64,000 bases of DNA from NCBI RefSeq assembly GCF_003660165.1, contig NZ_CP032829.1:2741001-2805000 (forward strand), given 5' to 3'. Positions 1 through 64,000 of this stretch are shown here, piece by piece. The stretch comes from Sphingomonas paeninsulae (lineage in GTDB: Bacteria > Pseudomonadota > Alphaproteobacteria > Sphingomonadales > Sphingomonadaceae). The notes below the pieces were generated by a model that did not search any database, was not told the DNA's origin, and saw only the letters and a list, made by a program, of their open reading frames with translations. The translations under genes were made by a program, and so were the position numbers. Positions within the stretch are counted from its first letter, which is position 1, and every line of letters starts with the position of its first letter.

Positions 1-431
1 TGGCGAACAATAATCCAACGACCGCCGATGATGCAGAATATCGACCATCGGTCGATGAGCCTTTCATGGGTGAGAAACAGCTTAATTATTTTCGCGAGAA
101 GTTGGTGGCGTGGAAGGACTCGCTGCTGCGTGAGGGGCAGGATACGCTCACCACGCTACAGAACGAACCACTGCGCGAACCGGACGTAACCGATCGTGCT
201 TCAAGCGAGACGGACTGGTCGATCGAACTGCGTACGCGCGACCGCCAGCGCAAACTGATTGCCAAGATCGACGCGGCCCTGCGCCGCATCGAGGATGGCG
301 AGTACGGATATTGCGATGTGACCGGCGAACCGATTTCCCTGAAGCGACTCGAAGCTCGGCCGATCGCGACGATGACCCTCGAAGCGCAGGAAAAGCACGA
401 GCGGCAGGAAAAGGTTTCGCGCGACGAATAA
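1..431 (+). CDS. dksA: RNA polymerase-binding transcription factor DksA (5' end cut by window)
   Basis: DksA binds the RNA polymerase secondary channel and, with ppGpp, tunes rRNA and amino-acid promoters. The coiled-coil tip motif D-V-T-D-R-A-S is present, followed by the RTRDRQRKLIAKID helix. The zinc-finger region (YGYCDVTGEPI...ARPIA) keeps only one cysteine, as in many alphaproteobacterial homologues. The frame is open to the first base, and bases 1-2 (tg) followed by gcg fit an ATG whose A lies just outside the window, giving about 143 residues. An internal ATG at 66 would remove a conserved N-terminal stretch (EYRPSVDEPF), so I reject it as the start. Confidence 0.93.
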   Translation, partial: ANNNPTTADDAEYRPSVDEPFMGEKQLNYFREKLVAWKDSLLREGQDTLTTLQNEPLREPDVTDRASSETDWSIELRTRDRQRKLIAKIDAALRRIEDGEYGYCDVTGEPISLKRLEARPIATMTLEAQEKHERQEKVSRDE

Positions 432-509
432 CGTCACGTTTACGCTTTAGCGATTTTTTGCCATTATGGTCGCTCCTGAAGACAATTTACCGGCGGGGAA
501 ATTCGAATC

Positions 510-884
510 GTGAATGCCGAGGCCAAAGTTCTGAGAGCCCAGCGTCAGGCGGAACGCGACAGCTTGTTCCTGCGTGCGACTTTGCAGGTTCAGGGTATTG
601 CCGGGCCAATCAACGTGCGCGTTCGTAACCTGTCGAACGGTGGCATGATGATTGATGGCAATTCCCTGATGATGCCGGGACAATTGGTGCAAACCGAATT
701 GCGCGGCATCGGACCTGTCACGGGTGTAATCGCATGGGTCGAAGCAGGGCGCGCTGGCGTCGCTTTCGACGATATGGTCGATCCGAAGATGGCCCGGTCG
801 CAGGTAACGGCTGTGCCCGAGGCGGCGATCATGAAAGCACCGAAGACTAACGATCGCCGACCCGGACTTAAGACGCGCAGCTAA
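510..884 (+). CDS. PilZ domain protein
   Basis: A 124-residue PilZ-domain protein. PilZ domains usually bind cyclic di-GMP. The RxxxR motif (RQAER, about residues 12-16) and the N-x-S-x-G-G motif (NLSNGG) are both visible, so ligand binding is plausible. It starts at a GTG preceded by a GGGGAA ribosome site. It lies 78 bp downstream of dksA in the same direction. The output partner cannot be read from the sequence. Confidence 0.85.
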   Translation: MNAEAKVLRAQRQAERDSLFLRATLQVQGIAGPINVRVRNLSNGGMMIDGNSLMMPGQLVQTELRGIGPVTGVIAWVEAGRAGVAFDDMVDPKMARSQVTAVPEAAIMKAPKTNDRRPGLKTRS

Positions 885-893
885 GCGGGTAAG

Positions 894-1058
894 CTATCCC
901 GACTTTCGACCGGACAGCGCCTCTTTCAGTCGTAGTTTTTGTTTCTTCAACATGCTCAATAACGTCGAGTCGGGAAGAGGGCGGCGGGTTTCGTCGGCGA
1001 GGCGGCGTTCTATCCCGGCGTGCTTTGCTTCCAGGGCTGAGAGGTGCGTCGATTGCAT
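894..1058 (-). CDS. YdcH/DUF465 family small protein
   Basis: A 54-residue protein (MQSTHLSALEAKH...KKQKLRLKEAL) with the typical short coiled-coil layout of the YdcH/DUF465 family, whose function is unknown. GGAG lies about 10 bases before the ATG. It is convergent with the PilZ gene and divergent from a second YdcH gene at 1250. Family assignment rests on the conserved KKQKLRLKE tail. Confidence 0.82.
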   Translation of the reverse strand: MQSTHLSALEAKHAGIERRLADETRRPLPDSTLLSMLKKQKLRLKEALSGRKSG

Positions 1059-1249
1059 GTGGCAAACTCCTTCAAAGCGGGGAATGATTGAACCACTGAT
1101 CGTGGCGATTGTCTCCTAGTTTTTTGCACCGAATCGACGGATCGACTCTGGAATAGCGACGGGCTGAGAATCGCCGGATTGCTAACCCACGGTTGAACGG
1201 TTCGGGGGTCCGGTCTAACGACATTTTCAGTTAATTTGGGGGCAAGTCG

Positions 1250-1447
1250 ATGGAACCGAACGAGCTGGCGGTTCGCCTTCACAATTTTCGCATCGAACAC
1301 CGCGATCTGGATGTTGCGCTTGCCGCAATTCTTGCGCTTGGCACGCCCGACCAGTTGCAGGCGGCCCGGCTGAAAAAACGCAAGTTGCGGCTCAAGGATG
1401 AGATTATGCGGCTCGAAACGATGCAAATTCCCGACATCATTGCATAA
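1250..1447 (+). CDS. YdcH/DUF465 family small protein
   Basis: A 65-residue second member of the YdcH/DUF465 family (LKKRKLRLKDEIMRLE near the C terminus). It is divergent from the copy at 894-1058; the 191 bp between their starts must hold both promoters. It is followed 36 bp later by the DUF1465 gene. The paired layout is common in sphingomonads as far as I recall. Function unknown. Confidence 0.82.
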   Translation: MEPNELAVRLHNFRIEHRDLDVALAAILALGTPDQLQAARLKKRKLRLKDEIMRLETMQIPDIIA

Positions 1448-1483
1448 ACCCGCCTAGCTGGCCGGGCTTTGCTGTGCCAATAG

Positions 1484-1930
1484 ATGGCTATGCTCGCCCG
1501 GCGCCTCACCGACAGTCTGTATGTCGAAGCCATGTTGCTCGCCGACGAGGCGCGCGCTTATTTCGATGCGAGTTATCAGGGGGATGGTCGTGAAGCGCTG
1601 GAGCCTTTTGATAGGGTGCTGTTTTCCTGTGAGTCGCTGAAGGTTACGACACGCCTGATGCACATCATCGCGTGGCTGCTGACCCAGCGTGCCGTCGATG
1701 CCGGAGAATTGTCGCGCGACCAGGTGCGCGAACCGTCGCGTCGGCTGGGTCCAGCAGTGGCAAGCGATGACGCCGGGCTAAACCGATTGCCCGAAGCAGC
1801 GCGCAAGCTGATTGCGACGAGCGTGGATCTATATCGCAGGGTCGAACGGCTTGATGCAGGGACAGGTGATGACGTGTTGACGACCAGCTCCGCGCGCCAC
1901 CTGCTCCACCGGCTGAGCCAGTCGTTTTGA
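1484..1930 (+). CDS. rcdA: DUF1465 family protein, RcdA-like
   Basis: A 148-residue helical protein of the DUF1465 family, which includes Caulobacter RcdA, an adaptor that helps ClpXP degrade the cell-cycle regulator CtrA. The core SLYVEAMLLADEARAYF and the segment RLMHIIAWLLTQRAV match the family pattern. The gene is followed closely by cvpA. The RcdA role is inferred from the family; orthology was not tested. The ATG at 1484 has no strong ribosome site, and a start at 1490 is possible. Confidence 0.8.
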   Translation: MAMLARRLTDSLYVEAMLLADEARAYFDASYQGDGREALEPFDRVLFSCESLKVTTRLMHIIAWLLTQRAVDAGELSRDQVREPSRRLGPAVASDDAGLNRLPEAARKLIATSVDLYRRVERLDAGTGDDVLTTSSARHLLHRLSQSF

Positions 1931-1940
1931 CGTTGGCGCG

Positions 1941-2456
1941 GTGTTCACGATGACGGCTTTAACAGGCCTCGATATTCTGGTGTTGCTGGTCGTCGGCGCG
2001 GCGGCAGTATTTGGGTTTATGCGCGGGTTTGTCAGCGAAACCATGTCGCTCGCCGCCTGGGTGCTGGCGATACTGGCAGTGAAATTATTGCATGAGCCCG
2101 TGGCAGCGGCGCTGGTCGGTCCGATCGGCACCGACACTGGTGCGTCGGTGCTCGCGTTTGCATTGATTTTCGGACTGACATTTTTTGTCGTGCGTTTGCT
2201 TGGCAACAAGCTTGGCTCGGCTTCGCGGCGGTCGCTGCTCGGTCCGCTCGATCGTTTGCTCGGGTTCGGGTTCGGTGCGGTGAAGGGGATTATCGTAGCC
2301 ACGCTGGCATTTTTGTTTGCGTCGCTGGTTTTCGACACGTTGCATGGAGCGGCGCAACCGCGGCCTCCGTGGATGACGAAATCCCGGACCTATCCACTGT
2401 TGCGCGCGAGCAGCGCGGGACTCGTCGATTTTGTCGAGAAGCGTCGCGCAGAGTGA
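1941..2456 (+). CDS. cvpA: CvpA family membrane protein
   Basis: A CvpA (colicin V production) family inner-membrane protein of about 170 residues with four predicted hydrophobic helices. The GFMRGFVSE and FGAVKGIIVATLAFLF segments are typical. The track begins at GTG 1941; ATG 1950 is an alternative start. Its stop overlaps the GTG of the NifU-like gene (GTGA), so the two are probably translationally coupled. Family members have been linked to envelope stability and purine-dependent growth; no specific role can be assigned here. Confidence 0.88.
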   Translation: MFTMTALTGLDILVLLVVGAAAVFGFMRGFVSETMSLAAWVLAILAVKLLHEPVAAALVGPIGTDTGASVLAFALIFGLTFFVVRLLGNKLGSASRRSLLGPLDRLLGFGFGAVKGIIVATLAFLFASLVFDTLHGAAQPRPPWMTKSRTYPLLRASSAGLVDFVEKRRAE

Positions 2457-2881
2457 GCGCCGGACTTTATAATATTGACGTGTTGAGGTTGGCGACTTCG
2501 CTCGCCGACTGGCCGCGACTGAGTGACCCGCAAGCGAGTGCCGAGAAAAAGTCGGTCGTGTGCGGGAGCCGCGTCACTGTCGACGTTACGCTGGATGAAA
2601 ACGGCCGCGTCGCCGTGTTCGGCCAGGATGTTCAGGCGTGCGCGCTGGGGCAGGCGTCGGCAGCGCTTTTGGCACGGCACATCATTGGGCGGAGTGCCGG
2701 GGAAATCGAAGATGCAAGCGCGGCCCTCAAGGGGTTTCTTGCTGGCACTAACGAATCGATCGGCGAGTGGCCGGGCCTCGAAGTGCTGACGAGTGCACGC
2801 GGTTATCCCGCTCGCCATGCTTCGATACGGTTGCCGTTCGAGGCCGCTGCCGAAGCCGCGAAATTGGCGACGGAACGATGA
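2453..2881 (+). CDS. NifU-like iron-sulfur cluster assembly scaffold protein
   Basis: A 142-residue protein that resembles the NifU N-terminal/IscU fold. It has two candidate cluster-binding cysteines, in VVCGSRVTVDV and QACALGQASAALLA, the usual spacing for the short alphaproteobacterial scaffold. I chose GTG 2453 over a start at 2369 because the conserved N terminus (SAGLYNIDVLRLA) begins there and it overlaps the cvpA stop. Its own stop overlaps the next gene by ATGA. Confidence 0.82.
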   Translation: MSAGLYNIDVLRLATSLADWPRLSDPQASAEKKSVVCGSRVTVDVTLDENGRVAVFGQDVQACALGQASAALLARHIIGRSAGEIEDASAALKGFLAGTNESIGEWPGLEVLTSARGYPARHASIRLPFEAAAEAAKLATER

Positions 2882-4629
2882 GCCAGACCGTCCTTCGCGA
2901 AGGCGTCGTCATGCTTGGCGCAGGATTTATGTTCGTCATGCTGTTCCGCCGTTTCGGCCTGGGTGCAGTCCTTGGTTATCTGGTGGCGGGCGTTGTGATT
3001 GGGCCGCATGGCCTTGGCATCATCGGGGGCGCGGAAAACAAACTTAACGTCGCTGAACTTGGCATTGCGCTGTTGCTATTTTTGGTCGGCCTGGAACTGA
3101 ATCCGGCGCGGTTATGGCGGCTAAAACGCGACATTTTTGGCATGGGATTTGTGCAAGTCGTTGCCTGTGGCCTCGCGGTGGCGCTGATCGTGCGATTCGC
3201 GGCGGGCGTGTCGTGGGGGGCGGCGTTGGCGCTCGGCCTCCCGCTCGCGCTCTCTTCGACCGCGCAGGTTTTGCCTAGTTTGAAATCTTCGGGACGGATC
3301 AACACGCCGTTTGGTGAGCGCGCGTTTTCAGTTCTGCTGTTTCAGGATTTGTCGATCGTTCCGCTGATTACGATTATCGCAGCGATGTCGCGCGCGCCGG
3401 TCGATCCGTCGGTTCCACCGGGCTGGTTGATGGCGATTTACACCGTCGGTGCGATTGCCGGACTGGTCGCGGCGGGGCGCTACATTATCGGGCCGGTGCT
3501 ACGGTTGGTGGGGCGCGTTGGGGAGCAGGAACTGTTCATCGTCGTCGGACTGTTTACGGTTTTCGCCAGCGCTGCGGTCATGGAATCTTTGCACCTGTCG
3601 ACGGCACTCGGCGCGTTCATCGCTGGTGTGATGCTGGCAGATTCACCTTACCGGCATGAGATTGAGGCCGATATTGAGCCGTTCAGGGCGATCCTGCTGG
3701 GACTGTTCTTCATCGCGGTCGGCATGGTTCTCGACGTTAACGCAGTGCTCGATAATCCGGGGCTGGTCATCGGCATGGCGTTGGCGCTGGTGGCGACAAA
3801 GACGGCGCTGATATTCGGGATCGGTCGGCTTTTCGGCATGGAAACCCGGCCCGCGTTCGGTCTCGGCCTGTTGTTAAGTCAGGGCGGCGAATTCGGTTTT
3901 GTCCTTTTTGCTCAGGCTCAGGCGGCAATGCTGATCGAACCACGCGCAGCGAGTATCTTTGGCGCAGTCGTAACGCTGTCGATGGCGACAACGCCGTTCC
4001 TGCTGATGATCGCGCGCAAGTTCGAATATGTCGCGCCCAAGGGTGCGAAGCCGGAGGGACCAGCAGATGCTCCCGATTCGAGCGCGATCATTATTGGTTA
4101 CGGACGGTTCGGACAGACCGTATCCAATATGCTGAAGGCACAGGGCGTTTCGGTGACACTGATCGACCTCAAGCCTTCGCAGATCGAACGCACCGCAGAA
4201 TTCGGGACAAAGGTATATTATGGCGACGGTCGTCGAATCGACCTGTTGCGGACGGCGGGAGCGGATCAGGCGCGGCTGATATTATTCTGCACCGATGACA
4301 AGGATCTGGGACCAAAGGAATTGTCGCCCATACTGGGCGCATTTCCGCAAGCGGCGGTGTTGGTTCGGGCGTTCGACCGCCGCCAGATGATTACGCTGTC
4401 CCCGCTAGACATCACGATCGCGATTCGTGAAGTTTATGAATCGGCAATCTACATGGGGATCGAGGCATTGAAGTCTCTTGGCGTCGCGGGCGAGCGCATT
4501 CAGGAGATCGAACATGGTTATCGCGAGCATGATAATGCCCGGTTGGAGGCGCAGACCGTGACCGGAGATTTGCACATTCGTGAAGATCTGTTCGGACGCG
4601 AACCGGCGATCGTCAGGCGCGAAGCATGA
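2878..4629 (+). CDS. KefB-like monovalent cation:proton antiporter (CPA2 family)
   Basis: A 583-residue inner-membrane transporter. Residues 1 to about 385 form a Na+/H+-exchanger-type membrane domain (LLFLVGLELNP motif, many helices). Residues about 400-515 form a TrkA-N/RCK domain with the Rossmann glycine motif IIGYGRFGQ. This architecture matches KefB/KefC-type K+ efflux systems that acidify the cytoplasm under electrophile stress. The start at 2878 overlaps the previous stop (ATGA). The ion specificity is inferred from the family only. Confidence 0.9.
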   Translation: MSQTVLREGVVMLGAGFMFVMLFRRFGLGAVLGYLVAGVVIGPHGLGIIGGAENKLNVAELGIALLLFLVGLELNPARLWRLKRDIFGMGFVQVVACGLAVALIVRFAAGVSWGAALALGLPLALSSTAQVLPSLKSSGRINTPFGERAFSVLLFQDLSIVPLITIIAAMSRAPVDPSVPPGWLMAIYTVGAIAGLVAAGRYIIGPVLRLVGRVGEQELFIVVGLFTVFASAAVMESLHLSTALGAFIAGVMLADSPYRHEIEADIEPFRAILLGLFFIAVGMVLDVNAVLDNPGLVIGMALALVATKTALIFGIGRLFGMETRPAFGLGLLLSQGGEFGFVLFAQAQAAMLIEPRAASIFGAVVTLSMATTPFLLMIARKFEYVAPKGAKPEGPADAPDSSAIIIGYGRFGQTVSNMLKAQGVSVTLIDLKPSQIERTAEFGTKVYYGDGRRIDLLRTAGADQARLILFCTDDKDLGPKELSPILGAFPQAAVLVRAFDRRQMITLSPLDITIAIREVYESAIYMGIEALKSLGVAGERIQEIEHGYREHDNARLEAQTVTGDLHIREDLFGREPAIVRREA

Positions 4630-4970
4630 AGCGCGACTGGTTGATCGTAGCCGCAGCTTTGTCGGGGGCAATCGCGATAGGGGCGGGCGCATTCGCATCG
4701 CACGGCGCAAGCGGTACTGCACGCGAACTGTTGAAAACCGGGGGACTGTATCAGATGGTTCATGCCGTTGCGGCGGTTGCGTTGATCGACAGGGCGCGAC
4801 GGCCCGCCTGGCTCATGTTGGCGGGCGCGGCTGTGTTTGCATTCAGCCTGTACGCGCTTGCGTTGGGTGCGCCACGGATTGCCGGAGCGATTACGCCGTT
4901 TGGTGGGATGGGAATGATTGCCGGGTGGCTGTGGCTAAGCTTTGCCAGGCGTCCCGGCCGGAAACGCTGA
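4626..4970 (+). CDS. DUF423 family membrane protein
   Basis: A 114-residue small inner-membrane protein with about four hydrophobic segments and the family signature GAGAFASHG near the N terminus and [13 protein letters not shown] near the C terminus (DUF423, YgdD-like). The start overlaps the antiporter stop by ATGA. The 3' end overlaps a convergent gene (DUF2256) by 36 bp. Function unknown. Confidence 0.88.
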
Positions 4971-5099
4971 TCGGCATTTGTCGGAGCAGTAAATCACATT
5001 TTCCCAGTCGCGCGCCCATTTCTTGCGCCACGCAAAAGGGCGTTCGCAGACTGGGCATATTTTTTGGGGCAGGTCGCGTTTGGCAACACCGTTGGGCAT
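4935..5099 (-). CDS. DUF2256 domain zinc-ribbon protein
   Basis: A 54-residue protein with C-P-V-C and C-S-D-K-C pairs, the DUF2256 pattern ([16 protein letters not shown]...VIYCSDKCR). Zinc binding is likely; function unknown. Its ATG overlaps the aroB stop (TGATG), so it is the last gene of the aroK-aroB unit. It is too short for most gene callers and overlaps the end of the DUF423 gene on the other strand. Confidence 0.85.
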
Positions 5100-6196
5100 C
5101 AGCCCACATCGCTGTCCAGAAACGCCGCGACTTCATCAAGTGACACTGATTTGTCGAGAAACGTCTGGCCGATCCCGCGTGCGAGCAGGAAAGGCACAGT
5201 GCCCCCCTCGCGTTTTTTGTCGTGAGACATGTGCGCGGCAAGGACCGAACCCGACGCCGTGACGTCAGCGGAGCGCGCGCTGGCAGGCAGGCCCATCCGG
5301 TGCAAATGCGCCGTAACAAGCGAGGCATCCTCGGTCGAACATAAGCCCCGTGCAGCGGAAAAACGGAAAGCGATTGCCATTCCGGCTGCAACAGCTTCGC
5401 CGTGGAGGAGGCGGTCACTGTAGCCGGTTTCGGCTTCGAGAGCGTGGCCGAAGGTGTGACCCAGGTTCAGCAAGGCGCGACGGCCGCTGGTTTCGCGTTC
5501 GTCCTCACCGACGATGGCGGCCTTCGCACGAACGCTGGTTTCGATGGCATGGGTGCGGGCGGCGGGATCGCCGGACAGCAGCGCGGGCCCATTGCCTTCA
5601 CACCAGGCAAAGAATTCGGGATTGTCGATCAGTCCGTATTTCACGACTTCGGCATATCCGGCGCGGACTTCTCGCACAGGCAGAGTGTCGAGCGTGGCGG
5701 GGTCGATCAGAACAAAGCTCGGCTGGTAGAATGCGCCGATCAGGTTTTTGCCCGCACGCGTGTTGATCGCGGTCTTGCCACCGACCGAGGAGTCGACCTG
5801 AGACAATAAAGTGGTGGGGATTTGCACGACCGAGCAGCCACGCTTCACGATGCTGGCGGCAAAGCCGGTCAGGTCGCCGATCACGCCGCCGCCCAATGCG
5901 ACGATGGCTTCGCTGCGTTCTATCTCAAGCGCAAGCAAGGCATCGCAAAGCTGTTCCAGATGTGCCCATGACTTGGTCGATTCGCCTGCTGGCAGGATGA
6001 TCGGGTCGATTCGGGTTCCTGCGAGCGCGGCCGTCAGTGCCGTAAGGTGGCTGGCGGCAACATTCGTGTCGGTCACCACCACCAGTCGCCCTTTGCCGGT
6101 CCACGGCGCGAGGTGGCGCGCGGCATCAGCCAGCGCGTTATTCTCAATGACGATGTCATAGCTTCGCGCGGCAAGGCCGACGGTCACGATGCTCAA
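5099..6196 (-). CDS. aroB: 3-dehydroquinate synthase
   Basis: AroB converts DAHP to 3-dehydroquinate, step two of the shikimate pathway, in the cytoplasm with NAD+ and a divalent metal. The glycine-rich NAD site ([11 protein letters not shown]), the [10 protein letters not shown] motif and the metal-ligand regions [11 protein letters not shown] and GHTFGHALE are all present. Length 365 residues, normal for the family. The start is a TTG that overlaps the aroK stop (TTGA); a GTG nine bases further in is an alternative. Confidence 0.95.
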
Positions 6197-6729
6197 GCGC
6201 GAAGTTCCTTTAATATGGCGTCGACGGTCGCCTCATGCGGCGCGGGATGGCTGAAAACATGTAGGGGCGCGAGTGCATAAACCGGATTACGCACCTCAGC
6301 GAGTTCGCGCAGCACGGTTTCGGGATCACGATCGGCAAGCAGAGGGCGATCACCGCGCCGCCCGACGCGCTGGACGAGGGTTTGGATATCGGCCTGAAGC
6401 CAGATCGTCGTGGCGTTGTTCAATATCAGTTCGCGGGTATCCGATTGCATGAACGCCCCGCCGCCGGTCGCAATAACCTTGCGCGTGCCATCGATCAGCC
6501 GGGCGATTACCCGGCGTTCACCGTCGCGGAAGTGCTGCTCGCCGAAGCGTTCGAATATTTCAGCAACCGTCAGGCCTGCCGCCGTCTCTATCTCTGTATC
6601 CGCATCGACGAACGGAATGTTCAATCGGCTGGCCAGTCGGCGCCCGACTGTCGATTTTCCGACACCCATCATGCCGATAAGAACGATGGGAAGCTTTGCC
6701 ACTTGTTTGGGTTGAGTGTTCGTCGTCAT
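6193..6729 (-). CDS. aroK: Shikimate kinase
   Basis: AroK phosphorylates shikimate with ATP. The Walker A motif GMMGVGKST, the shikimate-binding DADTEIE region, the GGGAF motif and the lid RRGDRPLL are visible. I chose ATG 6729 (178 residues), because the frame extends far upstream into sequence that is unlike the family; ATG 6747 is also possible. It forms a coupled unit with aroB and DUF2256. Confidence 0.93.
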   Translation of the reverse strand: MTTNTQPKQVAKLPIVLIGMMGVGKSTVGRRLASRLNIPFVDADTEIETAAGLTVAEIFERFGEQHFRDGERRVIARLIDGTRKVIATGGGAFMQSDTRELILNNATTIWLQADIQTLVQRVGRRGDRPLLADRDPETVLRELAEVRNPVYALAPLHVFSHPAPHEATVDAILKELRA

Positions 6730-6822
6730 CCGGTTGGGGCTATACATACGAGGCGTCATTCGGGCAAAGAGCAGCGCAACGGTTTTTCGCCAGCGATTAT
6801 CAAACGAAACGAGTTGAGTGCC

Positions 6823-6954
6823 ATGAGAAGTGTGATCTGGATTGTCGTAGCGATCGTACTGATCGGTGGCGTCGTGGCGTTGTCGCGCAAGGATACGAGC
6901 AAGCCGCTGGTACACGTCGAAAAGATCGTTCCCGATAATGCGCTCACGCACTAA
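6823..6954 (+). CDS. Small single-span membrane protein
   Basis: A 43-residue protein (MRSVIWIVVAIVLIGG...) with one hydrophobic helix followed by a charged tail. It is not recognised as a named family. Its end overlaps the start of the next gene by 17 bp, which argues for coupled expression. It is divergent from aroK. Confidence 0.6.
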   Translation: MRSVIWIVVAIVLIGGVVALSRKDTSKPLVHVEKIVPDNALTH

Positions 6955-8826
6955 AGTTTTTAATGCCGCCCTGAGCGTGGCGCGGCGCTTTCGTACTGAC
7001 TTTCTGACGACTGCGGCACTGACCGCCGCGCTGGGGGCAGCCGCGCTTTACCCGGCGCTGGCACAGAAGGGGCCCGAATCGATCCTGCCGCCGGGTTTCG
7101 GGCAGCCTGAGCCGGCAGCGCAGCCGAAAGCTGCCACGCCGAAAACAGTGACGCCGAAAGCCGCGACGTCGCCAGCCAAGGCGCCAGCCAACCTTATTCC
7201 TGAGCCCGCCCCGGCATCAGCGCCGTCAATTCCATTAACGCCGACGACGGATGCTCTGAACGTTGCAGAAGCGGTCGATGACGGGTTGGATAATGAAATA
7301 GCGGCAATCGAACCGACCGAATTGCCGGAGGAAGCCCGGAGATCGATCGACCGCGTTGGATTGATGACCCCCGACAATGGCGGACTGGCAGCGGATGCTT
7401 TCGGCAATGCGAACGGCGTTTTCCTGACGAGTGTGATGCAGGGGATGGACGCACCGGTCGCGTCACGCTGGGCCTCTATATTGTTGCGTCGTGCGCTGCT
7501 GTCACAAACCGATACGCCCCGTGGCATTGCGGGATCCGACTGGATCGCCGCGCGGGCATGGCTGATGGTGCGGATGGGCGAGGCCGACAATGCGCGCAGT
7601 CTTGTCCAGCGGGTCGATGCTGTAAATTACACGCCATGGCTGAACACAGTCGCGATGCAGGCGGCTTTGGCGACCGGAGATCCGGCTTCATTATGCAGCA
7701 TCGCCGATGCGGCGGCGCAGACGAACAATGATCCCAGCTGGCCGCTGGCGCGTGCAATGTGCGCCGGGCTGTCGGGCGAATCGGGTACGGCCAGCGCGCT
7801 GGTCGATCAGGCGCGGGCTTCGCGAAGGGCGGGGGCATCGACGTTCTGCTCGCCGAAAAAGTCGTGGGCGTCGGCACCAACAACCGGCGAGCGATCACAA
7901 TTCAGTGGGATGGCGTCGATCAACTGACATCGTGGCGGTTTGGTTTGGCGACCGCGACCGGTGTCGTAATTCCTGACGATTTGTTGAACACGGTCGGGCC
8001 GCAGGTTCGTGCGTGGCAGGCGCGTTCACCCTTGCTTTCGCCAGGTGCGCGGGCGGCATCGGCAGACTGGGCGGCGACGCTCGGCGTGTTTTCGAACGCG
8101 GCACTGGTCGATCTTTACGGGGCGATCTTTGATAATGCGGACCCTTCGGAGCGGAGTGGCACAACCGCAGAGTCCCTGCACAATGCCTATGTCGGGGAGC
8201 CGTCGGATCGGCTGTCTGCGCTCAAGGCACTTTGGGGCGATGGCAGCCAGTCGGCGTTGCAGCATTATGCGCGGTTGATCCTGACCGCTCGGGCAGCGGC
8301 AATGATCGTACCGGCAGACGGAGCGGCGCAGTCGGATTCTATCGTTGCGGCAATGATGTCGGCAGGCTTTGATATTCAGGCCGCGCAATGGGCGGGTTCA
8401 GTCGGTTCGGGATCGCTCGGCTGGGGATTGCTCGCCGTTGGTACACCGCGCGTTCCCTTCAGGATTGATAGCGGCAAGCTCGACTCGTTCCGCAGTTCGG
8501 CGGGGGATGCTGGTACGACGCGTGCGCGGTTCCTGTTTGCAGGATTGGCCGGACTGGGGCGCCTGTCGGCTGGTGATATCGCCCAGCTTTCGCAGGATTA
8601 TGGCGTTCCGATCGCACGGCAAAACTCGTGGACGCGTGCACTGGACAAGGCCGTTCTCGACCGTCAGCCGGGAACAGTCGCGCTGCTTTGTGCCGCAGGG
8701 ATGCAGACTGCGCGTTGGGGCGCTGTTCCGCCTGCACAGCTTTACCATATCGTTGCCAGCCTGAAGGCTGTTGGGCTGGAACCTGAGGCGCGAATGATTG
8801 CGGCTGAGGCGGTCACCCGGTCGTGA
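6938..8826 (+). pseudogene. Secreted or periplasmic protein of unknown function, split by a frameshift
   Basis: One gene read in two frames. The N part has a signal peptide ending ALA-Q (about residue 42) and then an Ala/Pro/Lys-rich linker. Both parts are rich in short helices resembling a TPR-like solenoid. The first frame runs into nonsense after ...QARASRRAG, and the second continues with GIDVLLAEKVVGVG. Adding one G to the G5 run at 7831-7835 joins them into about 629 residues. I consider this a sequencing-type deletion. The gene overlaps xerD by GTGA. Function not recognised. Confidence 0.7.
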
Positions 8827-9689
8827 GTGGAGACCGGCAGCGGATCGAGGATTTCCTCGCGATGCTGGCGGCGGAATCGGGGTCTGCGGCGAACACGCTG
8901 TCGGCTTATGCGTCCGACCTGTATCAGGCATCCGAGATATTGGGATCGAAGCTGGCGTTAGCTGATCCGGTCGAATTGCAGCGACTCTCGGCGGAATGGG
9001 AGCCATTGGCACGGTCGAGCGTGGCGCGAAAGGCGGCGGCGCTGCGGCGGTTTTTCGGGTTTTTACAGGATGAGGGCGTGCGGGCGGATGACCCGTCGCA
9101 CGCTTTGCCGCGGGTTGGCGGAGCGCGGCGGCTGCCGCGCACGCTCGATCACGAGGCGGTTGCCAAACTGTTTGCCGCGATTCCCGAAAGCGATCTCCGC
9201 CTTACTGCTTTGGTCGAATTACTTTATGGATCGGGATTGCGTGCGACCGAACTCGTTTCGCTCGATGTGCGCGCGATCGCTGCCGACCGTCCGTTCACGA
9301 TATTGAAGGGGAAGGGCGGCCGCGAACGGATGGTGCCCGTATCCGATCGAGCACGGGCGGCCGTATCGGCATGGTTGGCAATCCGTCCGCAGGGTTCGCG
9401 CTGGTTGTTTCCATCGGGAAAGGCGCATCTTAGCAGAGTGCGGCTGTTCCAGATGATGAAGACGCTGGCAGCGAACGCAGGCATTCCGCCCGAACGTGTC
9501 AGTCCCCACGTCCTGCGTCACGCTTTTGCCACTCATCTGCTCGAAGGTGGGGCCGATTTGCGGGCGTTGCAGACGATGCTGGGTCATGCCGATATCGCGA
9601 CGACCGAAATTTACACTCATGTAGAGACTGCGCGGCTGGTCGAACTGGTCAATACGCGGCATCCGCTTCTGGACAAGCATCCACGCTGA
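8823..9689 (+). CDS. xerD: Site-specific tyrosine recombinase XerD
   Basis: XerD resolves chromosome dimers at dif together with XerC and FtsK. The core-binding domain covers about residues 1-95 and the catalytic domain the rest. The catalytic set is present: R in GLRATELVSL, K in GKGGRER, H-x-x-R in HVLRHAFATH, H in LGHADI and the nucleophile Y in TEIYTHV. Length 288 residues, as expected. The GTG start overlaps the stop of the preceding gene. It is a host gene unrelated to the prophage integrase. Confidence 0.92.
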   Translation: MSGDRQRIEDFLAMLAAESGSAANTLSAYASDLYQASEILGSKLALADPVELQRLSAEWEPLARSSVARKAAALRRFFGFLQDEGVRADDPSHALPRVGGARRLPRTLDHEAVAKLFAAIPESDLRLTALVELLYGSGLRATELVSLDVRAIAADRPFTILKGKGGRERMVPVSDRARAAVSAWLAIRPQGSRWLFPSGKAHLSRVRLFQMMKTLAANAGIPPERVSPHVLRHAFATHLLEGGADLRALQTMLGHADIATTEIYTHVETARLVELVNTRHPLLDKHPR

Positions 9690-9749
9690 CGGCACTCAGG
9701 ATGACAGCCCCTCGTTGACCGCGCGCTCAAGCGAACCTAGTCGGATTGC

Positions 9750-10697
9750 ATGACAGCATTTCTCGATTTTGAAAAACCCGTTGCCGAACTTCAGGCGCGT
9801 ATCGCCGCATTGCGTGAAACCGCAGATGGCGGCGAGGCCGACATTTCGGTCGAAGTTTCGCGTATCGAGGCGAAAGCCGACAAATTGCTGCGGGATACTT
9901 ATACAAAGCTGACCCCCTGGCAAAAAACGCAGGTGGCACGGCACCCCGATCGTCCGCATTTCCGGGATTACGTCGCGGGCATGCTCAGCGACTTCACCCT
10001 GCTATCTGGCGACCGTGCATTTGGCGACGATCAGGCAATTCTGGGCGGCCTGGGCTATATCGACGGACGGCGCGTCATGGTGATCGGGCATGAGAAGGGC
10101 AACGACACCGCCAGTCGCATACGCCACAATTTCGGCATGGGGCGACCCGAGGGTTATCGTAAGGCGATCAGGCTGATGCAGTTGGCGGATCGCTTTGGTG
10201 TTCCGGTAGTAACGCTTGTCGATACATCGGGTGCTTTCCCCGGAGTGCAGGCAGAGGAACGTGGTCAGGCGGAGGCGATCGCCCGATCGACTGAGCAATG
10301 CCTTGCGCTCGGCGTCCCGATGATTTCGGCCATCGTAGGCGAGGGAGGTTCGGGCGGCGCGATTGCGCTTGCTGCGGGAAACCGTGTCCTGATGTTCGAA
10401 CATGCTGTTTACGCTGTCATCTCGCCCGAAGGCTGCGCATCGATATTGTGGCGGAGCGGTGAGCGTGCTGCCGATGCCGCCGAAGCGATGAAGGTCACGG
10501 CTTCGGATCTAAACCGGTTGAAAGTCGTTGATCGCATCGTCGCTGAACCGGTCGGCGGTGCGCATCGGAATCCCGCTGTCGCCATCGCCAATCTGAAAAT
10601 GGCGATTGTTGACGAACTGGATACACTGACGCCGATGACTTCGCAGGCCTTACGCACTGACCGCCGCAATAAATTCCTGTCGATGGGAAACCTGTAG
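9750..10697 (+). CDS. accA: Acetyl-CoA carboxylase carboxyltransferase subunit alpha
   Basis: The alpha subunit of the carboxyltransferase that transfers CO2 from biotin to acetyl-CoA, the first step of fatty-acid synthesis; it works with AccD. Length 315 residues with the typical LDFEKPVAELQARI N terminus, the GRPEGYRKA segment and the oxyanion region GEGGSGGAIALA. It is followed by a strong inverted repeat at 10716-10743. Confidence 0.95.
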   Translation: MTAFLDFEKPVAELQARIAALRETADGGEADISVEVSRIEAKADKLLRDTYTKLTPWQKTQVARHPDRPHFRDYVAGMLSDFTLLSGDRAFGDDQAILGGLGYIDGRRVMVIGHEKGNDTASRIRHNFGMGRPEGYRKAIRLMQLADRFGVPVVTLVDTSGAFPGVQAEERGQAEAIARSTEQCLALGVPMISAIVGEGGSGGAIALAAGNRVLMFEHAVYAVISPEGCASILWRSGERAADAAEAMKVTASDLNRLKVVDRIVAEPVGGAHRNPAVAIANLKMAIVDELDTLTPMTSQALRTDRRNKFLSMGNL

Positions 10698-10715
10698 TCG
10701 GCCGAAATGCAAATC

Positions 10716-10743
10716 GGGCGGCAAACCGATGTTTGCCGCCCGA
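10716..10743. terminator. Bidirectional hairpin terminator between accA and the Flp pilin genes
   Basis: A perfect 12-bp stem (CGGGCGGCAAAC / GTTTGCCGCCCG) with a CGAT loop. It lies between the convergent accA and Flp pilin genes. The T tract is weak on both sides, so the efficiency is uncertain. Confidence 0.7.
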
Positions 10744-10791
10744 AATATTCAGCAAGTCTGTCGATCTGCTTTTATAGGCAGATCAGAAGGA

Positions 10792-10959
10792 TCAACCCAC
10801 CTTCATGTTGGTCGAAACGTTAGTGAACGTCGTTGTAAGCTTCGAACCAAGTGCGCTCATTGCAGTGATGGCGGCGACAGCGATCAGAGCGGCAATCAGG
10901 CCATACTCGATTGCGGTTGCGCCCTTGGTATCCTTGAACATTTTGCGAACGAATTTCAT
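10792..10959 (-). CDS. Flp family type IVb pilin
   Basis: A 55-residue prepilin. A short basic leader is followed by the KGATAIEYGLIAALIAV hydrophobic helix, with the G-A-T processing region and E-Y pair that mark Flp/Fap pilins cleaved by a TadV/CpaA-type prepilin peptidase. AGGAG lies eight bases before the ATG. The tad assembly genes are not in this window. A second pilin gene lies just upstream. Confidence 0.9.
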   Translation of the reverse strand: MKFVRKMFKDTKGATAIEYGLIAALIAVAAITAMSALGSKLTTTFTNVSTNMKVG

Positions 10960-11067
10960 AACTAGTCTCCTGTAAGTGTCTCTAACTACCCGACTGTCCC
11001 CGCCGAAGCACGTTCAGTAATATTGGTATTATGCAGAACAAGTTGCCAAATGTTTAATACGAAATAG

Positions 11068-11241
11068 CTAGTTGGCGTTCTGCACTTTGGTGGAAATATT
11101 GTTCCACAAACCGCTTGTTGCGGCTCCAAGCGCTTGAAGTCCTGCTAACATGCCAAGACAAACAAGTGCCACGATCAAGCCATACTCAACAGCAGTCGCT
11201 CCCTTTTTATTGAGGGCAAGCGCGCGCATCAGTTTCAACAT
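11068..11241 (-). CDS. Flp family type IVb pilin
   Basis: A 57-residue second Flp pilin (KKGATAVEYGLIVALVCLG). It differs from its neighbour in the C-terminal half (a tryptophan and Asn-rich end), so the two are diverged paralogues. A gap of 108 bp separates the two genes. It is divergent from the Nudix gene. Confidence 0.9.
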   Translation of the reverse strand: MLKLMRALALNKKGATAVEYGLIVALVCLGMLAGLQALGAATSGLWNNISTKVQNAN

Positions 11242-11354
11242 CGCCTTGTCCCCGGTCCCGTTGTGCCTCTAGAGGCCAGAAGATCGATACTGCGTGCGGA
11301 GTTAAGAAAATCCTTATATCCCCGGAACAGAGTGAAACTGACGCGCTGTGGGTC

Positions 11355-11735
11355 GTGGCTGCGGCGCTCATCGCTGCGGATGGCCGGGTGTTGGTGCAAC
11401 GACGGCCGCCCGGAAAATCGCTTGCGGGACTGTGGGAGTTTCCTGGAGGAAAGCCTGAAATCGGCGAAAGCCCGGAGCAAGCACTGGTCCGCGAGCTCGA
11501 TGAAGAGTTGGGTATTGCGGTGGAAACGCGTGATCTCACGGCGTCAGCCTTTGCCAGCGAGGCGCTTGGTCACAGGCACTTGATCCTGCTGCTTTATATT
11601 TGTCGAATTTGGGAGGGCGCGCCTAGAGCGCTCCATGCGAGCGAGTTGCGTTGGGTGGATTTTGCGGAATTAAATCGCCTTGATATGCCACCTGCGGATC
11701 GTCCGCTGATCGCAGCACTCGCCAAACTGATCTAG
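11355..11735 (+). CDS. mutT: Nudix hydrolase, MutT-like
   Basis: A MutT-type pyrophosphohydrolase that probably removes 8-oxo-dGTP. The complete Nudix box G-x5-E-x7-R-E-L-x-E-E-L-G-I is present (GGKPEIGESPEQALV, then RELDEELGI). Length 126 residues from GTG 11355. Homology seems to begin earlier (ETDALWVVAAALI), so the true start may lie 15-40 bases upstream at a non-standard codon. The 3' end overlaps the convergent methyltransferase by four bases. Confidence 0.85.
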   Translation: MAAALIAADGRVLVQRRPPGKSLAGLWEFPGGKPEIGESPEQALVRELDEELGIAVETRDLTASAFASEALGHRHLILLLYICRIWEGAPRALHASELRWVDFAELNRLDMPPADRPLIAALAKLI

Positions 11736-12616
11736 TCGCGCCTGGCCAATGCTGCAGCCAGTGAAGTTGTCCCGCTGCCACGCTTTGCCGGTTTCGGTTG
11801 ATCGGGCGAGGGTGCCCACCCTGTCAGCGTCACGAGGCTGATGGTTTCGCGAACCTTGCCATTGGCGTCGGCACGCGCGGCAAACGATGCGATGGCTGCG
11901 GAAAGCCACTTTCGTGTAACTCCGTGGCGCTGGGCGAGGACGTTCGTTGCAGCGGCCGCGCGAAGGTCGTCGATAAGGCGTCCAAAGTCCCGATAGCTGA
12001 GATCGAAACTATCGAGATCGGCTACCGGTAATGCGAACCCGGCGCGAACCAGCAAGTCACCGGCAGAGGCAACATCGACCTGAGGGTGGAGGCGAGCTGC
12101 GCTTGTGCCGACAGCAGCGTCCGCTGCGGCGATGGCGGCACGCGTGGTGGGCAGGCTGGGAGCGGCGGCCATACATCCAAGGAACAGGCCGTCAGGCCTT
12201 AAGGCACGGCGAACAAGCAGCAGTGCCCCAGGCAGGTCGGCCACCGTATCGAGCAACCCCGCCACAAGTACGAGATCGAAAGTTTCCGGAGGAAAGGGCA
12301 GGCGGTCTTCGTCTACTCGGACGCCGTGATAAAGTGCGGCACGAACGGCGGATGGATCGGCAACAGTAACTGCAATGCCTTTTGCTTTGACCTCCGCAAT
12401 CAACCGTCCTTCGGCACCAAGGATGAGCGCCGACGTGAAATCGCGCTTTACGGTACTTAGTCGGTCGAGCAGTTCGTCGATGATCAGGCCGGTGAAGAAA
12501 GCCTCGGGCATCGCCGTCGTCCGGTCGCGCCGGATGCTCCGTGCGTTGCGGTCGAATAACTCTGGCGGGCGAGACGTCACGGGGCCGCTTGTGCCAAGGT
12601 TCGCCAGCGCCGACAA
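11732..12616 (-). CDS. BioC/NDUFAF5-like methyltransferase-domain protein
   Basis: A 294-residue protein with a methyltransferase-like fold. It begins with LFDRNARSIRRDR, typical of the NDUFAF5/BioC-like group, and has a ...FDLVLVAGLLDTVADLPGALLLVRRAL...PDGLFL segment (motifs IV-VI). Motif I reads ALILGAEG, lacking the usual D/E-x-G-x-G-x-G, so SAM binding may be altered. It is divergent from comF. The substrate is unknown. Confidence 0.78.
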   Translation of the reverse strand: MSALANLGTSGPVTSRPPELFDRNARSIRRDRTTAMPEAFFTGLIIDELLDRLSTVKRDFTSALILGAEGRLIAEVKAKGIAVTVADPSAVRAALYHGVRVDEDRLPFPPETFDLVLVAGLLDTVADLPGALLLVRRALRPDGLFLGCMAAAPSLPTTRAAIAAADAAVGTSAARLHPQVDVASAGDLLVRAGFALPVADLDSFDLSYRDFGRLIDDLRAAAATNVLAQRHGVTRKWLSAAIASFAARADANGKVRETISLVTLTGWAPSPDQPKPAKRGSGTTSLAAALARRD

Positions 12617-12623
12617 GGTCGCG

Positions 12624-13331
12624 ATGTCGCCTGTCTATCAACTCATGCGCCCGATCCTCGACTATGTCCTGCCGCCGCGTTGTCCGGGGTGCGGCAATGT
12701 AGTCGAAGCAGATCATCGATTTTGCGTGCCGTGCTGGCAACAGCTCGATTTCCTGACGGGATCGGGTTGTGCACGCTGTTCGATCCCAATGAGCGTTCAG
12801 GATGGCTTGACATGCGGTCCATGCCTCGGAAGTCCGCCTTCGTTCGATGGTGTCATCGCGGCGGTGGCCTATGGCGATATCGCGCGGCGCGTTGCGTTAC
12901 GGCTGAAATATGGACGCCGCACCGGTTTTGCTCGGACGATTGCTTCAGTATTGGCACCGCGCCTGCAATCCGACGTTGCTTTATATATTCCCGTTCCTCT
13001 CCATCGTTGGCGCTTGTGGTCCCGTGGCTTCAACCAATCCCATGCAATCGGGACCGCGCTAGCGAGGTTGCATGGCGTAAGTTGCCGATCCGACATCCTG
13101 ATCAGAACGCGCGCGACACCGCCGTTGCGGGGCATGAACGCGTCGGAGCGACAACGTACTGTAAAATCTGCCTTTGCAACTACGATCAAACTGCAGGGAC
13201 AGCACATCTATCTGGTCGATGACGTGTTCACGACCGGCGCGACCGCCGACGCCTGCGCCCGCGTGTTAAAAAGAGCGGGAGCAGGGCGCGTAACGGTTGT
13301 ATGTTGGACTCGGGTGATCCGCGACGATTGA
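12624..13331 (+). CDS. comF: ComF family protein (phosphoribosyltransferase fold)
   Basis: A 235-residue ComF-type protein associated with DNA uptake. It has an N-terminal four-cysteine zinc finger (CPGC...CVPC, CARC...CGPC) and a C-terminal PRTase-type motif (YLVDDVFTTGATADAC). ATG 12624 fits the family start; the frame extends upstream but antisense to the methyltransferase. Only seven bases separate the two divergent start codons, so the promoters must overlap the coding sequences. Confidence 0.88.
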   Translation: MSPVYQLMRPILDYVLPPRCPGCGNVVEADHRFCVPCWQQLDFLTGSGCARCSIPMSVQDGLTCGPCLGSPPSFDGVIAAVAYGDIARRVALRLKYGRRTGFARTIASVLAPRLQSDVALYIPVPLHRWRLWSRGFNQSHAIGTALARLHGVSCRSDILIRTRATPPLRGMNASERQRTVKSAFATTIKLQGQHIYLVDDVFTTGATADACARVLKRAGAGRVTVVCWTRVIRDD

Positions 13332-13381
13332 CAAGCCGGGTGGCCGACCACAACTCTACAGGACAAATGGAGTGTGCGTTC

Positions 13382-13639
13382 GTGCCCAAAATACAGGTCT
13401 ATACAAAGCCGTTCTGTCCCTATTGCTATCGTGCCCTGGCGTTGCTGGGCACGAAGGGTGCGACCGTCGTGGAAACAGACATTTCGATGGATAGGGCAGG
13501 TCGCGATGAAATGTTATCGCGAGCGAATGGCCGAACGACTGTACCGCAGATTTTCATCGGTAACCGCCATATCGGCGGATCTGATGATCTCGCCGCGTTG
13601 GAACGGGCAGGCGAACTCGACGCATTGCTCGCAGCCTGA
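13382..13639 (+). CDS. grxC: Glutaredoxin 3
   Basis: An 85-residue glutathione-dependent thiol oxidoreductase. The active site C-P-Y-C (TKPFCPYCYRA) and the cis-proline TVPQIFI are present, and the GG-S-D-D-L glutathione site follows. I chose GTG 13382 because it gives the family length and has GGAG nine bases before it; ATG 13367 with AGGA is the alternative. Confidence 0.92.
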   Translation: MPKIQVYTKPFCPYCYRALALLGTKGATVVETDISMDRAGRDEMLSRANGRTTVPQIFIGNRHIGGSDDLAALERAGELDALLAA

Positions 13640-13642
13640 CGC

Positions 13643-14461
13643 GTGAAGATCGCCATCTTGCAAATGACATCGGGCATCGACCCGGCAGCTAATGCGCGGA
13701 CGATCGTCAGTGCTGTGACGCAGGCCGGCGTGGGCGGGGCCAAAATGTTGTTCACGCCCGAAATGTCGGGCCTTGTTGACCGCGATCGCTCGCGTGGGCG
13801 CGCCAGTGTGCGGAGTGAGGGTGATGACGTAGTATTACGCGCCGTCTGCGCTGCCGCCAAAGAACAGGGCATTTGGGTTTCGATCGGTTCGTTGGCAATT
13901 TCTGGAGCGCGGGACGATGGCAGGCTGGTCAATCGAAGTTTCCTGATCGACCCAGCGGGCAAGGTCACAGCACGCTACGACAAGATTCATTTGTTCGATG
14001 TGGACCTGCCAACCGGTGAAAGCTGGCGCGAGTCTGCTGCTTATGCTCCCGGTGAACGAGCGGTGGTCACGGAATCTCCGCTCGGAAAACTGGGGCTAAC
14101 GGTTTGTTATGACCTGCGTTTCCCCGCGCTTTATTCTGCGTTGACCGATGCGGGTGCTACCGTCCTGACCGTCCCTGCGGCGTTCACCGTGCCGACCGGA
14201 CGGGCGCACTGGCATCTATTGCTACGCGCCCGCGCGGTCGAGGCCGGTGCTTTCGTGGTTGCCGCCGCGCAGACAGGCCTTCATGAGGACGGTCGGGAGA
14301 CGTTCGGACATTCGCTCGTTGTAGATCCATGGGGAAATGTGTTGCTCGACATGGGAACAGAACCGACGCTGGGGATGTGCGATCTCGACCTTGCCGAAGT
14401 CGATCGCATTCGCGGTCGGATACCGGCGTTGTCGCATCGACGCCCGATTACGCTGACGTGA
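13643..14461 (+). CDS. Carbon-nitrogen hydrolase, Nit1-like (deaminated glutathione amidase type)
   Basis: A 272-residue nitrilase-superfamily amidase. The E-K-C triad is present: E in LFTPEMS, K in YDKIHLFD and C in LTVCYDLRFP. The close match to the Nit1/YbeM branch suggests hydrolysis of deaminated glutathione, which fits with the adjacent glutaredoxin, but that is inference. The GTG start lies four bases after grxC. The stop overlaps the next gene (GTGA). Confidence 0.88.
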   Translation: MKIAILQMTSGIDPAANARTIVSAVTQAGVGGAKMLFTPEMSGLVDRDRSRGRASVRSEGDDVVLRAVCAAAKEQGIWVSIGSLAISGARDDGRLVNRSFLIDPAGKVTARYDKIHLFDVDLPTGESWRESAAYAPGERAVVTESPLGKLGLTVCYDLRFPALYSALTDAGATVLTVPAAFTVPTGRAHWHLLLRARAVEAGAFVVAAAQTGLHEDGRETFGHSLVVDPWGNVLLDMGTEPTLGMCDLDLAEVDRIRGRIPALSHRRPITLT

Positions 14462-14880
14462 TCGTATTCGATCTCCAGTGCGAGAAGGCGCACGGCTTTG
14501 AAGCATGGTTTGCAAGCAGCACCGCCTTCGAGTCGCAATGCGAGGCTGGACAAGTGATTTGTCCGTTTTGCGGTTCGGCAAAAATCGGGAAGGCCGTGAT
14601 GGCACCCAGAATTGCGGCAAAGGCGTCGATGTCGCGTGGTTCGATGACGCCCGCCGAGGCGATGACGAAGCTTGCGACCATGCAGACCGAACTATTGAAG
14701 GATTCGAAATGGGTCGGCAGTGCATTTGCCGAGAAGGCGCGGGCTATGGCGGATGGGGATGCAGCCCCGGCAACGATACACGGCACCGCGACACCAAAAG
14801 AGGCTATTGCCCTTCGCGAAGAAGGTATCAGCGCATTGCCGCTGCCCTTTCCTGTGATCCCGCCCGAAAAGCGCAATTGA
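14458..14880 (+). CDS. DUF1178 family protein
   Basis: A 140-residue protein with the DUF1178 pattern: MIVFDLQCEKAHGFEAWF at the N terminus, a CPFCGSAKIGKA zinc-ribbon-like segment, and a C-terminal ALPLPFP motif. It is probably metal binding; function unknown. The GTG start overlaps the amidase stop. It is the last host gene before the tRNA insertion site. Confidence 0.88.
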   Translation: MIVFDLQCEKAHGFEAWFASSTAFESQCEAGQVICPFCGSAKIGKAVMAPRIAAKASMSRGSMTPAEAMTKLATMQTELLKDSKWVGSAFAEKARAMADGDAAPATIHGTATPKEAIALREEGISALPLPFPVIPPEKRN

Positions 14881-14905
14881 CCACGGGCCGTTCGCACCGG
14901 TACGA
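14877..14905 (+). promoter_or_regulatory. Original host promoter of the tRNA-Arg gene
   Basis: TTGACC at 14877 and GTACGA at 14900, 17 bp apart. The -35 box begins exactly 39 bp before the first tRNA base. After integration it transcribes only the truncated 5' half of the tRNA at attL. The prophage copy at 60011 has the same spacing to its tRNA. Confidence 0.5.
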
Positions 14906-14915
14906 GCAACCTCGT

Positions 14916-14954
14916 GCCCCGATAGCTCAGCTGGACAGAGCAACGGTTTCCTAA
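14916..14954 (+). repeat. attL: 39-bp core, 5' half of tRNA-Arg(CCT)
   Basis: Identical to 60050-60088. It covers the tRNA from its first base through the anticodon loop (GCCCCGATAGCTCAGCTGG... to CCTAA). After that the two copies diverge: here the sequence is phage-derived and cannot complete a tRNA. It is a truncated gene remnant. Confidence 0.93.
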
Positions 14955-14997
14955 GTCGTTTGGCGCTTTTCTCGCCATCGTCATTTTATGGCAGATT

Positions 14998-16110
14998 TCA
15001 GCCATTTTTGATACCCCTCTTAGTTGCAGACCGTTGCTCCTGTGCCCCGGATTGTGTCACCCCGTGCATTGCTTTCAATTTCTGCGCTGGCGTCAGGAAC
15101 TCTAGATAAAGCTCTGTTGTCTTGATGCTGTCGTGCCCGAGAAGGCCTTGCAGCGTGTAGATGGAACCGCGACCCTCGCGCAGATATGTGACCGCATAAA
15201 GGTGCCGGTAATCGTGGAAGCGATAGGGTTCGAAATCCGTTTTCGATTGTGACGCTTTTTGTGCCACCCTTCGCTTGATGTCGCCGAACCTCGATGCTGG
15301 TGATCCCCACCGTTCGCCAGTGCCATGCCAGAACACCCAAGGCTTGCCGATGAACTGTGCCTGTCGGGCGACAATGGCCTTCATCTGGCGCGTGTAGGGA
15401 ATGACCCGCATCTTGTTCCGCTTTCCTACAATAGTCACGGATTCGTCCAGGGGGTCTAACTGAGAATGCTTCAGGCCAAATAGCTCGGCTTGCCGTAACC
15501 CTGAGATCAACGCGAATTCGCAAGCGTCACGGAAACGATCTGGCGCAGCCTTTTCAAGCATACGCATCGAATCTCGCTCGGGCAGGCAAATCGGGTCGCG
15601 CTTTTCCTGAAGGATGCGCGCCGTCCGAAATGCCAGCGTCGGGTTGCTGTCTATCCAGTTCTCGCTCATCGCATAGTCCAGCACACTTGAGAGCGCGGTA
15701 AGATCGCGCTTCAATGTGGCGACCGTGCAAACTCGGAGACGCGCCTTTCGGATCGTTCGGAGCAATTCAGGATTGATGTCGTTTAAGGTCTTGTCATCAA
15801 GGAACGTGCGCAGCTGCGCGAGGCTCACCAGATACCGCTTGAACGTGCTGGCGGACAGGTTCTCAACGCCATGCTCGTTCCATGCGACGACTGCCGATTG
15901 CCAGCTTTGTGGCGCTATGATGCCAAAGCAGGCCTCGTTCTCGATGCGGGCGCGCTCTGCCTTCAGGCGTCTTTCCGCGAGCGCGCGAACACGCGTGAGT
16001 AGGCTGAATCGATACTCGGTGCCTTGGACCTTGAAACGCGCCCACCAGATGCCGTTGCGCGGATAGATGTTCGGCACTTGGATTCCTTCCGATTGACCGA
16101 TTGCGCCCAT
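14998..16110 (-). CDS. int: Phage tyrosine integrase
   Basis: A 370-residue tyrosine recombinase that catalyses attP x attB recombination. An N-terminal arm domain comes first, then core binding (about 70-170) and the catalytic domain. Catalytic residues are R in ISGLRQAEL, K in VGKRNKMR, H-x-x-R in HDYRH, H in LLGHDS and Y in TELYLEF. It sits 43 bp from attL with its 3' end facing the site. Its 5' end overlaps the preceding HTH gene by 148 bp, so int expression probably depends on translation of that gene. Confidence 0.95.
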   Translation of the reverse strand: MGAIGQSEGIQVPNIYPRNGIWWARFKVQGTEYRFSLLTRVRALAERRLKAERARIENEACFGIIAPQSWQSAVVAWNEHGVENLSASTFKRYLVSLAQLRTFLDDKTLNDINPELLRTIRKARLRVCTVATLKRDLTALSSVLDYAMSENWIDSNPTLAFRTARILQEKRDPICLPERDSMRMLEKAAPDRFRDACEFALISGLRQAELFGLKHSQLDPLDESVTIVGKRNKMRVIPYTRQMKAIVARQAQFIGKPWVFWHGTGERWGSPASRFGDIKRRVAQKASQSKTDFEPYRFHDYRHLYAVTYLREGRGSIYTLQGLLGHDSIKTTELYLEFLTPAQKLKAMHGVTQSGAQEQRSATKRGIKNG

Positions 16111-16262
16111 TGGCGAAGTATCTGGACATCAAATGTCCACCGGCCAGCAGGCTTGCCCGCGCCGGGTATCTCCTCACGAGCAGCAAGGTCTTGAAGCGTG
16201 CGCTTAGGCAGTCCCGTTATCAAGACAGCTTCAGCGATGCATACGCGCTCTGCAATCGTCAT
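15963..16262 (-). CDS. Small HTH protein, probable excisionase
   Basis: A 99-residue protein with a MerR/AlpA-like winged-helix start (AVLITGLPKRTLQDLAAREEIPGAGKPAGRWTF...). The position directly upstream of int and the type of HTH suggest a recombination directionality factor. The C-terminal third overlaps int in another frame and is basic. Excisionase function is inferred from context. Confidence 0.7.
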   Translation of the reverse strand: MTIAERVCIAEAVLITGLPKRTLQDLAAREEIPGAGKPAGRWTFDVQILRQWAQSVNRKESKCRTSIRATASGGRVSRSKAPSIDSAYSRVFARSRKDA

Positions 16263-16627
16263 CCCCCGGCTCCCGCAAGCTCGCGCGACATTGCGACCGG
16301 CCAGTCGGGTGCGCGGGAACTGGCAGGGGCGGCAACTCTCGGCCTGTCGTGATGCCAGACTAGACCTTGCACGATCTCAATATCGGCATGATGCTTGCCG
16401 TCGAGGGCAAGGTAATACCCACTGTCCCGCTCGCCTTCTGGTGTCAGCGTTAGATGCGACACGAAAAAATACGGAGCGGCGTTCTCATTCTTGCCAAGCG
16501 TCGTTTCGCGCATGACCTGCTTAAACATGAAGTGCCGTTTCCGCCAGCGTGCGCCGGTGAAGTGATACACCTTCAGCACGTCGCCGGCTGCGATGCTCCG
16601 ACCGGTTTTGTCGTAAATCTGGGTCAC
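16259..16627 (-). CDS. Phage protein of unknown function
   Basis: A 122-residue protein with an SH3-like start (YDKTGRSIAAGDVLKVYHFTGARWRKRHFMFKQV). It is not a family I can name. It is coupled by ATGA overlaps to both neighbours in the leftward operon. Confidence 0.7.
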   Translation of the reverse strand: MTQIYDKTGRSIAAGDVLKVYHFTGARWRKRHFMFKQVMRETTLGKNENAAPYFFVSHLTLTPEGERDSGYYLALDGKHHADIEIVQGLVWHHDRPRVAAPASSRAPDWPVAMSRELAGAGG

Positions 16628-16824
16628 AATTCCCCCTCAGCATGAAACACGACCCCAACCAGCGCATCGTCGGCGAATTGGCGGATAACCCTAAGACGCG
16701 TCGGTTTAAGCAACTCTGCATCTTGAGCGCTGAAAGGCTCTGGATTGGTCATGCGGATTGGCCCGTCTTGGTTAAACGCCTTGCGGCCTTGCCAGTTTGG
16801 CGGGATGGTGGTGTCAGTGGTCAT
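16624..16824 (-). CDS. Phage hypothetical protein
   Basis: A 66-residue protein. ATG 16824 is preferred because it overlaps the upstream stop (ATGA); the frame is open up to 16872. No motif recognised. Confidence 0.65.
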   Translation of the reverse strand: MTTDTTIPPNWQGRKAFNQDGPIRMTNPEPFSAQDAELLKPTRLRVIRQFADDALVGVVFHAEGEL

Positions 16825-16967
16825 CTCTTGAACCCCCACGTTATATCTCCGATGATGCCCCTGTCGTGCCACGCTGGCTTTTTGGGTCGGTAAAGTGCGG
16901 CGATTAATGCGAGCGCAGCCAAAGCCTGCGCTTTCCGCAACTCTTTTATGATCTCATCTTCCCTCAT
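16821..16967 (-). CDS. Small phage protein
   Basis: A 48-residue protein (MREDEIIKELRKAQALAALALIAALYRPK...) with an amphipathic N-terminal helix. It overlaps the next gene by ATGA and fills the gap to the methyltransferase. No family recognised. Confidence 0.6.
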   Translation of the reverse strand: MREDEIIKELRKAQALAALALIAALYRPKKPAWHDRGIIGDITWGFKR

Positions 16968-17015
16968 CTCAAGCCACCCCGCGCGCTGGGTCGGCGAGGG
17001 TGAATAAAAATTTTC

Positions 17016-17744
17016 TCATGCCGCCTCTCCGAAAAGTGAACCTTGCCGCTGGGCATCCTCAATGCGCTCGCAAGCCAACCCGAAATATACCGGGTCTTTC
17101 TCAATGCCGATGAATGACCGCCCCTCAAGCATCGCAGCAACGCCAGTCGATCCGCTGCCCATGAAGGGATCGAGGCACGACCCGCCTTCAGGCACCAGCG
17201 CAACGACTATCTCGCGCATCAGCGGCAACCATTTTTGCGTCGGATGGGCAACCTTTTCGCTGGCGCGGATACCGGCGCGATAGGTGTCCGAATAGAACAC
17301 GTTACGACGCCTTGGATCGGCATCATTGAACGGCGCACCGGGCGTATAGCCGTATAGCGCGAACTCAAATCCGCTAGGCCACCAGTTCCCCGGCATAGCG
17401 GGAGGCGGGCAAGCCTTGATCCAGCACGCGGGCTTGACCGTAAACCGATCTTCCAGCGCCAGTTCGAAGAAGCTGACTTGTGACGCGCCACAGAAAACAA
17501 AGAATGCGTTGGCAAGTTCGCCTGATGCAGCGATTGCCTCTATCGTTTCATCGCGTGTGGCTGCTCCGTCCCATGCAAATTGCAGGGTGCGCTTGCCGTC
17601 CAACTTGTTCTGCGCGCCAAAGTTATTTCGTATGGCATACGGCGGATCTGCAATGAGGGTGTCCACTTTGCCAATCGTCGGCAGGATGTCGCGGCAGTCG
17701 CCTAGGTAAAGCTTAGCGTTTCCGATTATGAAAGGTTCAGCCAT
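17016..17744 (-). CDS. Phage DNA methyltransferase (adenine-N6 or cytosine-N4, D21-type order)
   Basis: A 242-residue SAM-dependent DNA methyltransferase. The catalytic D-P-P-Y (IADPPYAI) comes before the SAM-binding motif (DPFMGSGSTGVAAMLEGR), and the C-terminal IEKDPVYFGLACERI is typical of solitary phage enzymes. No cognate endonuclease is nearby, so protection against host restriction is likely. ATG 17744 overlaps the upstream stop (TGATG). Confidence 0.9.
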   Translation of the reverse strand: MAEPFIIGNAKLYLGDCRDILPTIGKVDTLIADPPYAIRNNFGAQNKLDGKRTLQFAWDGAATRDETIEAIAASGELANAFFVFCGASQVSFFELALEDRFTVKPACWIKACPPPAMPGNWWPSGFEFALYGYTPGAPFNDADPRRRNVFYSDTYRAGIRASEKVAHPTQKWLPLMREIVVALVPEGGSCLDPFMGSGSTGVAAMLEGRSFIGIEKDPVYFGLACERIEDAQRQGSLFGEAA

Positions 17745-17833
17745 CACTTTTCCCCCTCCTTGCGATCCCGCTCTGGCTCAGCGAGGCGGGGCGGAGTGGA
17801 CAGGGCGGGATCAGCGTTTACGTGCACGGCCAT
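17744..17833 (-). CDS. Very small phage ORF
   Basis: 29 codons (MAVHVNADPALSTPP...), linked by TGATG to the methyltransferase and overlapping the end of the upstream 414-residue gene. It may be a real short protein or just a coupling leader for the methyltransferase. Confidence 0.4.
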   Translation of the reverse strand: MAVHVNADPALSTPPRLAEPERDRKEGEK

Positions 17834-19062
17834 GTAATCTCTCCTGTTTCATATTCTTTTTCGCCGTAGGTGCAGCACTTTGGGCAATAGACCTCCACGC
17901 GGTATTCATTGCTGAACTGCGACGAAACACTCTCTTGCCAATCATGGGAGCAAATCTGGTTTGGGATGCTTCTCACGTCCTCCTTCTGACTCTCAACGAC
18001 CTCCGACGCGCCGGACAGGGCGGCAGCGATAGCGCGGGCAATGGTGGGCCAGCGGAAGAACGCATTTTCCATACCGCTGTCCGTATATTCTTCGCCATCA
18101 GGTCCGCGCAAAATATCCTTCACGCGCTGAACCGTTGTCCCGACATCCCCTTCCGCCCCGCCGCTGCTTTCGCCGGGGCCGTGGTCGATGGGTGGGGTGC
18201 GGATGGTGAATTGGGCTGCATAGTCCGACGCTGCCTCTCCAAAATCAGGGTCTGGCTCCACGTTGCCTGCTGCCCAATGGTTATGGACGTCTGTTGCGCC
18301 TGCTATGTAGGCGTTGGCCCGTTCACCACTGATCGCGGCGTCTATGGTCGGCTGCATGGCGGCGATGGCGGCGAGTGCGTTCAATCTCCTCGCGAACAAA
18401 TGGGCTTCGTCGCGGTCGTCAAAAGACTGCACCCTTTTTCCGCGATCAATCGCATAATACTTGCTTTGGATGTCGGCCCCGTCTGTTGCCCACGCCCGCA
18501 TAGCTTCCGCCACCCGCTCGACATCACACTCCCGCGCCTGTTCAATGCCCTCGACCGGCTGCGCGGATGCGTTCATTGCCTTTGCGATCACCTTGTCATC
18601 ATAAATTATGGGCGGGTATCCGATGTGAGCGGCTTCATCCTTCGCAGCCACAGCGACGGCCAATGCCTCGGCAATCGTTGCCCCCTCAAAACGACGGTCA
18701 GCAAAGCCAGTCCAGAACCCGCTGCATTCGACAGCGTTATTCGGCGGCCCTTCTGGATTGTCGCAAAGGATCGTGACGGTGTCAGCTTCTTCATCGCGCA
18801 AACGATTGACCATCACCCATTCGTCGCGTGCCTCGACCGGCTGCGCGGTGGGGGTGGCTAGGGCGGCATTTGGAAAAGCAACACGCTGTTCCGGCCCGTC
18901 CAGCATGTAGATCACGTCGCCAAGGAACGCGTGCAGTTCGGCGTCGGAACCGTTGCGGCAAACATGTCCAACCCTGTCAACGTACGGGGCAGGCTCCAGA
19001 TACCGACGCGCCATGTCCTGCATTTTCGCGAAGTGCGCGGTTTTCAATTCTTCACTCATCAT
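17818..19062 (-). CDS. Large phage protein of unknown function with C-terminal zinc ribbon
   Basis: A 414-residue acidic protein. Visible parts: an N-terminal DMARRYLEP...AELHAFLGDVIYML segment, a GATIAEALAVAVAAKDEA segment that resembles a short phage repeat domain, and a C-terminal CSHDW...VYCPKCCTYG ribbon with C-x2-C. Several APTAQPVE linkers suggest a modular protein. Function not recognised. Confidence 0.75.
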   Translation of the reverse strand: MMSEELKTAHFAKMQDMARRYLEPAPYVDRVGHVCRNGSDAELHAFLGDVIYMLDGPEQRVAFPNAALATPTAQPVEARDEWVMVNRLRDEEADTVTILCDNPEGPPNNAVECSGFWTGFADRRFEGATIAEALAVAVAAKDEAAHIGYPPIIYDDKVIAKAMNASAQPVEGIEQARECDVERVAEAMRAWATDGADIQSKYYAIDRGKRVQSFDDRDEAHLFARRLNALAAIAAMQPTIDAAISGERANAYIAGATDVHNHWAAGNVEPDPDFGEAASDYAAQFTIRTPPIDHGPGESSGGAEGDVGTTVQRVKDILRGPDGEEYTDSGMENAFFRWPTIARAIAAALSGASEVVESQKEDVRSIPNQICSHDWQESVSSQFSNEYRVEVYCPKCCTYGEKEYETGEITWPCT

Positions 19063-19214
19063 GTTTCACCCCTCTGTTCAGCCCGCAAATCCTCAGCCCG
19101 CCAAGGAAACACGAAGCCTTGGCCATCAGGCCGAACGCGGTTGCTGCGGAGATATGCTGCCGACTGGCGGTAGTCGCGCGCGGGCAGGGTGCGGGATTGG
19201 AGGACCGCGTTCAT
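19059..19214 (-). CDS. Small phage protein
   Basis: 51 residues (MNAVLQSRTLPARDYRQ...). The start at 19214 overlaps the upstream stop by ATGA and its own stop overlaps the next start, the rule in this operon. Basic; no family recognised. Confidence 0.6.
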   Translation of the reverse strand: MNAVLQSRTLPARDYRQSAAYLRSNRVRPDGQGFVFPWRAEDLRAEQRGET

Positions 19215-19486
19215 GATTCCACCGTGAAAGGGTGTTCGCCCGCCCATTCGGCATGAAGCCGGTTTGCGATGGCTGGGTGGCGAGCGTCCGCGCTACTGCC
19301 AACTTCACTGTCGGCAGGCATAACTTCCTCGATTTGGGCGATGGAATTGCGTGGCAACCACTCGTAAACGCGGTCATGTGGCGCTCGCTCATCCACTATA
19401 AACAAGCGTAGCCCACTGCCCGCAGCGAGGTAATCGACGGATCCCTGCGCATCGATATGAACGATGACCATTGCTGGCGTTGTCAT
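19211..19486 (-). CDS. Phage hypothetical protein
   Basis: 91 residues (MTTPAMVIVHIDAQGSVDYLAAGSGLRLFIVDERAPHDRVYEW...). The beta-rich N-terminal part is seen in other phage early proteins; function unknown. Overlaps both neighbours by ATGA. Confidence 0.68.
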   Translation of the reverse strand: MTTPAMVIVHIDAQGSVDYLAAGSGLRLFIVDERAPHDRVYEWLPRNSIAQIEEVMPADSEVGSSADARHPAIANRLHAEWAGEHPFTVES

Positions 19487-19806
19487 ACATCACCCCGCGC
19501 GATCTTCGCCATGCGCCGCCCGATGCTCGCCATGTTCGGCGTTTCCAGCGCTATGATGGCGTCGAGTTTGGATTGGGCGCTGAACGAGCGCTCCTTCCAA
19601 GCATTCGACTGACCGATCCAATGATTAATCTCATCCACCACGTCTTTCGCTTTGATTAGCGGCGCTGTTATTGCCGGTCGCTGAGTCAACCATTCAAACA
19701 TCTCTCTCGTCCTTCTAAAATCACCGCCGCGCTTGTTGGGTCGCGGCGGCTCCCTGTGGAAATTCAGATACCCATCGATTGGCGGGCCGCGTTTTTCACG
19801 CGCCAC
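19483..19806 (-). CDS. Phage hypothetical protein
   Basis: 107 residues, basic at both ends, with a helical centre (REMFEWLTQRPAITAPLIKAKDVVDEINHWIG). No family recognised. Its start region overlaps the next small gene by 43 bp. Confidence 0.65.
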   Translation of the reverse strand: MAREKRGPPIDGYLNFHREPPRPNKRGGDFRRTREMFEWLTQRPAITAPLIKAKDVVDEINHWIGQSNAWKERSFSAQSKLDAIIALETPNMASIGRRMAKIARGDV

Positions 19807-19913
19807 CGCTTGTAATAGGCCAGTTGCCTATCCCGGTTTTTGGCGTACCAGCGGCGGTTGGCGGCGCGACGGTTCACTAGGTCGCGCTCGCGGGCAGTCT
19901 CGCGATCGGTCAT
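19764..19913 (-). CDS. Small basic phage protein
   Basis: 49 residues with a very high Arg/Lys content (NRRAANRRWYAKNRDRQ), so nucleic-acid binding is plausible. Its ATG overlaps the recT stop (ATGA), which supports it as a gene. Confidence 0.6.
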   Translation of the reverse strand: MTDRETARERDLVNRRAANRRWYAKNRDRQLAYYKRWRVKNAARQSMGI

Positions 19914-20857
19914 TGGTCGAACTCGGCCAACAAGACGGCGGCGTGATCCTTCAGCTTCTCACCATCGCCATCATCCAGAAGCGGCAACAACGCAGCCAAG
20001 CGGGCGTCGATGTCCACGCGGATTTCGCAGTCGTCCAGTTCGGATATTGCCGATTCCAGGGTGGCGATTTCGCCGGTTTGGGACTGGTCTAGAACTTCGT
20101 CGGCTTCAGGGTCGGCAGCGATGCGATGCTCAAGGGCGTCCAGACGGGAAACCGGGGCGGCTTCACGTTCTGGGGTCAGCGCAATTGACGGGACCGTTTC
20201 GTCACGGTCAAAGCTGTCCTCAAGGTCTGTGGACATCGGCAGACGCTTCGATAGGCGGCGCATGACGGTCTTGCGGGCCATCTCCGACCACCACGCAACC
20301 CACGGGCCATTTCCACTCGCGCGGCTGACTTTGCGAACCTGCTCAATCTCTTCGAAGTTCATCACTTCCAGCAGGCGCGCGCCATCCTTCAGGACGGCTG
20401 TTGCATATGCGCCGATTGCCTTGCCGCGCGGCTTGTCGAGGGCAGGAGGATTGTGCGTTACGTCCTCGTCAAACCCGAGATGCCAGACGAACTCGTCATT
20501 TTCGTAAACGACTTGCGCGCTGATTTTTGAGACATCGCCTGACTGGCGGATCTTCTTCAGGATGCCCGCAATCATCGGCATGGCCTGTGCCTTGTTGCCG
20601 AACTTCACGATTGCAGCTTCGCGACCATCCGGGAGCAAGCCATCCTGTGCCAGCCTGACGATAGCGCCGAACAGCGACGACCGATCGAGGCCAGCAAGGT
20701 CGGGGTTGTTCTGAATGGCGGTCATCGCAACGCGAGTGAATTTCTCAACGGTGACGTGCTTTGGTAGTGCCGCCTGAAACTGCGGGGCCATCTGCGTCAG
20801 GTTCTGCCGAATGACCGCGATAGGGTCAGCGCGACGATCTGCTAAATTCGTAGCCAT
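19910..20857 (-). CDS. recT: RecT family single-strand annealing protein
   Basis: A 315-residue RecT-type annealase. The core LDRSSLFGAIVRLAQDGLLPDGREAAIVKFGNKAQAMPMIAGILKKIRQSG and the YATAVLKDG...MARKTVMRRLSKRLP region are typical. It works with the 5'-3' exonuclease encoded immediately upstream in phage recombination and end repair. The C terminus is acidic and probably disordered. Confidence 0.93.
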   Translation of the reverse strand: MATNLADRRADPIAVIRQNLTQMAPQFQAALPKHVTVEKFTRVAMTAIQNNPDLAGLDRSSLFGAIVRLAQDGLLPDGREAAIVKFGNKAQAMPMIAGILKKIRQSGDVSKISAQVVYENDEFVWHLGFDEDVTHNPPALDKPRGKAIGAYATAVLKDGARLLEVMNFEEIEQVRKVSRASGNGPWVAWWSEMARKTVMRRLSKRLPMSTDLEDSFDRDETVPSIALTPEREAAPVSRLDALEHRIAADPEADEVLDQSQTGEIATLESAISELDDCEIRVDIDARLAALLPLLDDGDGEKLKDHAAVLLAEFDQ

Positions 20858-20858
20858 G

Positions 20859-21800
20859 TTAATTCGCCTCTTTCACTGAAAACTGACGCCAGCCCTTGCG
20901 AGCGCCGATATGGGTTCCGACGTGAGCCTCGGTGATCAGCGTCCCCGCCGCCCCCTTCGTCTGCGAGCAACTGACCTTGTGCAGCGGAAGCATCGCGTAA
21001 CCGGCGCTTCCAATCTTCATCATCAGGGCGTTCTTTGCGGTTTCTGCGCGAACATCGGCGGCTTTCGCCTCTGCCTTCGCCGCTTGCCATTCATCAGCAA
21101 GGTCAGACGCTTCATTATCGCCGCGCAAATCCGCCACCTCCTCAGTCGGAACGCCAAGCAGTTCCGTTATCGCCCGTCCGTCGCGTTCGAAGTCGGGGAC
21201 CGGGGCGTCGCCCGCACGGATGGCCTGCCAGAACTGTTCAACGCGGCGCTCGATATCGGCGTAAACCAGTGGTCGGAAATCATACTGGTAGCGGCGCAAC
21301 TCATTGCCGCCGACGAGAACAATCATGTCGCCCCAAAGCGCGCCAGACAGCCCTTGATAGGACATGTTCTGCAACAGATAATTCAGCGGCGGTTCGTAAC
21401 CCCACTTCTTTACCTGGAGCCAATCGACCATCTTCACCTCAAGGATGCCTTTCCCGCGTTCCGGGCAGGTGGCGATACAATCGGGATGACCGCCTAGGCC
21501 TTTGCCATTATCGAGCCGGTGCGGCGTTTTGAGGGGTACGTAGCCCCACCGTTCGCAGGCGGCTTCGATGATCAGCGGTTCAAGTTTCACGCCCCAATAA
21601 GAACGCTCATTTTCCGGCACATTGTTGGCATCGACCGCGTTGAACTCCGGCGTTGCTATCGCTCCGGTCTTGCGGTGGTACAGTTCGAACTCGGTTAGCC
21701 ATGGAGACGCGCCGAAAAGGGCTGCTACTTCCGACGCTCCGACGACCGACGCGCGAAATGCAGCATCGTCCTGTTCGACCGCCTTCAACTGCGTTGCCAT
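20859..21800 (-). CDS. YqaJ-type viral exonuclease
   Basis: A 313-residue lambda-exonuclease-like nuclease. The YqaJ motifs are present: S-E-V-A-A-L-F-G near residue 22, E in KLEPLIIE, GGHPDC and ILEVKM (the D...E-x-K metal-binding core). It pairs with RecT. The C-terminal part is rich in Ala/Glu and may contact the annealase. Confidence 0.9.
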   Translation of the reverse strand: MATQLKAVEQDDAAFRASVVGASEVAALFGASPWLTEFELYHRKTGAIATPEFNAVDANNVPENERSYWGVKLEPLIIEAACERWGYVPLKTPHRLDNGKGLGGHPDCIATCPERGKGILEVKMVDWLQVKKWGYEPPLNYLLQNMSYQGLSGALWGDMIVLVGGNELRRYQYDFRPLVYADIERRVEQFWQAIRAGDAPVPDFERDGRAITELLGVPTEEVADLRGDNEASDLADEWQAAKAEAKAADVRAETAKNALMMKIGSAGYAMLPLHKVSCSQTKGAAGTLITEAHVGTHIGARKGWRQFSVKEAN

Positions 21801-21801
21801 G

Positions 21802-21915
21802 TCACTTAGCTCCCAAAATAATGATGAAAAACAGCGCGACCGGCACGATCAGCGCGAACACAGCCACAGCCAGCGCGGAGGTGAGCAAGCTTTCGGGTTT
21901 CGACGCGGGGATCAT
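21802..21915 (-). CDS. Small membrane peptide
   Basis: 37 residues with one long hydrophobic helix (LAVAVFALIVPVALFFIIIL). The start overlaps the stop of the upstream gene (ATGA). It is probably an inner-membrane peptide; an early superinfection-exclusion role is possible but unsupported. Confidence 0.55.
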   Translation of the reverse strand: MIPASKPESLLTSALAVAVFALIVPVALFFIIILGAK

Positions 21916-22160
21916 GACACGGCCTTCCGACCAGCCCAAAACCGCGCAACGCCAGCATCCATCTTGTCGTAAACAGCCGCCTGCCGATCAGCGCGATCCG
22001 CGTCCTGTGCGGCAGCATATTCGGGGTCGGTCTGGTAGCGGCGTGTCTCGGCTAGGCAGGCGCTCATCGCTGGAACTTTCGCCAGCCATGCGTCCTCGGT
22101 CACGATCTCGCTGCCGTCGCGCTCAAGGCTTCGTTGAATTGCGAAGTGGTTGCGGGTCAT
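21912..22160 (-). CDS. Phage hypothetical protein
   Basis: 82 residues, helical and charged (RRYQTDPEYAAAQDADRADRQAAVYDKMD). No family recognised. Lies in the leftward early operon. Confidence 0.6.
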   Translation of the reverse strand: MTRNHFAIQRSLERDGSEIVTEDAWLAKVPAMSACLAETRRYQTDPEYAAAQDADRADRQAAVYDKMDAGVARFWAGRKAVS

Positions 22161-22163
22161 GGT

Positions 22164-22235
22164 TCAGTACTTCCCTTCAAAATCAGGAACCGCGCTCACA
22201 GGTTTGGAGAGCAGCGCGAGGAGGAGACGGATCAT
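22164..22235 (-). CDS. Very small hydrophobic ORF
   Basis: 23 codons (MIRLLLALLSKPVSAVPDF...). Supported only by the ATGA overlap with the upstream gene and the otherwise empty interval. Confidence 0.35.
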   Translation of the reverse strand: MIRLLLALLSKPVSAVPDFEGKY

Positions 22236-22525
22236 TGCGGGGCGGCCTTGGCGATTGCGGCGCGGGCGTTGTCCCAAAGCAGCTTCGGACGGTGTGTCTC
22301 GAAGCTGCTCACGAGCGCCTCCAAAGCCGCCAGCAGATCAGGCGCGGCGGCTATGAGGTGGGCGTTGGCGGTCTCTGCACCGTCTGGCATATCCATTTCG
22401 ATAGACGCGACGGTCCACTCGCCCTTTTTGCCGAAGCGCGTGGCGCGGGCGACATTGCCGACAATCTCAAAGCCGTCGTGATAGTCGTCGACGCGCCAAG
22501 GTCCCGGAGTATGCTGAGCACTCAT
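22232..22525 (-). CDS. Conserved phage protein (TPGPW...NAHLIAAAPDLL type)
   Basis: 97 residues. The pattern HTPGPWRVDD at the start and ANAHLIAAAPDLLAALE near the end is common in phages of Proteobacteria and is easy to recognise, but has no known function. ATG 22525 overlaps the upstream stop. Confidence 0.8.
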   Translation of the reverse strand: MSAQHTPGPWRVDDYHDGFEIVGNVARATRFGKKGEWTVASIEMDMPDGAETANAHLIAAAPDLLAALEALVSSFETHRPKLLWDNARAAIAKAAPQ

Positions 22526-22788
22526 CGCGCAGCCACCTGACGCGACCACTGCCAGTCTTTTTCAACATGCCGATACCGCCGATCCTCGCACTCCCGCTCG
22601 TATTCGCTACGGCAATCTGCAACCGCATCCGCAATCGCATCCGTCGGCATCAGGGCATCGACCGCCTCAAGCAGCGCGCAAATGTCTGCGGTGATGGTGT
22701 CGGAATCATCGGCGTAGGTCAGCCGCTCGGTTGCAGCGATTACCGCCGACTTGCGGGTGGCGAATTGGGCTAGGGCTGAGTGTGTCAT
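22522..22788 (-). CDS. Phage hypothetical protein
   Basis: 88 residues, mostly helical and acidic (ADDSDTITADICALLEAVDALMP). No family recognised. Coupled to both neighbours by ATGA. Confidence 0.65.
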   Translation of the reverse strand: MTHSALAQFATRKSAVIAATERLTYADDSDTITADICALLEAVDALMPTDAIADAVADCRSEYERECEDRRYRHVEKDWQWSRQVAAR

Positions 22789-23555
22789 TTGGCTGCACCC
22801 ATTTCCAGCGCGGCAACCCGCTCCATGTCAGCCATTGCGACCTCGTTGCTTTCGTAAAAGCGCACAGGGCTGATAGGGATGCCGGACGCCTTAGCGATCT
22901 GCATCGCCGCGAACGCAATGTTGGTCGCGCCCTCAAGTGCATAGCCTTCTGCGCCTGCCGCATGGACGATATGGCCAGCGCGGCAATGCGTTGTGCCGCA
23001 GTGCCAAGTGGACATGTCGAACGCGCCCTCAACCTTTGCCGCAGCCAACACCTTGGTGTGGAGGTTTTCGACCACCGGCACGATGAAAGCGGGCGTGTTA
23101 GCCTGGACGGGGGCGAGATTTTTTTTGCTATACAGGCCCGAGCAGTCCGAGCAGTCCGAGCAGTCCGAGCAGTCCGAGCAGCCCGAGCAGCGCGAGCAGT
23201 CCGAGCAGCCCGAGCAGCCCGAGCAGTCCGAGCAGCGCGAGCAGCCCGAGCAGTCCGAGCAGCCCGAGCAGCCCGAGCAGTCCGAGCAGCGCGAGCAGTC
23301 CGAGCAGCGCGAGCAGCCCGAGCAGTCCGAGCAGTCCGAGCAGTCCGAGCAGTCCGAGCAGTCCGAGCAGTCCGAGCAGTCCGAGCAGTTGGTACACCAG
23401 TCGCAATTGATCAGGCTGGCTAGCGACTTTTCAGCAGCCTCGCGGGTGCCCCAATATGAAATGCTCGCCTTGTTGTTGCGGGCATCGATCAGCCAATCGC
23501 CATCTTCGCGATATGTGGTGGCTGTCTGCACTGCGTCTGCGGGGGTGGTTTGCAT
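22785..23555 (-). CDS. Cys-Ser-X triplet-repeat protein, first gene of the leftward operon
   Basis: 256 residues. An N-terminal module of about 50 residues (YREDGDWLIDARNNKASISYWGTREAAEKSL) leads into a C-D-W-C-T-N-C segment. Then follow 27 tandem C-S-X triplets (X is D, G or R), about residues 57-138. The C-terminal domain has the motif W-H-C-G-T-T-H-C-R-A-G and ends with VRFYESNEVAMADMERV. I recall related Cys-triplet proteins from other phages but no known function. About 30 closely spaced cysteines suggest metal binding or a cysteine-lined solenoid. It is the first gene after the operator-controlled leftward promoter. Confidence 0.8.
   Translation of the reverse strand: MQTTPADAVQTATTYREDGDWLIDARNNKASISYWGTREAAEKSLASLINCDWCTNCSDCSDCSDCSDCSDCSDCSDCSGCSRCSDCSRCSDCSGCSGCSDCSGCSRCSDCSGCSGCSDCSRCSGCSDCSDCSDCSDCSGLYSKKNLAPVQANTPAFIVPVVENLHTKVLAAAKVEGAFDMSTWHCGTTHCRAGHIVHAAGAEGYALEGATNIAFAAMQIAKASGIPISPVRFYESNEVAMADMERVAALEMGAAK
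23140..23382 (-). repeat. 27 tandem 9-bp repeats encoding Cys-Ser-X
   Basis: The unit on the + strand is gagcag followed by tcc, ccc or cgc, repeated 27 times without indels. Read leftwards, the variable codon gives Asp, Gly or Arg. Asp units form runs at both ends (7 and 4), while Gly and Arg units mix in the middle. Every frame is open, so long false ORFs appear on both strands. Confidence 0.95.
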
Positions 23556-23585
23556 TTTTCGGCGTCCATCTGTGGTGATGGAGCC

Positions 23586-23660
23586 TTTATGCGGAACGTA
23601 CGTACGTCCGTCAACTCATAAACGTACGGAAGTACGATTTTATCAGAATTTAACGTACAA
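23586..23660 (-). promoter_or_regulatory. Leftward early promoter with repressor operators
   Basis: Read leftwards: -35 TTGACG (23609-23614), a 17-bp spacer, -10 CATAAA (23586-23591). The spacer contains the palindrome ACGTACGTACGT (23596-23607). A second site CGTAC-ggaa-GTACG lies at 23623-23636 and a half-like AACGTAC at 23652. The same core occurs between ci and cro, so CI/Cro probably control this promoter. Confidence 0.72.
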
Positions 23661-23680
23661 CGTGGAGGCCAATCTTCCCT

Positions 23681-23697
23681 AGGCAACAAAAAACCCC
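23681..23697. repeat. 17-bp direct repeat, left copy
   Basis: AGGCAACAAAAAACCCC, identical to 24818-24834. The two copies bracket the P63C gene exactly. Confidence 0.8.
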
Positions 23698-23811
23698 TTG
23701 AGATGAATCCGCAGTAGCAAGCACAAAGAGCAATATTGATAAATATGCTTGCTAAGCGGACGCAGCAAGCAGAGACTGGCTCGGGCAGCAAGCACGGAGC
23801 GATTCTTAGTG

Positions 23812-24792
23812 ATGGATACCCCACAGAGTAAGGGCGGGAAGGCCCGCTCAGAATTGCTTTCGCCATCAGAGCGCCAGCGGATCGCGCGGGCGGCTGCGAA
23901 GGCTCGCTGGGATGAGCCTTGCCCAAAGGCCATCTTCGGTGAGCAGGATAAGCCCATCCGAATCAGCGATATAGAGGTGCCCTGCTACGTCTTGGATGAC
24001 GGTAAGCGCGTGATAACTATGAATGGAATAATGGACACATTCGGCATGGCGCGAGGCGGCGCTATGGTGAAGGGTATGAATCGTTTAGAGCTTTTTGTCT
24101 CCAGAAACAGAATAAAACCTTTCATTTCCAGTGATTTGTACGAGCGAATCGTTAGCCCGATTCGGTTCAGAATTAAGAACTCCACTGCCTATGGTTTTGA
24201 TTCTGATACACTGATTGACGTGGCCGAAGCGGTCATCCAAGCTGACAATGCAGGCACCTTGCAGAAGCAGCAGGCGGGCATAGCACATCAATGCCGGGTG
24301 ATTACATCAAGCCTTACCCGCGTCGGCCTTATCGCCCTCATTGATGAGGCGACGGGCTATCAGACTAATCGCGACAAGGACGAACTCCAGCAAATTCTCA
24401 GTGCCTATTTGCTGCCTGAGCATCGACCTTGGATGGAGACAATCCCAGTAGAATTCACAAACGAGATATACCGGGTTTATGGCTGGACCCGAACAGCGAA
24501 CAATCGAGGGCCGCGCTATGCAGGGAAGCTCATCCGCAACTTAATTTATGAAAAGCTCCCAAAGCCGGTTCTCCCCGCCTTAGATGAAATCAACCCAACG
24601 AATGCCAAATACCAACGAAAGCACCGGCACCATCAGTTTTTGACAGAAAAACAGGGCCTAGATCACTTTCGAACGCAAGTTATCACGGTGATGACATTGC
24701 TCCGGATTTCGAAAAACAAGGGCGATTTTAACAGGCATCTTATCTCGTATTTTGGTTCGCAAATGTCATTTGCTTTTGATGATGATGTATGA
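23812..24792 (+). CDS. P63C domain-containing protein (phage moron)
   Basis: 326 residues. The C-terminal part (VEFTNEIYRVYGWTRTANNRGPRYAGKLIRNLIYEKLP...HHQFLTEKQGLDHFRTQVITVMTLLR) matches the P63C domain, which is found in phage and plasmid proteins of unclear function. The N terminus has a basic SERQRIARAAAKARW helix. It is the only rightward gene between the leftward operon and ci, is visibly more AT-rich than its neighbours and stands between 17-bp repeats. This all fits a separately acquired, independently expressed moron. ATG 23812 is preferred to an upstream TTG/ATG. Confidence 0.8.
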   Translation: MDTPQSKGGKARSELLSPSERQRIARAAAKARWDEPCPKAIFGEQDKPIRISDIEVPCYVLDDGKRVITMNGIMDTFGMARGGAMVKGMNRLELFVSRNRIKPFISSDLYERIVSPIRFRIKNSTAYGFDSDTLIDVAEAVIQADNAGTLQKQQAGIAHQCRVITSSLTRVGLIALIDEATGYQTNRDKDELQQILSAYLLPEHRPWMETIPVEFTNEIYRVYGWTRTANNRGPRYAGKLIRNLIYEKLPKPVLPALDEINPTNAKYQRKHRHHQFLTEKQGLDHFRTQVITVMTLLRISKNKGDFNRHLISYFGSQMSFAFDDDV

Positions 24793-24817
24793 AGTTTAGC
24801 ATCATAAATTGAACTTC

Positions 24818-24834
24818 AGGCAACAAAAAACCCC
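24818..24834. repeat. 17-bp direct repeat, right copy
   Basis: Identical to 23681-23697. This copy forms the T-tract and one arm of a leftward terminator hairpin, which the other copy has lost or never had. Confidence 0.8.
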
Positions 24835-24850
24835 GCCGAAGCGAGGTTTG
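24824..24850 (-). terminator. Rho-independent terminator of the leftward gene at 24874
   Basis: Read leftwards: AAACCTCGC-ttcg-GCGGGGTTTTTT, a GC stem with one mismatch, a tetraloop and a T6 run. It ends transcription from the ci-TM2 direction before the P63C gene. Confidence 0.75.
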
Positions 24851-24873
24851 GTGGAGTTTATCGGGCGGGCAGG

Positions 24874-25251
24874 TTATTTCTTATGCGCTTCGGCTGCTGC
24901 CATCCCGCTTTGATATGCAGATGCGGTCGTCCCCATCGCGCTGACATAAATTGCCACAGCTGCGTAAGTAAGGCTGATTATCCCAATTACAGAGCCTATG
25001 ATGGCAATTATAATTGTAGATTTGGCGTTTCGTGCGTGCGCATCGACGGCGGCAATTTCCACTTTAAGTTGGCCGACATCTTTGGCGACAGAGCCCAAAG
25101 CGATAGTGAAACCATCCATCTTGCCGATCAGTTGGGCAAATTTGGTTTCTGTCCGCGCCTCAACGGCCTCCAGCTTCGCGTCCAAAAATCGCTCATCGAA
25201 CGAATTTGTTGCCGCCCCTGAAGCGATAGTTTTGGGTGCTGCCTGTGTCAT
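24874..25251 (-). CDS. Membrane-anchored coiled-coil phage protein
   Basis: 125 residues. A coiled-coil (FLDAKLEAVEARTETKFAQLIGKMDGF...KVEIAAVDAHARNAKS) is followed by one strong transmembrane helix (TIIIAIIGSVIGIISLTYAAVAIYV) near the C terminus. It starts at ATG 25251 with GGGAAG before it. Such proteins are common in phage immunity regions; superinfection exclusion is possible but only by analogy. Confidence 0.72.
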   Translation of the reverse strand: MTQAAPKTIASGAATNSFDERFLDAKLEAVEARTETKFAQLIGKMDGFTIALGSVAKDVGQLKVEIAAVDAHARNAKSTIIIAIIGSVIGIISLTYAAVAIYVSAMGTTASAYQSGMAAAEAHKK

Positions 25252-25336
25252 ATAACTTCCCTGTATATAGGGAGTCTGTGAAAAAATGGTAGCCGCCATA
25301 GCTGCCGCGCGTCCTGTCCACCATGTCGGGGGCGCG

Positions 25337-25669
25337 TTAGGCGACGGCGGCAGCATCTATCATCCCTAACTGGTCGCCGATCATTTTATGAACCGCCCGC
25401 AGCACTTCCGTCGGCATTACAAGACTCGCTACATTTTTTACTGCTGGCCGTGTATTTCCCGCTTCATCTCCAACCAAATTTTGCTCGCGAAATACAAGCA
25501 AAGATGTTTCTGGGTTCACAAAAGACTGCGCGCCAGTAGCCCATACTCTTGGGAGATCCATGCCGAGGGAGAATTCTGGTCCGCGACTTTGAATTTCGGC
25601 ATTAATATCTTGAATTTGCGAGTTTTCTGAACCTTGATCGGCCACTTGTGTCTCCTGCTCTATTGTCAT
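25337..25669 (-). CDS. Phage hypothetical protein
   Basis: 110 residues with a Gln/Glu-rich start (TIEQETQVADQGSENSQIQD) and a compact domain (MDLPRVWATGAQSFVNPETSLLVFREQN...VASLVMPTEVLRAVHKMI). It resembles DUF3467-type small domains, but I cannot confirm that. ATG 25669 is chosen; the frame is open upstream. Confidence 0.62.
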   Translation of the reverse strand: MTIEQETQVADQGSENSQIQDINAEIQSRGPEFSLGMDLPRVWATGAQSFVNPETSLLVFREQNLVGDEAGNTRPAVKNVASLVMPTEVLRAVHKMIGDQLGMIDAAAVA

Positions 25670-25712
25670 CACAATTCCCTCACCCGCATCGCGCTCTGGG
25701 CAACGCGGCCAC

Positions 25713-26015
25713 TCATAGCGCTCCACCGCCAGCGGATTGAGCCAACATCGAAACCATCTCGCGCTGGCGGATATCACCTTGCTTGGTCCGCACCATGCCG
25801 GGGATCAGGAAGCCGTCAATCAGCAGCCAGATAAACCCAATGACGATAAAGTAGGAAAGTATCTGCATAATCGCGCTGGCAGGACGACCGAGATAGAAGC
25901 GGTGTGCGCTCACAAGGCCAAGAAATAGCCAAAGTAGATAGGCGACCGCCACACTAGCCCCCTCATTCGTTACGCGTTGCTCGATAAGCTGCAATTGTGC
26001 AGTCGATAATGCCAT
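25713..26015 (-). CDS. TM2 domain-containing membrane protein
   Basis: 100 residues with two transmembrane helices and the TM2 core (YLLWLFLGLVSAHRFYLGRPASAIMQIL...IWLLIDGFLIPGMV). It sits directly downstream of ci, so it is probably expressed in the lysogen with the repressor. Function of TM2 proteins is unknown; a lysogenic conversion role is inferred from position. Confidence 0.82.
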   Translation of the reverse strand: MALSTAQLQLIEQRVTNEGASVAVAYLLWLFLGLVSAHRFYLGRPASAIMQILSYFIVIGFIWLLIDGFLIPGMVRTKQGDIRQREMVSMLAQSAGGGAL

Positions 26016-26056
26016 TTAATCCCCCGTTTTTGTTGCCGCCGCCCCCGGCAATGCCA

Positions 26057-26803
26057 CTAAGCTGCCGATGCTAGTACGTCGCTCATCCGCAGCGCCTTAT
26101 CGATACGCAGCACATCGTTCATTGCGATACGAAAGGTCAGCTTTGGCTCGTATTGTTGAAGCTCAACGAATTGAGACGTGCGCCTAACAAGTCGCTTTAT
26201 CAACACATGGCGAGCCGTCTCTCCGTCATCGGTATCGTCGGTTGGACGCAAATAGACGACAACGAAATCCCGCGCGCTAATAGAAGATGTTTTCTGAACA
26301 ACAAGCAGATCTCCATCGTCAAACGCCGGGTCCATTGAGTTGCCCTGGACATAAAGCCCATAGACATCCCGCTTGCCATTGAGGATCTGAGGTCGCTCGC
26401 GATATTCGATAATATCCGCTGTATTCAGCCTAGTTAGTTCGATAGCCTCGCCATCCACAATAGTATCCGCCCCCATAGCTGAACCATACACCGGCAGATC
26501 GTCATTCATACGACTTAAGCTGGATCCTTCGTATTTCACCGTCTTGGCGTTCGATGGCGGTCGGTGCGAAACCAGCGCCTCTATTTCCTCCTCTAAGATC
26601 GGAGGCGCACCTTTGCCTCGTAGCGCTTTAGCAAACCTGTCGGCGGCCTTTCTGCCTAAAGGCGTATCATATGTGTCCTTAAAATACTCTTGAACTGAAG
26701 ACTTACCTTTGTAGTCGCCGCCTTTTGCGATGTCGTCCAGTGACATCGTTGTTCTCGCCTTAAGATCGAGCAGCACTTGGCCGACAGTTTTGCGTTCTGA
26801 CAT
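26057..26803 (-). CDS. CI-like phage repressor with S24 (LexA) peptidase domain
   Basis: 248 residues. The N-terminal DNA-binding region covers about residues 1-75. The C-terminal S24 domain carries the catalytic Ser156 (GNSMDPAFDDGD) and Lys203 (HVLIKRLVR). A likely self-cleavage region is VYGSAMGAD (about 106-113), with A-M-G where A-G is usual. It should maintain lysogeny and be inactivated by RecA-stimulated autocleavage. ATG 26803 is used; the frame continues through the operators but that would be antisense to cro. Confidence 0.92.
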   Translation of the reverse strand: MSERKTVGQVLLDLKARTTMSLDDIAKGGDYKGKSSVQEYFKDTYDTPLGRKAADRFAKALRGKGAPPILEEEIEALVSHRPPSNAKTVKYEGSSLSRMNDDLPVYGSAMGADTIVDGEAIELTRLNTADIIEYRERPQILNGKRDVYGLYVQGNSMDPAFDDGDLLVVQKTSSISARDFVVVYLRPTDDTDDGETARHVLIKRLVRRTSQFVELQQYEPKLTFRIAMNDVLRIDKALRMSDVLASAA

Positions 26804-26879
26804 GTACGTGTCTTCGCAGATGTGAGGTACGTTATCTAGGCCGTTGACAACCGTACGTACCTCGGCGTACGTCAAGTTC
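26804..26879. promoter_or_regulatory. ci-cro intergenic operator region
   Basis: 76 bp between divergent start codons. GTACGT-type sites are at 26803-26809, 26826-26833, 26852-26860 (CGTACGTAC) and 26866-26873. TTGACA at 26844 could be the -35 of the cro promoter; a 17-bp spacing puts the -10 at 26867 and the transcript start almost at the cro ATG, so cro mRNA may be nearly leaderless. The -10 matches poorly, so exact promoters are uncertain. Confidence 0.7.
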
Positions 26880-27059
26880 ATGAGCAACTTTCGAGACTTG
26901 ATCGCATCGCGTGGCGGCATTCGACCGCTAGCTCGCGCCTTAGGCCACAAGAACCCGTCCACGGTTCAGGGTTGGTGGGAGCGAAACAGCATCCCCGAAG
27001 CTCATCTGCCATCGGTATCGGACATATCTTGCGCCACTGAGCAAGCACGCGCCGCATGA
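26880..27059 (+). CDS. Cro-like repressor (YdaS family HTH)
   Basis: 59 residues: MSNFRDLIASRGGIRPLARALGHKNPSTVQGWWERNSIPEAHLPSV is the typical YdaS/Cro-type helix-turn-helix. Divergent from ci across the operators. It should switch off ci and start the lytic programme. Confidence 0.88.
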   Translation: MSNFRDLIASRGGIRPLARALGHKNPSTVQGWWERNSIPEAHLPSVSDISCATEQARAA

Positions 27060-27247
27060 ACCGCAAGCTCGAAGGCGCGGGGAGGGCGGGCAACTCCCAG
27101 CCCGAGTTGCTGACGTGCACAAATTGGCGCGCTCGCATCTCCACAACGCCACGCCCTGCACCCGTCGAGACTGCTGCTGCGGTGACTAACTCTTTCCATG
27201 ACAAGCCAAATACATCGAACCGGGAGCAAATCCGTGAGCAACTATGA
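27056..27247 (+). CDS. Small phage protein after cro
   Basis: 63 residues, basic N terminus. The ATG overlaps the cro stop (ATGA), and it fills the interval before the next gene. No family recognised; the coding nature is uncertain. Confidence 0.42.
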   Translation: MNRKLEGAGRAGNSQPELLTCTNWRARISTTPRPAPVETAAAVTNSFHDKPNTSNREQIREQL

Positions 27248-27680
27248 AATGCCGACGCCAGTTGTGGCGGGCGACCATATTCACCGCACCCTCGGCCTGT
27301 TTATTGGACGGGGCCGTAAATATCAGTGCAGTGACATCGAAACTGGCACGGGAATCCCGGAACGCACGGTAAGTGCGTGGCTGGCATCCGACCCGCTGGA
27401 GCGTCGCGCACCCAAAGGCTGGCATTTACTGACTCTGTGCGGGTTTCTCGGGGAGGTGTTCACCAGCAAGATTATCGGACTGGTAGGGCAGGGTGCGCAT
27501 TCGCTTGATCCGGAAGCCAATGCGCCGGGCGTCATCATCGCCCAGCTTATCGGCGGGACGGCTGAGTTCGCCATTCGCGGCGCTGACCACATTTATTGCA
27601 ACGTCGATCGCGGTGCGCTGGAGCCGGTCGCTGATCAGATGATCGCCACGCTGACACCCTTTTCAACGAAGGGGCGGTGA
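27234..27680 (+). CDS. Phage regulatory protein with HTH-like segment
   Basis: 148 residues. The N-terminal part has a likely HTH (YQCSDIETGTGIPERTVSAWLASDP). The rest (LEPVADQMIATLTPF) is helical. GTG 27234 has GGGAG seven bases before it and is preferred to ATG 27198. By position it could be a CII-like activator, but there is no sequence proof. Confidence 0.68.
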   Translation: MSNYEMPTPVVAGDHIHRTLGLFIGRGRKYQCSDIETGTGIPERTVSAWLASDPLERRAPKGWHLLTLCGFLGEVFTSKIIGLVGQGAHSLDPEANAPGVIIAQLIGGTAEFAIRGADHIYCNVDRGALEPVADQMIATLTPFSTKGR

Positions 27681-27940
27681 GCATGATGGACCTGAACCCC
27701 TTCAAGCTGCGCCGTCAACGTGACGAAGCCCGCGCGACAGCCGAACTGCTCACCGAGAGAAATCTCAACCTCCGCTATGGGCTGAACAAGCTGGCGGAGG
27801 ATTATCATTCTGTCGGTACGCAACTCGCCATCGCAAACGCCCGTCTCCAAAAGCGCAAGATCGACCGCAAAGCCGCTGACCGTGCGCCGATACGGGCCAC
27901 GCTTGCCGGGCTTCGGCGTGGGTTGGGGGTGGGGGCATGA
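27677..27940 (+). CDS. Phage hypothetical coiled-coil protein
   Basis: 87 residues, mostly one helix (RRQRDEARATAELLTERNLNLRYGLNKLAEDY). GTG start overlapping the previous stop (GTGA). Function unknown. Confidence 0.62.
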   Translation: MSMMDLNPFKLRRQRDEARATAELLTERNLNLRYGLNKLAEDYHSVGTQLAIANARLQKRKIDRKAADRAPIRATLAGLRRGLGVGA

Positions 27941-28359
27941 CACTCCCTATCCCCGCGCACGCTCAGACGATCCTGCGCATTCTGACCGCCGCCGCAAACG
28001 CTGGCGATCAATGTCCGACTAACGGCGTTCTGGCGGAGGCTATCGGTGCGCTGTCGATATCGGCCCCAGCAAACGCAATATCCCTGCTTGAGGCCATTGG
28101 CCTGATCACGGTTGAACGCGGCTCGTGCCGACGCATGGTCACTATCGTTGCAACGGGCAAATCAACCGCGCCTGTCGTGAGCAAAATTCGGGCTTACGGC
28201 ACGAGCGCCAGCCCAAAACCTCATAATCGCAAGCGGCGCCCGCTTGAATACGCCGAGCCTGTCCGCGTCGATCCATCACGCATCGTTGACCGTGACCCGT
28301 GCACATATTGCGGCACGCGATCCGATCACGGCTGCATTCATAATCGGAGGGCGGCGTAA
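27937..28359 (+). CDS. Winged-helix-like phage protein with C-terminal Cys pair
   Basis: 140 residues. The N-terminal part (AQTILRILTAAANAGDQCPTNGVLAEAIGALSISAPANAISLLEAIGLI) looks like a winged helix used by phage replication or regulatory proteins. The C terminus has C-T-Y-C...C-I-H, probably zinc binding. Confidence 0.68.
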   Translation: MTLPIPAHAQTILRILTAAANAGDQCPTNGVLAEAIGALSISAPANAISLLEAIGLITVERGSCRRMVTIVATGKSTAPVVSKIRAYGTSASPKPHNRKRRPLEYAEPVRVDPSRIVDRDPCTYCGTRSDHGCIHNRRAA

Positions 28360-28529
28360 TGGCTATCGGACAAGTAAATTGGACCGTTGAGGATGATGAG
28401 CGGCTTTGCGACTTGGTCGCGAACGAGCTTCCCTTACAGCGCATCCCACTGCGTATGAATCGCAGCCTGCTATCGGTGAAAGCGCGCTGGCGTCGGGTTG
28501 TCCGCGAGATGGGGCCGCAGGCGATATGA
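28359..28529 (+). CDS. Small phage protein, SANT/Myb-like helices
   Basis: 56 residues (NWTVEDDERLCDLVANELPLQRIPLRMNRSLLSVKARWRRVV). The W-x-E-D-D-x-x-L start and the S-V-x-x-R-W end resemble a minimal Myb-like DNA-binding fold. Its end overlaps the next ATG (ATGA). Confidence 0.62.
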   Translation: MAIGQVNWTVEDDERLCDLVANELPLQRIPLRMNRSLLSVKARWRRVVREMGPQAI

Positions 28530-28747
28530 CTCCGACGCAACGCCGCGCCATTCTGAATAAGCACGCTAACGCGCACTATATTCGGCCCGAGAGACTGCTT
28601 GCCCACGATCAGACGGCCTCCGTCTCAGGCATCCGCCAGCGCATCATGCGTGATTTGCGAAGTGAAGGCTTCGCCATTTCCGAAATCTGCCGAATTTTAA
28701 ACCGCTCAGATACAACCGTGCGCTTTGGATTGAGGCGCGCCGCATGA
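28526..28747 (+). CDS. Small HTH phage protein
   Basis: 73 residues. The C-terminal part (IMRDLRSEGFAISEICRILNRSDTTVRFGLRRAA) is a clear helix-turn-helix of the type found in DnaA C termini and phage regulators. ATGA overlaps on both sides. Confidence 0.7.
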   Translation: MTPTQRRAILNKHANAHYIRPERLLAHDQTASVSGIRQRIMRDLRSEGFAISEICRILNRSDTTVRFGLRRAA

Positions 28748-28923
28748 CTGCCGCGCAGATCACTGCCACCGTTCGCAATCTGCCGGTTTCCACAAGCCTG
28801 CCGGGGACGCTGACGCGCGGACAATGCACGGCTCAGGACTTTTTGCGCTGGCCATCGCGCCGCGACGATTTTCCCAAATTATCAATCATCCAGCACGCAG
28901 TCGAAACCGGAAGGAATGGATAA
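28744..28923 (+). CDS. Small phage protein
   Basis: 59 residues (MTAAQITATVRNLPVSTSLPGTLTRGQCTAQDFLRWPSRRDDFP...). Coupled by ATGA to the previous gene; the stop TAA shares a base with the next ATG. No family recognised. Confidence 0.6.
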   Translation: MTAAQITATVRNLPVSTSLPGTLTRGQCTAQDFLRWPSRRDDFPKLSIIQHAVETGRNG

Positions 28924-29104
28924 TGGACACCGCTACTTTGAAGGCGCTCGCCAACGGGCCACTGAACAACGCGCTCGAATTGTTTCTGCCTGAAGGCCGG
29001 ATGAGTCTGAAGCGCCGTCGCGCGCAATACCCCCCCTGTTGGCGGGCTACGTTGTGCCCGTCGATGTCCCGTTGCCGCTAGTCGGCGGACACATGGGCCG
29101 ATGA
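28923..29104 (+). pseudogene. Small phage protein with probable frameshift
   Basis: The direct frame (MDTATLKALANGPLNNALELFLPEGRMSLKRRRAQYPP...) ends at 29081 with an unlikely Cys/Arg-rich tail. Adding one C to the C7 run at 29030-29036 continues into LLAGYVVPVDVPLPLVGGHMGR, ending at 29104 and overlapping an ATG at 29101. The second reading looks more like a protein. Function unknown. Confidence 0.55.
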
Positions 29105-29138
29105 TCGCCGCGCCCGTTTTCAACCAAGGAGAGAAGTA

Positions 29139-29377
29139 ATGTCGGATATTATCCAGGCGGACAAGCTGCGGCTGTTTATCGAAAGAATTGAGCGGCTCGA
29201 AGAAGAGAAGAAGGCATCAGCGATGATGTTCGCGACGTTTACAGCGAAATGAAGGGGCAGGGCTACAATACGCCAATCGTCCGCCAGATCGTCAAGCTTC
29301 GCCGCATGGAGAAGAATGACCGCGACGAGATGGACGCGTTGCTGGAAACATATCGCGATGCGCTCGGGCTGGCGTGA
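29139..29377 (+). pseudogene. gapR: GapR-like DUF2312 DNA-binding protein, frameshifted
   Basis: The family start MSDIIQADKLRLFIERIERLEEEKK is followed in the same frame by a short nonsense end. In the next frame ISDDVRDVYSEMKGQGYNTPIVRQIVKLRRM...ALLETYRDALGLA completes a full 79-residue DUF2312 protein after adding one base near 29215. Caulobacter GapR binds overtwisted DNA ahead of replication and transcription. GGAGAG precedes the ATG. The stop overlaps the DUF1064 start. I regard the break as a sequence error. Confidence 0.82.
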
Positions 29378-29745
29378 TTCCAACTCGCACCAAATACCGG
29401 GCGGTTAAAACCGTCTGCGGCGCGCTTCACCTGCATGACAGCAAGGCTGAGGCGCGTCGGTGCGACGATCTGACTGCGCTTGAGGCTGCGGGGCATATCT
29501 CGCGCCTTGAGCAGCAGCCGGTGTTCCGCGTCGAGATCAACGGCAAACTGATGTGCCGATACGTTGCCGACTTCGCGTGGTTCACGGATGACTGCCGAAT
29601 TGTCGAGGACTGCAAAGGCTTCAAGACCGACATTTACCGGTTGAAAAAGAAGCTGGTTGAAGCCTCGCACCCCGGCGTGGTCATCACCGAATGGCCGGTG
29701 CGCGCTCCAAAGAAAAGGAAGCCCCGTGCCAAAGCTACAGCTTAG
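29374..29745 (+). CDS. DUF1064 family phage protein (nuclease-like fold)
   Basis: 123 residues: TKYRAVKT, then L-H-D-S-K-A-E-A-R-R, YVADFAWFTDD and VEDCKGFKTDIYRLKKKL. This is the DUF1064 pattern, which has the D...E-x-K arrangement of restriction-endonuclease-like folds (here the K comes after a Cys-containing EDCKG). GTG start overlaps the GapR stop. Resolvase-like activity is a guess from the fold and position. Confidence 0.85.
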   Translation: MIPTRTKYRAVKTVCGALHLHDSKAEARRCDDLTALEAAGHISRLEQQPVFRVEINGKLMCRYVADFAWFTDDCRIVEDCKGFKTDIYRLKKKLVEASHPGVVITEWPVRAPKKRKPRAKATA

Positions 29746-30358
29746 TTGCGAGCATTGCCACGTCGCCTTTGAACGATGGCCATCTGCGCCCGCGAAATAT
29801 TGCTCGCGCGATTGTTGGAAGGCGGCGACCGTTTCTACGTTCGATTATGCCGGATGGCACAAAGACAATCGCGTCGATCAAAATGCAAAGAAATCGGCTT
29901 GGCGCAAAGCCAACCCTGAAAAGCGGTTGGCCATTCAGCGCAAATGGCGTGCGGCGAACAAAGCCACCATTGCGGCCAACGGCGGGATGCGCCGGGAGGC
30001 TATCAAGGCAGGCGTTGATAAATCGGCAGTTACGGCTGTTTTGACCGCTGCTGACGGCCATTGCACCTATTGCGACGGCCAGTTCGAACGCCTCGAGTTA
30101 GACCACATCGACAGCCTCGCCTTTGGCGGGAAGCACGCTCTCAATAATTTCCTGCCAGCCTGCCGAAGCTGCAACGCCAGCAAGTCAGACAAAGACGCGG
30201 CTGAGTGGATATTTGAGAAGCACGGCATCAATGGGTTGGTTCGAGCCGTCTATATGCTGGAAAACCGCCAGCGATGGACTCCTGAGGCGTCGCATCCCGG
30301 CACCGTGATTACGATATTTCCGCCGAAGAAGGCGAAGAAGCGGAAGGCGAGGGTATGA
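29726..30358 (+). CDS. HNH endonuclease
   Basis: 210 residues. N-terminal zinc finger (CEHCHVAF...YCSRDCW), then the HNH domain (HCTYCDGQFERLELDHIDSLAFGGKHALNNFLPACRSCNASKSD). GTG 29726 with AAGGAAG before it. It overlaps the DUF1064 gene by 20 bp, and its last 25 residues (EASHPGTVITIFPP...KKRKAR) copy the DUF1064 C terminus (EASHPGVVITEWP...KKRKPR). This indicates insertion into, or next to, that gene. Confidence 0.85.
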   Translation: MPKLQLSCEHCHVAFERWPSAPAKYCSRDCWKAATVSTFDYAGWHKDNRVDQNAKKSAWRKANPEKRLAIQRKWRAANKATIAANGGMRREAIKAGVDKSAVTAVLTAADGHCTYCDGQFERLELDHIDSLAFGGKHALNNFLPACRSCNASKSDKDAAEWIFEKHGINGLVRAVYMLENRQRWTPEASHPGTVITIFPPKKAKKRKARV

Positions 30359-30753
30359 GCCACGAAGATGACATCAGGAAAGAGCGGGAAGCGGTCGATC
30401 GGCTGAACGCCGCGCTCGAGCAGATATCAGAGGATATCATATGGTATTGGGGCTGGGGCGACGGAGAGGGTGGATACGTCCTTGAGAAATTGCCCGCCAT
30501 TGTGAACGAGCGTGATTTCGATTGGCCCGGTGACGGGAAGGCTAAACCGAGAATCTACCAAAAGAAGGTTATCAGCCGCAGCCTGTCCAAGGCGGTGTTC
30601 GAACGCGACGCCTTCCGTTGTGTGATTTGCTCTACTCACGTCGATTTAACCTGTGATCATATTTACCCTGAATCGTTGGGCGGCGAAACCATACTCGCCA
30701 ACCTTCAGACTATGTGCCGCTCTTGCAATGCCAAAAAGGGCGTTCGCACTTGA
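30355..30753 (+). CDS. HNH endonuclease
   Basis: 132 residues with a classical C-terminal HNH domain (CVICSTHVDLTCDHIYPESLGGETILANLQTMCRSCNAKKG) and an acidic N-terminal helix. Start ATG 30355 overlaps the previous stop; its own stop overlaps the TTG of the replication gene. A homing or packaging role cannot be told from sequence. Confidence 0.85.
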   Translation: MSHEDDIRKEREAVDRLNAALEQISEDIIWYWGWGDGEGGYVLEKLPAIVNERDFDWPGDGKAKPRIYQKKVISRSLSKAVFERDAFRCVICSTHVDLTCDHIYPESLGGETILANLQTMCRSCNAKKGVRT

Positions 30754-31407
30754 GCAATCACATCATCTCGATGGCGTACAAGCGCGACCTCCGCACGGCT
30801 ATGCGCAAGTCGGTAATGGTTTTGCTTGCCGACAAGGCCAGCGACGATGGTAGCGGCATCTGGGCGTCTAAAAAGACGATGGCCGACGAGTTGTGCTGCT
30901 CGAAGCAGACGGTGATCGATACCGTGCAGCAGTTCATTGATGAGGGGCTGCTGGTTAAGCTGGGTGAGCGCCGCAACGCCAATGGGTACACCGTTGAGTA
31001 CGGCATCGACATGGCCGCGCTGGCCGCAACTCCGATGGTTAAATGCCATCAGGATAAGGGGTCTAGTGATTGGACCGGTAAACCTGCTGGACCGGTCAAC
31101 GTGGCAGGGGGACCAGTCAACCTGCTGGACCCAAACCCTCCAGAACCATACCCAAGATAGCTAAAGCTACCTTGGGTAAACGCGCGCCGAAAGTTGAAAA
31201 GCATCTTTTGCCCGACGACTGGAAGCCGATAGCGTTCGGCGCTGACACCGAGAGCGCGAAGATACTGGCGAAGTGGCCACCCGGCGAGATCCCGTTCCAA
31301 CTCGAACACTTCCGTGCCCACCACCTCAAGAAAAACGACCAATTCAGCAACTGGCAGCACGCTTGGTCAACGTGGGTTTTGAACAGCCGAAAATTCAGAG
31401 GAAATGA
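30750..31407 (+). pseudogene. Helix-turn-helix replication protein, frameshifted
   Basis: The N-terminal part (SMAYKRDLRTAMRKSVMVLLADKASDDGSGIWASKKTMADELCCSKQTVIDTVQQFIDEGLL) is the winged-helix of lambda O/DnaD-type initiators. It ends at 31160, but a single added C at 31151-31153 continues into KIAKATLGKRAPKVEKHLLPDDWKPIAF...FRAHHLKKNDQFSNWQHAWSTWVLNSRK, the usual C-terminal domain. A second added A near 31391-31394 would end at 31407, overlapping the next ATG. TTG start coupled to the HNH stop. Probable replication initiator. Confidence 0.72.
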
Positions 31408-31961
31408 CCATGGAAAACAACATCATCATGTTCCCGTCGCCAGCGATGGCATTGGACGCACGGGGCGAGCTGCACAAACTGCAAGAGAACAAATTCGTTT
31501 GGCGGGCTACGGCTGATTTCATCTGGTCGGAACTAACGACATCGCTTGCGCTGGTCTGTCCGGTCAGCATGACAGAGGATGACCGGGCGCAGTGGATTGC
31601 ATCAGCCGTCACGACGATGATGGAGGTGGGAGTTAGTCCGGGCGACCTCCGCAAAGCCAATCTTTCTGCTCGCACCGATCCGGCTTGTGACCATCCAGCG
31701 AAGATCATCCCGGCCATCATGCGTGCGTTGGGGCCTAATTGGGTTTCATCCCGCGTCGAAATTTATGAGACGGATACTCGGCAACCTATGGATTTCACCG
31801 AGATCGAGGCCCGCGTGAAAAGTCGCGATATTACCGAACATGAGCTGAACACGCTTCCGAAGCAGTGGTTGCAAATATTCGACTGCCGCAACCTCGTCCG
31901 GTGGCATGGCAATGCTCGCGTTTACCGTCTTCGCGCAGAAGGCCGGGAGCAATCCGCATGA
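31404..31961 (+). CDS. Phage protein near replication gene, unknown function
   Basis: 185 residues, helical (MENNIIMFPSPAMALDARGELHKLQENKFVWRATADFIWSELT...). By position it could be a helicase-loader-like protein, but no AAA+ motif is present. Its stop overlaps the next start. Confidence 0.68.
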   Translation: MTMENNIIMFPSPAMALDARGELHKLQENKFVWRATADFIWSELTTSLALVCPVSMTEDDRAQWIASAVTTMMEVGVSPGDLRKANLSARTDPACDHPAKIIPAIMRALGPNWVSSRVEIYETDTRQPMDFTEIEARVKSRDITEHELNTLPKQWLQIFDCRNLVRWHGNARVYRLRAEGREQSA

Positions 31962-32103
31962 CGCCGCCACACACACTGACAGCGCATCACCCAAAACGCG
32001 CAGAAAACCGCCATATATCGCGCGATTTGGCGGCAGAGGAAACCACCCCCACGCACCCCGACCCGTTCGTTACTTGGGCGCTTTGGGCGATGGGGGAGAG
32101 TGA
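31958..32103 (+). pseudogene. Small phage protein, probable frameshift at its end
   Basis: MTPPHTLTAHHPKRAENRHISRDLAAEETTPTHPDPFVTWALWAMG... In the direct frame it runs on to 32263 inside the next gene. Adding one G to the G5 run at 32092-32096 ends it at 32103 with a TGATG overlap, as elsewhere in this operon (48 residues). Function unknown. Confidence 0.5.
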
Positions 32104-32348
32104 TGAAAGAGCGGCCAACACCCGTCCGGCCTTATGCGCTGCGCCCGTGCCCACCCGATTTTCGCGAACGGTATATGCTCGGCGGTTGGGAAGAGGTCGA
32201 ACTCGAATACGGATCGCGTCCCAGCGTCATCACGCGTTGGATCGAGGAAAATGGCGGCGATGAACTGCGTTATGCGCGTTCCGAACATCTCAAGGCAATG
32301 CGCGCTGAAGCGTCGGTAGCGCGGCTTCAGAGAAGAAGGGTAGGATAA
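32103..32348 (+). CDS. Phage hypothetical protein
   Basis: 81 residues. The centre (MLGGWEEVELEYGSRPSVITRWIEENGGDELRYARSEHL) is a conserved HTH-like segment of phage proteins located before terminase genes. GTG 32100 is an alternative start. Confidence 0.68.
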   Translation: MKERPTPVRPYALRPCPPDFRERYMLGGWEEVELEYGSRPSVITRWIEENGGDELRYARSEHLKAMRAEASVARLQRRRVG

Positions 32349-32352
32349 TTAC

Positions 32353-32565
32353 ATGTATGTCAGTGACCATGCTGTTTTGCGCTACATCGAGCGCGTGATC
32401 GGTCTCGATGTCGAGGCTGTTCGGGTAAAGATCGCCAGCCCAACCGTTCAGAAAGCCGTCGATTTCGGATGCGAAACTGTGGTGCTTGGAACGGGGCAGC
32501 GGATCATCCTTCATGGAGATGTCGCGGTCACCGTTCTGCCGAAGGGCGCGAGGGGTACGCGGTGA
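32353..32565 (+). CDS. Small phage protein upstream of terminase
   Basis: 70 residues (MYVSDHAVLRYIERVIGLDVEAVRVKIASPTVQKAVDFGCETVVLGTGQRIILHG...). It resembles small toxin-like/BrnT or DUF4258-type folds only loosely. GTGA overlap with terS. Confidence 0.62.
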   Translation: MYVSDHAVLRYIERVIGLDVEAVRVKIASPTVQKAVDFGCETVVLGTGQRIILHGDVAVTVLPKGARGTR

Positions 32566-32987
32566 GTGAAGGTATCCGCACCCCGGAACTTGAGGCTATC
32601 CTGATTGATGGCATCAGCGACGGAATACCACTGCGCCAGCTTTGCCGGACGCACGGGATAGGGAAGTCGACCGTATATGACTGGATGGCTGACGACAAAG
32701 AATTTGCCGGACGCTTCGCGCGCGCACGTGAGATTGGCTTCGACGCCATTGCCGCCGACTGTCTCGACATTGCTGACGATGTATCGAATGACACAAAGAT
32801 CGTTGGCGAGGATGAGCGCGAGGTTGCCAACACTGAATGGATCAGCAGGTCAAAGCTGCGCGTGGAAACCCGCTTGAAGCTGCTCGCGAAGTGGGATCCG
32901 AAACGCTACGGCGATAAGATCCAGCACACCGGCGATGGTGGCGGGGCGATTGGCATCACCATCACCAGTGACGACGCCGCGCTGTAG
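32562..32987 (+). CDS. terS: Terminase small subunit
   Basis: 141 residues. N-terminal HTH (IPLRQLCRTHGIGKSTVYDWMADDKEFAGRFARAREIGFDAIAADCLDIAD) and C-terminal LRVETRLKLLAKWDPKRYGDKI are diagnostic for the terminase small subunit (DUF5681/terS type). It recognises phage DNA and recruits TerL. GTG start overlapping the previous stop. Confidence 0.9.
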   Translation: MSEGIRTPELEAILIDGISDGIPLRQLCRTHGIGKSTVYDWMADDKEFAGRFARAREIGFDAIAADCLDIADDVSNDTKIVGEDEREVANTEWISRSKLRVETRLKLLAKWDPKRYGDKIQHTGDGGGAIGITITSDDAAL

Positions 32988-32989
32988 CC

Positions 32990-34246
32990 GTGGTGTTTGC
33001 TCTCACGGCCAAACAGCAGGAAGCAAACCGTCTTCTTGGGTCGCCAGCTACCAATATCATGCTCCGGGGCGGATCGCGATCAGGCAAGACGTTTTTAATA
33101 ACCCGTGCGATCTGTATACGCGCGATGAAGGCGGAACGGACACGTCACGCGATCTTCCGTTTCAGGTTTAACCACGCAAAGGCGTCAATCTGGAACGAAA
33201 CGCTGCCCAAGGTAATGAGCCTATGTTTTCCGGGAATTCCTTTGTCGACGAACGAAACTGATTTGATCGCGACGTTTCCGAATAACAGCCAGATCATCCT
33301 TGGCGGGCTGGATGATAAGGCGCGCGTCGAAAAAGTGCTGGGTCAGGAATACGCCACAATTTACGCGAATGAGGCTTCGCAGATACCATGGTCATCTATC
33401 GAAACATCCCAATCGCGCCTTGCCCAATCGTCACCACTCGCCCTGAAATATTATTATGACTGCAACCCACCTTCAAAATTGCACTGGTCCTATCAGTTGT
33501 TTCGCGCCGGTTTGAAGCCAGGAACGAAAGAAGCATTGGCGAATCCGGCCGATTATGCCGAAATGCTGGTAAATCCTGCCGATAATCGCGCCAATCTCCC
33601 CGCCAAATATTTCGAAATTCTTGCGGGCATGTCATCGGCACAACGCCATCGCTTTGAAGCAGGAGAATGGGCGTCCGAAGTTAATGGGGCGCTGTGGAGC
33701 GTTGAAGGCGTCGATACAAACCGCGTGACCCTTGCCCCCGAGATGCAGAGGATTGTTGTGGCGGTTGACCCTAGTGGGACGAAAGGCGACGGCCAAGGCG
33801 ATGACATCGGCATCGTGGTAGTCGGTAAGGGCACCGATGGCCGCGCCTACGTGCTCGCCGATCGCACCTGCCATTTATCGCCCGATGGCTGGGGCAGGCA
33901 GGCCGTAAAAGCATACAAGGACTTCGGCGCAGATCGGATCGTGGCAGAGAAAAACTATGGCGGCGCGATGGTGGAGGCTGTGATAAAAATGACAGATAAG
34001 ACCGTCAGCTATAAATCCGTGAGCGCCACTCGCGGGAAAGTTGTGCGCGCGGAGCCTATAGCCGCCTTATACGAGCAAGGTCGGGTAAGCCATGTGGGGC
34101 CGTTTCCCGATCTGGAAGATCAGATGTTTAGCTTCACCCCCTCCGGCTATGTCGGCGAAGGGTCGCCTGATCGGGCCGATGCACTGGTGTGGGCATTAAC
34201 CGAACTGATGTTGGGCGGTTCCAATTACTCATGGGACGCCCTGTAG
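32990..34246 (+). CDS. terL: Terminase large subunit
   Basis: 418 residues. ATPase domain with Walker A-type GGSRSGKTFL (about residue 27) and the region IYANEASQIPWSS as Walker B-like. The C-terminal nuclease domain begins with VAVDPSGTKGDGQGDDIG and includes the acidic D-R-A-D-A-L-V-W-A end. It drives packaging into proheads and cuts the DNA. The first of five 13-bp motifs follows its stop. Confidence 0.93.
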   Translation: MVFALTAKQQEANRLLGSPATNIMLRGGSRSGKTFLITRAICIRAMKAERTRHAIFRFRFNHAKASIWNETLPKVMSLCFPGIPLSTNETDLIATFPNNSQIILGGLDDKARVEKVLGQEYATIYANEASQIPWSSIETSQSRLAQSSPLALKYYYDCNPPSKLHWSYQLFRAGLKPGTKEALANPADYAEMLVNPADNRANLPAKYFEILAGMSSAQRHRFEAGEWASEVNGALWSVEGVDTNRVTLAPEMQRIVVAVDPSGTKGDGQGDDIGIVVVGKGTDGRAYVLADRTCHLSPDGWGRQAVKAYKDFGADRIVAEKNYGGAMVEAVIKMTDKTVSYKSVSATRGKVVRAEPIAALYEQGRVSHVGPFPDLEDQMFSFTPSGYVGEGSPDRADALVWALTELMLGGSNYSWDAL

Positions 34247-34248
34247 CG

Positions 34249-34261
34249 CCAGCGTCGGTAA
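34249..34261 (+). promoter_or_regulatory. Late-region 13-bp motif, copy 1
   Basis: CCAGCGTCGGTAA. It sits in the loop of an inverted repeat GCCCTGT (34238-34244) / ACAGGGC (34261-34267) and ends 35 bp before the portal gene. Function unknown; a phage-specific promoter element or processing site is possible. Confidence 0.7.
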
Positions 34262-34296
34262 CAGGGCCTTCCCGTCCGCGATAACCACGCGGGCCT

Positions 34297-36171
34297 ATGA
34301 GCATGGTTCGCAGCTTCTTCGACGGCCTGACCAACGTCCTGTCCGGCGCAGGAACCAGTGTCGATAAGCGGGTTCACGCTCGATACGGCCTGAACATCGT
34401 CGATCAGCATCAGGTTGAAGCGAGTTACCGAACATCTTGGCTCGCTCGCAAGATCGTCGACATGCCAGCCCACGACATGACTCGAGAGTGGCGCGACTGG
34501 AAAGCTGACGGTGAACTTATCGGCAAGATCGAAGCCGAAGAAAAGCGATTGTGCCTGCGTGAGCGGGTGACGCAGGCGATCGTTCTTGGTCGTCTCGGTG
34601 GTGGCGCGATCTACCTCGGGATCAAGGGGGATGACCCTTCTCAGCCTCTAGCTGTAGAGCATATTCGCCCCGGCCAACTGTCCTACATCGCGGTATTCTC
34701 GCGCTGGCAACTGACGATAGGGCAGGAGGTTTCTGACCCTGAAGATGCTCTGTTCGGTGGCCCCGACTATTTCCAGATTACAAGCATCGCGAACAAGGTC
34801 GGTGTGCGGATACATCCGAGCCGAATGGTTATCTTCAAAGGTGCGCACGTCATGCGTGGCATTGGCTCGCAATGGGAGGACGCGTTCTGGGGCGATCCTA
34901 TCTATCAGGCTGTTGGTGACGCGATCCGCAACGCTGATAGTGCGCAGAATAGTTTTGCCAGTCTGATTGATGAGGCTACTTACGACGTCATTGGCATCCC
35001 CGGCCTGATGGAGCGTCTATCACAACCGGGTGGAGACGCACAGCTATCCAAGCGCCTCGATGCAGCCCGACAGGGCAAATCTAATCATCGCGCGATCATC
35101 CTCGATAGTGGCGAGGGCGGCAAAGATGCCGAGACGTGGGTGACGCGTCAGGTCACTTGGGCCGGAATGCCCGAATTGATGGCCGCGTTCCTGCAAACGG
35201 TCGCTGGAGCTTCGGATATTCCCTACACGAGGTTGCTTGGCACCTCGGCAACCGGCATGTCTGCAACCGGCGAAGGCGACAAAAACGATTACCTGTCGAG
35301 CATTGCGACCAAGCAAGAAACCATGCTCCGCCCGAATATGGTTCGCATCGATGCCGTGATGCTGCGATCGGCCGGGATCAAGGATGAGCTATGGTTCGAT
35401 TGGTCACCGTTGTTCGAGATGGGCGAGAAGGAGCGCGCGGCCCTCGATAAGCTGAAGGCGGATACCGCGAAGGTGTGGGGTGATAGCGGGTTGGTGCCGA
35501 TCGATGCGCTAGCCAAGGGTGCGCAGAATCTTCTGACGGAAGATGGAACCTACCCCGGGCTGGATGAGGAACTGAAGAAGGCAGAGGCCATTGTTGCGCC
35601 AGACGCGGATGTCGCCCCCGTCGTGGCCAACCCCGATGACTTAGGCCTGACCAGTGAGGCTAAGCCAAAGCCGCTATTGAAAATCGTGGGCGATGCTGCG
35701 CCGCGTCCGCTCTACGTCAACCGTCCGCTGCTCAACGCCGCCGAATTTATCGCATGGGCCAAGGCTCAGGGATTCAAAACCACAACGCCCGCCGATGATC
35801 TGCACGTCACGATACTTTACAGCAAGACGCCTGTGGACTGGATGAAGATGGGCACCGATGGCTGGGGCAGCGATGCCAAAGGCAATTTGGACGTCGCCCC
35901 CGGTGGCGCTCGTATTGTTGAGCCATTGGGCGACAAAGGCGCGGTCGTGCTGTTATTCACATCGTCAAGCTTGTCGTGGCGTCATGAGGAAATGGTCCGC
36001 AACGGTGCATCGCATGACTTCGACGAATACCAGTCGCACGTCACGATTTCATATGATGCTAGCGATGTCGATCTGTCGAAGGTTGAGCCGTATCGTGGCG
36101 TACTGAAGTTCGGGCCGGAAGTGTTCACCGAGATTGTTGAAGATTGGAAGCCCACCGGCGGCGAGGCGTGA
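34297..36171 (+). CDS. Portal protein (DUF1073) fused to an Acb1-like 2H phosphoesterase domain
   Basis: 624 residues. Residues 1 to about 440 form the DUF1073 portal (SYRTSWLARKIVDMPAHDMTREWRDW, GGGAIYLGI, PYTRLLGTSATGMSATGEGD), the ring through which DNA enters. Residues about 470-620 form a separate domain with two H-x-T motifs, H503-V-T505 (DDLHVTILY) and H581-V-T583 (YQSHVTISY). These are the hallmark of 2H phosphoesterases and of Acb1, which destroys CBASS cyclic nucleotides. Start ATG 34297; the ribosome site is weak. Confidence 0.9.
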   Translation: MSMVRSFFDGLTNVLSGAGTSVDKRVHARYGLNIVDQHQVEASYRTSWLARKIVDMPAHDMTREWRDWKADGELIGKIEAEEKRLCLRERVTQAIVLGRLGGGAIYLGIKGDDPSQPLAVEHIRPGQLSYIAVFSRWQLTIGQEVSDPEDALFGGPDYFQITSIANKVGVRIHPSRMVIFKGAHVMRGIGSQWEDAFWGDPIYQAVGDAIRNADSAQNSFASLIDEATYDVIGIPGLMERLSQPGGDAQLSKRLDAARQGKSNHRAIILDSGEGGKDAETWVTRQVTWAGMPELMAAFLQTVAGASDIPYTRLLGTSATGMSATGEGDKNDYLSSIATKQETMLRPNMVRIDAVMLRSAGIKDELWFDWSPLFEMGEKERAALDKLKADTAKVWGDSGLVPIDALAKGAQNLLTEDGTYPGLDEELKKAEAIVAPDADVAPVVANPDDLGLTSEAKPKPLLKIVGDAAPRPLYVNRPLLNAAEFIAWAKAQGFKTTTPADDLHVTILYSKTPVDWMKMGTDGWGSDAKGNLDVAPGGARIVEPLGDKGAVVLLFTSSSLSWRHEEMVRNGASHDFDEYQSHVTISYDASDVDLSKVEPYRGVLKFGPEVFTEIVEDWKPTGGEA

Positions 36172-36965
36172 AATTTCTTCTCGCCGAATTCGCCCGCCGC
36201 AAAACCAACCGGCGTGGTGTCCTAAAACTCCGCAGCTTCGTTACCCCCAAGACGTTCGCCGATGAACTCGCCCGCATCAGCCTGCGCGTGGTCGCGGCAT
36301 GGGATGGCGAACTGGCGGCGATCGAGCGGACCTATTCGACCACGCTGGATGGCATGACGCGCGACACGGCGGCAGACCTTGGCGCGCAGATCGAAGATAT
36401 AGGACAGGCGGTGAACCGGCTGATCCTGACGTTGACGCCTTCGTTGCGTGCGTGGGCCTTGCGTGTCGAGAAATACAGCCGCGAGAAGTGGGCAGGCGCT
36501 GTCCTATCCGGGACCGGCGTTGACCTTGGCACGATCCTGCACAGCGGCGATGTGACCGAGACACTGGAAACCGTCGTGGCTCGTAACGTCGCACTGATCC
36601 GCGATGTATCGGCGCAGGCACAGGGCCGGATTTCCGATAGCGTGTTTCGCGGGTTGCAAAAGCGGTCGGCGGCGGTCGAAGTGGCTAAAGAGATACGCGA
36701 GGCCACGGGTATGGCGCGCGATCGGAGCATTCGGATTGCCGGGGATCAATCGAAGAAGCTGACTTCGAAGCTGGATCAGGAACGGCAGCAACAGGCGGGA
36801 CTAGAGAAATTCGAATGGGTGCATGGTGGCTCCCAAAATCCGCGACCGGAGCATGAAGAACTGGACGGGCAGATATTCAGCTATGCGGAGCCGCCTTCAA
36901 GTCTTCCTGGGGAAGAAATTAACTGTTCCTGCCGTGCCGGGCCAGTGTTGAGTCTGGATGATTAG
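36168..36965 (+). CDS. MuF-like head morphogenesis protein
   Basis: 265 residues. N-terminal helical region, then the C-terminal Mu gpF domain with the conserved P-R-P-E-H-E-E-L-D-G...PGEEINCSCRA ending. It is a minor head protein bound to the portal. GTG start overlaps the portal stop (GTGA). Confidence 0.88.
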   Translation: MKFLLAEFARRKTNRRGVLKLRSFVTPKTFADELARISLRVVAAWDGELAAIERTYSTTLDGMTRDTAADLGAQIEDIGQAVNRLILTLTPSLRAWALRVEKYSREKWAGAVLSGTGVDLGTILHSGDVTETLETVVARNVALIRDVSAQAQGRISDSVFRGLQKRSAAVEVAKEIREATGMARDRSIRIAGDQSKKLTSKLDQERQQQAGLEKFEWVHGGSQNPRPEHEELDGQIFSYAEPPSSLPGEEINCSCRAGPVLSLDD

Positions 36966-36980
36966 AAGGCTATAAAAGTC

Positions 36981-37043
36981 GAGCCGAACGAGGGGTCTAG
37001 ACCTCGCCCGGCTCTAACCAAAACGATCACGGAAGGATCGAAT
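36981..37043 (+). promoter_or_regulatory. Structured leader of the first HNH-type gene
   Basis: Hairpin: outer stem GAGCCG (36981-36986) / CGGCTC (37009-37014), inner stem CGAGG (36989-36993) / CCTCG (37002-37006), loop ggtctaga. Then 30 bp (37014-37043) identical to 41634-41663, with a second hairpin CGATC-acggaag-GATCG that holds the ribosome site GGAAGG in its loop and 3' arm. Confidence 0.7.
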
Positions 37044-37838
37044 ATGGCTGAATCTCTCGTAGCTGCCGTGCGGCGCACTCGCAAATCTTATCCCCGCATC
37101 CAACCCGGCGACGTTTTCAATAAGCTGACCGTAGTGTCCGGCGACACCCCCTACATTCAACCGTCGAGCGGGAAGCCTGTCGATCGGTGGATTGTTCGTT
37201 GCGAATGTGGGCGAACGCTTCAAAGAAACCCTGCCCAATTACGTTCCGGCCAATCGAAAGATTGTGGATGCGGGCGGAAATACAAAGCTCCGGCGATAGG
37301 CACTGTGTTTGGAAGTTTGACCGTTTGCGGAGAACCGCGCAGCATCAATAAGCAATGGATGGTCCCGTGCCTCTGCAAATGCGGCGAACGCAGGCTACCG
37401 TTTTCATTTTCACTGACTGACGGAAGTTCCACTTCATGCGGCAAGTGCCGCGCTCCCATGAGCGATGAAGCTAAAGACGCTATTGGTTCGGCAAACCGGA
37501 CGCATGGCAAATCAGCTACGTCCATATATCGCACTTGGCAGGCGATGAAAAACCGTTGCACCGACCCACGCAACCAAGCTTTCCCGATGTACGGCGGGCG
37601 CGGAATTGACGTTGATCCTCGATGGCTTGCCAGTTTCGAGGCGTTCTACGCTGACATGGGCGATAGGCCTGATGGAGGCTACAGCATCGACAGGATCGAC
37701 AATGACAAAGGGTATTATCCTGAGAATTGCCGATGGGCCGATGATTCAACCCAAAACAGAAATCGTCGCTCTTTCACTATAGTCAGGCGCGGCAAACAGA
37801 TTAACGCTCCCTCAGCCAGCGTCGGTAAACTCACTTAA
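37044..37838 (+). CDS. Putative homing endonuclease with zinc fingers (HNH-like, intruder in head operon)
   Basis: 264 residues. Two Cys-rich fingers (CECGRT...CGCGRK; CLCKCGER...CGKC), then the module SIYRTWQAMKNRCTDPRN...YGGRGIDVDPRW...YSIDRIDNDKGYYPENCRWAD. That last module is widespread in phage intruder genes related to HNH enzymes. It separates MuF from the head protease, which are normally adjacent. It shares its leader with the HNH gene at 41664. The last codons contain motif copy 2. Confidence 0.75.
   Translation: MAESLVAAVRRTRKSYPRIQPGDVFNKLTVVSGDTPYIQPSSGKPVDRWIVRCECGRTLQRNPAQLRSGQSKDCGCGRKYKAPAIGTVFGSLTVCGEPRSINKQWMVPCLCKCGERRLPFSFSLTDGSSTSCGKCRAPMSDEAKDAIGSANRTHGKSATSIYRTWQAMKNRCTDPRNQAFPMYGGRGIDVDPRWLASFEAFYADMGDRPDGGYSIDRIDNDKGYYPENCRWADDSTQNRNRRSFTIVRRGKQINAPSASVGKLT
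37816..37828 (+). promoter_or_regulatory. Late-region 13-bp motif, copy 2
   Basis: CCAGCGTCGGTAA inside the last codons of the HNH-like gene (A-S-V-G-K). It ends 33 bp before the protease/scaffold gene. Confidence 0.68.
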
Positions 37839-37861
37839 CAGCCACGAATAAACGGTCCAAC

Positions 37862-39022
37862 ATGTTCATGTCGGACCATCTTACGCTCGACGCGCCACGA
37901 CGCACCAAGGACGGCTACATGGCCGTTCGGGCTAAGGCTGCACGGACAGGCCATTATGCCTATTCGGGCCGCGATGTGGACCCCAGCAACATGCACGGTC
38001 TGCGCGACACGACGACTGTCAATGTTTTGCGCGATGCCGATCAGGTTTTCGCCGCGAAAGCTGCTCATAGCTTCATCGGCAAGCCGATCACCGACAACCA
38101 TCCTGCCGACAGTGTGACATCTGCCAATTGGAAGGATCACGCTCGCGGCACGATCATGGGCGCGAAGTGGGAAGAGGGTGGCTACCTCGCCTTCGACCTC
38201 ATGCTTACCGATGAGAGCGCCATCAAGGCGGTTGATTCCGGTAAGCGTGAGTTGTCGAACGGCTATTCCTGCGAGCTTGAATTTGGCGATTTCACAGCGG
38301 CGGACGGCACGAAATGCCTCGCCCGGCAGGCCAACATCGTCGGGAATCATATTGCCCTGGTCGATAAAGGCCGTGCCGGTCCCGAATGTCGCATCGTTGA
38401 TGCTGCCGCGTGTGACGCAATTTCACCAACGACCCTGCAATCCATTTTTACCGACAGCGGAGAACGCACTATGAAGAAACTGACCATCGACGGCCTGCTG
38501 GTCGATCTTGCCGACGCCGAGGCGGTTACCGCTGTTGTTGCGAAATTGCAGGGTGCCGCCGCTGCTGCGATTACCGCCAAAGATACCGCAGAAGCCGCGC
38601 TGGCGACCACCACGACGCTATCGGCAACCAAGGATGCTGAGATTGCCACGCTTAAGCAGCAGGTCTCTGACGCAAAACTGACGCCGCAACAGTTGCGGGA
38701 TGCTGGCAAGGCTTACGCCCTAACGCTGGATACCGCCAAGAAGCTGGCTCCATCGCTCAGCCTCGCGGACACGATGGATGAAGCCGCGATCAAAAAGGCG
38801 GTCGTTTCGGCTAAGTTAGGCGACGTCGCCAAGGATTGGACCGACGCTCAGGTCGATGTCTCGTTTGCCACGATGGCAACTGCGACGCCGGTCACAGACA
38901 GCGTCCGCACCGTGATGACGAACGGAATCGTCCAGATCGGCGATGCATCTGCCCGTGAGACATCATCGCTCGCCAAAGCCAACGATCATAACGCCTGGCG
39001 CAACGCCAGCGCGGCAGCTTAA
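37862..39022 (+). CDS. DUF2213 prohead protease with C-terminal scaffold
   Basis: 386 residues. Residues 1 to about 190 match DUF2213 (SGRDVDPSNMHGLRDTTTVNVLR...FIGKPITDNHPADSVTSANW...ELSNGYSCELE...NIVGNHIALVDKGRAG), an S78-like prohead maturation protease. The rest is an Ala/Lys-rich helical scaffold. An internal start at 38471 probably makes the scaffold alone. Confidence 0.87.
   Translation: MFMSDHLTLDAPRRTKDGYMAVRAKAARTGHYAYSGRDVDPSNMHGLRDTTTVNVLRDADQVFAAKAAHSFIGKPITDNHPADSVTSANWKDHARGTIMGAKWEEGGYLAFDLMLTDESAIKAVDSGKRELSNGYSCELEFGDFTAADGTKCLARQANIVGNHIALVDKGRAGPECRIVDAAACDAISPTTLQSIFTDSGERTMKKLTIDGLLVDLADAEAVTAVVAKLQGAAAAAITAKDTAEAALATTTTLSATKDAEIATLKQQVSDAKLTPQQLRDAGKAYALTLDTAKKLAPSLSLADTMDEAAIKKAVVSAKLGDVAKDWTDAQVDVSFATMATATPVTDSVRTVMTNGIVQIGDASARETSSLAKANDHNAWRNASAAA
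38471..39022 (+). CDS. Nested scaffold protein (in-frame internal start)
   Basis: Same frame as the protease. ATG 38471 has GGAG (38459-38462) eight bases before it and begins MKKLTIDGLLVDLADAEAVTAVVAKLQ. The 183-residue product is coiled-coil rich, like lambda Nu3 nested in gene C. Prediction from the ribosome site and domain border. Confidence 0.6.
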   Translation: MKKLTIDGLLVDLADAEAVTAVVAKLQGAAAAAITAKDTAEAALATTTTLSATKDAEIATLKQQVSDAKLTPQQLRDAGKAYALTLDTAKKLAPSLSLADTMDEAAIKKAVVSAKLGDVAKDWTDAQVDVSFATMATATPVTDSVRTVMTNGIVQIGDASARETSSLAKANDHNAWRNASAAA

Positions 39023-39037
39023 ACAGGAGGGCGCGCA

Positions 39038-39496
39038 ATGGCGTATCAGAACGGTTACACGCAATTCCAGCCTGACGGTTTCCCCGGCATGTTGGGGAAC
39101 ATGGAAAACTGGAACGGTCTTACCCGAACCGCGACAGCAACGATCGCGTTCGGTGCTCCGGCTCAGCGTTCCGGCGACAAGCAGTGCGCTCCACTCGTTA
39201 CGGGCGGCGAGTTCATCGGCATCGCGATCGGGCATCACGTCATCACCAGCACGAACGGCGACAGCTACGGGCAGTACGACAACGTGCCGCTCGCTGATGA
39301 AGCCGGGAAGATTGGTGGCCTCGCTGATGCTGCAATCTCAGTTGGCGCTGCTCTCAACTGGAACACAGCCAGCGGTCGATACACCACTGCCTCTGTTTCC
39401 GGCACCGTGATTGCCGTTCCGGGTGCCGAGGCTGACACCGCCGCCGCTGCTGCGGGTTCGTTCTTCTGGGTGCGGCTGCGCCGTACCCCATCTTAA
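39038..39496 (+). CDS. Head decoration/cement protein
   Basis: 152 residues, beta-rich with many Gly/Ala/Thr (FGAPAQRSGDKQCAPLVTGGEFIGIAIGHH). It lies between scaffold and capsid, the usual place for the structural cement protein (DUF2190-like). Confidence 0.75.
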   Translation: MAYQNGYTQFQPDGFPGMLGNMENWNGLTRTATATIAFGAPAQRSGDKQCAPLVTGGEFIGIAIGHHVITSTNGDSYGQYDNVPLADEAGKIGGLADAAISVGAALNWNTASGRYTTASVSGTVIAVPGAEADTAAAAAGSFFWVRLRRTPS

Positions 39497-39509
39497 GGAG
39501 GTTTGACTG

Positions 39510-40475
39510 ATGTACCAACTCAACGACGCACAGCAGGCCACCTTCGGGTTCGTCTATAACCAGTCCCTGCTGGTCAATTCGACCGTTTACGAAACTAAGT
39601 TCCCCGACCTCGACTTTGGGCGACTGGTCTATGTCGATAGCTCGGCACCTGAATTCGCGCCCGGTATTGCGACCTTCATCTCCAGCACGCTCGGCAAGGC
39701 TGATTGGTTCTCTGGCGCCGCCAAAGACATCAAGAAGGCCGATGTGACGCGCGATCGAGTTGAAACCCGGTTCCACATGGCCGCGATCGGCTATGGCTAT
39801 AATATCGAGGAAGCCGGGCAGGCTCAGTTGATGGGCATGAACCTGGACACAGGAAAAGCCGAAGCCGCACGCCGCGCATACATGGAGTTCATGTGGAACG
39901 TCACTCTCACCGGCGATACCACGAAGGGCTTGGCTGGCCTTATCAGTCAGACGGCGGGCGTCACCATCGGCACAGCACCTGCAGACGGTACGGGTTCTGT
40001 AACCACTTGGTTCGCCACAGATGGTACGATGACAAAGACGGCCACGCAGATCCTGCGCGACTTCAACAATGTCATCCTCGGCATCTTTACCGGGTCGCTT
40101 ACCGTTGAAATGGCTGACACTGTTTTGCTTCCGTATTCGACTGAGGCGTTCCTTGGCGCAACACCGATGTCGGCTACGAACAGCGAGACGGTACTTTCGT
40201 TCATTGAGCGCAACAACGTTTATACCCGTCGCACCGGTCAACCCCTCACAATCCGGGGTGAGCTTGGTTTGGACGCTGCGGGTGCTGGCGCAACGAAGCG
40301 CATGGTTGCCTATGCCAACCGTCAGGACGTGGTGAAACTGCACCTGCCAATGCCGCATCGCTTCTTGCCCGTGGCAACGGCTGACAACGTGCATTTCGAC
40401 ATTCCCGGCATTTTCCGTACCGGTGGCGTCGAAGTCATCCGGCCCGGCGCTTTTCGTTATCTGGACGGGATCTAA
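39510..40475 (+). CDS. Major capsid protein (DUF2184 family)
   Basis: 321 residues. The start MYQLNDAQQATFGFVYNQSLLVNSTVYETKFPDLDFGRLV and the ...RDFNNVILGIFTGSLTVEMADTVLLPYSTEAFLGA...HLPMPHRFLPVA pattern fit the DUF2184 capsid group. AAGGAGGT lies seven bases before the ATG, the strongest ribosome site in the prophage. Confidence 0.9.
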   Translation: MYQLNDAQQATFGFVYNQSLLVNSTVYETKFPDLDFGRLVYVDSSAPEFAPGIATFISSTLGKADWFSGAAKDIKKADVTRDRVETRFHMAAIGYGYNIEEAGQAQLMGMNLDTGKAEAARRAYMEFMWNVTLTGDTTKGLAGLISQTAGVTIGTAPADGTGSVTTWFATDGTMTKTATQILRDFNNVILGIFTGSLTVEMADTVLLPYSTEAFLGATPMSATNSETVLSFIERNNVYTRRTGQPLTIRGELGLDAAGAGATKRMVAYANRQDVVKLHLPMPHRFLPVATADNVHFDIPGIFRTGGVEVIRPGAFRYLDGI

Positions 40476-40478
40476 GCC

Positions 40479-40697
40479 ATGGCCGAAGCAAAGAATGTCA
40501 AGCATGTCGTCACCAACGTGTCAGGTGGCCCACGGGTAATCAACGCGATTCCCGGCGTCCTGTTGCAGAATGGGGAGTCCACCGATGGCGCTGTTGAAAT
40601 GACCGAGGCTGAGTTCGCGGTCGCCAAGTCCACCGAGTGGTTCAAGTTCGGCGATAAGTCAGATGCGAGGCCCAAGCCTGCCGACAAAGCAGACTAA
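40479..40697 (+). CDS. Small head protein
   Basis: 72 residues (VKHVVTNVSGGPRVINAIPGVLLQNGES...), ending in a Lys/Asp-rich tail. It looks like the small domain found after capsid genes. Three bases separate it from the capsid gene. Confidence 0.72.
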   Translation: MAEAKNVKHVVTNVSGGPRVINAIPGVLLQNGESTDGAVEMTEAEFAVAKSTEWFKFGDKSDARPKPADKAD

Positions 40698-40725
40698 AGC
40701 TTCAAATAACTTCCTGACGGGAGTG

Positions 40726-40756
40726 AAGGGGCTGGCGTCCAACGCTGGCCCCTTTT
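40726..40756 (+). terminator. Rho-independent terminator after the capsid module
   Basis: GGGGC-tg-GCGT-cca-ACGC-tg-GCCCC followed by TTTT. Motif copy 3 follows seven bases later. Confidence 0.75.
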
Positions 40757-40763
40757 GCATTTA

Positions 40764-40776
40764 CCAGCGTCGGTAA
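40764..40776 (+). promoter_or_regulatory. Late-region 13-bp motif, copy 3
   Basis: CCAGCGTCGGTAA just after a terminator (CCCCTTTTGCATTTA precedes it) and 34 bp before the next gene. The layout suggests restart of transcription. Confidence 0.7.
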
Positions 40777-40810
40777 CGAACCCAGATGTGGCAAAATAGA
40801 ACGTCGGGCC

Positions 40811-41218
40811 ATGACAGCAACCGTCGCCACGTTCAAAACGATATTCCCCTCGTTTGTCACGACCGCTGACACATCGGCTCAATACTGGCTTGATCGGGCC
40901 TTATTGACGACAGGCGCTTGGGACGACGACCACGCCAGCTATCTACTGACGGCGCACTATCTAACGCTGCAAGGGCACGGGACGGGCGCTGAGGCTGAAC
41001 TTGCAGCCGGTGGGGCGTCAGGCTTCACCTTGATCCAGTCGGGGGCGTTAAAGCTGGAGCGGGCATCGGCAAAAACCGGGTATGCTTCGACCTCCTACGG
41101 CCTGCAGTTTTTGCCCTTTCTTCGCGCCCATTTTGGCGGTCCCTCGATCACGTCAACCGGATCCGTTTGCGATGGCCTGCTGCGCGGTGGCGTTGCTGGG
41201 GCCTATCCGTGGGCTTGA
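40811..41218 (+). CDS. DUF4054-like head-tail connector
   Basis: 135 residues. VATFKTIFPSFVTTADTSAQYWLDRALLTTGAW...AHYLTLQGHG and the C-terminal YGLQFLPFLRAHFGGP are typical of DUF4054 adaptor proteins. The stop overlaps the next start (TGATG). Confidence 0.82.
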   Translation: MTATVATFKTIFPSFVTTADTSAQYWLDRALLTTGAWDDDHASYLLTAHYLTLQGHGTGAEAELAAGGASGFTLIQSGALKLERASAKTGYASTSYGLQFLPFLRAHFGGPSITSTGSVCDGLLRGGVAGAYPWA

Positions 41219-41559
41219 TGGACGGCGGACTTGCGCGGGTGTTCGCATCCGTGCTTGCTCCGATGTACCTTGACGCCACGCTCCACCGCAGATCCGATGC
41301 CGACGACGGTTTCGGCACAATCGGAATAGCTTGGTCCGACGAGTGCATCCGTGCCCAACTCGACAGCGCAACGCACGCGATGCGCATGACGCCGGGGTTC
41401 ACTGACACCGATGTGGCAATCTACGTGCTAGCGGCAGACCTATGCGATCCGATCGACAGCGATTGCGAAATCACCGTGCGCGATCAGCGCTATGCGGTTG
41501 CCTCGGTCACGACTGACCCCGCGCTGTCCTATTACCTGTGCCGTGGTCAGCGGGCGTGA
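41218..41559 (+). CDS. Head closure/neck protein
   Basis: 113 residues (MDGGLARVFASVLAPMYLDATLHRR...). The ending IYVLAADLCDPIDSDCEITVRDQRYAVASVTTDPALSYYLCR resembles stopper proteins (beta-barrel). Assignment relies largely on position. Confidence 0.7.
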   Translation: MDGGLARVFASVLAPMYLDATLHRRSDADDGFGTIGIAWSDECIRAQLDSATHAMRMTPGFTDTDVAIYVLAADLCDPIDSDCEITVRDQRYAVASVTTDPALSYYLCRGQRA

Positions 41560-41601
41560 CGGTCTTGCAAAAATTACCGGAATTTGCGATACATAAGCGG
41601 A

Positions 41602-41663
41602 CTGAACGGGTGCTTGTAACACCGCGCTCAGCCCTAACCAAAACGATCACGGAAGGATCGAAT
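41602..41663 (+). promoter_or_regulatory. Structured leader of the second HNH gene
   Basis: Outer stem CTGA (41602-41605) / TCAG (41628-41631), inner stem GGTG (41609-41612) / CACC (41620-41623), loop cttgtaa. The sequence differs from the leader at 36981 but pairs in the same layout. Then the identical 30 bp (41634-41663) with the ribosome site in a hairpin. Confidence 0.68.
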
Positions 41664-42245
41664 GTGGCTAATCGCCGACTATATCCCTGCAAGACGTGTG
41701 GCAAGTTGACCATTTTGCGAATGGGTATGTGCAATCTTCATTACAAGCGCTTGCGCAAACATGGCGACCCGCTCGCTGGCCCGACTTTCCGTGGGGATTT
41801 GCTTAAATGGATCGACAAGCACGTTGATTATAAAGGCGATGAATGCCTGTCTTGGCCCTTCAGTAAGAAGGGTGAGGGCCGAGGCGGCATAACGGTCGAT
41901 GGCAAAGAAATGTGGGTCGCGCGCTATATGTGCGAGCGAGCGCATGGTCCCGCGCCGACGACAGATCACGAGTCTGCGCACTCTTGTGGAAACGGGCATC
42001 TTGGGTGCACTAACCCTCACCACCTGCGTTGGGCGACCCGGACTGAAAATCAGGCGGATCGTTTTAAGCACGGCACTGATAGTCGTGGGGAAAAGTGTGG
42101 CTCGGCTAAGCTAAATCGAGCGCAAGTGCTCGATATCAGAGCTTCCCAAGGGGCGCTTACAAACCGGCAACTAGCCGACAGGCATCAAATTTCAATTGAG
42201 ACTATTCGCGACATTCATAACTGCCGGAGTTGGTCATGGCTGTAA
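41664..42245 (+). CDS. HNH homing-type endonuclease (intruder in connector operon)
   Basis: 193 residues from GTG 41664. N-terminal finger (YPCKTCGK...GMCNLHYKRLRKHGDP), central HNH_3 domain (TDHESAHSCGNGHLGCTNPHHLRWATRTENQADR), and a C-terminal HTH (LTNRQLADRHQISIETIRDIHN) that should add DNA specificity. It lies between the neck gene and the HK97 gp10-like gene, overlapping the latter by 10 bp. Confidence 0.88.
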   Translation: MANRRLYPCKTCGKLTILRMGMCNLHYKRLRKHGDPLAGPTFRGDLLKWIDKHVDYKGDECLSWPFSKKGEGRGGITVDGKEMWVARYMCERAHGPAPTTDHESAHSCGNGHLGCTNPHHLRWATRTENQADRFKHGTDSRGEKCGSAKLNRAQVLDIRASQGALTNRQLADRHQISIETIRDIHNCRSWSWL

Positions 42246-42640
42246 CTGGCTGCAAGACACACACCGACCGCCTGAAGCGCATGGCCAGCCAGGCCAACGT
42301 TGAGCGGGTCGGGAAAGCGCTGTTCAAGGCGGGGCTGGCAATTCAGGTTGAAGCCCAGACCTCGATCACCAAGGGTAAGGTGTCGGGCAAAGGCCATGTC
42401 CGATCGAAGCCGGGGCAGGCTCCCAATGAGGATACCGGCGTCCTGAGCGGTAACATCGAAACCGTTCAGGAAGCGCCGCTCCGGGTGACAGTTTCGAGCA
42501 ACGCGCCCTACGCAATACCGCTCGAACTCGGCACTTCGAAGATGGCCGCTCGCCCGTACATGAAACCTGCCGTCGCCAAGAAGCGCGATGAGGTTACAGC
42601 CTATGTCCGGCGCGTCATTCAAAACACAATTGGAGGTTAA
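42236..42640 (+). CDS. HK97 gp10-like tail completion/connector protein
   Basis: 134 residues. The pattern KPGQAPNEDTGVLSGNIETV...SNAPYAIPLELGTSKMAARPYMKPAV is diagnostic for the HK97-gp10 family. CGGAG lies eight bases before ATG 42236. Confidence 0.9.
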   Translation: MAVTGCKTHTDRLKRMASQANVERVGKALFKAGLAIQVEAQTSITKGKVSGKGHVRSKPGQAPNEDTGVLSGNIETVQEAPLRVTVSSNAPYAIPLELGTSKMAARPYMKPAVAKKRDEVTAYVRRVIQNTIGG

Positions 42641-42642
42641 TC

Positions 42643-42827
42643 ATGGCCCAGTGGCTCAAGTTCAAGCGTGATTACGACCACATCTGGGGACGAACGCGCA
42701 CACTGCGTTTAAGGCGGACAGCGTGGTCTTCGTGAAAGATGAGGTAGCCGATCTTGCCATCGCTGCCAAGGCTGCGGAATCGGTGAAACGCCCAGATAAG
42801 GGCGACGAAAGCCGCGAAGAGGGCTGA
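42643..42827 (+). pseudogene. Small structural protein, frameshifted
   Basis: MAQWLKFKRDYDHIWG is followed, after adding one G to the G4 run at 42686-42689, by TNAHTAFKADSVVFVKDEVADLAIAAKAAESV... to 61 residues, overlapping the next ATG (TGATG). The uncorrected frame stops at 42735. It is a conserved small gene in this position of related phages as far as I recall. Confidence 0.7.
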
Positions 42828-43240
42828 TGGCCAACGATCCCCGTCTGCCTGTTCGTCGGTCCGTCGTCGCGCTCCTACGGTCGGACGCGCCGCTATCGGT
42901 GATGGTAGACGTTCGCACCTATGGACCTGAGACGCCAGCGAACGTGACTTGGCCGTTTAACCGGTATGGCAGCGCGACCTATATCCCTGAGCGAGCGACA
43001 TGCATGGACGGGGCGAAGGTTTTTGTGTCGGTTCATAGCTTTGCGCGCGGCCCCGGAGAAGACGCAGCCTCAGCTATTGCGGCGAGGATAGCCAAGATAC
43101 TCGATGGAGCCACACTGGTGCTTGAAAACGGGGACGAGGCCACTGTCACAGTGACAGGCGGGCAGACACTGAGAGACACGGATGAGGCAAGCGCCTGGCA
43201 CTGCACGACAGACATTGAGGTCACCGTCGTTTCGCAGTAG
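42827..43240 (+). CDS. DUF3168-like tail terminator protein
   Basis: 137 residues. VRRSVVALLRSDAPLSVMVDVRTYGPETPANVTWPF...VHSFARGPGEDAASAIAARIAKILDGA...WHCTTDIEVTVV is the DUF3168 pattern. It caps the tail tube for head joining. Confidence 0.87.
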   Translation: MANDPRLPVRRSVVALLRSDAPLSVMVDVRTYGPETPANVTWPFNRYGSATYIPERATCMDGAKVFVSVHSFARGPGEDAASAIAARIAKILDGATLVLENGDEATVTVTGGQTLRDTDEASAWHCTTDIEVTVVSQ

Positions 43241-43249
43241 GCCTACGGG

Positions 43250-43465
43250 GTGGACGACACCCCCTCCGATGCTGAACGCCTGTTTGGCGCACTGATCGCG
43301 CAACTGCACGCGAATGGCACGATTGATCTTGATGACATTTCGGAGATGGCATTACGGCTCGATTCTCCCGAACTGGCGGCAGCGGTGCGCGGGTATGCGT
43401 TCGAGGGCGCTGTGAAGCCGGGGGATCGGGTGAAGGTGCGATTGACGGTTGTTAAGCCCGTTTAG
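43250..43465 (+). CDS. Small phage protein
   Basis: 71 residues from GTG 43250 (AERLFGALIAQLHANGTIDLDDISEMALRLDSPELAAAVRGYAFEG). Helical; no family recognised. It is the last rightward gene before the leftward moron block; the 3' ends overlap by four bases. Confidence 0.65.
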   Translation: MDDTPSDAERLFGALIAQLHANGTIDLDDISEMALRLDSPELAAAVRGYAFEGAVKPGDRVKVRLTVVKPV

Positions 43466-43785
43466 CCGTTGTCGTCATCTTTATCATACGGAACCGGGGA
43501 AAATAGATCGTTCGCCGAAGAAAGTAGGCTGTTCGGCGTTTCGTGCGCGTGTGGAATTTCTCTCATTCTCTGTCGGGCCTGTTCGAGTATTTTTGCGACA
43601 CAATATGGCACGACCGTAATCACCATTGCTGTTGCCGCCGATGCAGCAAGGCCGGGAGCGCCTAGAGCCTGATCACCATAGGCGGGCCTCGCTATCTGCA
43701 TAAGCGTACCCCACATGAGCCATGTGCTGCACCCGGCGGCAAAGAGCGTAATGATGTCGAACAGCCCAACGATTGCTTTGAACAT
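43462..43785 (-). CDS. Membrane protein in moron block
   Basis: 107 residues with two hydrophobic helices (VGLFDIITLFAAGCSTWLMW; LAASAATAMVITVVPYCVAKIL) and a charged cytoplasmic tail. Oriented against the late operon, so it has its own promoter or follows the gene at 44222. Role unknown. Confidence 0.68.
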   Translation of the reverse strand: MFKAIVGLFDIITLFAAGCSTWLMWGTLMQIARPAYGDQALGAPGLAASAATAMVITVVPYCVAKILEQARQRMREIPHAHETPNSLLSSANDLFSPVPYDKDDDNG

Positions 43786-43796
43786 ATTGCCAGCCC

Positions 43797-44222
43797 CTAA
43801 TTTGATGCTGTTACGAGCGGAGATATGTCTTTTTTCTCGAAATCGGCGCGGTGCTGAACGAAGCTTTCTTCATCTACGATTTGCAGATCGGATCGGCCCG
43901 TCATAAATCCCGGCTTGATCTGACAGCGAACGTATTTCGTTTGTCCGGCAGCGACGATCACGTCCACGCTGGCGGTCTTGTTGGTCAGGATATAGTCGCC
44001 TGCGGGCACAGACCATTCGGCGTATTTGCCGCGCCCAAGTTCAACAAGCTCTTGCCCCTTGTAGCGGATTGGGCAGCCTAACGCTGCGCCCATTACGCTA
44101 GAGCCGCGATACATGATGATCGTGGCGGTCGGTATCGTGATAGTCGGAGCGGCAGTTTGAGCCAGTGACATGACTGGCGTGGTAATGATCGCGCAAGCGA
44201 ATGCGGCGAAGTTGATTTTCAA
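43797..44222 (-). CDS. Secreted DUF2846-like protein
   Basis: 141 residues. Signal peptide (residues 1 to about 22, cleavage after SLA). The mature part has IMYRGSSVMGAALGCPIRYKGQELVELGRGKYAEWSVPAGDYILTNK, similar to DUF2846 proteins that decorate the envelope. A lysogenic conversion gene is likely from its leftward orientation and signal peptide. Confidence 0.75.
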   Translation of the reverse strand: MKINFAAFACAIITTPVMSLAQTAAPTITIPTATIIMYRGSSVMGAALGCPIRYKGQELVELGRGKYAEWSVPAGDYILTNKTASVDVIVAAGQTKYVRCQIKPGFMTGRSDLQIVDEESFVQHRADFEKKDISPLVTASN

Positions 44223-44315
44223 GATGATTTACCCCCGTTTGTTACGGCGGCATAGCTATTCGGTTTGGATGCTCGTTTCAACAACCCGGCGATTAAACCC
44301 TCAAAGCCTCACCGG

Positions 44316-44648
44316 TCATCTTCTCGGCAGCATTTCGCAAAGCATCCTCCCCCAAGCATTCATGCTTTTGCCTGACAGTTGGGCGGCCAGTGCGGCTTGC
44401 GCATGAACGCTCGGGTCAATCCGAAACATCACCTTGCCGGAATAAGGCTTCTGCGGCGCTTTGCCGATCTTGGCGCAAGTGGCGATATAGTCCTCAACCG
44501 CCTCATGGAATGCCTCGATAAACGCCTTTCCATCATCGGCATGGAAGCTGATATTGTCATCGATCCCGGCCAGTTTGCCGACGAGGATCATATCGTCGGC
44601 GTCGAAATCGACGGTTGCGGCATAGCCCTTGTAGGTCATTACGGTCAT
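44316..44648 (-). CDS. hicB: HicB family antitoxin
   Basis: 110 residues. The partial RNase-H-like fold (YKGYAATVDFDADDMILVGKLAGIDDNISFHADDGKAFIEAFHEAVEDY) and a C-terminal ribbon-helix-helix/DUF1778-like (SGKVMFRIDPSVHAQAALAAQLSGKSMNAWGRMLCEML) are complete. Start overlaps the hicA stop (ATGA). Confidence 0.9.
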   Translation of the reverse strand: MTVMTYKGYAATVDFDADDMILVGKLAGIDDNISFHADDGKAFIEAFHEAVEDYIATCAKIGKAPQKPYSGKVMFRIDPSVHAQAALAAQLSGKSMNAWGRMLCEMLPRR

Positions 44649-44899
44649 GGCTCAACTCCTAGCTTTATAAGGGAATCGCGGGCTTCACGAACCTGATAAC
44701 GCTTAGCTTCCTTCGCCGGGTGAGGGCGGTGGAAGCTGAAAACCAGTTCGCCTTTCACGAAACGGACGCGAGAACCATTGCCCTCGATCACTTCGCATCC
44801 GACCGCGACCAGCAAGCCCTCAATGGCAGCCCATGCAATGGTGCCCGATGCCGGATCGGTGAACACCATCTTGAGCGTCTTCTTATGCTTGCTATTCAT
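44645..44899 (-). CDS. hicA: HicA family mRNA interferase toxin
   Basis: 84 residues with a double-stranded RNA-binding-like fold. The catalytic histidine is in VFSFHRPHPAKE. The toxin gene precedes the antitoxin gene, as usual for hicAB. Sited inside the tail operon in the opposite orientation, it could stabilise the prophage or act against other phages. Confidence 0.9.
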   Translation of the reverse strand: MNSKHKKTLKMVFTDPASGTIAWAAIEGLLVAVGCEVIEGNGSRVRFVKGELVFSFHRPHPAKEAKRYQVREARDSLIKLGVEP

Positions 44900-44905
44900 G
44901 CTGGC

Positions 44906-44934
44906 ATATAGCGATAGCGCAGGCGGAAATGCAA
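44906..44934 (-). promoter_or_regulatory. hicAB promoter
   Basis: Read leftwards: TTGCAT (44929-44934), 17 bp, CTATAT (44906-44911), six bases before the hicA ATG, so the mRNA should be nearly leaderless. Nested GCGATAGCG/AGCGCTAGCG-type repeats around 44911-44950 may be a HicB operator. Confidence 0.55.
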
Positions 44935-44991
44935 GCGAAAAGCGCTAGCGTTCTGCGATAGTTCCGGCGCGCGCCTTCGTCACGTCCGACA

Positions 44992-45018
44992 GGGCGGATC
45001 GAAAGGGTCGCCCCTTTT
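44992..45018 (+). terminator. Terminator-like hairpin before the tail tube gene
   Basis: GGGCG (44992-44996) / CGCCC (45009-45013) with a 12-base loop and TTTT. The same CCCCTTTT-CATTTA context as the terminator at 40726, followed by motif copy 4. Confidence 0.55.
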
Positions 45019-45025
45019 CATTTAA

Positions 45026-45038
45026 CCAGCGTCGGTAA
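45026..45038 (+). promoter_or_regulatory. Late-region 13-bp motif, copy 4
   Basis: CCAGCGTCGGTAA after a terminator-like hairpin and just downstream of the moron block. It ends 59 bp before the tail tube gene. Confidence 0.7.
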
Positions 45039-45097
45039 ACCCTCCGTCGTCACAGATTTAATGTTCCGCGAAATCATTCACGTTCGCGGAGATAACC

Positions 45098-45553
45098 ATG
45101 GCACGTCCGGCACTCATCAAAGGCGGCTATTTCACCATCCTGATGGGCGATGGAGCCACACCGGCGGAGGTGTTCACTGTCCTTTGCGGCCTGAATACGC
45201 GGTCCTTCACCATCCAAACCAACACGAGCGACGTGTTTGTAGCCGATTGCGCGCTCCCAGAAGATGTACCAGCGCGTCAGGTTAATCTCACCGGCAAGCA
45301 GTGGGACATGAGCGGTGCGGGATTGTATAACCGTACTGACGCCACCCGCATTCGTGCAGCCGTGGGCGTTGTTAAAAACTACCGGTTCAGCGAACTTGAG
45401 CCAGCTTCGCCCGCCGTTGCGGTGGATTCAGGCTGGTGGGCTGGCGCTTTCGTCCTGACTAACTGGCAGCAGCAGGCCGCTGATGGGCAGTATGTCACCG
45501 CCTCCATGACCTTTGTGTCTGATGGCCCGGTTCTTTGGGTTCCCACCGTTTAA
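45098..45553 (+). CDS. Major tail tube protein
   Basis: 151 residues (GGYFTILMGDGATPAEVFTVLCGLNTRSFTIQTNTSDVFVADCALPEDVPARQVNLTGKQWDMSGAGL...). This is the phage/GTA tail tube pattern. GGAG lies ten bases before the ATG. Confidence 0.9.
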   Translation: MARPALIKGGYFTILMGDGATPAEVFTVLCGLNTRSFTIQTNTSDVFVADCALPEDVPARQVNLTGKQWDMSGAGLYNRTDATRIRAAVGVVKNYRFSELEPASPAVAVDSGWWAGAFVLTNWQQQAADGQYVTASMTFVSDGPVLWVPTV

Positions 45554-45565
45554 GCGAGGTGGCCC

Positions 45566-46208
45566 GTGCAGACGCATATTGATCTACTATTCGGCGACGG
45601 CGAGTACACGTTCAAGCTTGGCTTGCGGCAAATCCTTGCGATCGAAGAAAAATGCGGCCCTATCGGCGAGGTATTTGCCCGGCTGCTGAAGGGGCGCTAC
45701 GTCGGCAACGTCGATGGTTCGGGCATTGGACTAGCTTCTGAAGGCGCGTTCCGCGTTGACGATATCATGGAAACAATCCGGCAGGGCCTCATCGGTGGTG
45801 GAGCGGGGTCGTTGATGGCATTCCAGTCGTAGTCACGTCGATTGTCGCAAACCGTTTGGTCGCCACCTACGTCGATGGACTGCCGCTTAACCGAAGTTGG
45901 ACGGACGCCACCGCCGTGATGTCGGCCTGCATCGAAGGTTATAACCCTCCCGAAAAAACAATCGCTGAGCCTAAAAAAAAAGTGAGGCCGTCGCGCTCGA
46001 CTGGGGCGAAATCCTCGCCAACTGCAACGTGATGGGGGTTGCGCCTAGCGAAGCTGGCAAGTTGACGCTCTACGAGTACGGCGCGCTGCTGCACTTCTGG
46101 AACAAGCGCAACAGCCCCGACGAAGAGGAAGAGGTCGAGGCTCCCGACTTCGATATCTTCGAGGCTGAGACTGCCCGTCTGATCGCCGCTGGCGTGGCCG
46201 CGAACTGA
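45566..46208 (+). CDS. Tail assembly chaperones (TAC_11/GTA-gp10 and TAC_6), joined by -1 frameshift at an A9 run
   Basis: Part 1 (THIDLLFGDGEYTFKLGLRQILAIEEKCGPIGEVFARLL...) matches the GTA gp10/TAC_11 family. It is interrupted at the G4 run 45805-45808; adding one G continues VVDGIPVVVTSIVANRLVATYVDGLPLN...PPEKTIAEPKKK up to nine A's at 45973-45981. Staying in frame ends at 46032. A -1 slip enters SEAVALDWGEILANCNVMGVAPSEAGKLTLYEYGALLHFW... to 46208, a TAC_6 domain. This equals the lambda G/GT arrangement. The stop overlaps the tape measure start. Confidence 0.78.
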
Positions 46209-48556
46209 TGGCCGTCACTTCAGACAGTGTCGTCGTTACGCTTGAGGCGAAGATCGACGGCTATAATCGAGACATCAACCAAGCGGCAGACAACACATCT
46301 CGTAAACTCGATCAGATTACGGGTTCCACGAAAAAGATGGGCGCGGCTGGGACTGATGCATTCGCATTACTTCGCGGTGCTGCTGTTGGATTTGCCGCCT
46401 CCGTAGGAGTCGACGCTCTCGCTCGGGTTATTAAGTCCGGCCTTGATTACGCAGCGGGCTTAAAAAACATAGCGCAAGCCGCAGGGGTTAGCTCGCAGTT
46501 TCTTCAGGAATTCAGGTTTGCAGCGACTGCCAGTGGCGCAACCATAGAACAAGCGGATGCGGGACTAGCAAAATTCAGCAAATCCTTGGGAGATGCATTC
46601 AACGGCAAGTCGAAAGAGGCTGTCGCCAATGTAACGGCGGCACTCGTCGGGACCGGCGTGTCACTGCAACAACTCGCCAAAATGACCGATAGCGCACGGT
46701 TTGAAGCGATCTCTGATGGGCTGTCGAAGATCAAAGACCCTGCCCAAGCCGGAACACGCGCTCTGGCATTGTTTGGAGAGGCTAACCGCGCGCTGATCCC
46801 CACATTGACAGCGGGCGGTGCCGCGTTTCGCAAGGCTGCATTGGACGCTCAATCTTTCGGGCTGATCCTCTCAGATAGCCAGATCGCACACGCTGATGAG
46901 ACTGCGAGTAAAATCCAGCGCTTAACCCAAGCGTTGCAGGTCAAGATCGCGGGCACGGTGGCAGATAATGCCAATGCTATCGGCACCTTGGCGAATGAGT
47001 TGACTAACCTCGCGGTCTGGGCAGTGAAGGCGGGTCAGCAGTTCATTGGCTTTGCAAACATCGTGCGAAACCAAAGCTTTTTGACGGCTCTCGGAACCTA
47101 CAAGAGCGCTGACCTACTTGCTGCCGCCACTCCGAAGGGCAACGCAGTGTCGGCAATCCGCGGCGCGGCGGACGCACAACGCCGACTTGCATCTGCCGAG
47201 AGACAAGTCGGCTACGCTCCGGATTCCGCATCCAATCAATCCGAGTTGGTTGCAGCCAAGAGAGCGGCTGTGGACGCCGTTCAAAATGCCAAAGATGCTG
47301 TCACCGCGGCGAAAGCGTCGCTCAACCCTAATGCGGGAAATGCGACCGCAGGAGGCTCCGCCACAGTAACTCCGCCTAAAGGCCCTAAAGGTCCAAAAGG
47401 AAAAGATCCCGCGGACATCGAGCGCGAATTCAACCGCGCCCTTGCTCGCGCGCAGGAAGACTACCTCCGCGAGCAGGAGGACATGACTGCGGACATCGCG
47501 ATCCGCGCCGGGATCGAGAGCGACCTAGCTGAACGCCAACGCCTCCAGTCCGTCGAGGATGTGAGCCTCAACAAGGATTATTCACAGGCACGCAAAGACA
47601 CGCTGATCGCCGCCATCGACAAGGCGGCATCAGCCCGGCAGGATTCGATCAACCAGCAGAAGATCGAAGCGCTTGCTGATGAGTCCGCCAAGATCGCCGT
47701 TGGCTCCCTAAGCAGCCAAGAGGATATTCTAAAATTGCAGGGCGGGCTTGCAACTACGCAGGCGAAACGCCGCGATATTGAACTGTCGATCATAGCGCTC
47801 AAGTATGAAGAGGAGCGCATTCAGAACCAGCGCGTGATCGATGACACGCTCGCCAGCAAAGAGGCTAAAGCAGATGCGCGTCGTCGCAACGAGACGCTGG
47901 CGCAACGTCAGAACTTAGATATTCAGACGGCCGAGCAGAACACGATGACGCCGGGCGAAAGCTATTTGAAGGATCTCCGGAAAGACGCTCAGGGCCTTAA
48001 CGAGGATTTCCAGCAAGTTGCTGTCGACGGCCTTAAGTCTCTCAACGACGGGATAGCCGACGCCATTCTTAGCGGCAAATCGCTAGGTGAAGTGTTCAAT
48101 TCGGTCGTTAACCAGATCGTCTCTGGCTTGCTGAAGATCGCTATTCAACAAGCGATAATTAAGCCGCTCGGGGAATCGCTGTTCAGCGGCGGCGGCGGCG
48201 GGGGAGGCCTGCTTTCCGGCATCGGCAATTTTGCGAGCAAACTCGTCGGTCGCGCATCCGGTGGTGACGTGCAGGGTGGTCAGACCTACCGAGTCAATGA
48301 AACGGGCATTGAGGGTTTCCAGCCAGCCGGGTCGGGAAAGATTATCCCGCTCGGTCGGATGCCGACCGCAGTCTCAGGCGGCGGTACATCGATCGTTCAA
48401 TCCTTTACTCTGGACGCGCGTGGCGGTGTCGTAACGCAAGACCTTCTTGATTACGTCAACGCACAGGCGGGGCAGGCGGCAATTGCGGGGGCGCGTGGGG
48501 GCGCTCAGATCGCATCGCGAAACTATGCCAAAGCAGCCGCCCGGAGGCTTGCATGA
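46208..48556 (+). CDS. Tail tape measure protein
   Basis: 782 residues. An N-terminal coiled region (VTLEAKIDGYNRDINQAADNTSRKLDQITG), a hydrophobic part (LLRGAAVGFAASVGVDALARVI), long helices, a Gly-rich stretch (FSGGGGGGGLLSGIGNF) and a C-terminal GFQPAGSGKIIPLGRMP domain. It sets tail length, about 115-120 nm by the usual rule of thumb. Confidence 0.93.
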   Translation: MAVTSDSVVVTLEAKIDGYNRDINQAADNTSRKLDQITGSTKKMGAAGTDAFALLRGAAVGFAASVGVDALARVIKSGLDYAAGLKNIAQAAGVSSQFLQEFRFAATASGATIEQADAGLAKFSKSLGDAFNGKSKEAVANVTAALVGTGVSLQQLAKMTDSARFEAISDGLSKIKDPAQAGTRALALFGEANRALIPTLTAGGAAFRKAALDAQSFGLILSDSQIAHADETASKIQRLTQALQVKIAGTVADNANAIGTLANELTNLAVWAVKAGQQFIGFANIVRNQSFLTALGTYKSADLLAAATPKGNAVSAIRGAADAQRRLASAERQVGYAPDSASNQSELVAAKRAAVDAVQNAKDAVTAAKASLNPNAGNATAGGSATVTPPKGPKGPKGKDPADIEREFNRALARAQEDYLREQEDMTADIAIRAGIESDLAERQRLQSVEDVSLNKDYSQARKDTLIAAIDKAASARQDSINQQKIEALADESAKIAVGSLSSQEDILKLQGGLATTQAKRRDIELSIIALKYEEERIQNQRVIDDTLASKEAKADARRRNETLAQRQNLDIQTAEQNTMTPGESYLKDLRKDAQGLNEDFQQVAVDGLKSLNDGIADAILSGKSLGEVFNSVVNQIVSGLLKIAIQQAIIKPLGESLFSGGGGGGGLLSGIGNFASKLVGRASGGDVQGGQTYRVNETGIEGFQPAGSGKIIPLGRMPTAVSGGGTSIVQSFTLDARGGVVTQDLLDYVNAQAGQAAIAGARGGAQIASRNYAKAAARRLA

Positions 48557-49145
48557 GTATCATGTTGCCAGACCCTCGGTATCTGGAGGTTTCATTCTCT
48601 CCGTTGGATTGGGGGCAACTCTTACGCCGTCACTGGGCGGCCCGGTCCAGCGCATCAATCGCCTCGGAAATCGCACAGCCATAAGTTACACGCTGCGTCC
48701 GCTATACAGTCCAACCGAGGGCCGTATCTTCGTGGCGCGGCTTATGCGTGGTCGTCAGGTCGGCGTTATCGTGGTGGTGCCCCAATCAGGGATCATCGTC
48801 GGAACGCCTGGAAGTCCGCTGGTGAACGGCGCTGTTGGTGGCGGCATCGCTTTGCCCATCAAAGGGCTGACGGCGGGCTATGTAATGAAGGAGGGTCAAC
48901 CTCTGTCGATCATCCATAACTCACGTCGCTTCCTGCACTGGTTTGCTGGTGATTATACGGCTGATGGCTCAGGTAGCGGGGCCACCAACATATATCCGCC
49001 GTTGCGCACGGCGTTGACGAACAACGATGTCATCGAGATTGCCAAGCCGTACATCGAAGGCTCGCTTTCCGCTGACAGTGATCGCTGGAGCAAGCAGGCC
49101 GCGGCCCGAAACCCGATCAGTTTCACTGTGACGGAGGACGCATAG
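48553..49145 (+). pseudogene. Distal tail protein, frameshifted
   Basis: Starts at ATG 48553 (MSIMLPDPRYLEVSFSPLDWG; overlaps the tape measure stop). Adding one G to the G5 run at 48611-48615 continues ATLTPSLGGPVQRINRLGNRTAISYTLRPLYSPTEGRIFVARLMRG... to 49145, 197 residues. It corresponds to the gene usually found between tape measure and DUF2163 proteins. The uncorrected frame stops early. Confidence 0.75.
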
Positions 49146-49798
49146 TGGCCACTCCAGCGATGGTCACAGCCCTTCAGGCGAACCCGACCACATTATTCGG
49201 TGCGCTCCAGATCGACCTGAAATCGGGGCAGACCGTCCGCGTCCTCGACGGCTGCGCCAGCCTTACCTTCAACGGCGGCACGTTCACTGGACTTGACCCA
49301 TTGTTCGGTACGATTGCGGCCATCGACACCATTGAGGACGGGTTCGGCGACGAAGCCCCAGCGTTGTCGTTCAATTTCATCCCGGCCAGCGGTGCATCGA
49401 TCGCAGCGCTGGCGGTACCTGCGAACCAAGGCTCACGCGTCCGTGTCTGGTTGGGCGCTCTCGACACATCCTACAACGTCGTCGCTGACCCAATCCTGCT
49501 GTTCGACGGTGAACTTGACCAGATCACGCCAACAGTCGGCAAGGACAAGCGCGAACTCGACGTAGATGCCGTCTCTGGAATGGAGCGGTTCTTCGACAAT
49601 CAGGAGGGTGTCCGCCTTTCGCCGACCTTTCATAAATCATTGTGGCCGGGAGAGACGGGTTTGGACAATATCACCGGGCTTGAAAACAAGGTTTTCTGGG
49701 GCGTGATGGGTGAAAGCGTTTCGCCTGTGACCATAGGTTATGTCGGCGGTCCTTCTGGAGGCAGCGGTCGCGGCAATTCTGGCGCGGTCCAATGGTGA
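49145..49798 (+). CDS. DUF2163-like tail tip protein
   Basis: 217 residues. VTALQANPTTLFGALQIDLKSGQTVRVLDGCASLTFNGGTFTGLDPLFGTIAAIDTIEDG...LFDGELDQITPTVGKDKRELDVDAVSGMERF is the pattern of phage baseplate hub-like proteins next to a peptidase gene. GTG start (TAGTG). Confidence 0.82.
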   Translation: MATPAMVTALQANPTTLFGALQIDLKSGQTVRVLDGCASLTFNGGTFTGLDPLFGTIAAIDTIEDGFGDEAPALSFNFIPASGASIAALAVPANQGSRVRVWLGALDTSYNVVADPILLFDGELDQITPTVGKDKRELDVDAVSGMERFFDNQEGVRLSPTFHKSLWPGETGLDNITGLENKVFWGVMGESVSPVTIGYVGGPSGGSGRGNSGAVQW

Positions 49799-50220
49799 TG
49801 CACGTCCTAGAACGCCGAAAAATCGCCACCGAGGCGACGATGGCGCGGTTCGTGGGCAAAGAATTTCGTTGGGGTTCCGCCGATTGCGCCAAGCTCGCTG
49901 CCTTCCACCTTCGCCAGTTGGGCGTGAAGGTCGGTATTGCGAAGGCGGGCAAGTGGACAACCGCGCTGGGAGCCAAGGCGGCTTTGAAGCGAATGGGCGT
50001 GAAGTCGCTTTCGGAATTGGCTGACAAGCATCTGGCGGAGATCGCACCCGCTGCCGCACTGCCGGGCGATATCATGATCATGCCCGGCGATAATGATTTT
50101 GAAGGGTTAGCGATCGTGCTGGGGAACGGGGCCGTGCTTGGCTGGCACGAAGAGGCGGAAGGGTGCGCGGTGTTGCGCATTACCTATGAGCAAACGCGGG
50201 CTTGGCGGGCGATTGTATGA
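49798..50220 (+). CDS. Tail tip peptidase-like protein (NlpC/P60-type, DUF6950-like)
   Basis: 140 residues. FRWGSADCAKLAAFHLRQLG contains the Cys of an NlpC/P60-like fold; PGDIMIMPGD and VLGWHEEAEG provide further conserved positions. It probably cuts peptidoglycan or assembles the tail tip. ATG 49792 is an alternative start. Confidence 0.8.
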   Translation: MHVLERRKIATEATMARFVGKEFRWGSADCAKLAAFHLRQLGVKVGIAKAGKWTTALGAKAALKRMGVKSLSELADKHLAEIAPAAALPGDIMIMPGDNDFEGLAIVLGNGAVLGWHEEAEGCAVLRITYEQTRAWRAIV

Positions 50221-53200
50221 GCAAAATCCTCAAGATTGCAGCCGTGGTTGTCGGTGTCGTGGCTATTACAGTGGCGACCGCTGGCATCGGAACGGCACCC
50301 GCAATCGCCGCATCGGGGACCGGCTTTGGGGCCGTTGCGGCATCGGCTGCGGTTGGAGCCAGCGCGTTCGGGTTGTCGGTCGGAACGTTGACAGCCGTTG
50401 CCGCGGGCCTCTCCCTCGCCAGTTCTGCGCTCGCCAAAAAGCCCCAATCAGGAAGCGCAGTCGGATCGCCCACCAACTGGAAAGCCGATGTTGGCGCACC
50501 GTTGCCCTACTGGATCGGGCGCACGCTCAACGCGGGCAGTCTCGTGCATCGTATCGGCTACCCCGGCCCGGACGCTGGTGTTCCCAACCAGCTTGAAACC
50601 TTCGTCACGGTCTATTCTGGTGCAGGGCCGATAGCTGGTTTCGACAGCTACCTGATGGACAAGGTTGCGACCACGTTCACCGGTACGAACGGAGCCGTGG
50701 TTGGCACGCTTGCCGGGTATGCTTGGTTGACGGCAAAACTTGGCGCGCAACCGGAAGCCGCCGCGCACGTCGCACCTTATGCAGTACCGCCTGGTTGGGG
50801 TCCGTCTGCAAAGTTGTCGGGTCTGGCATCCACGATGCTGACGATATGCTTCGACAACAAGGGCAAGGTCTATCCTACGGGCGAACCGAAGCTGGCAATC
50901 GTCGGGCGGGGTGTCAGCGCCTACGATCCTCGCAAGGATAGTACCTATCCGGGCGGCTCAGGGACGCAACGGTCGGCAACAGAGTCCACATGGGCCTACA
51001 GCGACAATCCGTGGCTCCACGCGCTTACTTGGGCCATCGGGCGGCGTTCGAACGGTATCCGCACAATAGGCGTGGGAATGCCGATTGCGAGCATCGACGT
51101 TGACGCGTTCGTGCAGGCTGCAAACGTGGCTGACGCGAATGGCTGGAAGATCGGCGGCGTTGTCGGTTCGACCGATGACAAGTGGAACGTCCTGAAGCAA
51201 ATGTGTCAGGCAGGCGGTGGCGAGCCTGTCCGGCAAGCTGCGATGCTGTCCTGCTTTGTCAACGCGCCGAAAGTCAGCCTTGCCACTATCACCGCTGACG
51301 ATCTAGCCGATGGCGATATTTCATTTCCGGCGATGCAGCCGCGCCGTGCCCGGATTAACAGCATCGTACCGACGTATCGTTCTGAAAGTCACGATTGGGA
51401 GGTCGTGGCGGGCGATGTGGTGAAGGGAGCCACGTACATCGTCGAAGATGGCGAGACACGCACGCGACAGGTCGATTACCCGCTAGTGCAGTGCTTTGCA
51501 GGTCAGCAACCAACGCAGGCCGCGCAACTGGCTGCATATGATATCGTCAACGCCCGCGAATATGGCCCAATCCCCATCCCTCTCAAACCGGCATGGATCA
51601 GGTTCAAGAATGGCGACTGCCTGACGCTGAACATCCCTGACGCAAATTTGGTCAATCAGACGGCCATCATATTGAAGCGCGGACTTGATCCTTCGAACGG
51701 TTCGGTGTCGTTGACATTTCGCTCGGAGACTGCGGCCAAGCACGCGTTTGCTTTGGGTAAAACCACGACAGCGCCGCCAACGCCATCGATCAGTGCGCCG
51801 CCTGTTAATCCCTACTGGATGGACCCGAATGCCACGCGCGATATTACCCTCGTTGACGTATCGTACTCCGGCACCATCAACATCAACGGCAATAGCCTGA
51901 GTGGCAATGGCTCGGGTGGGGACTGGACAACCGGCGGGGCTGACAAGAATTATTATACGAGCAGTGAAGTCGCAGTTCGTATGGCCAGCCTGCAATCCCG
52001 TTTGATGATAGGGCTAACTTCTCGGGCGTCGTTTTCCGCGCCGATTTACACAAAAATGGAATATGCGATCTATTCGCAAACGCAGGGAAGCGGTTCAGCT
52101 TATCTGATTTTTGAATCAGGGAAGAACGTATTCACTGTTCCTACGATTGTTTCAGCGCCCGACGACTATCTGCAAGTCATTAACGACGGGGCGGTCGTTC
52201 GATATTATATTAATGGCACGCTGGTTTATAAATCGCTGGTTGCGCCGGGCGGCATAAAATATCGAGCTGTCATTACAGTTGGGTCAGGTTCGACAGCTAC
52301 GGCGATCGTCACCGATATAAAAGCAGGACCGACGCTTTCCGCCATTGACACGTTGGCAGGAAGCGGTGCGCAAAACCTTATCTATAACGGCGGCGCGGAA
52401 CTCGGAACGACGGCCGGTTGGGTTACGAATTATCTAGGCGGCGCGGGACCGGTTGGATTTTACGCCGACCCCACCTACGCACAATCGGGAAAATACTCGT
52501 TTGTCTTGTCCAAGTCGGCGACTAGCGACCAAAATGGCGCAACCTGCAAATCAGTCGCCGTCATGCCCGGCGAAATCTACAATATAAAAGTCTTTCTCTA
52601 TGGCATTGGCTCGTCAAGTACGGGCTTGTATCTCCGCCCCGGGGAAAGTGCTGTCGAAGGTTATCCGGCAAGCCAAATTAGCGGTTCACCTTCGCCCGAC
52701 TTTGTCGCAAATGGCCCAGTCGCCAACGGCTTAACGGTCTACGATCTTGTCTATACCGTCCCTGCTGGCGTCTATTTCTTTTCGCTGAATGTCATTGCTT
52801 ACACCGGAACGCCAAGCATTGCCTTTGAAGCGGCGATGCTCAAACAGATTGGCGCGCGCAATCTGCTAACTGACGGGGGCGTTGACCTCGCCACCGTTGT
52901 GCCGGGCACCTTCGCATGGAAGACCGGGTCATCAGGCACCCAGACAACAACATCGGGCGCATCGGCGGCAGATACCGGTGTTATCAATGGTACAGGTACG
53001 GGCACTGTGACGGCAGGCACCCGCGTAACCTTGACTGGAAACGCGGCGTTTTCTGCCGCGACCGGGTATCCGGGGCAAACAGCTTCAGTTGCCTTGCAGC
53101 TATACTACAACGTGAATGGTGCTGGATGGGTGTTTACCGGCGTGAGTGTCGCCAACAATGGCGGCTTCCAAAACATAAATCTACAGTCGGCTAGTTGGAT

Positions 53201-53318
53201 CGTGCCTGTGACCGGAAAAATGCAATTTGCCTATAATGTACATAGCATCGGAAGCGGCGGGATGCCGGTAACGGTCACGTCACACAGTATAAATCTTGAA
53301 GTGATCAACTTCAAATGA
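50217..53318 (+). CDS. Tail tip attachment protein J-like (host specificity)
   Basis: 1033 residues. It begins with hydrophobic Ala/Gly helices (ILKIAAVVVGVVAITVATAGIGTAPAIAASGTG), followed by the phage tail-protein domain (WKADVGAPLPYWIGRTLNAGSLVHRIGYPGPDAGVPNQLETFVTVYSGAGPIAGF...) and RbsD-like/beta domains. The C-terminal half, about 600-1033, contains carbohydrate-binding-type beta sandwiches (NLIYNGGAELGTTAGWVTNYLGG...). The C terminus probably contacts the receptor. Confidence 0.88.
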   Translation: MSKILKIAAVVVGVVAITVATAGIGTAPAIAASGTGFGAVAASAAVGASAFGLSVGTLTAVAAGLSLASSALAKKPQSGSAVGSPTNWKADVGAPLPYWIGRTLNAGSLVHRIGYPGPDAGVPNQLETFVTVYSGAGPIAGFDSYLMDKVATTFTGTNGAVVGTLAGYAWLTAKLGAQPEAAAHVAPYAVPPGWGPSAKLSGLASTMLTICFDNKGKVYPTGEPKLAIVGRGVSAYDPRKDSTYPGGSGTQRSATESTWAYSDNPWLHALTWAIGRRSNGIRTIGVGMPIASIDVDAFVQAANVADANGWKIGGVVGSTDDKWNVLKQMCQAGGGEPVRQAAMLSCFVNAPKVSLATITADDLADGDISFPAMQPRRARINSIVPTYRSESHDWEVVAGDVVKGATYIVEDGETRTRQVDYPLVQCFAGQQPTQAAQLAAYDIVNAREYGPIPIPLKPAWIRFKNGDCLTLNIPDANLVNQTAIILKRGLDPSNGSVSLTFRSETAAKHAFALGKTTTAPPTPSISAPPVNPYWMDPNATRDITLVDVSYSGTININGNSLSGNGSGGDWTTGGADKNYYTSSEVAVRMASLQSRLMIGLTSRASFSAPIYTKMEYAIYSQTQGSGSAYLIFESGKNVFTVPTIVSAPDDYLQVINDGAVVRYYINGTLVYKSLVAPGGIKYRAVITVGSGSTATAIVTDIKAGPTLSAIDTLAGSGAQNLIYNGGAELGTTAGWVTNYLGGAGPVGFYADPTYAQSGKYSFVLSKSATSDQNGATCKSVAVMPGEIYNIKVFLYGIGSSSTGLYLRPGESAVEGYPASQISGSPSPDFVANGPVANGLTVYDLVYTVPAGVYFFSLNVIAYTGTPSIAFEAAMLKQIGARNLLTDGGVDLATVVPGTFAWKTGSSGTQTTTSGASAADTGVINGTGTGTVTAGTRVTLTGNAAFSAATGYPGQTASVALQLYYNVNGAGWVFTGVSVANNGGFQNINLQSASWIVPVTGKMQFAYNVHSIGSGGMPVTVTSHSINLEVINFK

Positions 53319-53881
53319 CGGCTTTCAAACTGCACAACGACGATTGCTCCATCGTAGAATACGGGGTCGAGGTTGGGGATGTCTCATCACTTCCCGCCGC
53401 GCCTGACGGGTTCCGGTGGACTGAGGTGCCGACGCCTGCTTTAGACTACACGGTCGAGCTACTGGACGGGAAGTACACTGCGGTCCCCTACGTGTTCTCA
53501 CCGGTTATCGTTCTGAGCAGCACCAAGGCGGCGATGAGAAACGCGCTCTCCACGCTCCGCGACGTGATGGAATGGGCCGGATGCGCAACACCTGTTGGCC
53601 GTTCCGACACCACTCCCGACAGTCAGCGCAAGGTCAACGGTGCAGTGACTATGGCCCTTATCGCCAGCACTGCCGGTGCGCCGTTCTCGATCGACTGGAC
53701 GATGGCTGACAACTCGTCGGCCACGCTGGACGCACAGGGGATGATTGCATTGGGCGTCGCGGTCGGACGCTATGTTTCGGCCTGCCATGACCGGGGCGCG
53801 GTCATCAAGGCGGCGATCGACGCGGCGGCAACCATCGAGGCACTTGAGGCAATCGACATTGCGGCAGACTGGCCAACGTGA
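53315..53881 (+). CDS. DUF4376-containing tail protein
   Basis: 188 residues. N-terminal part (FKLHNDDCSIVEYGVEVGDVSSLPAAPDGFRWTEVPT) and the DUF4376 C-terminal helices (RKVNGAVTMALIASTAGAPFSIDWTMADNSSATLDAQGMIALGVAVGRYVSACHDRG) are visible. DUF4376 occurs in fibre and fibre-assembly proteins. ATGA overlaps with J. Confidence 0.82.
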   Translation: MTAFKLHNDDCSIVEYGVEVGDVSSLPAAPDGFRWTEVPTPALDYTVELLDGKYTAVPYVFSPVIVLSSTKAAMRNALSTLRDVMEWAGCATPVGRSDTTPDSQRKVNGAVTMALIASTAGAPFSIDWTMADNSSATLDAQGMIALGVAVGRYVSACHDRGAVIKAAIDAAATIEALEAIDIAADWPT

Positions 53882-54120
53882 TCCAGCGCCTGAAGCTCTG
53901 GGCGTTGTGTGTCCTGATCGCTCTCGACCAGCTGGCGCACTGCCTGCTTGGCGGCCCTAAATATATCCTGTTCGGCGGACCGACCCCGGACCCAGATGAA
54001 ACCATTTCCTCAATCGTCGGTCGCCAAGCCATCGTCGGCAAGCGGTGGGCGCTGATCTGCGAAGTGTTCATCGACGCACTGTTCGGCGCTGGTCACTGCC
54101 GCAGCAAGATCGGCACCTAA
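53878..54120 (+). CDS. Small phage protein before lysis genes
   Basis: 80 residues from a GTG (LKLWALCVLIALDQLAHCLLGGPKYILFGGPTPDPDETISSIVGRQAIVGKRWALICEVFIDALFG). One or two hydrophobic segments. The pattern is common in phage lysis regions, with no known function. Confidence 0.7.
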   Translation: MIQRLKLWALCVLIALDQLAHCLLGGPKYILFGGPTPDPDETISSIVGRQAIVGKRWALICEVFIDALFGAGHCRSKIGT

Positions 54121-54133
54121 CCAGCGTCGGTAA
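54121..54133 (+). promoter_or_regulatory. Late-region 13-bp motif, copy 5
   Basis: CCAGCGTCGGTAA in the loop of CGGCA (54111-54115) / TGCCG (54137-54141). It ends 46 bp before the first start of the lysis cassette. Confidence 0.7.
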
Positions 54134-54179
54134 ATATGCCGACGTAAACTGAATAATCACATCGTGAAGGAGTAGTCGT

Positions 54180-54520
54180 ATGCGCTTACCCGCAGGATTT
54201 GCCGCGCCGTGATGGAAATCCCCGACTCCATCCCGGTCAAGGTCGAGGGCCTTTCGCCCAGCACCTATGTCCTCGTCGCGATCCTGACAGTCATCGTCGG
54301 CGGGTTAATCAAAGTGTGGCCTGCGCTTCGGAAGATCGCGGCGGAGGGGGACCAATCATTGCGTCAGGACTTGATGCGTCGCGTCCACGACCTTGAAGCC
54401 GAACTCAAGGCTGAGCGCGAGGATCGGGCGAAGTCTGAAGCATTGCTCCACGGCCAAATCCACGAACTGCGCAACAGTATGGTCGAACTGACACTTGCGG
54501 CGGGGAGAATGACGAAATGA
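54180..54520 (+). CDS. Holin-like membrane protein (start split by a 1-base gap)
   Basis: The main frame begins at ATG 54212 (MEIPDSIPVKVEGLSPSTYVLVAILTVIVGGLIKVWPALRKI, then a coiled coil). It has one transmembrane helix and a charged tail, like class III holins or DUF2730-type proteins. A strong ribosome site (AAGGAG) precedes a different ATG at 54180, whose 10 codons end in TGATG at the main start. Adding one base near 54209 joins both into 113 residues. Either a leader peptide or a sequence error. Confidence 0.65.
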
Positions 54521-55119
54521 CGGACCTTAACTGGCCGCGCATCCAGGCACGCATTGGCGTCACGCCAGACGGGCAACCCGGCCCACGCACCTATGCAGCA
54601 CTGTTCAGCAAGGTTGCAGGCCGCGACCTTGGCGACCGTGGCCGCGATCTGGGCGTTGGCGCATCGCAATATCTGGCGCGGTATCGGATCATCACGCCAT
54701 TGCGCCTCGCGCACTTCCTTGGACAGACATCTCATGAATCGGGCCGCTATAAATACCTCCGCGAGATATGGGGGCCGACACCGCAACAGGCCCGCTACGA
54801 AGGGCGGATAGACCTCGGCAACGTGCAGGCTGGCGACGGCAAGCGCTTCATGGGGCGCGGCATTCTGCAAATCACAGGCCACGGTAACTATCACCGCGCA
54901 AGCGGGCGCATTGGGGTGGACATCGAGAGCAACCCGCCGCTCGCCGAACGCCCTGACATCGCCGTCCTGACCGCGTGCGACTTCTGGGCCGCGCACAACC
55001 TGAACGAACTGGCGGACGCGGACAACCTTCGCGCTCTCACTCGCGCGATCAACGGTGGCGTCAACGGCATCGCTGATCGCATCGAACTAACGAACGTGGC
55101 GAAGGGTATGCTGGCATGA
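54517..55119 (+). CDS. Endolysin, glycoside hydrolase family 19
   Basis: 200 residues. The catalytic Glu is in LGQTSHESGRYKYLREIWGPTPQQARYEGR. The second part GRGILQITGHGNY and the C-terminal CDFWAAHNLNELADADNLRALTRAINGG are typical of phage GH19 lysozymes. It degrades peptidoglycan and depends on a holin for release. Confidence 0.92.
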   Translation: MTDLNWPRIQARIGVTPDGQPGPRTYAALFSKVAGRDLGDRGRDLGVGASQYLARYRIITPLRLAHFLGQTSHESGRYKYLREIWGPTPQQARYEGRIDLGNVQAGDGKRFMGRGILQITGHGNYHRASGRIGVDIESNPPLAERPDIAVLTACDFWAAHNLNELADADNLRALTRAINGGVNGIADRIELTNVAKGMLA

Positions 55120-55484
55120 AAATCATAAACCCTGACTGGTTCAAGAACCTGCTCGCGATGTTCCTCGTTTCAGCGTTCACGGCTGTTATCCCGCTGCTAA
55201 TCTTCAAGGATATCCCGACATCAAACCGCGATATCATTACTTATATGGTCGGCCAGCTTAGCGGCATGGCTCTGATGGCCCTCGGTTTCTACTTCACACA
55301 GAAAGCGGGTCAGGACGTTCTCGATACCAAACGCGCCGACAATACTACGACCGCCCTTAACGCGATCACCGCAGTCGCAAACGCCGGATCTACGCCCGCG
55401 CCCGCTGACGCAATCGAAGCCGCTCAGGACGTTGCCGATACCGCCCAATCCAAAGCTAATGAAATCAAGGAATCCACCCCATGA
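55116..55484 (+). CDS. Two-helix membrane protein, probable holin
   Basis: 122 residues with transmembrane helices at about 10-30 (LLAMFLVSAFTAVIPLLIF) and 42-62 (MVGQLSGMALMALGFYFTQ), then an Ala/Asp-rich tail. Overlaps the endolysin (ATGA). Holin function is by position and topology. Confidence 0.72.
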   Translation: MKIINPDWFKNLLAMFLVSAFTAVIPLLIFKDIPTSNRDIITYMVGQLSGMALMALGFYFTQKAGQDVLDTKRADNTTTALNAITAVANAGSTPAPADAIEAAQDVADTAQSKANEIKESTP

Positions 55485-55843
55485 AACGAATGATCTTGCC
55501 GCTACTGCTCGCCCTGTCGGCCTGCACGCCACCCGTTCCCATAAGCGCTATCGCGCCAGCCCAGATCGCCAGTCACACAACCGCCGACGATATCGCCATC
55601 CGCTCCGCCGAGCAGGCTTACAAACTGTCGCGCACCATCATCGAGTTGGGCGTCGATAGTGGGCTGCTGAAAGGCGCGAACGCAACCAAGGCGGCGAACA
55701 TCGACAATCAGGCTTACGCGGCCCTGACAGCGGCGCGCACGGCCTATGCGGCATTCAATTCTCCCGGCCTGCTTTCCGCAGCGTCGCAACTCAGCATCTT
55801 CGCCGATCAGGTGCAGGCGCTCGTGAAAGGAACAGTCAAGTGA
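55481..55843 (+). CDS. Lipoprotein in lysis cassette, spanin-like
   Basis: 120 residues. Signal peptide with lipobox LSAC (Cys at about 15). The mature part is helical (ADDIAIRSAEQAYKLSRTIIELGVDSGLLKG...ALTAARTAYAAFNS). Placement after endolysin and holin fits an outer-membrane spanin, although typical o-spanins are shorter. Confidence 0.7.
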   Translation: MKRMILPLLLALSACTPPVPISAIAPAQIASHTTADDIAIRSAEQAYKLSRTIIELGVDSGLLKGANATKAANIDNQAYAALTAARTAYAAFNSPGLLSAASQLSIFADQVQALVKGTVK

Positions 55844-56058
55844 AGATCAATCTGCAAACAGTGCTTGGCGCGCTGCCATCACTTGTCCCGTTGCTCAACG
55901 GTTCGAGTGCGGTGGTCGATCTTGTCAGCGAGATCGTCAAATCTTTCGACGTGAAAGATCAGGCCGTCATTCAGGAATCTATCGCTGTGTTGGCGGGCGA
56001 TAATGACGCTGGCCATGCGCGGTTGCAGGCCAAGTTGCTGGCGGCTTCGGGAAAATGA
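55840..56058 (+). CDS. Small phage protein
   Basis: 72 residues (INLQTVLGALPSLVPLLNGSSAVVDLVSEIVKSFDVKDQAVIQESIAVL). Helical. GTG start overlapping the previous stop. Function unknown. Confidence 0.65.
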   Translation: MKINLQTVLGALPSLVPLLNGSSAVVDLVSEIVKSFDVKDQAVIQESIAVLAGDNDAGHARLQAKLLAASGK

Positions 56059-56219
56059 AACGCAAAGTCGGAACTATGTCGGCAGGCGGAATGCGCGGCG
56101 AACTGTCTGCGTTCATCACCCGCGCTGACGGCACGATCGAAGACCTCGGAGTCATCGCGCGCACCCGCGATCCCCTCTGGTTCCGCATCAAATCTACATT
56201 CGGAAAGGTGTTCAAATGA
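56055..56219 (+). CDS. Small phage protein
   Basis: 54 residues (MKRKVGTMSAGGMRGELSAFITRADGTIEDLGVIARTRDPLWFRIKS). Overlaps both neighbours by ATGA. A similar small protein is seen before fibre genes in some phages; function unknown. Confidence 0.65.
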   Translation: MKRKVGTMSAGGMRGELSAFITRADGTIEDLGVIARTRDPLWFRIKSTFGKVFK

Positions 56220-56431
56220 AAGTCCTCTACAACGTACTGAACGCGCAACTCGTTCAGACCTCGAAACAAATTGAGTTCGAGGGGCAGTCCGCCACGCTGA
56301 CGGTTGAACGCATGGTCGTGGAAGCCCTGCCACTCGACGGGGTTAGTGGCACTCTCACGCTTAATCTGCCCTCTGACACGATTGTTGCTGAGGGCGACAC
56401 CATCACTGTTCTGGTCGGGGAGGCTGAATAA
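56216..56431 (+). CDS. Small beta-rich phage protein
   Basis: 71 residues (LVQTSKQIEFEGQSATLTVERMVVEALPLDGVSGTLTLNLPSDTIVAEGDTITVLVGEAE). Probably a fibre-associated beta domain. The stop TAA shares a base with the next ATG. Confidence 0.65.
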   Translation: MKVLYNVLNAQLVQTSKQIEFEGQSATLTVERMVVEALPLDGVSGTLTLNLPSDTIVAEGDTITVLVGEAE

Positions 56432-56826
56432 TGGCGAATATCTTCTCATCGGCAGGCAAAGCGCTGATAATCTCACGCCTCATGGGGTCCGGTACCGAAC
56501 CGAAACAGATTGGTTGGGGAACCGGCGCGGGCACGTCGGCAGTCGGCGACACTACGCTGTTTACCGAAAAGGCGGTGGATCTCGCGACCGGAACCGGTAC
56601 CCGCGTTGCTGGCACGTCGTCGGCTGTCACGACAACCATCGCCAACGACACGCATCAGGTGGTCGGAACGCTGACCGCAACTGGCGCGGGCACTGTTACG
56701 AACGCCGGCACTTTCGACAACGCCACCATCGGCTCAGGCAATCTGTTCCTGAAGGGTGATTTCACCGGAATCGCGCTGGCCATCGCCGACGCCGTGACCT
56801 TCACGTTCAAATATCAGCAGACGTAA
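56431..56826 (+). CDS. Beta-rich tail appendage protein
   Basis: 131 residues, Gly/Thr-rich (LMGSGTEPKQIGWGTGAGTSAVGDTTLFTEKAVDLATGTGTRVAG...GSGNLFLKGDFTGIALAIADAVTFTF). It resembles phage tail-fibre attachment modules. Confidence 0.72.
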   Translation: MANIFSSAGKALIISRLMGSGTEPKQIGWGTGAGTSAVGDTTLFTEKAVDLATGTGTRVAGTSSAVTTTIANDTHQVVGTLTATGAGTVTNAGTFDNATIGSGNLFLKGDFTGIALAIADAVTFTFKYQQT

Positions 56827-58704
56827 ATGACCGTCCGTATTGCCGACTTCACGACCGGCACATACACCGGGATAACCCCGGCCAACGTCAGCGCGAGCGG
56901 GGGTTATGCGCAGACGGTCGCGGGGGTGCTCACGTCGTTTGCTGCGAACTTGCTTCGGCGGACAGACAAGGGGTTGCTAGTCGAACCGGCTGCGACGAAC
57001 CTGCTAAAGTATTCGCAGCAACTGGACAACGGCTATTGGGGCCACGATGGAACCTCAACGGCCGATTTCGGGGCCGCCCCAGATGGAACGACGACCGCCG
57101 ACAAGCAAGCCGATAACGGGTCTGGTTTTGTTGATTTCAACACCAACACCAACTCCAACACTGTAACCGCGTCGACCGCATATATAATCAGCGGGTATTT
57201 CAAGCGGATAACGGCATCCAAGCAGCCGTTTATTCAACAAAACCAGACCTTTAACAGCGGCAGTAGTTTTGCCGCCGACGTGCAATATTTCAATGTCGAT
57301 ACGCTTGCGGGCGCGGGCACTGAAACTCTCGCCGGAAACAATTTGTGGTCAAATGCCACGGTGGAGGCGCTTGGCTCATCATGGTTTCGTTTTGCCGCAA
57401 CTCTAACTTCGTATGCCGGAAGCCCGGTCTTCCGCGAGTTCTTTGGCCTTTGTGATGCAACGGGCAGCAGAACGGTCGCCGCCAGTTCAAGCGCATTGTT
57501 TTGGAACCCACAACTTGAAATTGGATCGGGCGCTCCATCCTCGCCAATTCTAACGACCAGCGCAGCCGCAACCCGCGCCGCCGACGCAGTATCATTCACG
57601 GTTCCGGTGGGGGCCACAACGCTAACTTTCACGTTTGATGATAATTCGACCATCACCGTCGGGGTAACCGCCGGGGTTGCGTACACAATACCGACCAGTT
57701 TTAGCCGTCGGTATATTAAATATGTTGACGATAACGAAACCGGGGGCGGCACGACGTACACGCAAGCCGTTTCATCGTCGGGCGCTGGCGTTGCGTCTCT
57801 CGCACGCTTGGCCGCTTATAAGCGGTCTCTGACCACGACGGGCGTAGGCGTCCTTAAACTTCAACGCACCATCGCGCTTCGCAAAACATTCACCGGCGTC
57901 GGCGTCGCATCGCTCGCTCGCAAACTGGCGCTCGGCAAACCGATATCTGCAACAGGCATCGGCCTCGTTGCGCTGGCAACGATGAAAGCCAAAGGCATCA
58001 CGATCAGCGCAACCGGCATCGGGCTGACCGCGCTGCAACGTGCGATCGCGGTCACGAAGTCGGCTAGTGGAACTGGCGTTGCATCGCTGAACCGCTTGCT
58101 GGCATTGGGGCGCGCCGTTTCGGCATCTGGCGTGGGCATCGCATCTGTCAGTCGTACCATCGGGCTTGGTCGTTCGATTGCAGCCTCCGGTACGGGGCTG
58201 GTGACGTTGGCGACGTTTAAGGCCAAAAGCATCACGGTGACAGCGGCGGGCATCGGCATTGCGTCGCTCAACCGAATAATCGCTGCGGGTCGATCCATTG
58301 CCGCTACCGGCATTGGGCTGGCGAGTATTGTTCGATCTGTCTCTCGCCTGCGCACAATCTCAGCGTCTGGAGCGAGCTTTGTGACATTGGGGACGCTGAA
58401 GGCTAAAAGCCTGACCGTCGCCGTATCCGGCGTCGGCCTCGCATCAATCCAACGAGGCATGTCCAAAACACTGAATTTTGCCGGGGTGGGTGTCGCCATT
58501 TTCAACCGGATAGTTCCGGTGCGAATTACCGCCTCAGGCGTTGGCGCAGCCTTCCTGACGTGGCTCCGGCCATCCGGCGCAATCGGCACGAGCCGAATTT
58601 TGCGCATCGCCGCAGAAATCCGGTCCTTCGTCATCGGAGGCGAAAACCGAGCGCTCCCTGTCGAACCTGAAAACCGGACAGATCCTGTCCCGCATGAAAA
58701 CTGA
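56827..58704 (+). CDS. Tail fibre/spike-like protein with 20-residue repeats
   Basis: 625 residues. The first about 310 form phage head-spike/carbohydrate-binding-like domains (NLLKYSQQLDNGYWGHDGTSTADFGAAPDGTTTADK...WNPQLEIGSGAPSSPILTT). Then follow about 14 repeats of roughly 20 residues with the core ATGIG-L-A-S-L-N-R-x-I-A-L-G-R-S-I. A few units replace the Arg part with T-x-K-A-K-x-x-T. The tail ends with ENRALPVEPENRTDP. Likely a fibrous shaft or receptor-contact part. Confidence 0.8.
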   Translation: MTVRIADFTTGTYTGITPANVSASGGYAQTVAGVLTSFAANLLRRTDKGLLVEPAATNLLKYSQQLDNGYWGHDGTSTADFGAAPDGTTTADKQADNGSGFVDFNTNTNSNTVTASTAYIISGYFKRITASKQPFIQQNQTFNSGSSFAADVQYFNVDTLAGAGTETLAGNNLWSNATVEALGSSWFRFAATLTSYAGSPVFREFFGLCDATGSRTVAASSSALFWNPQLEIGSGAPSSPILTTSAAATRAADAVSFTVPVGATTLTFTFDDNSTITVGVTAGVAYTIPTSFSRRYIKYVDDNETGGGTTYTQAVSSSGAGVASLARLAAYKRSLTTTGVGVLKLQRTIALRKTFTGVGVASLARKLALGKPISATGIGLVALATMKAKGITISATGIGLTALQRAIAVTKSASGTGVASLNRLLALGRAVSASGVGIASVSRTIGLGRSIAASGTGLVTLATFKAKSITVTAAGIGIASLNRIIAAGRSIAATGIGLASIVRSVSRLRTISASGASFVTLGTLKAKSLTVAVSGVGLASIQRGMSKTLNFAGVGVAIFNRIVPVRITASGVGAAFLTWLRPSGAIGTSRILRIAAEIRSFVIGGENRALPVEPENRTDPVPHEN

Positions 58705-58713
58705 GGCCAACCC

Positions 58714-59022
58714 ATGACAACGACATTCCAGCGACAGGCCGATGGCATCCCCGTCATCCTGAAAGCACCCTCTGCGACCCTTGATTATCTTGAGGACTGG
58801 ACCGCGTGGCTATCCGCACTCGAAACGATCACCGCGATTACAGTTAGCATCGACACCGAAGGGTTGACGATGACGCCCGCGCCGACATGGACTGGTGGCA
58901 TAGTGACTGTGTGGCTGTCAGGCGGCGCTCTCATGGTAGGTTACGTCGTCTCGGTGCAGATCACGACAAGCCAAGGCCGGATCGATACGCGGTCATTTCG
59001 GGTTCGGTGCGTGCAGCGTTAG
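58714..59022 (+). CDS. Phage fibre-tail adaptor-like protein
   Basis: 102 residues. TTTFQRQADGIPVILKAPSATLDYLEDWTAWLSALETITAITVSIDTEGLT...VSVQITTSQGRIDTRSFRVRCV is the pattern of small phage adaptor proteins found after fibre genes. Its 3' end overlaps a convergent gene. Confidence 0.8.
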   Translation: MTTTFQRQADGIPVILKAPSATLDYLEDWTAWLSALETITAITVSIDTEGLTMTPAPTWTGGIVTVWLSGGALMVGYVVSVQITTSQGRIDTRSFRVRCVQR

Positions 59023-59145
59023 ACGCGCCTCACCCAAATAATGCCGCATCATCATCCGGCAGAAAGTGCACGTCACCTCGGTATCGATATCGGTATGCCG
59101 GTTGCCACCCCCGCACAGTGCTTTGCCGTTCGCTGTCTTGTGCAT
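58993..59145 (-). CDS. Small zinc-finger-like phage protein
   Basis: 50 residues (HKTANGKALCGGGNRHTDIDTEVTCTFCRMMMRH). One Cys and a C-T-F-C pair suggest zinc binding. Leftward, downstream of the cytosine methyltransferase. The frame is open upstream, so the start may be earlier. Confidence 0.6.
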   Translation of the reverse strand: MHKTANGKALCGGGNRHTDIDTEVTCTFCRMMMRHYLGEARLTLHAPNPK

Positions 59146-59210
59146 GTTCGCGTTGTGTTCTGGTTTAGTGATTCGGGCAAGGGGTGGGCATGGCTGCTAT
59201 CATTGATGCC

Positions 59211-59930
59211 TCACCCCATCATCTCCAACTCAAACGGCTCAGGATCAATAAACCGGCACCACTGATCAGCCATCGCGTCGGCTATGCCCTGATAGGTCCG
59301 GCTGCGATCACGGGCGCGATTCGGACCGGGTGGCGCACGATGGCACGCGCTCCATGCCTTGTGCTCATCAGTGCCAGCTTTGGGCGGCGTCAGCATGTTC
59401 GTCGGCACCAGCGGCGGCAGATTGATCGTCTCGAACCCGGTGAACTTGAAAAACGGCTCACCAAAGAAATACGGATGCACGAACTGCGTCTTGCCGCGCC
59501 CCGTCAATCGGATCGCATGGCCGTGCATAACCGGGTTCTCGATAGCCTTGTGACGAATCGGCGCTTCACGGCACGTCCTGTAAAATGCGGCCGCTGTTTC
59601 GACCTCGGCCCAGCGCGGTTCGTATCGGCCATTCTCTTTCAGCCCGTCGATATACAGATGCTTCGCGCCTGAATTGCACAGCACGGTGCAGGGCGGGTGC
59701 ATGACACCAAGGAACGCCCAGCCAAGGCCCAGCAAGTCGCGCAGGTCGCATTGCAGGTGCTTGTTGCTCCTGTCGGCTGCGGGGAGCTTATCGCAGGACC
59801 AGGTATCGATACCGCGCGCGGCGAATGCTCGGCGGACGACACCTGATTCCTCGCACCCGATCAGCGCGGACCGGGATAGGTCTAGGCTGGCGAGGGTGGT
59901 GGTGAGGGGGGTCAAACGCGCAAAACCCAT
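59211..59930 (-). CDS. Phage DNA cytosine methyltransferase-like protein
   Basis: 239 residues. ALIGCEESGVVRRAFAARGIDTWSCD acts as the SAM-binding start, then DLLGLGWAFLGVMHPPCTVLCNSGA contains a P-P-C catalytic motif like cytosine-5 enzymes, and the C terminus has RARDRSRTYQGIADAMADQW. It is next to attR and oriented leftwards. It could protect phage DNA from restriction. Confidence 0.8.
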   Translation of the reverse strand: MGFARLTPLTTTLASLDLSRSALIGCEESGVVRRAFAARGIDTWSCDKLPAADRSNKHLQCDLRDLLGLGWAFLGVMHPPCTVLCNSGAKHLYIDGLKENGRYEPRWAEVETAAAFYRTCREAPIRHKAIENPVMHGHAIRLTGRGKTQFVHPYFFGEPFFKFTGFETINLPPLVPTNMLTPPKAGTDEHKAWSACHRAPPGPNRARDRSRTYQGIADAMADQWCRFIDPEPFELEMMG

Positions 59931-60010
59931 GAGAACACGCCGCGAACAGGTTGTGCCACCCCTTGTGTCACCACGAACCGATGCCTACCGCGTGATTTGC
60001 GCGTTCCGCA

Positions 60011-60039
60011 TTGACGTGTAACCCGCAGAAACCTAGGAA
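60011..60039 (+). promoter_or_regulatory. Phage-borne promoter for the rebuilt tRNA-Arg
   Basis: TTGACG (60011-60016), 17 bp, TAGGAA (60034-60039). The -35 begins 39 bp before the tRNA, exactly as at the host copy (14877 to 14916), although the intervening bases differ. Confidence 0.6.
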
Positions 60040-60049
60040 AAACGCGGTC

Positions 60050-60088
60050 GCCCCGATAGCTCAGCTGGACAGAGCAACGGTTTCCTAA
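60050..60088 (+). repeat. attR: 39-bp core
   Basis: Identical to 14916-14954. This copy is followed by the host 3' half of the tRNA. Confidence 0.93.
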
Positions 60089-60126
60089 ACCGCAGGTCGG
60101 GAGTTCGAGTCTCTCTCGGGGCACCA
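60050..60126 (+). tRNA. tRNA-Arg (anticodon CCT)
   Basis: 77 bases with CCA encoded. Acceptor stem GCCCCGA/TCGGGGC, D arm GCTC-agctggaca-GAGC, anticodon loop TTCCTAA (CCT) with one A-C mismatch at the stem base, T arm with GTTCGAGTC. It reads AGG codons. The first 39 bases come from the phage-side copy. Confidence 0.95.
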
Positions 60127-60133
60127 GAATGCT

Positions 60134-60155
60134 GTTTGTCGGTAGCTAGACAAAC
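60134..60155 (+). terminator. Possible hairpin after tRNA-Arg
   Basis: GTTTGTC-ggtagcta-GACAAAC, a perfect 7-bp stem eight bases after the tRNA. No T run follows, so it may be a processing signal or an inefficient terminator. Confidence 0.4.
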
Positions 60156-60372
60156 CGCAGAAAACCGTGGGTTATTGCCTTAATCGGTTGTGATTGTTCG
60201 TCTCCTGTCTCGACGATCGTTCAGTTCTTAGCAACAGTGTCCTATTCGTGGCGGAATTACCCGTTTAGGCCTGCCTTGCAAGGAGCGTAAGCTGTAAGTT
60301 TCGCAGCGATCGTTGCGCGATCAAAGCAAGACTTCGATCAGGCTTGAGGTGCAGATAAGCGGGAAGTGGACG

Positions 60373-61185
60373 ATGCTTACCGAATCGTGTCGATCATTGC
60401 TGGGCCTAACCTTGGCAGCAATCATGGTGGGATGCGCGGCGGCACCGATTTCGCTCCCACCACCACCGGTCCATGCTAACGGTCAGGTCTTGTGGCATAT
60501 TGTGAGCGAGCACTGCATTCCCGATCAACGCGATCGAGGAAATCCAGCGCCTTGCGCCAAGGTGTCGGTCGCCGATGGCATCCAAGCTGGCTATGTGGTG
60601 CTCAAAGATCGCGTGGGCAAAAGCCAGTATCTCGTGATGCCGACAATTATGATCACCGGCATTGAGGATCCTCAGTTATTAACCCCTGGCGCTCCTGACT
60701 ATTTTACGCCTGCTTGGTCCGCGCGAAAATTCGTGGCCAAGCGATTGGGAACGGCGCTCGCCCGTGAAGATGTCAGCATTGCGATCAACTCTCTATACGG
60801 TCGCACCCAGGATCTGCTGCACCTGCACGTCGATTGTTTGCGAACCGATGTTCGCGACGCGCTACGCTTGGCCGCGCCAACGATCGGACATCACTGGGTA
60901 CGCCATGCATTGATCTTGAACGGTTACCACTACCGCGCCGTGCGCGTCGATGGTGACGACGCTGTTGCCGCCAATCCGTTCCGCCTCCTGTCCAAGGGAC
61001 TGCATGTTCGACAGAGTGACATGGGGGCGTGGACGCTCGTACTGGCTGGCATGGACTATCCCGATGGCCCTCCTGGCTTCGTATTGCTCGCCGCACGAGC
61101 CAATCCTGCGGCAGGATATAAAGGTTCTGGTGAAGACCTGCAGGACCATGCTTGCACCGGTCGCGATGCACCTGCTCGATATTGA
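60373..61185 (+). CDS. cdh: CDP-diacylglycerol diphosphatase
   Basis: 270 residues. N-terminal signal/lipoprotein-like segment (LLGLTLAAIMVGCAAAP), then the Cdh family body: LWHIVSEHCIPDQRDRGNPAPCAKV, GYVVLKDRVGKSQYLVMPTIMITGIEDPQLL and the catalytic H-x-H (LLHLHVDCLRTDVR). It hydrolyses CDP-diacylglycerol to phosphatidate and CMP at the membrane. ATG 60373 is preferred to an upstream TTG because the signal peptide begins there. Confidence 0.88.
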   Translation: MLTESCRSLLGLTLAAIMVGCAAAPISLPPPPVHANGQVLWHIVSEHCIPDQRDRGNPAPCAKVSVADGIQAGYVVLKDRVGKSQYLVMPTIMITGIEDPQLLTPGAPDYFTPAWSARKFVAKRLGTALAREDVSIAINSLYGRTQDLLHLHVDCLRTDVRDALRLAAPTIGHHWVRHALILNGYHYRAVRVDGDDAVAANPFRLLSKGLHVRQSDMGAWTLVLAGMDYPDGPPGFVLLAARANPAAGYKGSGEDLQDHACTGRDAPARY

Positions 61186-61449
61186 GCTTAACCAGCAACG
61201 TAAGGCAGCCAAGGCGAGCGCGCATTGCTGCGCAAGTTGACGGTTGTTATCGACGCATTGTCGCAAGCGGCGCTGACTGACGGATCGGTTTCAATCCGGT
61301 GGGGCGATTGAGACTGACTGCTGACCGGTCCTCGATGGCGTCTTAAATGCGCTGTCCGGCGCTGCGGCCTTACGGTTGCTCACATTAACCGGTGATAGAT
61401 TGATCCGGCAATCAGGGAAATTTGGTCGCAGCCAATCAAAGGAAGCCTT
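61186..61449. other. Intergenic region without gene
   Basis: 264 bp between convergent cdh and the efflux gene. No coding frame, RNA gene or convincing terminator recognised. Confidence 0.5.
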
Positions 61450-62916
61450 TTATTTTTCTCCTGTGTTAGCGCTTCGACTCTGCCAGTCTCCGCCCATTGC
61501 CTGAAATAAAGCGACGCTGTCGCTAAGGCGGGCCGCGCGCGCTTGTATCAATTGTAGCGAGGCCTGAGCATTGGCGGCACTGGCATTCAGAACCGTCAGA
61601 GTGCCCACGTCACCCAATTCAAGCTGACGCCTTACGAAGTGAAGTGTGCGGCCTGCGGCATCGCTCGCGCGATTTGCCGCATCGAGGGCGTCTCCATCGG
61701 TACGCAGGCCATTAAGTGCATCGGAGACATCGACAAACGCTTGCAGTACCGAAGCGCGATATTGTGCTTTGGCGCCATCGAGCGCGGCTTCAGCAGCTCT
61801 TTGCTGATGGCGCAGCGCTCCTCCATGAAAGAGCGGCTGCGTGATCCCTCCGATAAGGGTCCAGAACGGATTTCCGGTGGCAAACATTTGAGCAAAGTCT
61901 GTGGCGACGCCGCCTGCTGTTGCGCTTAACTGAAATGCGGGCAGACGCGCCGCAATTGCGGTTCCAACGTCAGCACCTGCGCCCCTCATCTGCGCTTCTG
62001 CTGCCTGTACGTCCGGCCTTTGCCTGACCAGGTCCGCGGGGAGCGATACCGGTAGCGACTGCGGCAGGGCCATTGCTGCGAGATCGGGAATTGGAGGTAA
62101 GGGATTACCGGGTGCCACACCTGTCAACGCGGCGATAACGGCGTGCTGATGTGCAAGCGCGCGTTGAAGGGGGGGCAGGGCACCCTCGGCAGATGCCAGA
62201 GCCGTTTCCTGCGTCGCAACGTCGGAGGCTCCAACCGATCCAAGCTGCTGGCGTCGTCGCATCAGCGTGAGTAACTCTGCATTCGACGCTATGCTTTGCG
62301 TTACCGCCATCACCTGCGCCTTGAGCGATCCGGTTTGAATGACTGCCAGCACGACGTTCGCAATCACCGTGGTTCGCGCCGCCTCGAAGTGGTTGCGTTG
62401 GACTTCCGCTGCGGCGCGGGCCGATGCGACTTTGCTTTTCACGCCGCCAAAAACGTCAAGCGCATAGCCGACGGTAACTTGCGTCGTATGGAGCGTGTAT
62501 AGCGTCTGATTGGGATCGAATAGCGGTGTCGCGAGCGCGTTGGACACGCGGGCACGCTGCGCCTGATAGCTCAGATCCAGCGTGGGTAGTTTCGCACCAT
62601 TGGCAGCGCGGCCCAGTTCCGCCGCTTGCCGAAGCGCCGCATCGGCCGTCTGGATATCGTTGTTATGTCTGAGCGCCAGTTCCACCAGAGCATTTAGTTC
62701 TGTGTTTCCGAAAGCGTTCCACCAGTCCTTCGCAACCGGGGAACCAGCGACGATCGTTTGGGACGGCCCGCTGACTGGCGTAATTGGCGCAGTCGAAGCA
62801 ACAGCATTGACTGAAGGCGGCAGCGATAAATCGGTTTGCGGGTGAACCGGACCTAAAGCGCATCCCGAAACCGAACTGAGAATACACATTGTCAGGGCGA
62901 TACGACGGACGATCAT
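61450..62916 (-). CDS. Efflux transporter outer-membrane channel (NodT/OprM family)
   Basis: 488 residues. Lipoprotein signal with SGCALGP (lipid Cys about residue 19). The two outer-membrane-factor repeats are visible: PVAKDWWNAFGNTELNALVELALRHNNDI...; LPADLVRQRPDVQAAEAQMRGAGADVG, and the C-terminal RQLELGDVGTLTVLNA. It forms the TolC-like exit duct for the RND pump encoded just upstream, overlapping its stop by ATGA. Confidence 0.93.
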   Translation of the reverse strand: MIVRRIALTMCILSSVSGCALGPVHPQTDLSLPPSVNAVASTAPITPVSGPSQTIVAGSPVAKDWWNAFGNTELNALVELALRHNNDIQTADAALRQAAELGRAANGAKLPTLDLSYQAQRARVSNALATPLFDPNQTLYTLHTTQVTVGYALDVFGGVKSKVASARAAAEVQRNHFEAARTTVIANVVLAVIQTGSLKAQVMAVTQSIASNAELLTLMRRRQQLGSVGASDVATQETALASAEGALPPLQRALAHQHAVIAALTGVAPGNPLPPIPDLAAMALPQSLPVSLPADLVRQRPDVQAAEAQMRGAGADVGTAIAARLPAFQLSATAGGVATDFAQMFATGNPFWTLIGGITQPLFHGGALRHQQRAAEAALDGAKAQYRASVLQAFVDVSDALNGLRTDGDALDAANRASDAAGRTLHFVRRQLELGDVGTLTVLNASAANAQASLQLIQARAARLSDSVALFQAMGGDWQSRSANTGEK

Positions 62917-64000
62917 GCCACCGACCCCTCATCATGGTGATGTCCCACATCCCGTCCGTGTGCGCCCCGATCCTCACGATTTACGTGTCGCGAAAAGCGA
63001 TCGATCAGCACTGGAAGGACAAGCAGGATCAAAATAGGAGCCAATGCCATGCCGCCAACGACGACGAGTGCGAGCGGCTTTTGAACCTGGCTACCAATTC
63101 CGCTGGAAAGCGCAGCGGGCAAAAGGCCGATCGCCGCTGCGAGACAAGTCATGACAACGGGGCGCATCGAATTGGTGACCATGATCGACAACGCACGGCT
63201 GCGCTCATGCCCCTCATCCACCGCTTGGTTGAAACTGGTGACCATCAGGATGCCGTCCATCACCGCGATACCGAATAATGCGACGAACCCGATTGCTGCT
63301 GAAATGCTGAACGCGGTGCCGGTTAGTACCAGTGCGAGCACCCCACCGATGATAGCCATCGGAATTGCGCTGAACGCCAGCATCGTATCCCGAACGGAAC
63401 CGAAATTGGCATAGAGCAGCCCAAGAATAAGAATGAGGCTGATGGGGACGACAATTTCGAGGCGGTGGATTGCTCCGTTCAGGTTATCCAACTCGCCTGC
63501 CCATTCTATATGATAACCAGACGGAAATTTGACCGTATCGGCAATGCGTTTCTGCGCTTCACTCACCGCGCCACCAAGGTCGCGATCACGAACACTGAAC
63601 TTGATCGGGATATAGCGTTCTTGATGTTCGCGATAAATAAAGGACGCGCCCGAGGTCAGGTGAACCGTCGCCACTTCCGAAAGGGGAACCTGGATCAATC
63701 CCCCGTTCGGTCCTGGAGCGCCGATGGTAATCTTGCGGATAGATTCGACACCGTCACGCTGTTCGGGCCGTAGTCGCACGACGATCGGGAAATGCCGATC
63801 GGTCTTTTGTTCATAAAGATCGCCAGGCGATTGCCCACCGATTGCGGCGGCAACCGTTGTATTGATGTCATCGGGTGTCAGCCCATATCGCGATGCCCGC
63901 GCGCGATCGATGTCGATCTGGACCGTCGGTTGACCAAGCGACTGAAACACGCCGAGGTCGGCAATACCGTTAACGAGCGCCATTTGGGTTTTGACCTGAC
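62913..64000 (-). CDS. Heavy-metal efflux RND pump, CusA/CzcA family (5' part outside window)
   Basis: The C-terminal 362 residues. The porter domain part (SRYGLTPDDINTTVAAAIGGQSPGDLYEQKTDRHFPIVVRLRPEQR) is of CusA/CzcA type. The TM helices follow (ISLILILGLLYANFGSVRDTMLAFSAIPMAIIGGVLAL...), with GIAVMDGILMVTSFNQAVDEG and the final helix ILILLVLPVL. The end is His-rich (GHHHDEG), perhaps a metal sensor. The frame runs off the right edge. Confidence 0.92.
   Translation of the reverse strand, partial: QVKTQMALVNGIADLGVFQSLGQPTVQIDIDRARASRYGLTPDDINTTVAAAIGGQSPGDLYEQKTDRHFPIVVRLRPEQRDGVESIRKITIGAPGPNGGLIQVPLSEVATVHLTSGASFIYREHQERYIPIKFSVRDRDLGGAVSEAQKRIADTVKFPSGYHIEWAGELDNLNGAIHRLEIVVPISLILILGLLYANFGSVRDTMLAFSAIPMAIIGGVLALVLTGTAFSISAAIGFVALFGIAVMDGILMVTSFNQAVDEGHERSRALSIMVTNSMRPVVMTCLAAAIGLLPAALSSGIGSQVQKPLALVVVGGMALAPILILLVLPVLIDRFSRHVNREDRGAHGRDVGHHHDEGSVA

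Follow-up and report, generated by a model that had tools for sequence, protein, structure and literature searches.

The five exact copies of CCAGCGTCGGTAA in the late region of a Sphingomonas paeninsulae prophage are likely to be the recognition halves of late promoters, to which a small helix-turn-helix (HTH) protein encoded at 32103-32348 would bind, activating the head, tail and lysis genes. This reading draws on sequence comparison with related phages. The sites and genes concerned are listed below in coordinates of the window, i.e. the whole stretch of 64,000 nucleotides that was analysed.

34249..34261, + strand: copy 1, putative activator/-35-region word; -10-like TAACCA at 34282-34287; portal ATG 34297 at +35
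37816..37828, + strand: copy 2; -10-like TAAACG at 37849-37854; DUF2213 ATG 37862 at +33, predicted leaderless
40764..40776, + strand: copy 3; -10-like TAGAAC at 40797-40802; ATG of the DUF4054 gene 40811 at +34
45026..45038, + strand: copy 4; -10-like TAATGT at 45059-45064; predicted +1 about 45071-45072
54121..54133, + strand: copy 5; -10-like TAATCA at 54154-54159; predicted +1 about 54166-54167
32103..32348, + strand: proposed late activator, 81 aa, HTH-like (family co-occurrence; AlphaFold2 model)
32307..32319, + strand: possible weaker sixth site, GAAGCGTCGGTAG, in the 3'-terminal part of the activator ORF; may be chance
40725..40755, + strand: terminator-like hairpin immediately 5' of copy 3
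45002..45018, + strand: short terminator-like hairpin immediately 5' of copy 4

The repeated word in the prophage

All five copies of the 13-mer lie on the + strand and are confined to the prophage late region, with starts at 34249, 37816, 40764, 45026 and 54121 as in the original prediction. They are also the sole exact copies in the whole 4.0 Mb genome (five forward, none reverse), where a reversed control pattern had no exact match. Overlapping words aside, CCAGCGTCGGTAA is the only 13-mer in the window whose copies number at least three and span more than 500 nt. An exact search at the family level found it in 25/298 genomes, its own included; since no other of these genomes has more than three copies and the reversed control was at least as common, the exact 13-mer looks private to this prophage.

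The distances to the next ATG had been correctly given as 35, 33, 34, 59 and 46 nt, and a -10-like TA stands 20 nt past each copy. The tail-tube ATG 45098, at +59 from copy 4, has a Shine-Dalgarno sequence. Copy 5 precedes a presumed lysis block (the 54209 gene and the GH19 protein at 54517); the ATG after it opens a 10-codon ORF only, which ends just inside the 54209/54212 gene. At the possible sixth site (32307..32319), the ATG of ORF 32353 lies at +33 and the TA is one base out of register. Two-mismatch copies at 34355 and 54029 were rejected as extra promoters, having no TA at the expected position.

Terminator-like hairpins do stand just before copies 3 and 4, that of copy 4 being short, and both are absent from the list of a consensus terminator scan. 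Copy 2 indeed falls within the last codons of an inserted gene, the HNH endonuclease gene 37044-37838. Copies 1 and 5 had both been placed in the loops of inverted repeats; this holds for copy 1 (GCCCTGT...ACAGGGC), but copy 5 is a stem arm. The idea that each copy restarts transcription after an interruption fits copies 3 and 4, with a hairpin upstream, and copy 2, after the inserted HNH gene, but not copies 1 and 5.

Element layout and start codons in related phages

When relatives were checked for such an element before their late genes, it was found at the same junctions (before the portal, DUF2213, DUF4054 and tail-tube genes) with different, phage-specific words. Over 29 phages, the cognate words, set by eye for each phage and in some cases containing one variable position, occur 108 times in forward and twice in reverse orientation; this count omits the duplicates L031 (the window's prophage), L034, L211, L212 and L215, as well as L219. 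A start codon follows 31-35 nt after the word at 76/108 sites, where it is always ATG (33 nt at 37 sites, 32 nt at 24), lies at least 43 nt away at 21/108, and is missing at 11/108.

At the 21 sites with a distant ATG, specific bases are enriched at fixed indices past the word (T20 in 16/21, A21 in 19/21, T25 in 15/21, A32 in 16/21 and A33 in 15/21; p 1e-8 or less). T/A/T at 20/21/25 corresponds to a sigma-70-type -10, and A at 32-33 to a +1 predicted from sequence; because both are enriched though the ATG is distant, they belong to the word and not to the ATG. The -10 is weak at the 76 short-distance sites (TA at 31/76, the A alone at 54/76). Copy 5, counted among the 11 sites without a start codon on account of its short ORF, is one of 2/11 with TA. 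No TTGACA-like -35 was found at the sites, and a sigma-70 scan that covered copies 1-4 lists no promoter there. The 13-mer is best read as the putative upstream half of late promoters. The fixed -10 and +1, the shared junctions in relatives and the co-occurring HTH-like family described below lend strong support to the earlier proposal of a phage-specific late promoter or activator site.

Shine-Dalgarno sequences are present at 5/76 sites with the ATG 31-35 nt from the word and at 19/21 sites with the start codon at least 43 nt from it. The DUF2213 gene has one in 1/25 activator-positive versus 115/133 activator-negative phages (p 5e-16), the portal gene in 1/26 versus 57/140, and the major capsid gene in 10/16 versus 99/107; for the decoration and tail-tube genes, the two groups of phages do not differ. 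From the fixed word-to-+1 distance together with the missing Shine-Dalgarno, late mRNAs whose ATG lies at 31-35 nt are predicted to be leaderless. If this is true, leaderless portal and head genes, set against those of Shine-Dalgarno-bearing sister phages, would make a natural experiment on leaderless phage translation. The element may also aid annotation by fixing start codons and marking late operons.

The candidate activator and other readings of the element

The 32103-32348 protein belongs to a family of predicted HTH proteins, about 80 aa long, whose gene lies before the terminase genes. The AlphaFold2 model of the 81-aa protein has helices at 20-36, 40-49 and 53-80 (mean pLDDT 85). Members occur in 23/23 motif-positive phages and in 0/110 other relatives, the core motif pattern having been derived from phages already scored as positive, independently of the protein. 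The positive set includes L049, L081 and L193, which were recognised after the protein was found and all pass the core-pattern test; L132, also recognised afterwards and passing, lies outside the 4.5-kb subset. Two of the 110 activator-negative loci have one core-pattern match each. Among 525 ORFs scanned in five motif-positive phages, only the family's five members reach 23/23 versus 0/110 (co-distribution score 1.00, next best 0.68).

A Foldseek search of the model against the PDB gave no match (best E 3.9), and searches of ten members against Pfam and PHROGs, and of 20 against NCBIfam, gave scattered weak matches, none to a late regulator. Genome searches with alignment A3 found the protein in 12/249 family genomes, its own included, the weakest match (E 3e-4) being unlike a member, and in 1/337 genomes of the class, its own. 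The protein is apparently undescribed: a literature search, with few subscription papers within reach, found no description of this system, and library and literature searches found no described late regulator for these mostly Sphingomonadales phages, for which the protein and its sites offer a testable late switch. A sigma-70 region-4-like ORF at 28406-28747, with weak Pfam and PHROG matches, was rejected as the regulator, being found by a single-sequence search in 1/168 portal loci; that locus, L031, is the same prophage as the window's.

The word class is largely predictable from the protein. Among loci fetched by protein alone, those with a TNWR-helix have at least two copies of CGGCGGTAA in 21/28 cases and CGTCCGTAG in 0/28, and those with a GAR-helix have CGTCCGTAG in 18/30; with repeated phages removed, the matches are 18/25 and 12/23, respectively. 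Eight of the 58 loci repeat phages already used (L224=L095, L227=L075, L252=L194, L260=L173, L261=L098, L269=L175, L273=L102, L276=L054) and two repeat each other's phages (L245=L244, L271=L270); the A5 query contained the L216 protein, and the similar L249 and L250 are among its matches. As the fetched loci are relatives of the query phages, joint inheritance of word and protein would give the same matching. In Mantel tests, word distance correlates more closely with portal distance (r 0.55) than with HTH distance (0.33, or 0.26 when portal distance is controlled for), indicating that much of the covariation is shared ancestry, and recognition-helix and N-terminal distances are inseparable as correlates of word distance. 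Helix and word are mismatched in L097, which has GACGGCGGTAA with the helix KVHAKTIRRW, in L151, which has CGCCGTAATC despite a dissimilar helix, and in 7/30 GAR-type loci with CGGCGGTAA, that of L279 not being at start codons.

The same late promoters might be read by some other phage factor, or by an alternative sigma factor of the host, with the small protein acting elsewhere near the terminase, which we consider unlikely. The link between word and protein consists of co-occurrence and covariation, partly explained by shared ancestry, and the protein is encoded beside terS; HTH domains are frequent in TerS proteins and present in that of the window. Nevertheless, none of the other ORFs scanned is distributed in this way, the protein-only searches mostly found the expected word class, and the words vary among phages of one host family, which makes a host factor unlikely. 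Moreover L219, where the protein is present and no portal homologue was found, has its own 17-nt word, ACACATTGGCGCTAGTC, in three copies, with 31, 33 and 32 nt from their ends to the start codons (ATG) of the terS, scaffold and virion-protein genes, i.e. at the same ATG distance; these sites are without TA, with A at index 21 in 2/3. No such repeat was found in L213, L214, L217 and L220, regulator-like loci without a portal homologue, or in L239.

Far less probable is that the words are operators at which the small protein represses these promoters. Phage repressors act at dispersed stoperators, and a word present at many promoters and overlapping the -35 region would suit a repressor equally well. 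However, the sites have no TTGACA-like -35, and their weak -10 is what is expected of an activator-dependent promoter. The gene also lies where the early and late regions meet, and L241 and L242 have a site in front of the regulator gene itself, 34 and 33 nt from its ATG, which fits either sign.

We give very little credence to an RNA-level leader element, whether a translation signal some 33 nt 5' of the ATG or the processing element that the original prediction had offered as its second option. The nearly constant distance from word to ATG at 76/108 sites would agree with it, but the -10 and +1 keep their spacing from the word where the ATG has moved to at least 43 nt, and no RNA fold common to the five window copies was found. 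Finally, chance or a recent duplication of a module boundary is regarded as refuted: the flanks of copies 3 and 4 are partly alike (81% over 36 nt), but in none of 200 windows simulated with a Markov-3 model did any 13-mer exceed three copies (the commonest had two in 178 runs and three in 22), so that five copies do exceed chance as had been claimed, and the element recurs at matching junctions in relatives, with different words there.

Proposed mechanism and known late-control systems

In the late activation that we propose, the 13-mer would cover about -45 to -33 and replace the -35 element, with a TAnnnT-type -10 beginning 20 nt past the word and transcription starting about 32-33 nt past it. 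The phage-encoded HTH protein, made from a gene that closes the early region directly 5' of the terminase genes, would bind the word and recruit host RNA polymerase, and five dispersed promoters would be activated in concert, turning on the head, tail and lysis genes. At those of the head genes, transcription would begin on the ATG or within about 2 nt of it, giving leaderless or nearly leaderless mRNAs, and the tail-tube and lysis promoters would yield a leader carrying a Shine-Dalgarno. Word and protein would diverge jointly between phages. We infer from these comparisons the binding of the word and activation by the 32103-32348 protein, the timing of its production and the leaderless state of the mRNAs.

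On balance, we also favour a broader view, in which the prophage would represent a large late-control system, as yet undescribed and found mainly in phages of sphingomonads. Its mini-activator, about 80 aa long, would replace the -35 and set the start on the AUG of virion genes, activator and word would co-diversify into private promoter codes, and the module would apparently have moved between unrelated phages (L219) and at times activate itself (L241, L242). The many natural word-protein pairs would provide a set for reading how a very small HTH-like protein selects DNA.

The system would work like P2 Ogr or T4 MotA but is a member of neither. P2 Ogr/Delta act at four late promoters with a TGT-N12-ACA dyad site, and Ogr binds zinc through a Cys4 motif, CX2CX22CX4C (PMC3931495). 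As in that account, one small phage activator would serve several dispersed late operons, and the site also precedes homologous operons in a relative. In contrast to the dyad described there, the word is asymmetric (108 forward versus 2 reverse) and extends into the -35 region; the window protein contains a single cysteine and a predicted HTH, and many starts look leaderless. In T4, the MotA box is centred near -30, and MotA is a two-domain protein that requires AsiA (PMC6755090). As at the T4 middle promoters of that account, the -10 is kept and a phage word, read by a phage protein, would replace the -35; unlike the MotA box, the word is centred at about -39 and serves late, not middle, genes. 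No MotA or AsiA homology was found in Pfam, PHROGs, NCBIfam or PDB sequences, or by Foldseek against the PDB.

RinA, ArpU and Ltr are small late regulators of packaging and structural genes in Gram-positive phages, and the candidate resembles them as a small phage regulator for such genes; it differs in having several dispersed promoters, words that are particular to each phage, and starts predicted to be leaderless. Mu C and lambda Q are also late regulators, Q antiterminating at one promoter and C binding a dyad; general library searches, aimed at neither, brought no sequence relation to our notice. Like theirs, the gene of the candidate late regulator lies where the early region ends.

A word repeated ahead of the late genes

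The window has five exact copies of the word CCAGCGTCGGTAA, each of them on the + strand as originally noted, and a whole-genome search found no exact copy elsewhere in the 4.0 Mb genome. Five chance copies are indeed unexpected, as the commonest 13-mer never exceeded three copies in any of 200 simulated windows. The copies lie in a prophage's late region, which encodes terminase, portal, Mu F-like, DUF2213, major capsid, DUF4054, tail tube and GH19 proteins. In all five copies TA lies at a constant 20-21 nt past the word, within a -10-like hexamer.

Copies of the word, genes that they precede and -10-like hexamers
34249, + strand, copy 1: portal; TAACCA
37816, + strand, copy 2: DUF2213; TAAACG
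40764, + strand, copy 3: DUF4054; TAGAAC
45026, + strand, copy 4: tail tube; TAATGT
54121, + strand, copy 5: presumed lysis genes; TAATCA

An ATG lacking a Shine-Dalgarno sequence follows three copies at 33-35 nt (35, 33 and 34 nt for copies 1, 2 and 3), so that 1-2 leader bases may remain at copies 1 and 3; past the other two the ATG is farther and a Shine-Dalgarno sequence is present. Copy 2 comes after an inserted HNH gene and copies 3 and 4 after hairpins, so late genes downstream of these would stay expressed.

Relatives were collected by portal searches of viral and genome contigs (two alignment searches, best 80 of each), giving at least 168 loci, the window's own prophage included. A search of related phages for the same motif before portal, capsid, tail and lysis genes had been proposed; the position is kept but not the sequence: one relative (L033) carries another word, ATCGGCCGTAATC, ahead of the four genes that follow copies 1-4 in the window. 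Words of at least 11 nt common to the portal and DUF2213 upstream regions were found in 11 of 157 phages, versus 4 of 600 between-phage control pairs; in two of these 11 the common word is of another type. These two, from Caulobacter (L053 and L058), have CGTCGAGATGACGCCC in both regions and no member of the regulator family described below, perhaps reflecting a different late-promoter system. Further recurring classes are (T)GACGGCGGTAA, CCGTCCGTAG and CCGCCGTAATC, together with GACGACGGTAA in L218, GCGGCGGGAA in the isolated phage Ssp-JY40 (L222) and ACACATTGGCGCTAGTC in L219, a phage without a portal homologue; the core CSNCSGTAR fits most classes. Ssp-JY40 (PP438430.1) encodes a regulator-like protein as well as a related portal and carries the late word. 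Although it is recorded as infecting Synechococcus, an alphaproteobacterium living alongside may be the true host.

Spacing between word, predicted promoter and gene start

In 29 phages, each taken with one cognate word, 108 copies are forward and 2 reverse. A start codon lies 31-35 nt past the word in 76 copies (37 at 33 nt, 24 at 32 nt), always ATG and with a Shine-Dalgarno sequence in only 5 of 76, whereas 19 of the 21 copies with a start at least 43 nt away have one. These far-start copies bear on whether the word is a late promoter or an RNA-level signal. They keep T20 (16/21), A21 (19/21), T25 (15/21), A32 (16/21) and A33 (15/21), with p ≤ 1e-8, values that serve as guides because sites within one phage or among close relatives are non-independent. 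Since these positions persist when the start codon is distant, the predicted -10 and +1 go with the word itself, which supports the late promoter, the first of the two readings originally offered. Where no start codon follows (11 copies), the signal is mostly absent (TA in 2 of 11, one being copy 5 of the window).

By this spacing, an ATG 32-33 nt past the word would coincide with the predicted +1. Leaderless mRNAs are known from alphaproteobacteria: the 171 such start sites of S. meliloti all begin with AUG (PMC3616915), matching the 76 close starts, and PMC5312081 describes leaderless transcripts as frequent in phages.

With gene starts refined by script, phages with and without the proposed activator were compared: a Shine-Dalgarno sequence precedes DUF2213 in 1/25 versus 115/133, portal in 1/26 versus 57/140, and major capsid in 10/16 versus 99/107; no difference was found for the decoration gene (15/15 versus 51/51) or tail tube (16/17 versus 9/9). 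These counts provide a natural control, the predicted Shine-Dalgarno sequence being missing where the word precedes the same gene.

A candidate activator

32103-32348: proposed activator, 81 aa

Homologues of this protein occur in 26 of the 168 loci collected. Twelve of the activator-positive loci have a titled genome: ten Sphingomonadales (by genus or order), one Gammaproteobacteria and one Alphaproteobacteria assembly. A core pattern, derived from the earlier positives independently of the protein, was looked for at the starts of the portal, DUF2213 and tail-tube genes. It occurs at one junction or more in 26/26 protein-positive loci (at least two in 20) versus 7/142 protein-negative ones, or 23/23 versus 2/110 when restricted to loci whose upstream sequence spans 4.5 kb or more. 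Of the pattern-positive loci without the protein, L083, L104 and L153 are contigs with almost no sequence 5' of portal, and L144 and L155 have ~1.5-2 kb. None of the other ORFs among 525 from five motif-positive phages shares this distribution (best other score 0.68); in the same scan, a family adjoining the regulator in some phages reached 15/23 versus 0/110.

Searches of Pfam and PHROGs (10 members), NCBIfam (20 members) and PDB sequences (profile) returned only scattered weak matches. The AlphaFold2 model has three predicted helices (mean pLDDT 85), which we read as helix-turn-helix-like; no fold match was found for it.

Recognition-helix types pair with words: TNWR with GACGGCGGTAA, [AS]HK with C[CG]GCCGTAA, GARN/GART with CCGTCCGTAG, the IRKW..TGA branch with CGGCGG[TG]AA, and, in the window, GSRPSVITRW with CGTCGGTAA. 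Exceptions are L097 (KVHAKTIRRW), with GACGGCGGTAA, L151, where CGCCGTAATC accompanies a dissimilar helix, and the two LLLKW loci L262 and L265, with CGGCGGTAA. Across 26 phages, word and helix-turn-helix distances correlate (Mantel r 0.33; r 0.26 given portal; each reached by 1 of 5000 permutations), and word and portal distances do so at r 0.55, so shared ancestry is a large part of the covariation.

Among 28 TNWR-type viral loci found by the protein alone, 21 have CGGCGGTAA at least twice and three more have one copy at a start codon; L226 has CGGAGGTAA twice, L236 and L248 are short contigs, and no word was found in L239. None of the 28 has CGTCCGTAG twice. That word is present at least twice in 18 of 30 GAR-type loci, and CGGCGGTAA in seven; the remaining five have neither twice, four being contigs under 7.1 kb. 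With repeated phages removed, the expected word is found at least twice in 18/25 TNWR-type and 12/23 GAR-type loci. Among genomes of the host's family, L216 and L218 are further phages reached through the protein, and both show the layout. In L219, whose late genes differ (terS, scaffold, virion protein), its own word lies 31-33 nt ahead of three ATGs, with TA absent. No such repeat was found in the regulator-like loci L213, L214, L217 and L220; L221 is a short contig end.

The likeliest reading of these sequence patterns is that the activator would bind the word at about -45 to -33, substitute for the -35 contact and guide host polymerase to the weak -10. Its gene is the last of the early region, and the protein would turn on every late block together, and perhaps also itself in L241 and L242: there (L241:9492, L242:5821) a cognate word lies 34 and 33 nt ahead of the regulator's own ATG, making autoregulation possible. 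At L243:7235 the word lies 33 nt ahead of a second small ORF resembling the family, a possible paralogue. In P2, zinc-binding Ogr recognises TGT-N12-ACA at four late promoters (PMC3931495), and in T4 middle promoters a MotA box takes the place of the -35 and the -10 is retained (PMC6755090); the present system would work like both, yet belongs to neither the P2 nor the T4 type.

Other features of the prophage region

28359-28529: Myb-like ORF
28406-28747: sigma-70 region-4-like ORF

These two small helix-turn-helix-like ORFs overlap (28359-28747), and no homologues were found among the relatives except in the same prophage. The portal (34297-36171) carries at residues 471-618 a C-terminal Acb1 (anti-CBASS) domain (PF23474, E 6e-40). 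An alignment of ten portals from this group shows no variation at H503, T505 and H581 and almost none at T583, and the fusion therefore looks conserved; no description of it was found in the literature searched. A 49-nt direct repeat (37001-37049 and 41621-41669, 90%) spans the start regions of two distinct HNH endonuclease genes and has a hairpin, CGATC-acggaag-GATCG, which would mask the ribosome binding site. To the left of the prophage genes lies a tandem 9-nt repeat (23139-23385) of unit CGAGCAGTC, whose commonest 13-mer occurs 16 times; at their right end, the tRNA-Arg (CCT) gene at 60050-60126 is a likely attachment site.
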